Shown here: one piece after another, positions 1 through 64,000 of the stretch | Numbering within the stretch: position 1 is the stretch's first letter | Layout: each line of letters begins with the position of its first letter | Source: Saccharothrix longispora | GTDB lineage: Bacteria > Actinomycetota > Actinomycetes > Mycobacteriales > Pseudonocardiaceae | Direction of reading: 5' to 3' | Length of the DNA: 64,000 nucleotides | NCBI RefSeq assembly: GCF_030852425.1 | Contig: NZ_NSDM01000002.1 | Span: forward strand, 124,001 to 188,000 | Notes under the pieces: generated by a model | The model's database searches: none | Seen by the model: only the letters and a program-made list of their open reading frames with translations | What the model was told of the DNA's origin: nothing | Position numbers and translations under genes: made by a program

Positions 1-284
1 ATGAGCAGCCAGATGACGACGTTGACGGCACCGACGGACGCCCACACGGCGCCGGCGACGCGCGGGGCGGCCTCCACCATCGGCAGCACGGCGGCGTCGG
101 CCCGTCCGGCGACCGCGACCCGCAGCGCGGCGTGCGTGGTCGCGACGCTGGCGTGCGCGAGCCGGCGGGCGGCCTCCTCGTCGCCGCACTCGCCCCGGGC
201 GCGGGCGTACTCGATCTCGGTCGCGGCCAGGTGACGGTCGAGTTCGGTGACCCGCCCGAGCCGGAACCGGTTGGTCTCACCCAC
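1..284 (-). CDS. Membrane protein, partial (C-terminus beyond left edge)
   Basis: Only the first 94 codons or so are visible. The chosen GTG start at 284 is preceded at a good distance by a purine-rich GGGGGCGAG ribosome site. The visible protein begins with a charged, probably alpha-helical stretch of about 60 residues containing LDRHLAATEIEYARARGE, then turns hydrophobic near the edge (AGAVWASVGAVNVVIWLL), which looks like the first membrane segment. I do not recognise the family. It is divergent from the TetR gene that starts at 354, and the 15-bp palindrome between them suggests that the regulator controls it. It is probably not part of the macrolactam cluster. Confidence 0.55.
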   Translation of the reverse strand, partial: MGETNRFRLGRVTELDRHLAATEIEYARARGECGDEEAARRLAHASVATTHAALRVAVAGRADAAVLPMVEAAPRVAGAVWASVGAVNVVIWLL

Positions 285-308
285 GCCGCTCGCCCCCAAC
301 CTCGATCA

Positions 309-323
309 GTGCAAGACTTGCAC
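309..323. promoter_or_regulatory. Palindromic operator between divergent genes
   Basis: GTGCAAG-A-CTTGCAC is a perfect 7-1-7 inverted repeat. It sits between the GTG start at 284 and the ATG at 354. Its size and position fit a TetR-family operator controlling both genes. The regulator is the likely ligand, by inference from proximity. Confidence 0.6.
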
Positions 324-353
324 AGTTTACTGAACGACCCAGCGGAGCGATAG

Positions 354-1130
354 ATGCCGACCGACCACGAACCGCGCGCGCGTCCCGACCCGTCCCCCGG
401 CCTGCCGCCCGGGCTGGTGCCGGCGTGGGCCGCCGCGCCGCGACCCCGCCGCGGCCCGAAGCCGGCCCACACCGTGGCGCAGGTCGTCGCCGCCGCCGTG
501 GAACTGGCCGACGCCGAAGGGCTCGCCGCCGCGTCGCTGCCCAACATCGCGGCCGCGCTCGGGTTGACCACCAACGCGCTGTACCGCTACGTCGACTCGA
601 AGGACGAGCTGCTGGTCCTCCTGGCGGACGCCGGGTTCGGACCACCCCCGCCAGTCGGGGACGACGCCCCCGACTGGCGTGCCGCCGTCCGCGCCTGGGC
701 GCACGCGGCACTCGACCGCTACCGGGCCCGGCCGTGGCTGCTGGACGTCCCGTTCCGCGGCGGGCCGGTGACGCCGCACCGGCTCGCCTGGACCGAGCGG
801 CTGCTGGCCGTGCTCGCCACCGCCGGGGTGTCGGGCGCGGAGGCGCTGGGCTGCGCCACGCTGGTCGCCGACGTCACCCGCACGACGGCCGAACACCTGC
901 GCGCCCGCACCGACCCCGACGCCACCGACCCAGATCCCACCGACGCAGACGCCACCGGGCGGGCGGCCGACGTCCGCGCGTTCCTCCGGCCGCTGCTGGC
1001 CGAGCGCGGCTACCCCCACCTCGCCGCGCTGGTCGACCGGGGCGGGTTCCCGGCGGCCACGGCGGTGGACTTCGGCCTGGACCGCGTCCTGGACGGCATC
1101 GCCGCGCTCGTCGCCGCCTCCCGCGCCTGA
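354..1130 (+). CDS. TetR/AcrR-family transcriptional regulator
   Basis: A 258-residue protein with a proline-rich N-terminal tail of about 35 residues. A TetR helix-turn-helix follows at about residues 40-90, with the typical pattern of small residues, LGLTTNALYRYV and KDELL. The C-terminal ligand-binding half contains an acidic low-complexity insert of Asp-Pro-Thr-Ala repeats near residues 185-205. It is probably a repressor of itself and of the divergent membrane gene through the palindrome at 309-323. The ATG at 354 follows AGCGGAGCGATAG. It lies tail to tail with the PKS gene and lacks the TTAGGGG-type sites seen inside the cluster, so I treat it as a flanking gene. Confidence 0.85.
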   Translation: MPTDHEPRARPDPSPGLPPGLVPAWAAAPRPRRGPKPAHTVAQVVAAAVELADAEGLAAASLPNIAAALGLTTNALYRYVDSKDELLVLLADAGFGPPPPVGDDAPDWRAAVRAWAHAALDRYRARPWLLDVPFRGGPVTPHRLAWTERLLAVLATAGVSGAEALGCATLVADVTRTTAEHLRARTDPDATDPDPTDADATGRAADVRAFLRPLLAERGYPHLAALVDRGGFPAATAVDFGLDRVLDGIAALVAASRA

Positions 1131-1143
1131 CCCGAGACGTGCG

Positions 1144-1172
1144 CGGACCCCGAGGGCGTGCCCCGGGGTCCG
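1144..1172. terminator. Bidirectional hairpin between convergent genes
   Basis: CGGACCCCG (1144-1152) pairs perfectly with CGGGGTCCG (1164-1172). The loop can add three GGG/CCC pairs with one bulged A. It lies between the ends of the TetR gene (+) and the terminal PKS gene (-). There is no clear T run. Confidence 0.6.
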
Positions 1173-1190
1173 GCGAGTGGTGCGACGGGC

Positions 1191-10937
<9,747 letters not shown>

Positions 10938-11010
10938 GTGTCCTCTTTCCTTCCACATCGCCTGTGCTGGAAAGGGGAATTCGCGCGAACCCCCACAGCG
11001 GTCGGGTGTG

Positions 11011-11078
11011 ACGATACGAGCGCGGGGTGGGCGCACCCACCCCTAAGCCGGGCGGCACAGGGGCGGTGCGGCCCCTAG
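11011..11078 (-). promoter_or_regulatory. Promoter and activator sites for terminal PKS gene
   Basis: On the minus strand, CTAGGGG (from + 11072-11078) and TTAGGGG (from + 11040-11046) lie 32 bp apart. A TATCGT -10 hexamer (11011-11016) starts 24 nt past the inner heptamer, the same distance as before the carboxylase gene. The heptamer would replace a -35 box, as expected for an activator-dependent promoter. The gene starts about 75 nt further on. Confidence 0.6.
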
Positions 11079-11200
11079 TCGGGGACGGCCCGGACGCGCG
11101 GCGGCGCGGCGCCGCGGTGCCACGCGGTCCACTCGGGACTTCGCCGGAGGGGTGCCGGTCGGTCCTCCGGGACAAGGGGTTCAGATTCGCCGAAGGTCTG

Positions 11201-11220
11201 CTTTAGAGCCGCTTTAGGGG
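11201..11220 (+). promoter_or_regulatory. Direct-repeat activator site before sugar operon
   Basis: TTAGAGC (11203-11209) and TTAGGGG (11214-11220) repeat with an 11-bp period, in the same orientation as the deacetylase gene starting at 11397. The arrangement matches sites before the ligase, aminopeptidase and carboxylase operons. No good TANNNT hexamer sits 24 nt downstream, so the exact promoter is unclear. The rest of 11079-11396 shows nothing else I can name. Confidence 0.55.
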
Positions 11221-11396
11221 TTGTCGGCCGCCCTCGGCGGATGACAGGTTTTCCCCAGCTTCGAAGGACTTCTTCACCTCTCCACCGCACCGCGCCCACC
11301 AGTTCCCCCGGCAGTGGCCGGTTCGGAACGGGACCTGCCCGGATCGACCCGGCAGGCCGTCGGGGCTCGCCCATCGGACTAAGGCTGGGGATCGGT

Positions 11397-12083
11397 ATGC
11401 ACAGGCAGATGCGAAGGCTCCTGGTCGTGGGAGCCCACGGGGACGACGAGACCCTCGGCGCGGGCGGCACGATCGCCCGGCTCGCCGAAGAGGGCGTGAC
11501 CGTGTCCCTCTGCGTCCTGACCAACGACGACGGCTCGCGCTCGGAGACCGGGAGCGGCGTCATCAACCGTACGGCGGCGATCGAACTCGCGGCGAAGACG
11601 CTCGGGATCGAACGGCTGCGCATCCACGAGTTCGGCGACAACCGGCTCGACACGGTCGGCCACCTCGAGCTGAACCGGGTCGTGGAGCGCGAGGTGCGCG
11701 ACTTCGAGCCGGACACGATCTTCACCACCGGCATGAGCGACCTGAGCACCGACCACGCCCTGGTCAGCCGCGCGGCCCGGGTGGCCGGTCGTCCCGGCAA
11801 GGGCAGCGTGCGGGAGCTGCGCACGTTCGAGGTGCGCTCGGCCACCGACGTCGGCGAGGCGTCCGGCCTGCCGATCACGTTCCGCCCCAACTGCTGGCAG
11901 TGCCTGGACGAGACGCACCTGGAGCGCAAGGTCGAGGCGCTGCGCGCCTACGGCAAGGAGCTGGAGCCCTGGCCCAACCCGCGCAGCGAGCGGGGCGTCC
12001 GGGCCCTGGCCGAGTACCGGGGGTCGCAGATCTCCGTCGGCCTCGCCGAGGCGTTCGAGATCGTCCGGTTCGTCCACCACTGA
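11397..12083 (+). CDS. PIG-L family N-acetylglucosaminyl deacetylase-like protein
   Basis: A 228-residue LmbE/PIG-L hydrolase. The metal-binding motif AHGDDE stands near residue 17, and the later conserved Asp-His pair is visible in STDHALVSR. Family members remove N-acetyl groups from amino sugars, including sugars on secondary metabolites. It is first in a three-gene run with a nucleotide-sugar dehydrogenase and a decarboxylase. It therefore probably deacetylates a 2-acetamido sugar, either as the nucleotide sugar or after transfer. The ATG at 11397 follows GGCTGGGGATCGGT. An in-frame start at 11241 is open but would add 52 atypical residues. A second ATG at 11409 is also possible. The upstream TTAGGGG repeat places it in the cluster regulon. 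Confidence 0.85.
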   Translation: MHRQMRRLLVVGAHGDDETLGAGGTIARLAEEGVTVSLCVLTNDDGSRSETGSGVINRTAAIELAAKTLGIERLRIHEFGDNRLDTVGHLELNRVVEREVRDFEPDTIFTTGMSDLSTDHALVSRAARVAGRPGKGSVRELRTFEVRSATDVGEASGLPITFRPNCWQCLDETHLERKVEALRAYGKELEPWPNPRSERGVRALAEYRGSQISVGLAEAFEIVRFVHH

Positions 12084-12091
12084 CCACGCCC

Positions 12092-12110
12092 GCGGGGTCG
12101 CGCACCCCGC
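12092..12110 (+). terminator. Small GC-rich hairpin after deacetylase gene
   Basis: GCGGGGT (12092-12098) and ACCCCGC (12104-12110) form a 7-bp stem with a 5-nt loop in the 71-nt gap before the dehydrogenase gene. With no T run it may attenuate rather than end transcription, so I still regard the three sugar genes as one unit. Confidence 0.3.
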
Positions 12111-12154
12111 CCCTCCCGCGATTCCCACTGCCTGCCAGAGACGGGTGACCAGCA

Positions 12155-13444
12155 ATGACCAGTACTGTCGTCGAACACCAGACCGTGGCCGAGCCGACCG
12201 AGCTGAAGTCCGTCGCGGTCGTCGGCCTGGGCTACGTCGGGCTCCCGACCGCGCTCGGCCTGCACGCGGGCGGGATCGAGGTGATCGGCATAGACCTCTC
12301 CCAGAACAGGTTGGACGCCATCCGCGCCGGCGACGTCGACCTCATCGACTCCGACCAGCGCCAGCTGGAGAAGACCCTGCACCAGGACTTCCGGCTCACC
12401 ACCGACTCCAGCCGGATGGCCGAGGCCGACGCCGTGCTCGTGTGCGTGCCGACCGGCCTCGACGAGTACCTGATGCCGGACCTCGGCCCGCTGGAGGCCG
12501 CGTGCGCGGCCCTGGTCGCCAACGCCCGCCCCGGCCAGACGCTGATCCTGACCTCCACCAGCTACGTCGGCACGTCCCAGCGGCTGCTGGTGGCGCCGCT
12601 GACCGCCAAGGGGTTCAAGGTCGGCCGCGACATCTTCGTGGCGTCCAGCCCCGAGCGCATCGACCCGGGCAACGTCACGCACACCCAGGCCGGGACGCCG
12701 CGCGTGCTCGGCGGCGTGACCCCGGCGTGCACCGCGATGGCGCAGCGCGTGATCAACGTGCTGACGCCCGCCGTGCACTGCGTCAGCTCGCCGGAGGCGG
12801 CCGAGATGACCAAGCTGTACGAGAACACCTTCCGCGCGGTGAACATCGCGCTGGCCAATGAGTTCGCGGAGATCAGCGACGGGTTCTCGATCGACCCGAT
12901 CGAGGTGATCGAGGCGGCGGCCAGCAAGCCGTACGGCTTCATGGCCTTCCACCCCGGCCCCGGCGTCGGCGGCCACTGCATCCCGTGCGACCCGCACTAC
13001 CTGCTCTGGCAGCTGCGGGCGACGCGGAGCAACGCGCCCCTCGTGACCCAGGCCATGCACGCCATCGCGGAGCGGCCCAAGCAGGTCGTCGACCGCCTGG
13101 CGGACACGCTGTCCCGCAACGGCAAGGGCGTGGTGGGCACCCGCGTCCTGGTGGTCGGCGTGACCTACAAGCCGGGGGTGCGCGACGTGCGGTCGTCCTC
13201 GGCCCTGGACATCATCGACCTGCTCGCCGCGAAGGGCGCGGTGGTGGGGTACCACGACCCGCTGGCGCCCAACGTGCGCGTGACGGGCGGCTCGCTGGAC
13301 AGCGTCGTCGAACCGGACGGCGCCGACTGGGACATCGCCCTCATCCACACCGTGCAACCGGAGCACGACTACCACTGGCTTGCCCGGTGCCCGGTGGTGG
13401 TCGACGCGACCTACCGCTTCGACCCTGCCCTGTTCGCGCTCTGA
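12155..13444 (+). CDS. Nucleotide-sugar 6-dehydrogenase, UDP-N-acetylhexosamine type
   Basis: A 429-residue NAD-dependent dehydrogenase of the UDP-glucose/GDP-mannose dehydrogenase superfamily. The N-terminal Rossmann motif is GLGYVGLP (residues 24-31) and the catalytic Cys275 lies in GVGGHCIPCDPHYL. The GHCIP-DP-YL form is typical of the WecC/WbpA branch, which oxidises UDP-N-acetylhexosamines to uronic acids. UDP-glucose dehydrogenases usually have GGSCFPKD instead. The likely reaction is therefore UDP-GlcNAc to UDP-GlcNAc uronate (inference). The product would feed the decarboxylase 12 nt downstream. The combination with a PIG-L deacetylase supports an N-acetyl substrate. Confidence 0.88.
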   Translation: MTSTVVEHQTVAEPTELKSVAVVGLGYVGLPTALGLHAGGIEVIGIDLSQNRLDAIRAGDVDLIDSDQRQLEKTLHQDFRLTTDSSRMAEADAVLVCVPTGLDEYLMPDLGPLEAACAALVANARPGQTLILTSTSYVGTSQRLLVAPLTAKGFKVGRDIFVASSPERIDPGNVTHTQAGTPRVLGGVTPACTAMAQRVINVLTPAVHCVSSPEAAEMTKLYENTFRAVNIALANEFAEISDGFSIDPIEVIEAAASKPYGFMAFHPGPGVGGHCIPCDPHYLLWQLRATRSNAPLVTQAMHAIAERPKQVVDRLADTLSRNGKGVVGTRVLVVGVTYKPGVRDVRSSSALDIIDLLAAKGAVVGYHDPLAPNVRVTGGSLDSVVEPDGADWDIALIHTVQPEHDYHWLARCPVVVDATYRFDPALFAL

Positions 13445-13456
13445 GAGGAACCCGAC

Positions 13457-14416
13457 ATGCGCTACCTGATCACCGGCGGGGCCGGGTTCATCGGCTCCCA
13501 CCTGACCGAGCACCTGCTGGAGCGGGACCACGAGGTCGTCGCGCTCGACAACCTCAGCACCGGCACCCTGGACAACCTCGCGGGCGTGGCCGGGCACGCC
13601 GGCTTCCGCTTCGTGCGCGGCTCCGTGACCGACCCGGAGGCGGTCGAGGCCTGCATGGCCGGCGTCGACGCGGTGTTCCACCTCGCGGCGGCCGTGGGCG
13701 TGTTCACCATCCTGGACAAGACGCTGGAGAGCCTGCGGACCAACCTGCACGGCACCGAGGTCCTGCTGGAGGCCGCGCTCCGGCACGACGTGCCGATCCT
13801 GGTGGCCTCCACCAGCGAGATCTACGGCAAGAACACCGCGGACGGGCTCACCGAGGACTCCGACCGGATCATCGGCTCGCCGCTGAAGACCCGCTGGTCC
13901 TACGCCGAGGCGAAGGCGCTGGACGAGACGCTGGCCCACCTGTACGCGGTGGAGCACGGACTGCGCGCGGTGATCGTGCGGCCGTTCAACACCGTCGGTC
14001 CGCGCCAGACCGGCCGCTACGGCATGGTGATCCCGCGCTTCGTCACCCAGGCGCTCGCGGGCGAACCCCTCACCGTGTTCGGCGACGGGCAGCAGACGCG
14101 CTGCTTCTGCCACGTGCACGACGTCGTGCCGGCGCTGGTGCGGCTGCTGTCCGACGAGTCGGCCTACGGCAAGGTGTTCAACCTGGGCAGCAACGAGCAG
14201 ACGACGATCTCGCAGCTCGCGGAGCGGGTGATCGCCGCGACGGGCTCCACGAGCGCCATCGCGAAGGTCCCGTACGAGGAGGCCTACGGCGAGGGCTACG
14301 AGGACATGCAGCGCCGCATCCCCGACTGCTCCAGGGCCCGCGAGCAGATCGGCTTCGCGCCGGTGCACACCCTCGACGGCATCATCGAGGCCGTGGTCGC
14401 CGACCGCCGCCGCTGA
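13457..14416 (+). CDS. NAD-dependent UDP-uronate decarboxylase-like SDR enzyme
   Basis: A 319-residue extended short-chain dehydrogenase. It shows GGAGFIGSHL at residues 7-16, a TSEIYGK segment, the catalytic YAEAK Tyr-Lys pair and NTVGPRQTGRYGMVIPRF, which recalls UDP-glucuronate decarboxylases (UDP-xylose synthases) more than 4-epimerases. It starts 12 nt after the dehydrogenase with AGAGGAACCC before the ATG, so the two are surely co-translated. Together they should turn a UDP-hexosamine uronate into a UDP-2-acetamido-pentose. A 4-epimerase role cannot be excluded without a phylogeny. Confidence 0.82.
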   Translation: MRYLITGGAGFIGSHLTEHLLERDHEVVALDNLSTGTLDNLAGVAGHAGFRFVRGSVTDPEAVEACMAGVDAVFHLAAAVGVFTILDKTLESLRTNLHGTEVLLEAALRHDVPILVASTSEIYGKNTADGLTEDSDRIIGSPLKTRWSYAEAKALDETLAHLYAVEHGLRAVIVRPFNTVGPRQTGRYGMVIPRFVTQALAGEPLTVFGDGQQTRCFCHVHDVVPALVRLLSDESAYGKVFNLGSNEQTTISQLAERVIAATGSTSAIAKVPYEEAYGEGYEDMQRRIPDCSRAREQIGFAPVHTLDGIIEAVVADRRR

Positions 14417-14448
14417 CCGGTACGACCCCGACCGGCACGACCCCGACC

Positions 14449-14512
14449 GGGAAGCGCCCGGGGGTCGTGGGTGCGGCCGACTCGCCACACCCACGCCCCT
14501 CGGGCGCTTCCC
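14449..14512. terminator. Strong bidirectional hairpin terminator
   Basis: GGGAAGCGCCCG (14449-14460) pairs with CGGGCGCTTCCC (14501-14512). Inside it, GGGGTCGTGGGTG pairs with CACCCACGCCCC except for one bulge, giving about 24 base pairs. It lies between the converging decarboxylase and LAL regulator genes. A tandem 15-bp repeat (CGGYACGACCCCGAC, 14418-14447) stands just before it. Confidence 0.75.
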
Positions 14513-14526
14513 GCGTCCCGGCACGT

Positions 14527-17178
14527 TCAGCGTCCTCCCTCGGCCGCGGTGAACTCGCCGGCCAGGGCCGAACGGCCGGGCACGCCGAGCTTGCGGTAGA
14601 CGCGGGTCAGGTGCTGCTCCACCGTGCTCACCGTGATGTACAGCGTCTCCGAGATCTGCCGGTTGGTGCGGCCGGCCGCCGCCAGCTCGGCCACCCGCAG
14701 CTCGGCCTCGCTGAGCACCGCCGGCGTCGTCGCCGGCGCGCCGACCGCGACCGGCACGGTGACCGGGGCCGGCACGCCCGCCGTCGCCCGGCTGCCGGCC
14801 CGCTCGGGGCGCGGTCCCACCGACCGGGAGACGGCGACCCTCGCGAGCTGCCGCCGCACCCGGACCGGTGCGACCGGGCCCCTGGCCCGCTGCGCGTCCT
14901 GGCCCAGCCGGTTGAGCATCCGCGTCGTCCGCGCCAGCTCCAGCCGGTCGCCGGAGGCCCGGAACTCCTCCGCCGCCCGGTTCAGCATGCCCTGGCGCTC
15001 CGCGGCGTCACCCGCCTGCGCCAGCACCCGCAGGGCGGCGCCCCGCGAGCCGTGGTCGGACGGCGCCGCGTAGGCGAGCTGCTGGTTGGCCAGCTCCACG
15101 GCGAGGGTCGGGTTGCCCAGCCGCAGGTTCGCCTCCGCGAGGTCGGTGCGCCACGGCACGAGCACCGGCACCTCCAGGTCCCACCCGCGCAGGGTCCGCT
15201 GGCACTGCTGGAAGTCGCTGACCGCCGCCAGTCCCCGGTTGGTCGCCAGGTGGAACCGGCCGCGCGCCCGCAGGTACCGGACGCCGCCCAGGGTCGTCAG
15301 CGCCGCGTCCGGCAAGGGCCTGCGCAGCACCGCCGCGGCCGCCTTGAACGCGCCTGCCTCGGTGTGCGCGCTCAGCAGCGTCGCCAGCGGGTGGCTGATC
15401 GCGACGCCCCAGTTCGGCCCGTCCAGCAGGGCCAGCGCCCGGTCCGCCCGCTCGGCGGCTCCCGCGACGTCACCCCGGCGCAGCACCAGGCTCGCGGCGA
15501 TCGCGTCGAGCATCGCCTTCCAGGTCACCGCGCCGCGGTGCTCGGCCTCCTCGCTGAGCGAGGCGCACCAGCCCTCGGCGCGATCGGCCTTGTCGTCGTG
15601 GGCCAGCGCGAGGATCGCCGTGCAGAGCGCTTCGAGCGAGGTGTCCGACAACCGGCAGCTGTGCAGGATGCGTTCCGCGCCGGCCGACGCCCGCTCGGTC
15701 CCCTCCGCGCGCCACACGGCGGAGAGCGCTTTCACCGTGTGCAGCCAGGGGTCGTCGCTGTCCGGCAGGGTCACCGACGCGCCGTAGTGCCAGTGGCCGG
15801 CGAGGCTCAGCTCGGCCACCGTGCGCGGGTCGAGCGGCTCGTCGTCGACGAGCGCCGCGAACGCGCGCTCGAAGGTGTCCCGGTCCCCGAACCACAGCGC
15901 CTGCCGCGCGAGCGCGACCCGGTCGGAGCGGTCCAGCGAGTCGCCCGCCGCCCACCGCGTCCTCAGGTGCGGCGCCGCGGCGGTCGGGTTCACCCGCCAG
16001 GTGATCTTGGCGAGCAGCTGGGAGATCCGCTGCCGCACCCACCCCGTGGCCGGTGCCGAGGCGGCGAGTTCCAGGCACCGGGTGGCGAACTCGACGTCGT
16101 CGTCGAGCATGACCTGTTCCGCCGCCTCCAGCAGGGTCCGCGGCGCCCAGTCGACGTCCGCCTCGCCCGCGGCCACGAGGTGACGGGCGATGTCGGGGGA
16201 CGCCAGCCCCAGCGAGTGCTTGACGTCGGCGGCCCGCGAGTGCAGTCGCGCCCTGGCCGGGCCGCGCAGGCCGCCGATGATCGCGGCGGCGGCCGCCGGC
16301 TGCCGGAACCGGACGCCCTCGACCAGGCCGGAGTCGGCCAGCCGGCAGGCGGACGCCTCGGCGTCGCCCGGGTCCACGCCGGCGACGACGGCCAGCGCGT
16401 CCAGGCCCATGTCGGTGTCCAGCACCGCGATCGCCGTCGCCACCTCGCGCAGCGGCGAGCCGCAGCGGTGCAGCAGCTGCCGCACCGCCTCGGCGTACGC
16501 CGCGTCGGCGTCGGCGCCGGCGCGGTGGGCGTCGACCAGCGCGTCGGCCAGCAGCGGGTTCCCGGCGCTCAGCTCGTGGACCTGCCCGGGCAGCCAGTCG
16601 GGCCCCTCCCCCACCAGCTCCGCGATGGCCCGCTCCGACAGCGGCGTCAGCTGCACGTGCCGGTGCGGCTGGGCGGCGAACGGCAGGCCGCCACCGGAGC
16701 CGGAGCCGCTGAGCACCAGCAGCACGGCGGCGGACCGGGTCCGCCGCTGTAATCGCAGCAGCAGCCGGACCGAGGTCCCGTCCACGTGTTGGAGGTCGTC
16801 GACGGCCACCAGCACCGGGCGTTCGCGCGCCAGCCGGTGCAACGCGCCGCACACCCCGGCGATCCGCTCGTCGTCCCAGTCGCCGAACTGCTCCGCCAGC
16901 GCCCGGGGCACCCCGGGGCACGCCAGCAGCTGGTCGATCACGCCGCCGTCGACGTCCTGCTCGTCGGCGGCCCCGGACGCGGTGAGCGTGAGGATGCCCA
17001 GCTCGCCGGCCCTGGCCACCACCTGGTCCTGCAACCGCGTCTTCCCGCTGGCCGGTGCTCCGTCGACCAGCACGGTCTCCCCCGTGCCCCCCTCGCATCC
17101 GATCAGCAGACCCCGCAGGAAGTCCGACGCCTCCCGCGGATCGATCCGGTGGTTCTGCTGCCCCCAGTTCACGCCCAT
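14527..17178 (-). CDS. LAL-family (large ATP-binding LuxR) transcriptional activator
   Basis: An 883-residue regulator. A P-loop GAPASGKT at residues 40-47 and a Walker B VLVAVDDLQ near residue 120 form the ATPase region. A long helical, TPR-like middle follows. The last 65 residues are a LuxR/NarL helix-turn-helix (LSEAELRVAELAAAGRTNRQI and STVEQHLTRVYRKLGV). LAL proteins such as MalT and many PKS-cluster regulators are activators. It is the only regulator of this class in the cluster and is the best candidate to bind the TTAGGGG repeats before the PKS, starter, sugar and carboxylase operons; MalT boxes are also G-rich direct repeats. A weaker pair of such sites precedes its own gene. The start at 17178 is the only good one. 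Confidence 0.92.
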   Translation of the reverse strand: MGVNWGQQNHRIDPREASDFLRGLLIGCEGGTGETVLVDGAPASGKTRLQDQVVARAGELGILTLTASGAADEQDVDGGVIDQLLACPGVPRALAEQFGDWDDERIAGVCGALHRLARERPVLVAVDDLQHVDGTSVRLLLRLQRRTRSAAVLLVLSGSGSGGGLPFAAQPHRHVQLTPLSERAIAELVGEGPDWLPGQVHELSAGNPLLADALVDAHRAGADADAAYAEAVRQLLHRCGSPLREVATAIAVLDTDMGLDALAVVAGVDPGDAEASACRLADSGLVEGVRFRQPAAAAAIIGGLRGPARARLHSRAADVKHSLGLASPDIARHLVAAGEADVDWAPRTLLEAAEQVMLDDDVEFATRCLELAASAPATGWVRQRISQLLAKITWRVNPTAAAPHLRTRWAAGDSLDRSDRVALARQALWFGDRDTFERAFAALVDDEPLDPRTVAELSLAGHWHYGASVTLPDSDDPWLHTVKALSAVWRAEGTERASAGAERILHSCRLSDTSLEALCTAILALAHDDKADRAEGWCASLSEEAEHRGAVTWKAMLDAIAASLVLRRGDVAGAAERADRALALLDGPNWGVAISHPLATLLSAHTEAGAFKAAAAVLRRPLPDAALTTLGGVRYLRARGRFHLATNRGLAAVSDFQQCQRTLRGWDLEVPVLVPWRTDLAEANLRLGNPTLAVELANQQLAYAAPSDHGSRGAALRVLAQAGDAAERQGMLNRAAEEFRASGDRLELARTTRMLNRLGQDAQRARGPVAPVRVRRQLARVAVSRSVGPRPERAGSRATAGVPAPVTVPVAVGAPATTPAVLSEAELRVAELAAAGRTNRQISETLYITVSTVEQHLTRVYRKLGVPGRSALAGEFTAAEGGR

Positions 17179-17235
17179 CGCTCACTCCTCGAACGAGGCG
17201 GGTCTTCTTCTGGCGGTACCGACGGTCGCAGCACG

Positions 17236-17263
17236 TCCCTAAGCCGAACCAACCGCAATCTAA
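17236..17263 (-). promoter_or_regulatory. Possible autoregulatory site before LAL gene
   Basis: On the minus strand, TTAGATT (from + 17257-17263) and TTAGGGA (from + 17236-17242) lie 21 bp apart, in the same orientation as the regulator gene. They resemble the other cluster sites but fit less well, and no -10 stands at the usual 24-nt distance. On the plus strand of the same gap, ATAGGGG (17318-17324) points towards the thioesterase gene. Confidence 0.35.
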
Positions 17264-17363
17264 ATCACACGATGAGGTGAACTTGAGCAGGTGTCGCCCG
17301 GCGTGCCCGGCCGCGCGATAGGGGTTGCCCACCAGGGGGAGGTGGCCGAAGACTCCGTGAACT

Positions 17364-18140
17364 GTGACTGCCGTGAACGAGAGAACGAGCCGATGGATTC
17401 GGCGATTCCACGCGGCCGAGGCCGCTGCCGTGCGGTTGGTGTGCCTGCCGCACGCCGGCGGGTCCGCCACGGCCTACTTCCCGTTCTCCCGGGTGGCCGC
17501 CGAGGCCGGGGTGGACGCCGACGTCGTCGCCGTGCAGTACCCGGGCCGCCAGGACCGGCGGGGTGAGCGCTGCCTCGACGACCTGGCCACCATGGCCGAC
17601 GCGGTCGCCGACGACCTCGGCCCGTGGTTCGACCGGCCCGTGGCGCTGTTCGGCCACAGCATGGGCGCGACGCTCGGCTACGAGGTCGCGCGCCGGCTGG
17701 AGGCGCGGGGCACCCCTCTCCTGGGGCTGTTCGCCTCCGCGTGCCGGGCGCCGTCCGCGCAGCGCGTCGAGTACGTCCACCAGCGCGACGACGACGGCCT
17801 GATCGCCGCGCTCCGGGAGCTCAGCGGCACCGACAGCGCCGTGCTGGGCGACGACGAGCTGCTGCGCATGGTGCTGCCCGCCATCCGCGGGGACTACACC
17901 GCGGTCGAGACCTACCGGCACCGGGCGGGGCGGGAACTGGACTGCCCGATCCACGTGCTGGTGGGCGACGACGACCCGGTCACCGACCTCGGCGAGGCGG
18001 AGGCGTGGGGCGCCCACACCACCGGCGGCCACGTCGTGGACGTGCTCCCCGGCGGCCACTTCTACCTCAACGCCCAGCTCGACCGGGTCCTGGCCACGGT
18101 CGCCGCCCGCCTGCGCGAGTGGCACGACGCCGCCGCCTGA
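17364..18140 (+). CDS. Type II (editing) thioesterase
   Basis: A 258-residue alpha/beta hydrolase with LVCLPHAGG near residue 28, catalytic Ser99 in GHSMG, and a late GGHFYL histidine, which is the classic RifR/GrsT pattern. Such enzymes free stalled acyl groups from PKS carrier proteins. The start is the least certain of the main genes: a GTG at 17364 has only weak ribosome-site character, and a second GTG at 17373 is possible. It is divergent from the LAL regulator and is followed by a hairpin and the PqqD-like gene. Confidence 0.9.
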   Translation: MTAVNERTSRWIRRFHAAEAAAVRLVCLPHAGGSATAYFPFSRVAAEAGVDADVVAVQYPGRQDRRGERCLDDLATMADAVADDLGPWFDRPVALFGHSMGATLGYEVARRLEARGTPLLGLFASACRAPSAQRVEYVHQRDDDGLIAALRELSGTDSAVLGDDELLRMVLPAIRGDYTAVETYRHRAGRELDCPIHVLVGDDDPVTDLGEAEAWGAHTTGGHVVDVLPGGHFYLNAQLDRVLATVAARLREWHDAAA

Positions 18141-18167
18141 CCGGGGGTGGGGAAACCTCACCCCCGG
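18141..18167 (+). terminator. Hairpin directly after type II thioesterase stop
   Basis: CCGGGGGTG (18141-18149) pairs perfectly with CACCCCCGG (18159-18167) around a 9-nt loop. It starts at the base after the TGA, so the next gene may have its own promoter. Confidence 0.5.
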
Positions 18168-18257
18168 GTTCGGGGGTCGGCCTCATGTCCCGGCGGGGTC
18201 GGGTTCGCGACACTGGGTACATCGGGGAGACAGCCCCACCTCTCGGAGGTAGTGATG

Positions 18258-18524
18258 ATGGCAATCCAGACCGCTCCCGGTGTCACCCAGCGGATGCTCC
18301 CCAGCGGCCACCTCGAACTCTTCTGCCGCGGCACCGGTCGTCGGATCGACTGCGAGCCCGTCGCCGCCACCATGTGGATCGCGCTCAAGCAGCACAACGG
18401 CGACGTCGACCGCGCCGGTGCCGCGCTGGCCGCCGTGTGGGAGACCGACGTCGAGGAAACCCGTTACGACGTCATGGTCTTCGCCGGCTCGCTGTGCTCG
18501 CTGGGACTGCTCACCGAGACGTGA
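18258..18524 (+). CDS. PqqD-like small protein (RiPP recognition element fold)
   Basis: An 88-residue protein. From about residue 20 it shows the PqqD pattern: a degenerate 'ldp' strand (CRGTGRRIDCEPVAATMW), the conserved Trp in MWIALKQHNGDVD, then a helix and a closing ETRYDVMVFAGSLCSLGLL. PqqD-type domains normally bind leader peptides for modifying enzymes. No radical SAM enzyme or precursor peptide is visible nearby, so its job in a PKS cluster is unknown. GGAGGT ends 7 nt before the ATG at 18258; an ATG three bases earlier is in frame but sits too close. It lies between the type II thioesterase and a pair of strong hairpins. Confidence 0.65.
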   Translation: MAIQTAPGVTQRMLPSGHLELFCRGTGRRIDCEPVAATMWIALKQHNGDVDRAGAALAAVWETDVEETRYDVMVFAGSLCSLGLLTET

Positions 18525-18588
18525 GCCCCGCTCCACCGCTTCCCCCGGAACCACCCCCGACGTCCGGGCGACCCCTGGCCCGGTCATG

Positions 18589-18628
18589 CCGGTGAGGCCA
18601 CCTCCACCCCCTCGGGTGGCCTCACCGG
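18589..18628. terminator. Perfect 14-bp hairpin terminator
   Basis: CCGGTGAGGCCACC (18589-18602) pairs exactly with GGTGGCCTCACCGG (18615-18628) around a 12-nt loop. It is downstream of the PqqD-like gene and opposite the end of the one-module PKS gene. Confidence 0.8.
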
Positions 18629-18658
18629 TCCACTGCTCCCCCACCCCGCACGGCACGG

Positions 18659-18697
18659 CGTCGAGCCGCCCGGCACCACGCGCCGGGCGGCTCGACG
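18659..18697. terminator. Perfect 16-bp hairpin terminator
   Basis: The arms 18659-18674 and 18682-18697 are exactly complementary (core GTCGAGCCGCCCGGC) around a 7-nt loop. It lies 23 bp past the stop of the minus-strand PKS gene and is the likely end of that transcript. With the neighbouring hairpin it separates the two converging units. Confidence 0.8.
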
Positions 18698-18719
18698 GCG
18701 GGAACCCCGTGAGGGGCCC

Positions 18720-21700
18720 TCAGCCCTGCGACTCCAGTTCCTCGTCCAGGAGGGCGAACAGCTCGTCCGCGCCGACCTCCGCGATCGCCACGTCCTCCGG
18801 GGAGAGCGCGGCCACGAGCGCCTTCAGCCGGGCCCGCACCAGGGTGCGGGCGTCCTCGTCCAGCACGCTGTCCCGCAGCGCGGCCTCCAGCCCGCTCAGC
18901 CCGGACTCCACCGGGGACGAGGTGTCGGTCAGGCCCTCGCCCAGGAAACCGGCCAGCGCGACCGCGGACGGGTGGTCGAAGATCAGCGTCGCGGGCAGCC
19001 GGCGGCCCGTCACCGCGTCCAGCCGGTTGCGCAGCTCGATCGCCGTGAGCGAGTCGAAGCCGAGTTCGATGAAGCCCTTGCGCGGGTCGACGGCGTCCCG
19101 CCGCTCGTGCCCCAGCACCACCGCCGCGGTGTCGCGGACCAGGTCCAGCAGGGCGCGGTCCCGTTCCCCGGCGGGCAGCGCGACGATCCGCGGCCACCGG
19201 TCGTCGACCGGCTCGGCCCGCCGCCGCGCACCGCCGCGCACCAGGCCCCGCAGCATCGCGGGCACGCCGTGCGCGTCGGCCCGCACCCCGCTCATGTCCA
19301 GCCGCACGGGCACCAGCGACGGCTGCCCGCACCCGAGGGTCGCGTCGAACAGTTCGAGCCCGTCCGCGAACGACAGCCCGAGCACCCCGGACCGCGCCAT
19401 CCGGAGCAGGTCGGTCTCCCCCAGCTCGCCGGACATCCCGCCCTCGGACCACAGCCCCCAGGCCAGCGACACCGCCGGCAGCCCGAGCGCGGCCCGGTGG
19501 TGCGCCAGCGCGTCGAGGAACACGTTCGCGGCCGAGTAGTTCGCCTGCCCGGCCGCGCCCAGGGTCCCGCCGGCGGACGAGTACAGCACGAACGCCGCGA
19601 GGTCGAGCGAGGCCGTCAGCTCGTGCAGGTGCCAGGCGGCGTCGACCTTGGGCCGCAGGACCGCGTCCACCCGCTCGGGGGTCAGCGCGAGCAGCACCCC
19701 GTCGTCCACCACCCCGGCCGTGTGCACGACCGCCGTCAGCGGGTGCTCCGCCGGCACCCCGGCCAGCAGCGCGGCGACCGCGTCCCGGTCCGCCAGGTCG
19801 CAGGCCGCGAACGAGACCGACGCGCCCAGCTCCGCCAACGAGGCCGACAGCTCCGCGGCGCCGGGGGCGGCGGCGCCGCGCCGGCTCGTGATCAGCAGGT
19901 GCCGCGCGCCGTGCGCGGTCACCAGGTGCCGCGCGATCAGCTGTCCCAGCACGCCGGTGCCGCCCGTGACGAGCACCGTCCCCGCGGGGTCCGGGCGGAC
20001 CGGGTCGCCGGGTGCGGGCGTGAACTTCGCCAGCCGGTGCACCAGGACCGCTCCGTCGCGGACCGCGACGCCGGGTTCGTCGGCGTACATCGCGCCGAGG
20101 ACGACGTCCACCGGCGGGGCGGCCCCGTCGACGTCCACGACCATGAACCGGTCCGGGTACTCCAGCTGGGCCGTCCGGATCACGCCCCACAGCGCGGCGT
20201 GCGTCAGGTCGTCGACGCCTTCCTCCGGTCGGGTGGCGATCGCCCCCGACGTCACGACGACCAGTCGTGAGGCCGCCGGCACGTCGTCGCCCACCCACGC
20301 CCGCGCGAGCTCCAGCAGCCGGTGGGTCGCCTCGCGCGCCCGCTCCGGTGAGGTCCGTCCGGGCGTCGGGAACGGCGCGACCACCACGTCCGGGGCGATC
20401 GCGCCGGCCCGCACCGCCGCGACCAGCGCGTCGAGGTCCGCGAACGACGGGCCGCCGAACCCGAACACGTCCTCGCCGAGCACGGCCGACGTGGTCCCGG
20501 TGACGGCGTCGCCGGTCCACGGCGTCCACTCGACCCGGAACAGCGAGTCGTCCACCGCCGAGCGGGCCGTCGCGGCGAACGCGTCGTCCGCGATCGGCCG
20601 CAGCGCCAGCGACCCCGCGGTCAGCACCGGGACGCCGGTCGGGTCCGTGGCGGTCAGCGACACGGAGTTCTCCACGTCGGAGGTCAGCAGCACCCGCAGG
20701 GCCGACGCGCCGGTGGCGTGCAGGGACACCCCGGACCACGCGAACGGCAGCACCGGGACGTCCGCGGTCGGCCCGGCGAGCCCGATCGCGTGCAGCGCGG
20801 CGTCCAGCAGCGCCGGGTGCACCCCGTACGACGCGGCGTCCGCGTGCTCCGGCAACGCCACCTCGGCCGCCACCGCGTCGCCCACCCGCCACGCCCGGCG
20901 CAGCCCGGCGAACACCGGCCCGTAGTCGAACCCCTGCTCGGCGAGCCGGTCGTAGCGGTCGGCCACGTCGAGTTCGACCGCGCCCGGTGGCGGCCACGCG
21001 GCCGGCGCGGCGGGCGCGTCGGCGTCGGGCGAGAGCCTGCCGCCGCCGTGCCGGACCCAGTCGTCGGAGCCCTCGGCCTGCGAGTAGAGGTCCAGCGGAC
21101 GGCCGCCGGAGTCGTCCTCCGCGCCGACCACCACCTGGAGCCGCACCCCGCCCTCCCGGGGCAGGACCAGCGGCGCGGCCAGCGTCAGCTCGTCGAGGCG
21201 TCCGCAGCCCACCTCGTCGCCGGCCCGGGTGGCGAGTTCGACGAACGCCGTGCCGGGGAACAGGACCGAGCCCCGCACCACGTGGTCGGCCAGCCACGGC
21301 TGGGTCCGCAGCGAGAGCCGGCCGGTGAGCACCGCGCCGCCGGAGCCGGCCGTGACGACGACGGCGCCCAGCAGCGGGTGCTCCGCGTCGCGCTGGCCCA
21401 CCTCGGCGACGCCGCGCACGCGGGCGCCGGTCGGGTTCTCCAGCCAGTAGCGCTTGCGCCGGAAGGCGTACGTCGGCAGTTCGACGGCCTTGCCGCCGGC
21501 GTGGAAGGCGGGGAAGTCCACCGCCGCCCCGGCGACGAACAGCGACGCCACCGCGGCCGCCGCCGACTCGTCCTCGGGCCGGTCCTCGCGCAGCACCGGG
21601 ACGAACGCCGCGCGGTCGTCACCGGTCAGGCAGGTCTGCCCCATCGCCGTCAGCACCGGGCGCGGCCCGACCTCCACGAACGTGGTGACGCCCGAGTCGA

Positions 21701-24070
21701 GCAGCGCCCGGACGCCGTCGGCGAACCGGACGGCGTCGCGCACCTGGCGCACCCAGTAGTCCGGCGTGGCCGGGTCGCCGCCGCCGGCGGCGGGGATGAT
21801 CGGGATCGTCGGCTCGGCGTAGGCCAACCGCCGGGCGACCGCGGCGAAGTCCGCCAGCATCGGCTCCATCAGCGACGAGTGGAACGCGTGCGACACCCGC
21901 AACCGGGACGTCCGGGCGAACGCGCCCGCGACCGCGAGCACCGCGTCCTCGTCGCCCGACAGCACCACGGACGCGGGGCCGTTGACCGCCGCGATCTCCA
22001 CGCCGTCGGTGAGCAGCGGCGCGACCTCGGCCTCGGTCGCCGCGACGGCGACCATCGCGCCGCCCGGCGGCAGGGCCTGCATCAGCCGCGCCCGCGCCGC
22101 CACCAGCTCGCAGGCGTCCGCGAGCGTGAGCACCCCGGCGACGTGCGCCGCGGCCAGTTCGCCGACGGAGTGGCCGAGGAGGTGGTCGGGCCGCACGCCC
22201 CAGGACTCCAGCAGCCGGAACACCGCGACCTCGACCGCGAACAGCGCGGGCTGCGCGGTCCCCGTCCGGTCCAGCGCCGCGCCGTCGTCGAGCAGCGCGC
22301 GCAGCGGCACGTCGAGGTGCCGGTCGAGTTCGGCGGCCACGAGGTCCAGCGCGGCGGCGAACACGGGGAACGCGGCGGCCAGCCCGGCGCCCATCCCGGC
22401 CCGCTGCGCGCCCTGGCCGGTGAACAGGAACGCCGTCCGCCCCGTCCCGGCGACACCGTCGACCACGCCCGCGGGGGTGCGGCCGTCGGCGTACTCCGTG
22501 AGCGCCCGCAGGGCCGCGGCCCGGTCGGGGGCCACGACGCCCGCGCGGTGCTCGGCGCGCGTCCGGGTGGTCGCGAGGGAGAACCCGAGGTCCGCGGCGG
22601 AGGCCGGGGCCGACCCGGCGAACGCCGCCAGCGCGCCCGCCTGCGCCCGCAGCGCCTCCGGGCCGGTGGCCGACAGCAGCCAGGTGACCGGCCCCGGCCC
22701 GTCGGGCGCGGCCGCCTCGACCGGGTCGCCCTGCTCGATGACCACGTGCGCGTTGGTGCCGCTGATGCCGAAGGACGACACCGCGGCCCGCCTGGGGCGC
22801 CCGGTCTCCGGCCAGGGCCGCTCCTCGGTGAGCAGGGAGACGGTGCCGGCCGACCAGTCGATGTGCGGCGACGGCTCGTCGGCGTGCAGGGTCCGGGGCA
22901 GGACGCCGCGGCGCAGCGCCTCCACCACCTTGATGACCCCGCCCACCCCGGCGGCGGCCTGCGTGTGGCCCACGTTCGACTTGAACGACCCGACGTGCAG
23001 CGGCCGTTCCGCCGTGGCCGCCTTGCCGTAGGTGGCGATCAGGGCCTGCGCCTCGATGGGGTCGCCGAGCGTCGTGCCGGTGCCGTGCGCCTCCACGGCG
23101 TCCACGTCGGACGGGGTGAGGCCGGCGTCGGCCAGCGCCGCCCGGATCACGCGCTGCTGCGCGGGCCCGTTCGGCACCGTGATGCCGCTGGACGCGCCGT
23201 CGGAGTTCACCGCGCTGCCGCGCAGCACCGCGAGCACGTGGTGCCCGTTGCGCCGCGCGTCCGACAACCGCTCCAGCAGCACCATCCCGGCGCCCTCGGA
23301 GCAGCCGACGCCGTCGGCGCCGCTGCCGAACGCCTTGCAGCGCCCGTCGGACGACAGCCCGTGCTGCTCGCTGAAGTACACGAACATGTCCGGCGTCACC
23401 ATCACGGTCACGCCGCCGGCCAGCGCCAGCGAGCACTCGCCGCGCCGCAGCGACTGCGCCGCCCAGTGCAGGGCGACCAGCGACGACGAGCACGCCGTGT
23501 CCAGCGACACCGACGGCCCTTCCAGGCCGAGGGTGTAGGACACGCGGCCGGAGACGAGGCTCCCGTCGCTGCTGCCGGTGCCGTAGTCGTGGTACATCAC
23601 GCCGGCGAACACGCCGGTCCTGGAGCCGCGCAGGGTGGCCGGCACGATCCCGGCGCGCTCCACGGCCTCCCACGCCGTCTCCAGCAGCACGCGCTGCTGC
23701 GGGTCGAGCGTGAGCGCCTCGCGCGGCGAGATCCCGAAGAACTCCGGCTCGAAGTCGGCGGCGTCGTGGAGGAAACCGCCGTCCGTCGAGTACGTCGTGC
23801 CGGGTCGGGCGCCGGTCGGGTCGAACAGGGCCGGGGTGTCCCAGCCGCGGTCGTCGGGGAACCCGCCGATCGCGTCCACCCCGCCCGCCACCAGGTCCCA
23901 CAGCCGGCTCGGGCTGGTCACCCCGCCGGGGTAGCGGCAGCCCATGCCGATGATCGCGATCGGCTCGGACGCCGCGGCGGCGAGCTCGCGGTTCTCCGCC
24001 CTGAGCCGTTCGTTGTCCATCATGGACTGCCGCAGTGCGACGACGATCTGCTCCGTCGAGGGCGCCTCGG

Positions 24071-24074
<4 letters not shown>
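18720..24074 (-). CDS. Type I PKS, module 4 (KS-AT-DH-KR-ACP)
   Basis: A 1,784-residue single-module PKS. An N-terminal docking coiled coil ([20 protein letters not shown]) leads into KS (Cys195), AT, DH, KR and ACP (Ser1675), then a C-terminal docking region of about 70 residues. The AT has GHSVGE and HAFHS (malonyl-CoA). The DH has [10 protein letters not shown] and DAALH and looks active. The KR has GGTGVLG, a VDD motif and the catalytic Ser and Tyr (YSS, ANYSAAN). It should add two carbons and leave a double bond. The GTG start at 24074 overlaps the upstream PKS stop by four bases (GTGA). Its long acidic C-terminus and the coiled coil of the terminal PKS fit a class 1 docking pair, which sets the order of use. 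Confidence 0.95.
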
Positions 24075-40105
<16,031 letters not shown>

Positions 40106-40159
40106 TGCGCACTCCACCGCTGTAGCAAGCCAGCACTCATGGTCTGTTCGTCGGATCGC

Positions 40160-40186
40160 GGGTCGGCCCTTCCACCGGCCCGACCC
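40160..40186 (-). terminator. Possible attenuator between P450 and PKS genes
   Basis: GGGTCGG (40160-40166) pairs with CCGACCC (40180-40186), and CC/GG can extend it past one bulge. It lies in the 108-nt gap between the P450 stop and the PKS start, the only real break in a long run of same-strand genes. No convincing promoter or TTAGGGG site is seen in the gap. Read-through into the PKS genes is therefore likely. Confidence 0.35.
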
Positions 40187-40213
40187 CGGGAAGCGGGGCT
40201 CCGGGTCAGGGGT

Positions 40214-41410
40214 TCACCAGGCGACGCGCAGGAGCGAGGGCCCCCGCACGATCACGCCGAACTCCCACTTCACGCCCTCGGGCCCGTCCGCGAGGCGCAG
40301 GTCCGGGAACCGCTCCAGCACCGCCTGGAGCGCTTCCCGCAGCTCCAACCGGGCCAGCTGGGCGCCGATGCAGTGGTGCGGGCCGTGCCCGAACGCCAGG
40401 TGCGGGTTGGGGCTGCGCCGCAGGTCGATGCGGTCCGGGTCGGCGAACACCTCGGGGTCGCGGTTGGCCGCGTGCAGCGCCGGCAGCACCGGGTCGCCCG
40501 CGCGCACCACGACGTCGCCGACGCGGACGTCCACGGTGGCGTAGCGGGCGAACATCGCCGCCGTGTTGATCGGCACGTACCGCAGCAGCTCCTCGACCGC
40601 GGTGGGGATCAGCTCCGGCTCGGCGCGCAGCGCCGCCAGCTCCTCCGGGTGGGTGAGCAGGGTGTAGACGAAGCTCGGCAGGGCCGAGGAGACCGTTTCC
40701 ACGCCACCGGTGAGGAGTCCCGCGCCGGCGATCGAGATCAGCTCGTTCTCGCTGAGCTTGTCCCCGGCGTCGCGGGCGTAGACCAGCGCGCCGAGCAGGT
40801 CGTCGGTGGGTTCCTCGCGCCGGCGCGCGACCAGGTCGGCGATGTAGCCGTCGAGCTGGTCGCCGTACACGTCCAGCACGTCGCCCTTCGCCGTGGCGTC
40901 GCTGACCAGCGCCTGCGTCCACTCGCGGAAGATCCCGTGGTCCTCCCGCGGCACCCCGAGCAGGTCGCAGATCACGGTCACCGGCAGCGGCCGGGCGAGG
41001 TCCTCGACCAGGTCCGCGGTGTCGCCGCGGGCCACCATGTCGTCGATCAACCGGTGCACCAGCTCCCGCACGCCGTCGCGCATCCGCTCCATGCGGCGGG
41101 CGGTGAACGCCTTGCCGACCAGGCGGCGCAGCCGCGAGTGGTCCGGCGGGTCCATCCCCATGATCCCGTCGCCCATCTGCTGGCGGCGCATCCGCGGTTG
41201 GTCGAGCCCCTGCGCGAGCTCCCGGCTGAACCGCGGGTCGGTCATCACGAGCTTCACGTCGGCGTACTTCGTCGCCAGCCACGCCGGTTCGCCGAACGGC
41301 AGCTGCACGCGGCTCATCGGCTCGTCCCGCTGGAGGCGGTGGTACTGCTCGGAGACGGAGATGTCGTGCATGTCGAACGGGTACTCCCGGATCGTCCGCC
41401 GTGTGCTCAT
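40214..41410 (-). CDS. Cytochrome P450 monooxygenase
   Basis: A 398-residue soluble bacterial P450. The heme-binding loop [10 protein letters not shown] lies near residue 345, the K-helix motif is EELLR, and the I-helix TGGVETV keeps the acid-alcohol Glu-Thr pair, so it should be catalytically active. It probably hydroxylates the macrolactam late in the pathway and may create the site for glycosylation (inference). It is not one of the heme-less P450-like helpers of some glycosyltransferases, because the heme Cys is intact. Its ATG overlaps the stop of the mutase E subunit gene (ATGA), so it belongs to the starter-unit operon. Confidence 0.93.
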
Positions 41411-42675
41411 CGCGCATCCATTCCGATCGCGGGCATCGGTCGTTCCAATGCCCGGGCGTCATAGGTGTTCTGGACGTAGGAGAGGGCGGACATCAACGTC
41501 GACGACGTGATCGGGCCCGCCCGCGCGCGCTCGACGACCCGCCGCAGCGGCAGCGACCCGAGTTCGGACCAGCCGAGCCGGCCGTCCGGGGCGAGGTGGC
41601 TGCGGGCCTGCCCGGCGTTGTCCGGGTGCAGGCAGTACGGGATGTCGAGCAGGCCGCGCTTGAACGCGATCACGATCGCGCGGCCCAGGTCGGCGTGGCT
41701 GTTCAGCACCGCGTCGACGAGCGCGTGCGCCTCGCGGTAGACCTGGTTGTCGGCGTCCACCGCGGCCACGGCGGTGCCGGCGACGGAGGCCGCCTGCGTC
41801 AGCGCCGCCACGTTCTCGGCGACGGTGGGGATGCGGTGCGCCTCGGCGACGGTCTTCACGATCAGCCGCTCCGACCCGGTGGTCACGGCCAGCTCGGCCG
41901 CCGAGCGCAGCAGTCCCCGCGCCCCGTCTGCGGTGCGCGGGAACAGCCCCATGTACGCGTAGACCACCACGTGCCAGGTGGTGCCCGGCAGCAGCTCGGC
42001 GCACAGCCGGCGCAGCGCCGCCACCGCCTCCTGGTCCTGCGCCAGGTTCGTCTGCTGCGCGTAGCTCACGGAGAGGCTGCGGAACCCGGCCCGGTGGAAG
42101 AACAGCGCTTCGAGCACGCTGAGCGCGACCAGCTCGCTCGGCGGGCACAGCTGGCCCAGCATGCAGCCGCCGAAGGTCTCCAGGTGCGGCCGGCTGCCCG
42201 GTCGTTCGGCGGCCAGCAGCAGCTCGCAGCACTCGGACCAGTTGCGCACGGACTCGTCGAGCGGGGTCCGGCTGTAGGGCAGGCAGTAGGAGACCGGGCC
42301 GCCCTCGGTGGCGTGCAGACCGGCGGCGATCATCGCGCGGAAGATGTCCGCGGGACGTGCCGAACCGTGCCGCACCTGCACCGGGAAGTCGGGGCCCTCG
42401 ATGCCGTCGAGCATCGCGCGGGTGACCTCGGGCGGATGGTTGACGATGGGGTAGCCGTTCAGCGGGTTCCCGTCGCGCAGCGCGCGGGAGACGGAGTCGG
42501 TGTCGCCGACCCGGGTGTAGCTGTCGAGCGTGATGGTGCCGACCGTCGCGGCGGCGACGTCCCTCGTCGCGACCAGCCCGGCGCGCATGGCGGCCGGGTC
42601 GGCGAAGCCCATCCGGGGCTGCACCACGAGTTCGCCGGCCGCGTGCCGGCTCGCGACGAACCGCTCGAAGCTCAC
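41407..42675 (-). CDS. Glutamate mutase (methylaspartate mutase) E subunit
   Basis: A 422-residue catalytic subunit of the adenosylcobalamin-dependent mutase that interconverts L-glutamate and (2S,3S)-3-methylaspartate. Recognisable stretches include [31 protein letters not shown] and the Gln/Asn-rich [16 protein letters not shown]. The length is slightly shorter than fermentative GlmE. Paired with the S subunit immediately upstream, it supplies the branched beta-amino acid precursor of the macrolactam starter, as VinI does for vicenistatin. The GTG at 42675 overlaps the S-subunit stop (GTGA). Confidence 0.92.
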
Positions 42676-43169
42676 GCCTCGGCCCCTTCCACCCGCACCG
42701 GCAGCTGCGCCGAGCCGGTCGAGAGCTCGGCGGCGAGCCGGCGGAACGGGGCGGGGTCCCGCTGGTCGTCGAACACCGCGTCGAAGCCGGCGAGCAGCAG
42801 CTGCCCGACCTCGTCCTCGGTGAGCGCCCCGCCGATGCCGAGCTTGCCGCCGATGACCACGGGCGCCCGGTGCGCCCCCGGGAACTCCCGCAGGCACCGG
42901 ATCACGCGCAGGCCGTCCTGGTAGCCGTGCCCGTTCACGCTGCTCAGCACGAGCAGCGCGGGCCGGCGGCTCAGGTACTCGGACCTCAGCAGCTCGTCCG
43001 GCACGCACGCGCCGAGGTTCACCACGTCGAACCCGAGTTCGCCCAGCAGCAGCTCCAGGTACACGAGGTTCCACGTGTGCGAGTCGGACGCCATGCTGCT
43101 GACGATCACGGTCCGCCTGGCCGCGTCCGCGTCCACCACTGCCCCGCAGGGGGGCGCCTCGTCGTTCAC
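42672..43169 (-). CDS. Glutamate mutase S subunit (B12-binding)
   Basis: A 165-residue cobalamin-binding subunit. The usual DxHxxG motif reads DSHTWN, keeping the Asp and cobalt-ligand His but replacing the last Gly with Asn. The later VIGGKLGIGG loop is conserved. I believe the DSHTWN form occurs in other biosynthetic-cluster mutases, so it is probably functional. It partners the E subunit to make 3-methylaspartate. The GTG at 43169 overlaps the decarboxylase stop by GTGA, and GAGGTGACGCCG stands before it. Confidence 0.9.
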   Translation of the reverse strand: MNDEAPPCGAVVDADAARRTVIVSSMASDSHTWNLVYLELLLGELGFDVVNLGACVPDELLRSEYLSRRPALLVLSSVNGHGYQDGLRVIRCLREFPGAHRAPVVIGGKLGIGGALTEDEVGQLLLAGFDAVFDDQRDPAPFRRLAAELSTGSAQLPVRVEGAEA

Positions 43170-44398
43170 GGCGTCACCTCGTACGTCCGGTGGTAGTCCA
43201 ACCGGGACACCGAGACGACGTCCTCGCCGCGCACCACGACCTCGACCGGCGCCGGACGGCCCAGGAAGCCGATGAGGCTCGCGGTCACGCCGTACGCGCC
43301 CACGTTCGGCACGGTCACCACGTCGCCGGGCACCAGCTCGGGCAGCCTGGCCGCCTTGGCGAGCGAGTCGCCGGGCGTGCACAGCGGGCCGACGAGGCTG
43401 CCGGTGCGCAGGTCGTCGTCGTCGACGCCGTCGAGGTCGACGGCGGCGGGCAGCAGCCGGCCGATGCCGGACAGGCCGCCGAGCACGTTGATGCCGCCGT
43501 CGAGGATCACGAACCGGTGGCCCCGGCTCTCCTTCACGTTCACCACCCCCGCGAGCAGCGCGCCGCAGCTGCCGGCCAGGTAGCGGCCGGACTCGCAGGC
43601 CAGCCCGACCGCGCCGGAGCGCCACTCGGGCAGGTGCAGGTCGAGCAGGACCTCCAGGCCCGCGCGCAGCTTCGGGTAGTCGGTGCGCGGGCCGGGCACG
43701 GCGTAGGGCGAGGAGAATCCGCCGCCGATGTCGAGCAGCTCCAGCGGCAGGCCGACCTCGTCGCGCAGCCGCGCGGCGGAGTGCAGCACGAACTCGTACT
43801 CGCCGAGCAGGCTGTCCTCGTCCTGGGCGTTGCTCATGGTGAAGAAGTGCGCCCCGACGAGGCGGGTGCCGGGCACGGCCCGCAGCTCGGGCATGAGCGC
43901 GGGCAGGGTCTCGGCGTCGATGCCGAACTGCGAGGGCCGGCCCATCATCCGGATGCCGCTGGAGGCGTTGCTCGCGGTGGTGTTCACGCGCAGCAGGCAC
44001 GACGCGGTCACGCCGTGCTTCACCGCGGCGGCGCCGACGTGCCGCAGGTCGGTCGCCGACTCGACGGAGAACAGCCGGACCCCGGCGGCGACGGCCCGCT
44101 CCAGCTCGGCGTCCGTCTTGCCCGGGCCGGTGTAGAGGATCTCCTCCGGCGCGAAGCCGGCGGCCAGGGCGTTGCCCAGCTCGCCGGTGGAGCTGATCTC
44201 CGCGCGGCACGGCCGGTCGCCCCCGGCGCGCAGTTCGCGCGCGATCTCCGGGTGCGGGTTGGCCTTGAGCGCGTAGAACAGCTCGACGCCGTCGGGCAGC
44301 AGGCCGAACAGCTGGTCGCGGGCCTGCGCGACCACGTCGAGGTCGTAGACGTAGGTGGGTGTGCCGAACTTCTCGGCCAGGGTGCGGTACTTGCTCAC
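43166..44398 (-). CDS. PLP-dependent 3-methylaspartyl-ACP decarboxylase
   Basis: A 410-residue fold-type III decarboxylase of the diaminopimelate decarboxylase family, closest in role to VinO and BtrK, which act on carrier-bound amino acids. Lys45 in FYALKANPHP should hold PLP; the phosphate-binding LLDIGGGFSSPY and a late LCTPGDS Cys are present. It should convert 3-methylaspartyl-ACP to 3-aminoisobutyryl-ACP. Its GTG start at 44398 overlaps the ligase stop (GTGA). A free-standing lysine or diaminopimelate pathway role is unlikely given the neighbours. Confidence 0.9.
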   Translation of the reverse strand: MSKYRTLAEKFGTPTYVYDLDVVAQARDQLFGLLPDGVELFYALKANPHPEIARELRAGGDRPCRAEISSTGELGNALAAGFAPEEILYTGPGKTDAELERAVAAGVRLFSVESATDLRHVGAAAVKHGVTASCLLRVNTTASNASSGIRMMGRPSQFGIDAETLPALMPELRAVPGTRLVGAHFFTMSNAQDEDSLLGEYEFVLHSAARLRDEVGLPLELLDIGGGFSSPYAVPGPRTDYPKLRAGLEVLLDLHLPEWRSGAVGLACESGRYLAGSCGALLAGVVNVKESRGHRFVILDGGINVLGGLSGIGRLLPAAVDLDGVDDDDLRTGSLVGPLCTPGDSLAKAARLPELVPGDVVTVPNVGAYGVTASLIGFLGRPAPVEVVVRGEDVVSVSRLDYHRTYEVTP

Positions 44399-45861
44399 TG
44401 GTGGGCGCCTTCCACGAGCCGGGCGAGTTCGTCCGTGGCGTTCTTGCCGTGCGCCGTGAGCGGGAGCTCCTCCACGACGTGGCACAGGGACGGGACCTTC
44501 TGCGGCTCCAGCCGCTTGGCGAGTTCCCGCAGCACCGTCGTGGGCGACAGGTCGCCCTCGACGCAGATGGCGAGGTCCCGGGTGTCGCTCGGCGGGATCG
44601 CGCCGGCCGCGCGGACACCGGGGATGTCCATCGCGGCGGCCTCGATCTCCAGCGTGGACATCCGGATGCCCTTGCGCTTGAACATGTCGTCGCGGCGGCC
44701 CTCGAAGTAGAGGTAGCCGTCGGCGTCGAGCCGGCCGTAGTCGCCGGTGTGCAGGCGGAGCGCGCCGGTGGCCTCGTCGCGGCGGAAGGCGCGGGCGCTC
44801 AGCTCCGGCGCGCGCCAGTAGCCCGGCATCACGTGCGGACCGGCGGCGACGATCTCGCCGATGTCCCCGGCGGGCAGCTCGGTGCCGTCGGCGGCGAGGA
44901 TGTGCACGGACGTGCCGGGCAGCGGGAGCCCCGAGGAGCCGGGGCGGTCGAGGTCCTCCTCGGGCGGCATGATCGTGATCCGCTTGCACTCGGTCTGGCC
45001 GAACTGGCGGACCACCCGGACGCCGGGGAAGGCCGCGCGGAGGGCGGCGATCGTGGCGTCGGGCAGCGCCGCGCCGGTGTTGGTGAACAGCCGCACGGGC
45101 GCGGGCGGTTCGTCGTCGCGCCCGGCGAGCGTGGCGATCATGGTGGCGAGCGACGGGACGATGGGCACCACCGTGGCACCGACCTCGCGCATCCGCCGGA
45201 GCAGCCGCAGGTCCGACTCGGCGTCGGCGAGCACGATCTCACTGCGCCCGCCGCACGCCAGCAGCACCTTGTAGAGGCCGTAGTCCCAGGACATCGGGAA
45301 CCGGCAGAACACCACGTCGTCGCCGCGGTAGCCGAGCACGGCCTGGATCGCCCGGGTGGCGAAGACGACCTGGCGGTGCGGCCCGACCACGCCCTTCGGC
45401 GTGGCGGTGCTGCCGGAGGTGTAGACGAGGACGGCGACGTCGTCCTCCGCCACCTCGGTCGGCTCGGCCCGCTCGCCCGCGGCGAAGGCCCGCTCGACCT
45501 CCGTCCACAGCGGACCGAACTCGGCCGGAGTGACGACCAGCACCGGTTCGGCGTTCGCCGCCACGGACCCGAACTGGAACGGCTTCATCGCCGGGTTCAC
45601 CGGGACGAACACCGCGCCGCGACGGGAGGTGCCGTAGAGCAGCGCGACCAGCTCGCGGGTGGTGGGCAGTTGCAGGAGGACGCGGTCGCCGCGGCCGACG
45701 CCCCGGCGCGCCAGCACCGCCTCCGCGGCACGGCTCCACGCGGCCAGTTCGGCGTAGGTCCAGGCGCCGGCGCCGTCGCGCACCGCCGTCGACGCGGGCG
45801 CGTCGGCCACCGCCTCGTCGAGCAGGGAATGGATGAGCGGACCGCCAGGAGAATCGTTCAC
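44395..45861 (-). CDS. Adenylation enzyme, 3-methylaspartate:ACP ligase (VinN type)
   Basis: A 488-residue stand-alone adenylate-forming enzyme. It has the P-loop YTSGSTATPKGV, the GDYGR hinge region and the C-terminal AHGKNATDE lysine. The FPMSWDYGLYK segment matches the substrate-pocket region where VinN-type enzymes hold the amino group with an Asp. It probably activates 3-methylaspartate and loads it on the free ACP encoded at 47741. It is the first gene of a five-gene overlapping run (ligase, decarboxylase, mutase S, mutase E, P450). The GTG start at 45861 has GGGAG upstream. Substrate choice is inferred from the neighbouring mutase genes. Confidence 0.9.
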   Translation of the reverse strand: MNDSPGGPLIHSLLDEAVADAPASTAVRDGAGAWTYAELAAWSRAAEAVLARRGVGRGDRVLLQLPTTRELVALLYGTSRRGAVFVPVNPAMKPFQFGSVAANAEPVLVVTPAEFGPLWTEVERAFAAGERAEPTEVAEDDVAVLVYTSGSTATPKGVVGPHRQVVFATRAIQAVLGYRGDDVVFCRFPMSWDYGLYKVLLACGGRSEIVLADAESDLRLLRRMREVGATVVPIVPSLATMIATLAGRDDEPPAPVRLFTNTGAALPDATIAALRAAFPGVRVVRQFGQTECKRITIMPPEEDLDRPGSSGLPLPGTSVHILAADGTELPAGDIGEIVAAGPHVMPGYWRAPELSARAFRRDEATGALRLHTGDYGRLDADGYLYFEGRRDDMFKRKGIRMSTLEIEAAAMDIPGVRAAGAIPPSDTRDLAICVEGDLSPTTVLRELAKRLEPQKVPSLCHVVEELPLTAHGKNATDELARLVEGAHQ

Positions 45862-45927
45862 GACTGCTGCTCCCGTATGGACTCGAAAGAATCACGTGCG
45901 GCGCACGAACGATGCCCCGATGTCGGA

Positions 45928-45975
45928 AAATTAACCGCGACGACGTGGCCCGCCACACCCCTAGCGGCCCCCTAA
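45928..45975 (-). promoter_or_regulatory. Promoter and direct-repeat activator site of starter operon
   Basis: On the minus strand, TTAGGGG (from + 45969-45975) and CTAGGGG (from + 45958-45964) repeat with an exact 11-bp period. TAATTT (45928-45933) starts 25 nt past the inner heptamer and is a good -10. The predicted transcript begins about 60 nt before the ligase gene. Confidence 0.65.
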
Positions 45976-45996
45976 CCGCACGGACCCCGAAATGCG

Positions 45997-46040
45997 CCAG
46001 GTCACCCCGGAGGACGTGGGAGTCCTCCGGGGTGACCTGG
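45997..46040. terminator. Perfect 18-bp hairpin terminator
   Basis: The arms 45997-46014 and 46023-46040 are exactly complementary (CCAGGTCACCCCGGAGGA and its reverse complement) around an 8-nt loop. It stands 26 bp past the stop of the second ligase gene and just before the starter-operon promoter. It thus insulates two minus-strand units. Confidence 0.85.
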
Positions 46041-46065
46041 TTCGACAGGGGCGTGACCTGCGGGT

Positions 46066-47613
46066 TCAGCCGACCGGCACGGGACTGAGCAGCTCGGCCG
46101 CTTCCGCGGCCAGCGCCTTGCGGTCGATCTTCCGGTTGGAGTTGAGGGGGAATTCGGCGACGTTGCGGTAGTGGCGCGGGATCACGCCTTCGGGCAGCAC
46201 CTCGCGCAGGGCTCGGACCAGTTCGATCACCGGCCGGGTCGGGCCGGTGTAGAACACGAACAGCTCGGTGCCCGCGTCCGAGGCGACGCCCAGCGCCACG
46301 GCGTCGTGCACACCGCAGGCGCGCAGGGCGTGCTCCACCTCCGTGAGCTCGACGCGCCAGCCGAGCACCTGGACCTGCGAGTCGAGGCGGCCGAGGTAGG
46401 CGAGGCCGCCGTCGTCGAGCCGGCGGACGCGGTCGCCCGTGCGGTAGTAGCGGCGACCGCCGCGGTCGAGGAACCGGCCGCGCTCGTCGGCCGGGTCGAG
46501 GTAGCCCGGGGTCAGCTGCGGGCCGGCGACGCACAGCTCGCCCTCGGCTCCCGGCTCCTCGGCCACCGCGACGTCGTGCTCGCCCAGCAGCAGGTGGTCG
46601 TGGCCCGCGTGCACCTCGCCGATCGGCACCACGCCGTTCACCGCGATCCGGGGCGTCTCCACGTCGTCCCAGCGGTAGCCGGCGACGGTGATGGTGAGCT
46701 CCGTGGGCCCGTACAGGTTCTCCACGGTCGAGGAGGACGCGGCCCGCCAGTCGGCCGCGTCCCGCACGTTCAGCGCCTCACCGGCGAAGAAGCTCCACCG
46801 CAGCCCCGACAGGGCGCCGGGGCGCAGCCCGCCGGTGCGGCGGACGAGGTCGATGGCGCTCGGCGTGGAGAACCAGACCGTCACCCCGCGGTCGGCCACG
46901 AACTCCGGCAGCGCGCGGTAGGCGGCTCGCGGCGGCACGACCGCCGGCGCGCCGGCGCCCCACGCGCAGAACAGGTCGAACATCGCGCAGTCGAAGTTCA
47001 GGTCGAACGTCTGGGAGAACACGTCGTCCGGCGTGAAGTCGTAGCGCGCGTCGAGCAGGCCGAAGTAGTGGTCGGTGGCGCCGTGGCTGATGCGGACCCC
47101 CTTGGGGCGGCCGGTGGAACCCGAGGTGAACAGCACGTACGCGGTGTCCTCGGGGCTCACCGACAGCGGCGCGGCCAGGGCCCGGGAGAAGTGCGGCCGG
47201 ACCACCGCCGCCGTCGTCCCCTCCGCTTCGGGTGCGAGCACGATCGTCCGCCGCCCGGCCGGCACCTGCGGGCACTGGGCGAGACCCCGCGCGTCGGCGA
47301 CGATCGCGTCCACCCCGGCGGCCTGGACCATCTGCGCGGTGCGCGCCGCCGGGAAGTCGGGTCGCAGCGGCACGACGGTCGCGCCGGCGTAGAGCCCGGC
47401 GAGGACACCGGCGTACGCGGTGACCCCCTTGTCCGCCAGCACCCCTACCGTGCGGGCGCCGGCGTCGACCAGCGCGCCGCCCCAGAGCAGGGCCAGGTCG
47501 TGCAGCCGGGCGTAGTCGATCCGCTGTTCGCCCAGGTGGAGCGCGACCCCGCGCTCCGACCGGGCCAGGCCCCGCAGGAACCGGGCGTGCAGCCCGGTGG
47601 AACTCGTGTCCAT
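46066..47613 (-). CDS. Adenylation enzyme, amino-acid capping ligase (VinM type)
   Basis: A 515-residue ligase of the amino-acid-activating (DltA-like) class with LFTSGSTGRPKGV, ENLYGPTELT, RTGDRVRR and a final SNRKIDRKAL lysine, and no fused carrier domain. In vicenistatin the equivalent VinM attaches L-alanine to the amine of 3-aminoisobutyryl-ACP, masking it during chain extension. The aminopeptidase gene at 48931 provides the matching unmasking enzyme, which supports this role. Alanine itself is inferred. The ATG at 47613 has a strong GGAGG site. It is divergent from the free ACP gene and ends in an 18-bp hairpin. Confidence 0.88.
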   Translation of the reverse strand: MDTSSTGLHARFLRGLARSERGVALHLGEQRIDYARLHDLALLWGGALVDAGARTVGVLADKGVTAYAGVLAGLYAGATVVPLRPDFPAARTAQMVQAAGVDAIVADARGLAQCPQVPAGRRTIVLAPEAEGTTAAVVRPHFSRALAAPLSVSPEDTAYVLFTSGSTGRPKGVRISHGATDHYFGLLDARYDFTPDDVFSQTFDLNFDCAMFDLFCAWGAGAPAVVPPRAAYRALPEFVADRGVTVWFSTPSAIDLVRRTGGLRPGALSGLRWSFFAGEALNVRDAADWRAASSSTVENLYGPTELTITVAGYRWDDVETPRIAVNGVVPIGEVHAGHDHLLLGEHDVAVAEEPGAEGELCVAGPQLTPGYLDPADERGRFLDRGGRRYYRTGDRVRRLDDGGLAYLGRLDSQVQVLGWRVELTEVEHALRACGVHDAVALGVASDAGTELFVFYTGPTRPVIELVRALREVLPEGVIPRHYRNVAEFPLNSNRKIDRKALAAEAAELLSPVPVG

Positions 47614-47740
47614 CGTCGTCCTCCGCCGTGGAATAGGGGTGCCGATGCGTCGATCCGGAGCGGCGACGCGAGGTAGGGTCCAAAAACGAACCGGACGGTC
47701 GGTTTTGCCGTCCGCCGAACCCAGCGATCCGGAGTTTGCC
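47614..47740. promoter_or_regulatory. Divergent promoter region, ligase / free ACP
   Basis: This 127-bp gap must drive both genes. It holds ATAGGGG (47633-47639) pointing to the ACP gene and TAGGGT (47674-47679), a possible -10, but the spacing differs from the other cluster sites. I see no clear repeat with an 11-bp period. Confidence 0.35.
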
Positions 47741-47986
47741 ATGTGGGACAGCACTTTCGACGAGACGCTGCGCTCGTTCCTCCCGTTCCTGTCCACCGAG
47801 GAGGCCTTGGCGGCCGACACCCCGCTCCGGGAGTACGGCCTCGACTCGCTCGCGACCGTGGAGCTGCTCGCCGTGCTGGAGCAGAACTACGGGGTCCGCT
47901 TCCAGGACGACGCCCTGAACCTGGAGACCTTCGAGAACCCCGGCCGGCTGTGGACCACGTTGGCCGGCTTGCAGCCCGCTAGCTGA
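47741..47986 (+). CDS. Free-standing acyl carrier protein (VinL type)
   Basis: An 81-residue carrier protein with the phosphopantetheine Ser36 in YGLDSLATVELL. It is the likely platform on which 3-methylaspartate is loaded, decarboxylated and capped before transfer to the PKS. GGAG sits six bases before the ATG. It is encoded on the opposite strand to nearly all its partners, and its 3' end overlaps the trans-acyltransferase gene by 8 bp tail to tail. Confidence 0.9.
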   Translation: MWDSTFDETLRSFLPFLSTEEALAADTPLREYGLDSLATVELLAVLEQNYGVRFQDDALNLETFENPGRLWTTLAGLQPAS

Positions 47987-48938
47987 CGTGCGACGGTCCG
48001 GTGCCCCGCCGCCGCGGGTGCAAGGCCAGGCGGGGGTTCACCGTGACCACCTCGAACCGGCTCGTGGTGGCCCGGACGCGACCGAACAGCGTGTCCGGGC
48101 CCGCCACCCAGAGCTTGCGCACCCCCAGCTGCTCCAGCGACGAGACCACCTGCAACCAGTTCAGCGGCTTGACGATGCTGTCGAGCAGCATGGTGCGCAC
48201 CTGCTCGCCGGAGCGCAGGATCGAACCGTCCTGGTCGGCGATGATCGGCAGGAGCGGGTCGTGGAACCGCAGGTCGCCGATGACCTCGTCCTCCACCTTG
48301 CGGCGCAGCGCGCCGAACGCCCGCGAGTGCAGGGGCGGCCGCATCGTGTAGAGGGAGAGCCCGCCCATGGCGCGCACCGCGTCCTTGAGCCAGTCGAGGT
48401 TCCGCTCGCGCAGCGACACCATGTAGAAGTCGTGGTCGATGTAGCACGAGATGTCGTGCCACTCGCCGCGTGCCGCCAGCTCGGCGAGCGCCTCCTCCAG
48501 CTTGTCCTCCGGCGTCCGGACGAACGAGTGCGTGACCACGTCCGTGTACTCGGTCGCGAAGAACTCGGTGAGGCAGCGCGCCAGCTCGGCGGTCATCCAC
48601 ACGGCGTCGGGGAAGGTCAGGGAACCGGCGTACACGCTGGCGGGCTTCTCGCCGAAGCTCGGCCCGGTGCAGTAGTCGGGGCTGATGCCGTACTCCTGCT
48701 CCGCCCACTCGGCGAGCGCGACGCAGGTGAGCATGAACCCGACCTGCGCGTACTCGGAGTAGTCGCCCTCGGCGTCGCGGAAGCGGTCGATCAGCGGGTA
48801 GCCGAGCCGGTCGCCCGCTTCCGCGGTCAGCCGGCGGGCGAAGGGGTTGAGGAGCAGGAACTTGCCGAAGTCGGCGAACCTGCACGGGCTCATGCCGGGG
48901 AAGACGATCGCCGACCCCGGCCCGGTGGCCTCATCCAT
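47979..48938 (-). CDS. Trans-acyltransferase for starter transfer (VinK type)
   Basis: A 319-residue discrete acyltransferase. It resembles malonyl-CoA:ACP transacylases, but the nucleophile motif reads GPSFGEK (Ser94) rather than GHSxGE, as in VinK-type enzymes. VinK moves the capped dipeptide starter from the free ACP to the loading ACP of the first PKS. The lone loading ACP of the PKS starting at 40105 needs exactly such an enzyme. The ATG at 48938 overlaps the aminopeptidase stop by 8 bp. A role as extender-unit loader is unlikely because all six modules carry their own AT. Confidence 0.9.
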   Translation of the reverse strand: MDEATGPGSAIVFPGMSPCRFADFGKFLLLNPFARRLTAEAGDRLGYPLIDRFRDAEGDYSEYAQVGFMLTCVALAEWAEQEYGISPDYCTGPSFGEKPASVYAGSLTFPDAVWMTAELARCLTEFFATEYTDVVTHSFVRTPEDKLEEALAELAARGEWHDISCYIDHDFYMVSLRERNLDWLKDAVRAMGGLSLYTMRPPLHSRAFGALRRKVEDEVIGDLRFHDPLLPIIADQDGSILRSGEQVRTMLLDSIVKPLNWLQVVSSLEQLGVRKLWVAGPDTLFGRVRATTSRFEVVTVNPRLALHPRRRGTGPSHVS

Positions 48939-49881
48939 GTCTGGCGACCTCTCTTCCGGCGGTCCGGCTCGCGGACCCGCAGGCGTGGACTTCTCGCAGG
49001 AAACCGAGCAGGACCTCGCGGAACCGCTCGGGTTCCTCCAGGTGCGGAACGTGGCTGGAGTGCTCGAAGATCTCCCAGCGCACGTCGTGGATGCGGTCGG
49101 CGTACGGCTGGACGGTCACCGGGGTGGCCTCGTCGTGCCGACCGGAGACGAGGAGCGTGGGCACCTCGATGTCGTCGAGGTGGTCGATCACCGAGTAGTC
49201 CTTGAGCGTGCCGGTGACGGTGAACTCGCTCGGCCCGTTCATCACGGAGTAGACGGTGCCGTTCTCGGCCATCTCCAGGAACGAGGCCAGGTACTCGTCC
49301 GGCCACGGCAGCACGCGGCACACGTGCCGGTCGTAGAACACCCGCATCAGGTCGAAGTACTCCTGCGTGCCGGTGGTGCCGGCGGCCTCGTGCGCCCGCA
49401 GCGCGGCGTCCACGCCGGGCGGGAGCTGCGCCCGCAGCACGTCCATCTCCTGCCGCCACAGCGGGTACGACGCCGGCGAGTTCGCGATCACGAGCCCGCG
49501 CAGGCCGTCGGGCCGCCCGGCGGCGTGCCTCGCCACGACCAGGCCGCCCCAGGACTGTCCGAAGAGGACGTAATTGTCCTCGATCCCCAGCCGGTGCAGC
49601 AGGTTGTCGAGCTCGTCGCCGAACAGCTCCGGGGTCCAGAACCCCGGGTCCGCGTCCGGCAGGTGCGTCGACCCGCCGCCGCCCAGCTGGTCGTAGTGCA
49701 CCACCGGCCAGCCGTGCTCGGCGAGCGAGCCGAGGTTGCGCAGGTAGTCGTGCGTGCTCCCGGGCCCGCCGTGCACCACGACGACGGCGGGCAACTCACC
49801 TCCGACGACGCCGGTGACCCGGTACCAGGTGCGGTGCCCGCCGAACGGGACCCAGCCCTTGTCCGTGGGTTCCACGACCAT
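48931..49881 (-). CDS. Prolyl-iminopeptidase-like hydrolase (VinJ type)
   Basis: A 316-residue S33-family alpha/beta hydrolase: oxyanion HGGPG at residues 37-41, Ser110 in GQSWGG, an Asp in SGRHDEATP and a His in HSSHVPHLEEPERF. In macrolactam clusters such enzymes remove the terminal amino-acid cap from the full-length polyketide, freeing the amine for ring closure by the thioesterase. The ATG at 49881 is chosen because GAGG stands eight bases upstream; an ATG two codons earlier would sit almost on that site. It leads the two-gene unit with the trans-acyltransferase. Confidence 0.9.
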   Translation of the reverse strand: MVVEPTDKGWVPFGGHRTWYRVTGVVGGELPAVVVVHGGPGSTHDYLRNLGSLAEHGWPVVHYDQLGGGGSTHLPDADPGFWTPELFGDELDNLLHRLGIEDNYVLFGQSWGGLVVARHAAGRPDGLRGLVIANSPASYPLWRQEMDVLRAQLPPGVDAALRAHEAAGTTGTQEYFDLMRVFYDRHVCRVLPWPDEYLASFLEMAENGTVYSVMNGPSEFTVTGTLKDYSVIDHLDDIEVPTLLVSGRHDEATPVTVQPYADRIHDVRWEIFEHSSHVPHLEEPERFREVLLGFLREVHACGSASRTAGREVARHG

Positions 49882-49967
49882 GCTCATCACCTCGCTCGCT
49901 GTCCACGTCCCGCCCGACGCGATCGGGCCGCTTCCATGTCTAACCGCCGCCGGATCTCCTCCACCAG

Positions 49968-49985
49968 CCCCTAAGGGGGATCTAA
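49968..49985 (-). promoter_or_regulatory. Direct-repeat activator site, aminopeptidase / glycosyltransferase gap
   Basis: On the minus strand TTAGATC and TTAGGGG repeat with an 11-bp period, 87 bp before the aminopeptidase start and in its orientation. TAGACA (49937-49942), 26 nt from the inner heptamer, is a weak -10 candidate. The rest of the 340-bp gap to 50221 holds the 5' leader of the glycosyltransferase gene, where I see no clear promoter. Confidence 0.55.
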
Positions 49986-50221
49986 AGCGGTCCTTGCGCC
50001 GGCGGGGGTGTGGAGCTGTCGTCCGGGCGCGCGATGACCCGCGGGGGCGCGCCCGTCGGTGCTCCCGCCCTACCGCACCCCGTCCCGGAGGGGAAGGCGT
50101 CCCCGGCGGAACAGGGGTTCCGCTCCTACCGGGACCTTGTCGGGTCGGCCGGGCGGCGCGCCGGCCGTACCGTTTCCCCGACAGGCCTGGATCTCCCGCC
50201 CGTGACCCCGGAGTGTGTGCG

Positions 50222-51484
50222 ATGCGCGTCATGCTGATGGTCTTCCCGACGAGGACGCACGTCTACAGCATGGCACCGGTCGGGTGGGCGCTGGCCGCCG
50301 CCGGGCACGAGGTGCGGTTCGTCGGCCAGCGCAACCCGCGCGAGGTCGCCTCGTTCGCCGAGACCGGCCTCGACGCCATGTGGTTCGGCGGGGACCTCGA
50401 CATCGCCCGGCACCGGCGGCTCCAGGTCGACGGGGACAACGCGATGCAGGGCGGGTTCCGGATCTCGGAGAGCCGGCCGGAGCGCTACACCGAGGAGTAC
50501 GTGCGCAACGTCTACGAGCACTGGGTGGACGTCTTCCGCTGGACCACCCCGGACCCCCTGCTCGACGAGCTGGTCCGGTTCGCCCGCCACTGGCGGCCGG
50601 ACCTCGTGGTGTGGGACCCGATGATCTACGCCGCGCCGATCGTCGCGCGGGCCGTCGGTGTTCCGCACCTGCGGATGATGTACGCGGCGGACCAGACCGC
50701 GCGGATCGCCGCGCAGTACCGGGACCTGCGCGCGAGCCGGCCGGACGACCGCTCGCCCGACCCGTTCGTGGAGTGGATGACCGCCGCGGTGGGCCGGTTC
50801 GGCGCGGACTACGACGAGACCCTCCGCCACGGCGTCAAGACCATCGACTGCCACCCGTCCTACCTGCGGTACGACGGGGTGGACGTCGACTACGTGCCCG
50901 CGCGGTTCGTCCCCCAGAACAAGCCGATGGCGATCCCGCGGTGGGTGCTCGACGAGCCGGAGCGCCCCAGGGTGATGCTGACGCTGGGCGTCTCGAACCG
51001 CCAGGTGATCGGCATCGAGGAGACGTCCGTGGCCGACCTGCTCAACGGCCTCGCCGGCCTCGACGTCGAGGTCGTCGCGAACCTCGACGCGAACCAGCTG
51101 GCGTCGGTCGGGAAGGTACCGGACAACGTGCGCGCGGTGGACTTCGTGCCGATGAACGAGCTGCTGGCCGGCTGCTCGGCCATCGTGCACCAGGGCGGCG
51201 GCGCGACCATCGGCAACGCCGTGGTGAACGGCGTGCCGCAGCTCGTGATCCCCGGCACCACGTGGAGCGAGCGGGTGTCCGCGGTGGCCCAGGTCAAGCG
51301 CGGCAACGGCCTGCTGGTGGACCTGGAGGACGTCACGCCGGACTCGGTCCGCGCCGGCCTCCAGCGGCTGCTGGAGGAGCCGTCGTTCCGCGACTGCGCC
51401 GCCGAGGTGCGCGACGAGATGCTGGCCACCCCCACCCTCGACGACCTCGTCCCGGAGCTGGAACGGATCGCCCGGTGGCGGTGA
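50222..51484 (+). CDS. Macrolide-type glycosyltransferase (GT1 family)
   Basis: A 420-residue GT-B enzyme of the antibiotic glycosyltransferase type (VinC, EryCIII, DesVII relatives). The N-terminal acceptor half begins MLMVFPTRTHVYSMAPVGWA. The donor half has the conserved VHQGGGATIGNAVVNGVPQL signature. As the only glycosyltransferase in the window it should attach the amino-pentose made by the 11397-14416 operon to the macrolactam. No P450-like activator partner is encoded. The ATG at 50222 has GGAG eight bases upstream. The stop overlaps the histidine kinase start by one base (TGATG), so the two are translated together. Confidence 0.9.
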   Translation: MRVMLMVFPTRTHVYSMAPVGWALAAAGHEVRFVGQRNPREVASFAETGLDAMWFGGDLDIARHRRLQVDGDNAMQGGFRISESRPERYTEEYVRNVYEHWVDVFRWTTPDPLLDELVRFARHWRPDLVVWDPMIYAAPIVARAVGVPHLRMMYAADQTARIAAQYRDLRASRPDDRSPDPFVEWMTAAVGRFGADYDETLRHGVKTIDCHPSYLRYDGVDVDYVPARFVPQNKPMAIPRWVLDEPERPRVMLTLGVSNRQVIGIEETSVADLLNGLAGLDVEVVANLDANQLASVGKVPDNVRAVDFVPMNELLAGCSAIVHQGGGATIGNAVVNGVPQLVIPGTTWSERVSAVAQVKRGNGLLVDLEDVTPDSVRAGLQRLLEEPSFRDCAAEVRDEMLATPTLDDLVPELERIARWR

Positions 51485-52590
51485 TGCCCCGGCCGGGGCC
51501 GGTCCGGACCATCGTCTTCCTCCTCGCGAGCTTCCCAATCCGGCTGGTGGTGTTCCCGCTCGTGGTCGTGACGACCGTGCTCGGCATCGTCACCATCATG
51601 CTGTGGGTCGGCATCCCCGTCCTGGTGGCCGCGACCTCCCTGGTCCGCGGTTTCGCCGACCTGGAGCGCGCCTGGGTGCGCGCCATGCTCGGGGTCGACG
51701 TGGCGACCCCCGACCGGCTGCCGGGCGGCGGGGGGCTGCTGCACACCTGGCAGGTCCGGCTGGTGGACCCGGTGACCTGGCGCGAGCTGATCTACGTGCT
51801 GCTCGCGCTGCCGCTGGGCATCGTCGAGTTCGTGGCCGGGATCGTGTCGGTGGCCGTGCCGCCGTTCGGGATCTTCGTGGCGCCGAAGATCGGGGAGCTG
51901 CACGGCGCGCTGGCGCTGTCGCTACTGGGGCCCGACCGCACGGCCCAGCTGGAGGCGCGCACCCGGCGGCTGAAGGACTCCCGGGCCCGCGCCGTCGACG
52001 CCGTGGAGGCCGAGCGCCGGCGCATCGAGCGGGACCTGCACGACGGGGCGCAGCAGCGGCTGGTGGCCGTCGCGATGAGCCTGGGCCGGGCCCGGCTGAA
52101 GCTCGACTCGGACGACCCGGCCGCGGCGCGCGAGCTGATCGGCTCGGCCCACTCCGACGCGAAGCTCGCCGTGTCCGAGCTGCGCGACCTCGCCCGGGGG
52201 ATCTACCCACCGGTGCTCCAGGACCGCGGCCTGGACGCGGCGCTGTCGTCGTTGACGGCCCGGATGCTGATCCCGGTGGACGTCCGGGTCGACGTGGAGC
52301 CGCGCCCGCCCGCGCCGGTGGAGACCGCGGCGTACTTCATCGTGAGCGAGACGCTGGCCAACATCACGAAGCACGCGGGCGCCGGCCGCGCCTCGGTGCG
52401 GGTGACGCGTGACGACGACACCGTGGTCGTCGAGATCACGGACGACGGCCGCGGTGGCGCCTCCCCCCGGCCCGGTGGCGGCCTGGCCGGTCTGGTCGAC
52501 CGCGCCGCGACGATCGACGGCGTGCTCACCGTGGTCAGCCCGGTCGGCGGGCCGACGGTGGTGCGCGCCGACCTCCCCGTCCGCTGGTGA
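51484..52590 (+). CDS. NarL-type sensor histidine kinase
   Basis: A 368-residue membrane sensor kinase. About four hydrophobic segments occupy residues 9-53 and 103-133, forming a short membrane sensor with no large external domain. A HisKA_3 dimerisation helix carries His186 in ERDLHDGAQQR. A HATPase region follows with SETLANITKHA and DDGRGG. It should phosphorylate the response regulator encoded 19 nt downstream. Kinases of this build often sense cell-envelope stress. Overlap with the glycosyltransferase gene suggests a link to product tolerance or pathway control, but this is inference. Confidence 0.9.
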   Translation: MPRPGPVRTIVFLLASFPIRLVVFPLVVVTTVLGIVTIMLWVGIPVLVAATSLVRGFADLERAWVRAMLGVDVATPDRLPGGGGLLHTWQVRLVDPVTWRELIYVLLALPLGIVEFVAGIVSVAVPPFGIFVAPKIGELHGALALSLLGPDRTAQLEARTRRLKDSRARAVDAVEAERRRIERDLHDGAQQRLVAVAMSLGRARLKLDSDDPAAARELIGSAHSDAKLAVSELRDLARGIYPPVLQDRGLDAALSSLTARMLIPVDVRVDVEPRPPAPVETAAYFIVSETLANITKHAGAGRASVRVTRDDDTVVVEITDDGRGGASPRPGGGLAGLVDRAATIDGVLTVVSPVGGPTVVRADLPVRW

Positions 52591-52609
52591 CTTCCCCGAG
52601 GAGCGCGAG

Positions 52610-53263
52610 ATGCGTGTCGTGATCGCCGAAGACTCCGTGCTCATGCGCGCCGGCGTGCAGAGCCTGCTCGCCGATGTCGGCATCGAGACGGTCGCGGCCG
52701 TGGCCAACGGGGACGACCTGCTCCTGGCCGTCCGCGAGCACCGGCCGGACCTGGTGATCGCCGACGTCCGGATGCCGCCGACGTTCACCAACGAGGGGCT
52801 GCGGGCGGCGCTGGCCGCCCGCCAGGAGTTCCCCGGGCTGCCGGTCCTCGTGGTGTCGCAGTACGTGGAGGGCAGCTACGCCGTCGACCTGATCGCCAAG
52901 GGCGCCGCCGGGGTGGGCTACCTGCTCAAGGAGCGCGTCGCCGACGTGACCGACTTCCTGGAGGCGGTCCGGCGCGTGGCGGGCGGCGGTTCCGCGATCG
53001 ACCCCGAGGTGGTCGCCCAGATGCTCTCCCGCAGCCGGGACCCGCTCGACGCCCTCACCGCGCGCGAGAAGGAGGTGCTGGGCCTGATGGCGCAGGGCCT
53101 CTCGAACGCGGCCCTCGCGCGGAACCTGAGCGTCACCCAGGGCGCCGTGGAGAACCACATCAGCAACATCTTCGCGAAGCTCAGCCTGGAGGCAAGCCGC
53201 GACGAGAACCGGCGCATCCGCGCGGTGCTGACCTACCTGGACAGCACCGTCGTGCGCACGTGA
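52610..53263 (+). CDS. NarL/FixJ-family response regulator
   Basis: A 217-residue two-domain regulator. The receiver has the acidic pair near residue 7, phospho-acceptor Asp52 in LVIADVRMPP and a conserved Lys in YLLKE. A LuxR helix-turn-helix (LTAREKEVLGLMAQGLSNAALA, about residues 145-205) binds DNA. GAGGAG precedes the ATG. It is the partner of the kinase just upstream and has no separate promoter that I can see. A small hairpin at 53288-53303 may end the transcript. Confidence 0.92.
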   Translation: MRVVIAEDSVLMRAGVQSLLADVGIETVAAVANGDDLLLAVREHRPDLVIADVRMPPTFTNEGLRAALAARQEFPGLPVLVVSQYVEGSYAVDLIAKGAAGVGYLLKERVADVTDFLEAVRRVAGGGSAIDPEVVAQMLSRSRDPLDALTAREKEVLGLMAQGLSNAALARNLSVTQGAVENHISNIFAKLSLEASRDENRRIRAVLTYLDSTVVRT

Positions 53264-53287
53264 CCCGGTCCGGGCGGACCCGCCGCC

Positions 53288-53303
53288 GAACCCCGAGGGG
53301 TTC
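53288..53303. terminator. Small hairpin between converging genes
   Basis: GAACCCC and GGGGTTC form a tight inverted repeat around GA, overlapping the stop of the carboxylase epsilon gene. It lies 25 bp after the response regulator stop. The stem is short, so termination is uncertain. Confidence 0.35.
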
Positions 53304-53484
53304 AGCGACGGGTGCGCCAGCTCGTGGAGGCCGGGTAGGAGGTCGGCCGGCGGGGCCTGGGGACCGGGGGCGCCGGCTCCCCCGCCCGGATGGCACCGGC
53401 CACCGCGGAGAGCACCGCGACCAGGGCGGCGAGCTCGTCGTCGTCCGGCGAGCCGCGCAGGACGCGCACGTCGGGCTCGCCCAT
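53302..53484 (-). CDS. Acyl-CoA carboxylase epsilon subunit
   Basis: A 60-residue protein of the actinobacterial AccE/PccE type. It has the usual start of a charged strand and acidic linker (VRVLRGSPDDDELAALVAVL), then a hydrophobic helix and a basic proline-rich tail. Epsilon subunits stabilise the alpha-beta carboxylase complex. Its ATG shares one base with the stop of the beta-subunit gene (TGATG), the normal arrangement for this pair. Confidence 0.88.
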   Translation of the reverse strand: MGEPDVRVLRGSPDDDELAALVAVLSAVAGAIRAGEPAPPVPRPRRPTSYPASTSWRTRR

Positions 53485-55058
53485 CAGACCGGCGGGTTCC
53501 CGTGCTTGCGCGCCGGGATGTCGGCGTGCTTGGCCCGGAGCATCCGCAGCGCGCGGACCAGCAGCTCGCGCGTGCGGCCCGGTTCGATCACGTCGTCCAC
53601 CAGCCCGCGCTCGGCGGCGTAGTAGGGGTGCATCAGCTCGGTGCGGTATTCCTTGATCTTCAGGCGGCGCATGCCCTCGGGGTCGTCGGCCGCCTTGATC
53701 TCGCGGCGGAAGATGACGTTGGCCGCGCCCTCGGCGCCCATCACGGCGATCTCGTTCGTCGGCCACGCCAGAGAGACGTCGGTGCCGATGGAGCGCGAGT
53801 CCATCACGATGTACGCGCCGCCGTATGCCTTGCGCAGGATGACCTGCACCCGCGGCACCGTGGCGTTGCAGTAGGCGTAGAGCAGCTTCGCGCCGTGCCG
53901 GATGATGCCGCCGTGCTCCTGGTCCACGCCGGGCAGGAAGCCGGGCACGTCCACGAGCGTCACGAGCGGGATGTTGAAGGCGTCGCACGTCTGCACGAAC
54001 CGCGCGGCCTTCTCGCTCGCCTCGATGTCGAGCACGCCGGCGAGCACGGTGGGCTGGTTCGCGACGATGCCGACCGCGTGACCGTCCATCCGGGCCAGCG
54101 CGCACACGACGTTGGTCGCCCAGCCCGCGTGCACCTGGAAGAACGCGCCGTCGTCCACGATCTCCTCGATGACGGCGCACATGTCGTAGGCGCGGGTCGA
54201 GTCGGTCGGCACGAGCTCGACCAGCCGGTCGGTCCGGCGGTCGGGCGGGTCGTCGGTCGGCTCGACCGGTGGTGCCTCGTTGTTGTTGGACGGCAGGAAG
54301 GAGATCAGGTACCGCACGTCCTCGATGCAGCTCTGCTCGTCCTCGTAGACGAACGCGGCGACGCCGGAGGTCGTGGCGTGCACGTCCGCCCCGCCGAGGC
54401 CGTTCTGCGTGATCTCCTCGCCCGTCACCGCGTGCACCACGTCCGGGCCGGTGATGAACATCTGCGAGGTCTCGCGGACCATGAACACGAAGTCGGTCAG
54501 CGCCGGCGAGTACGCCGCGCCGCCCGCGCACGGGCCCAGCATCACCGAGATCTGCGGGATGACCCCGGAGCACCGGGTGTTGCGCTGGAAGATCCCGCCG
54601 TACCCGGCGAGCGCCGTGACGCCCTCCTGGATGCGGGCGCCGGCGCCGTCGTTGAGGGACACCAGGGGCGCGCCGGCCGCCGCCGCGAGGTCCATCACCT
54701 TGTGGATCTTCTGGGCGTGCGCCTCGCCGAGCGCGCCACCGAAGATCCGGAAGTCGTGCGCGTACACGAACACCGTGCGGCCGTGCACCGTTCCCCAGCC
54801 GCAGACGACACCGTCGGAGTACGGCCGCCGGTGCTCCAGGCCGAAGCCGGTGGCCCGGTGCCGGCGCAGGGCCTCGACCTCGGTGAACGACCCCGGGTCG
54901 AGGAGCAGTTCGATCCGCTCGTGCGCGGTCAGCTTGCCGCGCTCGTGCTGCCGGGTGGTCGCCGCGTCGTCGGGCCCGCGGCGAGCCGCGTCCTTGATCT
55001 GGCGCAGCTCCACGAGCCGGTTCTCGAACGCCGCCTCCACCGCCACTGCCTCAGTCAT
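53484..55058 (-). CDS. Acyl-CoA carboxylase beta subunit (carboxyltransferase)
   Basis: A 524-residue biotin-dependent carboxyltransferase of the AccD5/PccB type, close to the usual family length. It contains GGALGEAHAQKI, NDGAGARIQEG, GPCAGGAAYSPALTDF and the second crotonase-like half with DVPGFLPG and YGGAYIVM. With a biotinylated alpha subunit from elsewhere it makes malonyl-CoA or methylmalonyl-CoA. All clearly readable ATs in this cluster look malonyl-specific, so malonyl-CoA supply is the likely job. The ATG at 55058 follows GGAGG. The 250-nt leader begins at a promoter with the cluster TTAGGGG repeat, which ties a primary-metabolism enzyme to the pathway regulon. Confidence 0.9.
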   Translation of the reverse strand: MTEAVAVEAAFENRLVELRQIKDAARRGPDDAATTRQHERGKLTAHERIELLLDPGSFTEVEALRRHRATGFGLEHRRPYSDGVVCGWGTVHGRTVFVYAHDFRIFGGALGEAHAQKIHKVMDLAAAAGAPLVSLNDGAGARIQEGVTALAGYGGIFQRNTRCSGVIPQISVMLGPCAGGAAYSPALTDFVFMVRETSQMFITGPDVVHAVTGEEITQNGLGGADVHATTSGVAAFVYEDEQSCIEDVRYLISFLPSNNNEAPPVEPTDDPPDRRTDRLVELVPTDSTRAYDMCAVIEEIVDDGAFFQVHAGWATNVVCALARMDGHAVGIVANQPTVLAGVLDIEASEKAARFVQTCDAFNIPLVTLVDVPGFLPGVDQEHGGIIRHGAKLLYAYCNATVPRVQVILRKAYGGAYIVMDSRSIGTDVSLAWPTNEIAVMGAEGAANVIFRREIKAADDPEGMRRLKIKEYRTELMHPYYAAERGLVDDVIEPGRTRELLVRALRMLRAKHADIPARKHGNPPV

Positions 55059-55308
55059 GGGCGAACCTCCGGTCGGTGAGCCGATCCGCCGGGTGCCGGG
55101 ACACGGCCCCCTGGCGGTGGGTGTGAGTGGGTGCCCGCCCGCGGGCGCCGCACGGAAGCCGGTTCCCGTCGTGCGGCGGGCACGTCGACCGCGTCCCCGC
55201 CCGGGTGTCGCGGGGCCGGTGAACCCGGTCCCGCGCGGTCTGCCCCGAGTGGACGGTCGTGTCATCCCGTCGCCTTCCGCGTCGGACCGGACCTCTGTTC
55301 CTCGGGCA

Positions 55309-55355
55309 AAAGTAGCCGCGCCGATTCGGCTCAACGACCCCTAAAGCCCCCCTAA
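55309..55355 (-). promoter_or_regulatory. Promoter and activator repeat of carboxylase operon
   Basis: Two perfect TTAGGGG heptamers on the minus strand (+ CCCCTAA at 55338-55344 and 55349-55355) repeat with an 11-bp period. A TACTTT -10 (55309-55314) starts exactly 24 nt past the inner one. This is the best version of the site in the window. Confidence 0.7.
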
Positions 55356-56095
55356 GGCGTCCCGTGGACGATCTCCGGGCAGCCTCGGAACGCCCCGTGG
55401 TCGTGCGGCCCGCCCACCCGTCCGGCGAGGTCGTGCGTCCTCCGCGCTCCTCTTCCGGGGCCGGGGTCCGGCTCGGCGGTGCTCGCGGCGGTGTGGGACG
55501 ACGAGCCCGGCGCCCCGGTGGCCGCCGTCGGTGATGGTGGTTCGCCGTCGGATCGGACATCGCGAACGGAGGCGCGGGCCGTCCCGTCGTCGAGTTCGCG
55601 CGTCGGTGAGCCCCGACCAGCAGCGCCGGGTCGGCCGGCGGACGACTGCGCGGAAGACCCCCGCTCGGCGGACCGGCGCGGCTCGGCCCGGTGAACGGGC
55701 GGCCCGTGCCACCGGAACCGGCTGCACGGCGCCCGCTGGACGAACACGTCGTCCAGCTCCCGCCCCGTCGATCGAGTCCCTGGACGACCGACAGCGGTCC
55801 ACTGTGGTCGGAGCCGTCCTGCGCCTCCCCGCCACCCGCCGCCCCAGCGGAGCGGAGCAGTCGGCCCGGCTGCTCCGCGTCACTCGAACGGGCGCTGACG
55901 GAGCGTCGACCGATTCGGTAAAGCTATTACCGAGGGGGTGCAGCGGAGCGGGTTCCGCTTGTCGTCGTCATTGCACGAGTCGTTCCGCGGTGCGACCACG
56001 CAGGTCGAACGACCCGATCGAGCGAGACCACCGGCCACGCGTGCGGGGCCGTCCCCGGAAACGGCCGCGGTGAGCAGAGAGGTCTGCGGGTCCTG
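55356..56095. other. 740-bp stretch without a recognisable gene
   Basis: Several frames are open here on both strands, but their products are Arg/Pro/Ser-rich with no ribosome site, no domain and no consistent codon pattern, so I call none. The one structured element is TCGGTAA-AGCTA-TTACCGA (55915-55933), a 7-bp inverted repeat that could be an operator for the gene at 56096. This stretch probably marks the right end of the macrolactam cluster. Confidence 0.5.
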
Positions 56096-58465
56096 ATGGA
56101 CGACAAGGTGCTCGAAGCCCAGCGGTGGGTCAACGCCACCTACGGTGGCGTGGCCGGGTACAAGCGGTGCGATGAGGACGGCAACACCGGGTGGGCCACG
56201 ATGTGGTCCCTGACGATGGGGTTGCAGCACGAGTTGGGCATCTCGCCCCTGGTGGCGAACTTCGGCCCCGGCACGCTGACCGCGCTCCAGGCGTTGGGCG
56301 ACATCGGTTTCGGCTGGAACCGGAACCAGAACATCGTGCGGATCATCCAGCACGCCCTGTTCTGCAAGGGGTACTGGGGCGCCAACGAGTACGGTGGGTA
56401 CGGCGCCGTCACCACCGAGGCCGTGAAGGCGATGCGGCGCGACATGGGGCTGCCGGACGGCGGGACGGGCACCGCGGGCGGCCAGACGACGCCGAAGATC
56501 TTCAAGGCGCTGCTGACCATGGACGCCTACGTCCTGCTCGGCGGCGGCCGGGAGGTGGTCGTGACCATCCAGCGGTGGCTCAACAGCCGCTACTGGACCA
56601 GGGCGAACTACTTCATCGGTCCCTGCGACGGCCACTACTCCCGGGACGTGCAGCAGGCGCTGGTGCGGGCCCTCCAGTACGAGATGGGGATCGCCGAGCC
56701 CAACGGCAGCTTCGGGCCCGCCACCAAGGCCGGCCTCCAGCAACGCACCCAGTACGTCGGCACGTCCGGGCCGGTCACGCAGCTGTTCCACGCCGCCTGC
56801 ATCTTCAACGAGCCCGTGCCCGGCACGTCCGGGGTGGGGTTCCGGGACACCTACACGACCGCGACCGCCGACTTCATCCGGGTGTTCCAGCGGTTCTCCG
56901 CACTACCGGAGCACGGCAACGGCGACTACGCGACCTGGGCGCAACTGCTGGTGTCGACCGGGGACCCGGACCGGCCGGCCGACGCGTGCGACACGAGGTT
57001 CACCATCACCGCGTCCCGCGCGCAGGCGCTGTACCAGGCCGGTTACCGGGCGGTGGGGCGCTACCTCGACGAGGCCCCCGGCGGCACCCTGGACAAGGAG
57101 ATCAAGCCGGGCGAGTTGCAGGCGATCTTCGCCGCCGGGCTCCGGTGCTTCCCGATCTGGCAGTACAACGCCCGCCAGCTGGTGGACTTCACCTACTCGG
57201 CCGGCTACCAGCACGGGATGCTGGCGCACGAGCGGGGCGTGCACTACGGGTTCAACCGGGGCACGGTGATCTACTTCGCGGTCGACTACGACGCCACCGA
57301 CCCGGAGATCACCTCCAACATCGTCCCGTACTTCCTGGGCGTCCGGGGTGCGCTCAACCGCCAGGGCGGCCGGTACGTCGTCGGCGTCTACGGTTCGCGG
57401 AACGTGGCCGCACGGGTGAGCGCCGAGGCGTACGTGTCGCACTCGTTCGTCTCCGGCATGTCCTGGGGCTTCTCCGGCAACCTCGGGTTCCCGCTGCCGC
57501 TGAACTGGTCGTTCAACCAGATCAAGGAGTTCCAGTTCCAGAACGGCTCCGACGTGTTCGACCTGGACCGCGTCGTCCACCGACCGGGTGCCGACTTCGG
57601 GGTGGACTCCGTCGGTCACGCCCCGACCGGCGTGGACCAGTTCCTCGCCTACGTGCGGGAGGTGCACGGCCTCGCGGTGCGTCACGATCCGTCCCGCGCG
57701 TCGAAGCTGGTGCTGGAGTGGCTGCGCTACCCGAAGTACAACGACTTCGAGTGGCGCAACACCTTCGAAGGCGTGGACGAGGGGTTCATCTCGGCCTGTC
57801 GCGGCGCGGGGCTGCGGCCGCCGCCGGAGTACGACTACCAGGACCCGTCGTTCGGCGTGTCGATCTCCGTGGACCACCTGGCCGCCACGGCGAACGCCTA
57901 CCTGCTCAAGGGGGCCGGAGAGCGCGCCGGTCTCACCCTGGGCGACCTGGGCGGTTGGTGCGGCGACCTGATCACCTTCTACGGTGAGTGGGTGCGCGAC
58001 GAGTCCGAGAACAAGGACGGCTACGCCTACGCGATGGCGCGGCTGGCCAAGCCGAACGTGCAGACGACGTTCATGCTCAACGACCTCGTCGAGGACATGG
58101 ACGGTCACCGGATCGGCTTGGCGGTGAAGAACGGCACGAGCGTCGTGACCGCGTTCGAGGACCTGCTGCTCCGGGGCGGCCACCTGTCCCGGGTGAACAA
58201 CTTCTTCGACAGCCGGTACGGCACGATGACCGACGCCGAGAACGCCGCCGTGGCGTGTCTGACGGGGGCGCCCGCGAACCCGGTCGACGCCCTGAAGTAC
58301 GCCGCCGCCCGCAAGCTGCTGGTGCAGCAGCAGAGCGGCGGGTGGATCGACCCGATCAGCATCACGCCGTCGGACCTCCGGGCGTTCTGCAAGGGTTACG
58401 CCGACACGCTGAACATCCTGCGCGGGGCGGAGAACCGGCGGCGCAGCGCCATGAAGGCCGAGTGA
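56096..58465 (+). CDS. Peptidoglycan-binding and Rv2525c-like glycoside-hydrolase-like protein
   Basis: A 789-residue protein. Two PG_binding_1-like repeats occupy about residues 1-140 and 150-225 (for example NFGPGTLTALQ and SFGPATKAGLQ). Residues 310-520 resemble the DUF1906/Rv2525c glycoside-hydrolase-like TIM barrel: GYRAVGRYLDEAPGG, VIYFAVDYDATDPEI, VVGVYGSR and a closing DVFDLDRVV. The last 250 residues are not recognised. There is no signal peptide and no membrane segment, which is odd for a wall-binding protein and suggests lysis, a non-classical export system or wrong partner assumptions. It leads an apparent three-gene unit. The ATG at 56096 follows AGAGGTCTGCGGGTCCTG. Confidence 0.75.
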   Translation: MDDKVLEAQRWVNATYGGVAGYKRCDEDGNTGWATMWSLTMGLQHELGISPLVANFGPGTLTALQALGDIGFGWNRNQNIVRIIQHALFCKGYWGANEYGGYGAVTTEAVKAMRRDMGLPDGGTGTAGGQTTPKIFKALLTMDAYVLLGGGREVVVTIQRWLNSRYWTRANYFIGPCDGHYSRDVQQALVRALQYEMGIAEPNGSFGPATKAGLQQRTQYVGTSGPVTQLFHAACIFNEPVPGTSGVGFRDTYTTATADFIRVFQRFSALPEHGNGDYATWAQLLVSTGDPDRPADACDTRFTITASRAQALYQAGYRAVGRYLDEAPGGTLDKEIKPGELQAIFAAGLRCFPIWQYNARQLVDFTYSAGYQHGMLAHERGVHYGFNRGTVIYFAVDYDATDPEITSNIVPYFLGVRGALNRQGGRYVVGVYGSRNVAARVSAEAYVSHSFVSGMSWGFSGNLGFPLPLNWSFNQIKEFQFQNGSDVFDLDRVVHRPGADFGVDSVGHAPTGVDQFLAYVREVHGLAVRHDPSRASKLVLEWLRYPKYNDFEWRNTFEGVDEGFISACRGAGLRPPPEYDYQDPSFGVSISVDHLAATANAYLLKGAGERAGLTLGDLGGWCGDLITFYGEWVRDESENKDGYAYAMARLAKPNVQTTFMLNDLVEDMDGHRIGLAVKNGTSVVTAFEDLLLRGGHLSRVNNFFDSRYGTMTDAENAAVACLTGAPANPVDALKYAAARKLLVQQQSGGWIDPISITPSDLRAFCKGYADTLNILRGAENRRRSAMKAE

Positions 58466-58472
58466 CGGGCAC

Positions 58473-58955
58473 GTGGAACGGATCGCCAACGACCTCGCCC
58501 TCCTGCTGCTGGCGGTGACCCCGCTGCTGGTCCTGGTCAAGCTCGTGCACGGCCTGACCACGCGGCGGGCGACGTTCGCCCCGCGCGGCTCGCGGCGGGC
58601 GCGGGTCGAACCGGTGGCGTGGCTGCTGCTCGCGGCGGTGGACAGCCACACCGCCGCGCTGTGGTCGACCATCGCGCACCAGGCGGAAGACCTGTGCGGG
58701 CGCTACCGGCCGGACCTGGGCGACGACGTCCACCTCAGCGGCGGCTACTTCTTCGAGTTCCCGGTGGACGTCCGGTGCGTGTGGCGGAGCGGGGAGACCG
58801 CGGCGGTGACGACCTGGCCGCTGGCCGCCCTCACCGGGGTGTTCGTCCTGGCGGCCGTCGCCGTGCCGGTGATCGCCCGCGTCCGCCGCTCCCGGCGCCA
58901 CGGCGCACGCCCCACCTCGGACCAGTCGCGACCACACGGGGAGAGCACACCATGA
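58473..58955 (+). CDS. Small membrane protein of unknown function
   Basis: A 160-residue protein. Hydrophobic segments at about residues 7-27 and 110-132, plus a weaker one near 45-60, frame a soluble stretch with two Cys (EDLCGRYRPDL and VDVRCVW) that could pair outside the cell. I do not recognise the family. The GTG start at 58473 is seven bases after the upstream stop, and its own stop overlaps the next ATG (ATGA). It therefore belongs with the wall-binding protein and the Tat-exported protein beside it. Confidence 0.7.
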   Translation: MERIANDLALLLLAVTPLLVLVKLVHGLTTRRATFAPRGSRRARVEPVAWLLLAAVDSHTAALWSTIAHQAEDLCGRYRPDLGDDVHLSGGYFFEFPVDVRCVWRSGETAAVTTWPLAALTGVFVLAAVAVPVIARVRRSRRHGARPTSDQSRPHGESTP

Positions 58956-59590
58956 CACCGATCGACCGGCGCCGTTTCCTCGCGTTCGGCGGCGCGGCCC
59001 TCGCGGGCGGCGCCCTGTGGACCGCCGCTCCCCCGGCGTCGGGCGCCGCCCCGGCGGCGACCGCACCCGCCGGCCCGGCGGAGTGGCGGGGCGGCAGGAG
59101 CGCCAACGGCTGGCCCGTGCTCACCGCCGGTGGCGCGCCGGAGTTCCGGGTGGAGGGCAGCGGACTGACCGTGCGCCTCGCCCCGGCGGCGGCCCCGGTC
59201 CTGCTGCACGTCGTGCGGCGTTTCCTGTACGAGGTGGAGCACCGGGTGGGGCCGGGCGAGCTCACCGGGCACGTCGAGGACCGGCGCGTCGCCGCCCCGT
59301 ACGAGTCGGCGTACCTGTCGGGCAGCGGCATCGCCCTCCGCCCGCTGTTCTACCCGTCGGGCGCGCGGGACGGGTTCTTCGAGCACGAGAAGGCCGTGGT
59401 CCGCGACATCCTCGCCGACTGTGAGGGGGTCGTCGCCTGGGGCGGTGACCTGACGCCGGTCAAGGAGTCGCACTTCCACGTCGTCGAACCCCCGACGAGC
59501 GCCCGCTACCTGGCCGTCGCCGCGAAGCTGAGCCGCTGGGAGGACGCGCCGGGCAGGGGTGCGGGGGCGGTCAGCGCCTTCGACGGCTGA
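58952..59590 (+). CDS. Tat-exported protein, possible degenerate M15-like peptidase
   Basis: A 212-residue protein with a clear twin-arginine signal (DRRRFLAFGGAALAGGA) and an Ala-rich cleavage region near residue 32. The mature part resembles M15 D-Ala-D-Ala carboxypeptidases in outline: a SGSGIALRP segment where these enzymes have SxHxxGxAxD, and WGGDLTPVKESHFHV where they end in a zinc-binding HF. The first zinc His and the Asp appear to be lost, so it may bind rather than cut peptidoglycan. The similarity is faint and I hold it loosely. It shares ATGA with the gene before it and overlaps the GNAT gene tail to tail by 20 bp. Confidence 0.6.
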   Translation: MTPIDRRRFLAFGGAALAGGALWTAAPPASGAAPAATAPAGPAEWRGGRSANGWPVLTAGGAPEFRVEGSGLTVRLAPAAAPVLLHVVRRFLYEVEHRVGPGELTGHVEDRRVAAPYESAYLSGSGIALRPLFYPSGARDGFFEHEKAVVRDILADCEGVVAWGGDLTPVKESHFHVVEPPTSARYLAVAAKLSRWEDAPGRGAGAVSAFDG

Positions 59591-60137
59591 GCGCGCCACC
59601 GGCCGCCCGCCCCCGGCGGTAGTCGGGGGCGAGCAGGCCGAACAGCAGGTCGTCCACCCACTCGCCCCGCAGCCACGTGTTCTCCCGCCGCAGTCCTTCG
59701 CGTCGGAAGCCGACGCGCTCCAGCAGGCGCGCGGACGGGGTGTTGCGGGGGTCGCACTCCGCGGAGACGCGGTGCAGGTCGAGGTCGAGGAACAGGTGCC
59801 GGAGCAGGCGTTCGACGGCTTCGGTGGCGTAGCCGCGCCCCTGGAACGGTGTCGCGACGCTGAAGCCGATCTCGGCCTGCTTCCGGTTCTCGTGCAGGTT
59901 GACGCCGATGTCGCCGATCACGTGGCCGTCGAGCGCTATGGCGTACGGGAACCACCCGACCCGGTCCGGGTCGGCGGCGGCGTGCCGCGCCACGGCGGCC
60001 GTCGCCTCCCGGAGCGACAGCGGGCTGTCCCACGCCTGGTACCGGGCCACCTCGGGGTCGGAGCGGTAGGCGGCGAACGCCTCCTCGTCACCCGGCCGGA
60101 ATTGCCGCAGGACGAGTCTCCGGCTGGTCAGCAGCAT
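59571..60137 (-). CDS. GNAT acetyltransferase, RimJ/RimL type
   Basis: A 188-residue N-acetyltransferase. It starts with TSRRLVLRQFRPGDEEAF, carries the acetyl-CoA loop FQGRGYATEAVERLL and ends with SARLLERVGFRREG, all typical of the family that acetylates protein N-termini or small amines. No substrate can be named. It is 52 bp downstream of the methyltransferase gene on the same strand, so it may be the last gene of the NRPS-led unit, or simply a neighbour. Confidence 0.88.
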   Translation of the reverse strand: MLLTSRRLVLRQFRPGDEEAFAAYRSDPEVARYQAWDSPLSLREATAAVARHAAADPDRVGWFPYAIALDGHVIGDIGVNLHENRKQAEIGFSVATPFQGRGYATEAVERLLRHLFLDLDLHRVSAECDPRNTPSARLLERVGFRREGLRRENTWLRGEWVDDLLFGLLAPDYRRGRAAGGALSRRRR

Positions 60138-60189
60138 CGAGTGGGGCTTTCTGCTCGGGTACTCGGCGTGCGTGGGCTCCCCGTCCGGG

Positions 60190-61095
60190 TCAGCCCTTGC
60201 GCAGCACGTAGCACTGGAAGAGGGCGTGCCCGGACGGGGTGGCGCCCGAGCGTTGCACCGGGGTCAGCCCGGTCATCTCGCACCACTGGCTGCTGATGAG
60301 GATCGGGGTGTGACCGAGCAGCACGACGTGCCCGCCGTCCCGGCACCTGCTCGCCGCGGCGGCGAGCAGGTCGTGGGCCTGGTCGGTACCGACGACGAAC
60401 GCGTTGAGGTGCCGGCAGACCACCAGGTCTGCGCTGCCCTCGGGGATCGCGGGCCGGATGCTGTCGCCGCAGTGCGCCTCGTCCAGCCTGGTCCGCGCGC
60501 GGGCCACCATGTCGGGGCTGAGGTCCTGGCCGATGGTGCGCGTCCCGGGGAACCGGCGACCGACGGCGTGGAGGAACGCGCCGGTCGAGCACGCCGCGTC
60601 GTAGGCCACCCCGCCGCGGAACCCCAACTCGGCGAGCCGGTCGGGCACGTAGTCGCGCAGCACCTCCTCGGCGTGGTCCAGTTCACGGGCCGACTCGTCG
60701 GTCACCTCCCAGCCGCCCGTGTCGGTCTCGCGGACGCGGTGGCCGAGCTGCGCGTACGGGTAGTACAGGTCCGTCATGGGGTCGGCGGCGGCCGCGGCGA
60801 ACAGCGCGGTCCTCTCCCCCTCGTCCAGCGGGCGGTGGAACACGGCCACGTGGTCCTCGGCCACCTGCTCGCGCTCCACCACCCCCAGCAGCATGTGCGG
60901 CTCGACGAGGGTGCACTTGAGCCGCTCGGCCGGCCGGCCGTCGCGGTCCGGCTCGGGGTAGGCGGCCTCGGTCTTGCGACCGACCAGGCGAACGCCGGCC
61001 GTGTCCAGGAAGAACAGGTCGTAGGGCTTGCCCTCGGCGTAGGTCTCCACGACCCGGTCAGGCGAACGCCGGACCACCTGCGACGGTGCGGTCAT
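60190..61095 (-). CDS. SAM-dependent class I methyltransferase, NRPS-linked
   Basis: A 301-residue protein. The C-terminal half has a SAM-binding fold: AYDAACSTGAFLHAVG as motif I, then GQDLSPDMVARAR and the SADLVVCRHLNAF strand. The first 140 residues are an additional domain I do not recognise, with an FHRPLDEGERTALF stretch. Its ATG at 61095 overlaps the NRPS stop (ATGA), so it probably modifies the NRPS product or a carrier-bound intermediate. Confidence 0.78.
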   Translation of the reverse strand: MTAPSQVVRRSPDRVVETYAEGKPYDLFFLDTAGVRLVGRKTEAAYPEPDRDGRPAERLKCTLVEPHMLLGVVEREQVAEDHVAVFHRPLDEGERTALFAAAAADPMTDLYYPYAQLGHRVRETDTGGWEVTDESARELDHAEEVLRDYVPDRLAELGFRGGVAYDAACSTGAFLHAVGRRFPGTRTIGQDLSPDMVARARTRLDEAHCGDSIRPAIPEGSADLVVCRHLNAFVVGTDQAHDLLAAAASRCRDGGHVVLLGHTPILISSQWCEMTGLTPVQRSGATPSGHALFQCYVLRKG

Positions 61096-64000
61096 CGCTC
61101 TCCTCCCAGCGCCCGGCGGATCGCAGCCGCCGTGTCGGGCAGTCGGTCCTCGTCGAACAGCCGCTCGTGGGTGCCGGCCACGGGTTCGACGACCAGACCG
61201 GGCAGCAGGGTCCGGTCCCAGCCGCGCGAGCGCACGGCGTCGCGGCCGTCGTCGCCGTCGTCGGTGACGAGCAGGCACACGCGGTCCCGGTAGGCCGGGG
61301 GCGCGTAGTCCGCGGCGAGGTCGCCGTTGTGCAGCAGCTCCTCCGCGATGTCCGCGCCCTCCGGGGAGTCGGGGTCCACGCCCAGGCCGGTCAGCCGCTG
61401 CCGGATGCCCTCGCGCGGGTCACCGGGGCGTGCGACGGCGTTGAGGTTGTGGCTGTCGATGAGCAGCAGGTCGGACACGGCGTCGCCGTGCGCGGTCATC
61501 TGCCGGGCCATCTCCAGCGCCACCACGCCGCCGAAGGACCAGCCGCCGAGGCGGTACGGGCCATCGGGTTCGGTGGTGCGCACCCACTCGACGTAGCGGG
61601 TGGCCATCTCGGCGAGGGTGGCGAACCGGTTGTCCGACTGCCCGAAGCGCGGGTCGGACAGGACGTGCAGGCGCACGTCGGGCAGCAGCGGCGCCAGCCC
61701 GTGGTAGGGCAGCGCCAGTCCCTCGCCGGGGTGCACGAGGACCAGCGCGCCGCCGGTCGCGTCCGGGTTGAGGGTGTGGACGTACGCCGAGCCGGAGCCC
61801 GCGACCGGACCGAGCAGCTGCTCGGCGAGCCCGGCGACGGTGGGCGCCTTGAGGATGTGCGGCACGTCGCAGTGCACCCCCTCCGGCAGGTTGTCCCGCA
61901 GCACCCGGAGCAGCCGCACCACCAGCAGGGAGTGGCCGCCGAGCGCGAAGAAGTCGTCGTGCGCGCCGATGCCGGTGACCCCCAGCACCTCCTCCCAGCA
62001 GCGCGCGACCAGCTTCTCCATCTCGGTGGCGGGCGGGCGCGACGCGGCGGACGCCGCCGGGTGCGGCCCGGAGCCGGCCAGGTCCAGCAACCGGCGCTGG
62101 TCCACCTTGCCGTTGCCGGTCACCGGCAGCGCGTCGAGCACCACGAGCCGGCCGACCATCCAGTCCGGCAGCCGTTCGCGCAGCCACCGGCGCAGCTCGT
62201 CCGCGTCGAGCAGGGCTCCGCCGCGCAGCGCCGCGAACGTGGTCAGCTGGGCGTCGCGGGCGACGGTGACCGCCTGCCGGACCGCAGGGTGCCGCTCGGC
62301 GGTGCGGTCCACCTCGGCGGGCTCCACCCGGTGCCCGCGCACCTTCACCTGCCGGTCGCGGCGGCCCAGGAACTCCAGGTCGCCGTCGGTGCGCCACCGG
62401 GCCAGGTCGCCGGTGAGGTAGAGCCGCCCCGCGCCGAAGGGGTTCGCGGGGAACCTCCGCGCGGTCAGCTCCGGGTCGCCGAGGTACCCGGCCCCGACGG
62501 CGGTGCCGGCGACGGCCAGTTCACCGACGCAGCCGACGGGCAGCTCGCGCAGGTGCTCGTCCACGACGTGCGCGGTGGTGTTGTCGATCGGCCGGCCGAT
62601 CGGCACGCGCTCGCGCAGGCCGTCCTCGGGCACGCAGGTGTGGTGGGTGACGCTGATCGACGCCTCGGCCGGGCCGTACGCCTGGTGCAGCCGGGCGTGC
62701 AGGCCGGACCCGGCGAAGGCGCGGACCATCGCGGGCGTGACGCTCTCGCCGCCGGAGAGCACGTGCAGCAGCGCCGCGCAGCCGTCGGCCTTGGGGCTGT
62801 CGAGGAACGCGGCGAGCAGGCTGGGCAGGAGGTGCGCCACGGTCACCCGCCGCGCGGCGACCAGCTCCGCCAGCGCGTCCGGGTCGAGCACGGTGTCCTG
62901 CGGCGCGACCACGACCGCGCCGCCGTGCGCCAGTGGGAAGAACACCTCCCAGAGCGCGATGTCGAAGGCGGTGCCCGCCGTGGCGAGCACGCGCGGCGGC
63001 TCGGGCGTGGGGAACGCCCGGCCGGACCACAGGACCCGGTTCACCACCCCGGCCTGGGGCGCGAGCACGCCCTTGGGCAGGCCGGTCGAGCCGGAGGTGT
63101 AGACGACGCAGGCGTCGCGGGCCGGGTCGGTGGAGCCGGGCGGGCCGGTGGGCGGGAGCGTCGGCGGGGTCACCGTCCCGTCGGGGTGGACGACCGGCCA
63201 CGCCTCGAACCCGGTCACGTCCGCCGTCGTCACCACGGCGGCCACGGCGGCGTCGGCCGCCACCACCCGCCGGCGCGCCTCCGGGTGGTCGGGGTCGAGC
63301 AGCACCGGCACCGCGCCGCTCCGGTAGGCGGCCAGCAGCGCGGTCGGGTAGGCGGCACCGCGCGGCAGGCAGATCCCCACCAGCCGCCCGGCACCCACCC
63401 CGACCTCGGCCAGTCGCCCGGCCAGCGCGGTCGCGCGGGCGTCCAGCTCGGCGTAGCCGATCGCGGTGTCGCCCTCCACCACGGCCGGCGCGTGCGGCGT
63501 GGCCTCCCGGTGGCGCAGGAACAGGTCGAGCAGCGACGGCGGGGTGTCGTCGGCGCGGGCCGTGTCGTTCCAGCGCCCGAACAGCTCGCGGTCCCCGGCC
63601 GGCAGCAGGTCCAGCTCGCGCAGCCGCGCAGCCGGGCGGCGGCACAGCTGTTCGGTGAGCAGCCGGAAGGTCTCGATGAACCGGTCCACCTCGGCGCGGG
63701 TGAAGTGCGTGGTGTCGTAGTTGAAGTGGAACGCCAGTTTCTCCAGCGGCAGCACGATCAGGCCGATGGGGTACTCGGTCTTCTCCTGGGCGTGCAGGTC
63801 GATGACCCGGATGCTCAGGTCGTCGCCGGGCAGGTTGTCCTCGGGGTAGTTCTCGAAGGCCACCAGGTTGTCGAAGACCCGGCCGCCGGACAGCCGCTCG
63901 CCGGAGGCCCACGACTTGATCTGGGCCAGCGGGACATGGCCGTGCGCGGCCGTGGTGGCGAGGTCGCGGTGGATGGTCTCCAGCAGCTCGGTCACCGTCT
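61092..64000 (-). CDS. NRPS terminal module, partial: (C)-A-PCP-TE
   Basis: About 968 codons are visible; the reading frame runs off the right edge. The window holds the tail of a condensation domain (first 120 residues or so), an adenylation domain with VYTSGSTGLPKGV, YGPAEASI and GNGKVDQ, a carrier domain with the GGHSLLV Ser, and a thioesterase with GWSFGG. By eye, the A-domain pocket residues read roughly D-I-W-H-V-S-A-I-S plus the late Lys, which most recalls serine codes, but I hold this weakly. It is the end of an assembly line. Whether it belongs to the macrolactam pathway or starts a second cluster cannot be seen; the 55.4-56.1 kb gap and the unrelated wall genes argue for a separate one. 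Confidence 0.88.
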   Translation of the reverse strand, partial: TVTELLETIHRDLATTAAHGHVPLAQIKSWASGERLSGGRVFDNLVAFENYPEDNLPGDDLSIRVIDLHAQEKTEYPIGLIVLPLEKLAFHFNYDTTHFTRAEVDRFIETFRLLTEQLCRRPAARLRELDLLPAGDRELFGRWNDTARADDTPPSLLDLFLRHREATPHAPAVVEGDTAIGYAELDARATALAGRLAEVGVGAGRLVGICLPRGAAYPTALLAAYRSGAVPVLLDPDHPEARRRVVAADAAVAAVVTTADVTGFEAWPVVHPDGTVTPPTLPPTGPPGSTDPARDACVVYTSGSTGLPKGVLAPQAGVVNRVLWSGRAFPTPEPPRVLATAGTAFDIALWEVFFPLAHGGAVVVAPQDTVLDPDALAELVAARRVTVAHLLPSLLAAFLDSPKADGCAALLHVLSGGESVTPAMVRAFAGSGLHARLHQAYGPAEASISVTHHTCVPEDGLRERVPIGRPIDNTTAHVVDEHLRELPVGCVGELAVAGTAVGAGYLGDPELTARRFPANPFGAGRLYLTGDLARWRTDGDLEFLGRRDRQVKVRGHRVEPAEVDRTAERHPAVRQAVTVARDAQLTTFAALRGGALLDADELRRWLRERLPDWMVGRLVVLDALPVTGNGKVDQRRLLDLAGSGPHPAASAASRPPATEMEKLVARCWEEVLGVTGIGAHDDFFALGGHSLLVVRLLRVLRDNLPEGVHCDVPHILKAPTVAGLAEQLLGPVAGSGSAYVHTLNPDATGGALVLVHPGEGLALPYHGLAPLLPDVRLHVLSDPRFGQSDNRFATLAEMATRYVEWVRTTEPDGPYRLGGWSFGGVVALEMARQMTAHGDAVSDLLLIDSHNLNAVARPGDPREGIRQRLTGLGVDPDSPEGADIAEELLHNGDLAADYAPPAYRDRVCLLVTDDGDDGRDAVRSRGWDRTLLPGLVVEPVAGTHERLFDEDRLPDTAAAIRRALGGER

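Follow-up and report, generated by a model that had tools for sequence, protein, structure and literature searches.

LAL regulators are typified by MalT of Escherichia coli (PMC3282765). For FkbN, the LAL of tacrolimus, the motif GGNNNNCCC is described (PMC8306873), and the box of the PAS-LuxR regulators PimM and PteF is CTVGGGAWWTCCCBAG (PMC6448028). RifZ, a member of the LuxR family, directly activates the whole rif cluster of Amycolatopsis mediterranei (PMC7062684). Eight regulators were described for the asa cluster of A. saalfeldensis DSM 44993, and the accessible text of that report describes no operator for the ciromicin-type asa and pac clusters of Amycolatopsis (PMC10662134). Neither TTAGGGG nor TAGGGG was found named as a LAL operator in our literature search of accessible text, which consisted mostly of papers outside subscription journals. 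TAGGGG occurs once in PMC3367932, outside the passages covered by this search.

The window, which is the whole stretch of 64,000 nucleotides analysed here, carries a cluster of the ciromicin type (Amycolatopsis-type macrolactam antibiotic). The gene content of asa, as given in the accessible text of PMC10662134, matches that of this cluster; genome G001 is A. saalfeldensis DSM 44993, and its locus would be asa, judging by gene content. The initial annotation of the window had claimed a cluster-wide operator of TTAGGGG-like heptamer pairs. From the sequences compared below, we consider it probable that the cluster-situated LAL encoded at 14527-17178 uses these heptamers as its operator and works by class-II activation.

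Results

The LAL gene

The gene of the proposed binder (14527..17178, minus strand) encodes a protein of 883 aa, which falls in the LAL size range of 872-1159 aa (PMC6022917). The Walker A motif GxxxxGK[ST] is present as GAPASGKT at residue 40, the AAA_16 match of 32.5 bits is just below the cut-off of 32.6, and a LuxR-type HTH was found at the C-terminus (GerE, residues 821-873, E 2.7e-12). The solved HTHs nearest to it by sequence are those of ChrA and GerE. The NCBIfam MalT model matches over the HTH only and far under its cut-off. The recognition helix shows little variation among the LALs compared.

Heptamer pairs and their promoters

All six annotated heptamer pairs were found in the sequence, each oriented toward its gene. 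The same site stands ahead of most operons of the cluster; it was followed at five operons, each in as many as 11 clusters. The promoter sites were preselected for TAGGGG or TTAGG-like heptamers, so selection accounts for part of the YTAGGGG fractions given below; the -10 register played no role in the choice of sites.

Ahead of the terminal PKS gene (minus strand), the inner half-site TTAGGGG at 11040..11046 is preceded by the outer copy CTAGGGG at 11072..11078, 32 bp or three turns upstream, and followed by the -10 hexamer TATCGT (11011..11016), 30 nt from the first base of the heptamer. YTAGGGG stands ahead of a cluster PKS gene, with TAnnnT at 30/31, in 11/11 clusters; in G002, G004, G008 and G010 the PKS gene used is the best match at 63-65% only and could be a different PKS gene from the same cluster. 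The sugar operon on the plus strand has the outer half-site TTAGAGC at 11203..11209 (TTAGAC in 10 orthologs) and the inner half-site TTAGGGG at 11214..11220, the latter present, and the spacing of 11 kept, in 11/11 clusters. Its -10-like hexamer, CAGGTT at 11245..11250, corresponds to CARRTT at 30-32 nt in all 11, a pattern picked post hoc.

The remaining three biosynthetic promoters are on the minus strand. Upstream of the starter-ligase gene, CTAGGGG at 45958..45964 (YTAGGGG in 10/10 clusters, plus G002) is paired with TTAGGGG at 45969..45975, at 11 bp here and 10 bp in 10 orthologs, and the -10 hexamer TAATTT at 45928..45933 has its counterpart, TAnnnT at 31, in 10/10, plus G002. The VinJ-like aminopeptidase has the inner half-site TTAGGGG at 49968..49974 (10/10, plus G002) and the outer half-site TTAGATC at 49979..49985, with a spacing of 11 in 10/10 and of 22 bp in G002; the -10-like TAGACA (49937..49942), again a pattern picked post hoc, is found at 31/32 in 10/10 and at 32 in G002. 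At the carboxylase the outer half-site (55349..55355) is a second exact copy of the inner TTAGGGG (55338..55344; 9/9, plus G002), and the -10 hexamer TACTTT at 55309..55314 is represented by TAnnnT at 30/31 in 9/9 and at 31 in G002. The contig of G007 stops short of the carboxylase.

The sites of two further genes are weaker. The LAL gene itself has a candidate autoregulatory site on the minus strand, TTAGGGA at 17236..17242 (YTAGGGG in 5/11 only), with TTAGATT at 17257..17263, 21 bp or two turns upstream; TTAGAT at offset 21 recurs in 11/11. A lone ATAGGGG at 17318..17324 (plus strand) precedes the gene of a stand-alone thioesterase, and NTAGGGG is found 45-60 nt ahead of that gene in 10/10 clusters, as YTAGGGG in 6. 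TAnnnT at 30/31 was sought at the LAL site in 11 clusters and at the thioesterase site in 10, and was found in none. The LAL probably also controls these two genes through the weaker sites. A half-site variant, ACAGGGG at 50111..50117 (plus strand), stands before the glycosyltransferase gene 50213-51484; the ortholog regions at this position have TAGGGG and CCCCTG, inverted. The weakest points in the set are three outer copies that match the heptamer in TTAG or TTAGA alone, and the LAL pair, which is without a -10 at the shared distance.

Register and conservation

In 51 promoters of the five operons, taken from the window and ten Amycolatopsis ortholog clusters, a -10-like hexamer is found 30-32 nt after the first base of the heptamer. 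TAnnnT is present at 30/31 in 30/30 promoters of the PKS, ligase and carboxylase operons; among the offsets 15 to 45 this is true of no other. Three G002 promoters that were added later also fit the register. Identity within the heptamer is 0.97-1.00, versus 0.65-0.77 in the flanks (five operons, up to 11 clusters). A profile of the cluster promoters, R1, was made from 4 genomes; in each of the 11 genomes with the cluster, its best matches fall within the cluster.

The annotated distance of 24-25 nt to the -10 holds when measured from the final base of the inner copy, which equals 30-31 from its first base. The proposal that the activator takes the place of a -35 box is rejected: the 23-25 nt between heptamer and -10 leave space for a -35 hexamer and a spacer of 17-18 nt, and the heptamer abuts the -35 from upstream. 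A uniform period of 11 bp does not hold: the ligase and carboxylase pairs are spaced by 10 bp in 18/19 ortholog promoters (16/17, then 2/2 in G002), and the PKS pair by 20-21 or 32-33 bp. The individual ortholog values for the outer PKS copy are 33, 21, 21 and 20 bp, and otherwise the outer copy is no more than a weak word, spaced by 9-10 or 19 bp. Outer copies are one, two or three turns away, and in two operons they read TTTAGAY.

Enrichment in the window and the genome

The window has 6 copies of TTAGGGG where a mean of 0.78 is expected, and 0/100 shuffles reach 6. For the pair at 11 bp, with 3 mismatches allowed, the count is 5 against 0.83, with 0/100 shuffles reaching 5; one of the five is a shifted overlap at 55327. 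The genome-wide search bore out the scarcity of the operator elsewhere: the whole genome (8.28 Mb) has 34 exact copies of TTAGGGG, and 7 of them are inside the 60-kb cluster (C12:118990-179355). For the pair, 2 places were found with at most 1 mismatch, both inside the cluster, and 7 with at most 2 mismatches, 3 of them inside. With at most 3 mismatches there are 73 places, 5 inside the cluster; the reversed pattern matches 149, and a pair this loose is therefore not specific on its own.

When the window and 20 kb on either side were reduced to non-coding DNA by a custom GC3-based mask, TAGGGGT ranked first among over-represented 7-mers (7 versus 0.32). Counts of YTAGGGG over whole loci, compared with a first-order Markov model, gave modest p-values (0.036 for the window region and 0.009-0.039 for the five nearest LAL loci, whose tally of 24 YTAGGGG includes G024a), and the restriction to non-coding DNA was therefore needed.

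The motif near other LAL genes

Besides the LAL of the cluster itself, 23 LAL genes were listed, and regions were taken for 19 of them, all except G014, G021 C1:3115987, G023 C1:255167 and G024 C1:2328539. Together with five loci outside Amycolatopsis these made 24 LAL loci, or 23 after removal of G024a, which is near-identical to G017a. The non-coding DNA near these 23 non-orthologous LAL genes has 98 TAGGGG sites, and TAnnnT follows at 30/31 in 18 of them, where 0.76 would be expected; the 18 are not all independent, since the sites of G017a and G012 look alike, as do two G054 sites. Among control sites the count is 0 of 14. LAL loci without a SARP match in the stretch searched have 0.55 TAGGGG sites per kb, 11 of them with the -10 register, versus 0.08 per kb and none with register in SARP-only loci; the site does not go with SARP genes. 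Random loci have 0.17 per kb and none with register. Linkage to LAL genes is linkage to polyketide clusters too, the comparison loci being SARP-only and random ones. Inverted TAGGGG pairs occur near other LALs.

TAGGGGT was again the top 7-mer near the five LALs outside Amycolatopsis (21 versus 1.54). At the 14 more distant in-genus loci it is enriched as well (18 versus 2.48) and ranks about 11th when a word and its complement are counted once. Among the best 150 first-look candidates per genome, R1 gave at least 43 other matches (E <=1) in 13/14 LAL-bearing genomes. Of these 43, at least 15 have a non-orthologous LAL gene no more than 100 kb away, versus 1.5 expected, in a test that covered genomes other than G001-G010; among those listed, 28 of the 43 lie beyond 100 kb of any LAL. 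In 4 genomes outside Amycolatopsis, 0/2 matches of the full R1 profile among the best 150 first-look candidates per genome were near LALs. The LAL loci of G011, G013, G025b and G026 have 0 or 1 TAGGGG site per 40 kb; therefore either not all LALs use the motif or their targets are more distant. A motif for every LAL was rejected, R1 being silent near the LALs outside Amycolatopsis and some in-genus LAL loci being without the motif.

Discussion

Proposed mechanism

The LAL, which had been named as the natural binder of the heptamers, appears the most likely one; it is supported most strongly by the return of the same half-site, in the same register, at non-orthologous LAL loci. Its C-terminal LuxR-type HTH would recognise the half-site YTAGGGG, with TTTAGAY as a variant. 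We propose that LAL protomers would contact the DNA as an oligomer, head-to-tail on one helix face and at distances of one to three turns. The protomer nearest the promoter would lie at about -42 to -36 relative to the predicted transcription starts, directly upstream of a poor -35 hexamer, from where it could contact RNA polymerase; the effect would be activation and not repression. A single activator could switch on the entire macrolactam pathway, because the PKS, sugar, ligase, aminopeptidase and carboxylase promoters share one register. MalT acts through tandem boxes. The annotated parallel with MalT as a distant relative that binds G-rich direct repeats applies to the protein class and not to the sequence, the MalT box being GGA[TG]GA (PMC9628970).

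The tag TTAGGGG is probably the docking site by which the LAL activator family turns on whole clusters, since it reappears, at the same distance, close to related activator genes of other clusters. We lean toward the wider view that LALs of actinomycete polyketide clusters share an operator code, in which YTAGGGG(T) precedes the -10 by 30-31 nt, further half-sites lie one to three turns upstream or form an inverted partner, and the recognition helix that reads the site is near-constant.

Alternative binders

Heptamer pairs could also be the operator of a SARP, and a gene for one of 254 aa (C12:94719-95480 of G000) lies 29 kb to the left of the window and 24 kb to the left of the leftmost cluster site. 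It was found in 5/5 ortholog left flanks sampled, at 82-85% identity (one match partial at the end of the stretch), and a SARP match is present in 9/23 LAL loci. The other 14/23, with no BTAD match in the 34-40 kb searched, nevertheless have 53 TAGGGG sites, 11 with the register. In the window's genome, 159 kb of SARP-only DNA with four small SARP genes yielded 3 sites and none with the register. SARP sites are classically heptamers with 3-4 nt spacers, direct repeats with a period of 10-11 bp (PMC5930380, PMC3367932). In the window, such repeats are found at the ligase, carboxylase, sugar and aminopeptidase operons and are absent at the PKS and LAL genes; a SARP does not account for the pairs at 20-33 bp or for the inverted ones near other LALs. 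Moreover, the SARP heptamer in the accessible text is CGGCAAG, and SARP sites are described as overlapping the -35, whereas here the heptamer ends before it (PMC3367932, PMC5930380). We regard the SARP as an unlikely binder.

The response regulator of the cluster (52409..53263, plus strand) has an HTH of the same LuxR class, is kept in 10/10 ortholog clusters (78-88%) and has homologs near the LALs of G015a (59%), G013 (53%) and G025a (36%). That it binds the heptamers is very doubtful, given that no homolog (E <=1e-20) was found at the motif-bearing stretches of G017a, G012, G024a, G015b, G024c and G022, in a search that covered in-genus loci. Both the SARP and the response regulator are less likely binders, as the motif persists at LAL loci without a match to the one and at LAL loci without a match to the other. 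The rigid register to the -10 would also suit a core-promoter feature, namely an upstream promoter element of a polyketide-cluster sigma factor with no dedicated binder. This reading has very little probability: the motif is scarce in random regions of the same genomes, and tandem or inverted pairs with helical spacing are as for a protein-bound operator.

Comparison with known systems

With a half-site and fixed register that hold across non-orthologous LAL clusters, regulon prediction and the activation of silent clusters become directly testable, and the contact between a MalT-class protein and polymerase becomes accessible to study. If the shared code is true, the target promoters of many uncharacterised LALs could be read from sequence. 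RifZ is likewise one regulator that directly activates a cluster, and its genus, Amycolatopsis, is that of the ortholog clusters; its binding motif is reportedly CTACC-N8-GGATG, which differs from the heptamer here. The operators of SARPs and SARP-LALs are similar in their heptameric direct repeats with a period of 10-11 bp, but differ in the DNA-binding domain and the heptamer (CGGCAAG three times for PimR), and have no 20-33 bp spacing in the accessible text of PMC3367932 and PMC5930380. FkbN is also a LAL activator of a polyketide cluster with a G-rich half-site; its pair, however, is inverted, and comes without a -10 register in the accessible text of PMC8306873. The PAS-LuxR regulators PimM and PteF share the LuxR-type HTH and have the half-site CTVGGGA, near to CTAGGGG (PMC6448028). 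Their 16-bp box is palindromic and is not matched here, the pairs at the biosynthetic operons being direct repeats, and in place of a PAS sensor domain the present system combines head-to-tail copies with an AAA/LAL protein.

Heptamer Pairs in the Polyketide Cluster

The window (C12:124001-188000, 64 kb of an 8.28-Mb genome) contains the greater part of a polyketide cluster for a beta-amino-acid macrolactam, with genes for a modular PKS, a VinK-type acyltransferase, two adenylating ligases, a proline-iminopeptidase-family enzyme, a P450, PIG-L/UDP-glucose dehydrogenase/epimerase sugar enzymes, a glycosyltransferase and a carboxyltransferase; its left part, including one more PKS gene, lies beyond the window. 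The initial annotation placed pairs of TTAGGGG-like heptamers before the terminal PKS (11040/11072), sugar (11203/11214), LAL (large ATP-binding LuxR activator; 17236/17257), starter-ligase (45958/45969), aminopeptidase (49968/49979) and carboxylase (55338/55349) genes, and all six were found there, each oriented toward its gene.

TTAGGGG occurs 34 times in the whole genome versus 129 times for the reversed word, and seven of the 34 copies lie inside C12:118990-179355. If one mismatch at most is allowed, the 11-bp pair is present at two places genome-wide, both in the cluster. With up to three mismatches there are 73 pairs versus 149 for the reversed control, so the loose pair on its own is little evidence. 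Across the non-coding sequence of the window and its two 20-kb flanks, TAGGGGT is the top 7-mer in excess over a second-order model (7 vs 0.32). Further half-sites, all on the minus strand and left of the window, precede a PKS gene (TTAGGGG, L061:14990-14996), an EryCIII-like gene (CTAGGGG, L061:16094-16100) and an ABC-transporter gene (GTAGGGG, L061:19822-19828). On another contig of this genome, two TTAGGGG copies, one per strand, lie about 22 bp from each other (C19:5798-5826); a search of that contig for LAL genes gave no match.

Conservation and Spacing of the Sites

The nearest orthologs of the cluster LAL are in ten Amycolatopsis records, including A. saalfeldensis DSM 44993, described in PMC10662134 as carrier of the asa cluster and producer of ciromicin A; by its gene content, the A. 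saalfeldensis locus compared here is taken to be asa. The clusters of these ten genomes were taken and their genes located by tblastn. Gene order is mostly kept, the PKS/sugar region being partly rearranged in G002, G004, G008 and G010. Counting only operon starts within the fetched sequence, a site precedes the sugar operon in 11 of 11 cases, the ligase and the aminopeptidase in 10 of 10 each, and the carboxylase in 9 of 9, in eight orthologs 606-692 nt farther up. The PKS has a site in 11 of 11, although in the four rearranged genomes the matched PKS shows just 63-65% identity and could instead be a different PKS gene. The LAL gene is preceded by a weaker form in 11 of 11, and G002 adds one site each at ligase, aminopeptidase and carboxylase. 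When the five operons are aligned on the inner (promoter-proximal) heptamer, its identity is 0.97-1.00 versus a flank mean of 0.65-0.77. An inverted TAGGGG..CCCCTG in the aminopeptidase-glycosyltransferase gap (window 50111-50130) recurs in orthologs.

The proposed 11-bp period stood for the sugar operon (11/11) and for 10 aminopeptidase promoters (22 bp in G002), both with a TTTAGA-like outer word, but did not hold generally. Ligase spacing is 11 bp in the window and 10 in all ten orthologs; carboxylase spacing is 11 in the window and G001 and 10 in eight others; before the LAL gene it is 21 (11/11). For the PKS it is 32 in the window and 33, 21, 21 and 20 in four orthologs, the remaining six clusters having only one- or two-mismatch words, at 9, 10 or 19. 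From these distances the spacing is one of whole helical turns rather than of 11 bp, which would fit protomers bound head to tail along the same face of the helix.

Position Relative to the Promoter

If distances are counted from the inner heptamer's first base, all 30 promoters of the PKS, ligase and carboxylase have TAnnnT at 30 or 31, and none has it anywhere else between 15 and 45. Patterns picked after inspection are TAGACA at 31/32 for the aminopeptidase (10/10) and CARRTT at 30-32 for the sugar operon (11/11). The three additional G002 promoters have TAnnnT at 31 (two) and TAGACA at 32 (one). Given a spacer of 17-18 nt, a -35 hexamer would begin directly 3' of the heptamer, which would place the proposed protein at about -42 to -36, adjoining the -35 box rather than replacing it as initially envisaged. 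In the PIG-L reading frame, the first ATG (window 11241) overlaps the proposed -10; since 8 of 10 PIG-L orthologs align from residue 43-50 only, the true start is probably downstream.

A sequence-only promoter profile, R1, built from 20 promoters of 4 genomes, was run on 28 genomes, scoring the best 150 first-look candidates in each. Its best match fell inside the cluster in all 11 cluster-bearing genomes, including G002. Among these candidates, 13 other LAL-bearing genomes and the own genome outside the cluster gave 43 matches at E up to 1, of which 15 lie at most 100 kb from a LAL gene (1.5 expected); the best match per genome was that close in 6 of the 13, and G017 had no match at E up to 1. 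The own-genome match at C51:55464 is directly upstream of a thioesterase gene beside a second LAL, and in that cluster (C51:55464-56276) GTAGGGGTTGTC precedes the thioesterase gene without TAnnnT at 30/31. Words much like GTAGGGGTTGTC stand upstream of the thioesterase gene and of the sugar genes in the window. Four same-genus genomes without a LAL at threshold gave 3 matches in total. Four genomes outside the genus gave 2 among their best 150 candidates, neither near a LAL, so the complete promoter layout does not reach as far as these genomes.

Half-Site and Register at Other LAL Loci

The half-site and predicted register, unlike the complete layout, do reach LAL loci outside the genus. The comparison took in 19 LAL loci of the same genus, at 35-45% identity, and five from other genera, at 37-39%. 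TAGGGGT is the top 7-mer at four of the five nearest loci, a near-duplicate fifth being omitted (16 vs 0.93), and at the five loci outside the genus (21 vs 1.54); at the other 14 in-genus loci, which are more distant, it is over-represented but ranks only about 11th (18 vs 2.48). Non-coding YTAGGGG numbers 24 in 39.5 kb at the five nearest loci versus 5 in 82.6 kb of 20 random stretches (Fisher 3e-8), and 16 in 82.6 kb at distant loci (p 0.013 vs random stretches); other own-genome stretches have 2 in 9.5 kb and 0 in 12.4 kb. Of 98 NTAGGGG sites near LALs (23 loci), 18 show TAnnnT at 30/31, where the frequency at other offsets would predict 0.76 (p 5e-19); at control sites it was 0 of 14. In G025, for example, a 4,738-aa reading frame is preceded by a 10-bp direct repeat and TAGCAT at 31, and in G015 a 400-aa frame by an 11-bp direct repeat and TACCGT at 31; by their look these frames are a putative PKS and a putative glycosyltransferase, respectively. 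In G022, four TAGGGG at relative offsets of 0, 20, 28 and 48 bp lie roughly 180-230 nt upstream of the LAL gene (contig C3, locus G022_40).

Candidate Binding Proteins

The cluster LAL (883 aa, with Walker A and LuxR HTH) is the obvious candidate binder, and the HTH recognition helix is nearly invariant among the compared LALs. SARPs are another family to consider, heptameric repeats of the period found in the window being their binding sites according to PMC5930380 and PMC3367932. A SARP gene (254 aa, C12:94719-95480, L178) stands 29 kb beyond the left end of the window, with a TTAGGGG copy 2.7 kb away (C12:98188); all five left flanks retrieved from ortholog clusters have this SARP, at 82-85% identity. 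The 23 LAL loci were therefore split by BTAD match. The 14 without a match in the fetched stretch keep the motif (0.55 sites per kb, 11 with register), as do the nine with one (0.66 per kb, 7 with register), whereas SARP-only own-genome stretches have 0.08 per kb and random stretches 0.17, neither with any register. By these counts the motif accompanies the LAL rather than the SARP, and binding by the SARP is unlikely. It is still harder to credit the response regulator (52409-53263), whose homologs occur near three of 19 in-genus LALs but are absent from the fetched stretches of six motif-bearing LAL loci. The LAL, initially proposed as the binder, is thus favored, as half-site and register recur at other LAL loci with or without a BTAD match; that the heptamers are the operator of the LAL activator is a well-supported prediction.

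Comparison with Known Regulators

This kind of regulation is already known; for the half-site with its promoter register, an earlier description was sought in the literature and none found. Inverted half-sites occur at other LALs (for example, TTAGGGG-TTA-CCCCCTA), and the palindromic TTAGGGGTTACCCCCTA near three related LALs (G012 C1:6931913, G017 C6:45626 and G024 C1:1483665) suggests use of this half-site in inverted form elsewhere. The inverted half-sites near other LALs resemble the PimM box CTVGGGAWWTCCCBAG (as given in PMC6448028) and the FkbN motif GGNNNNCCC (PMC8306873).
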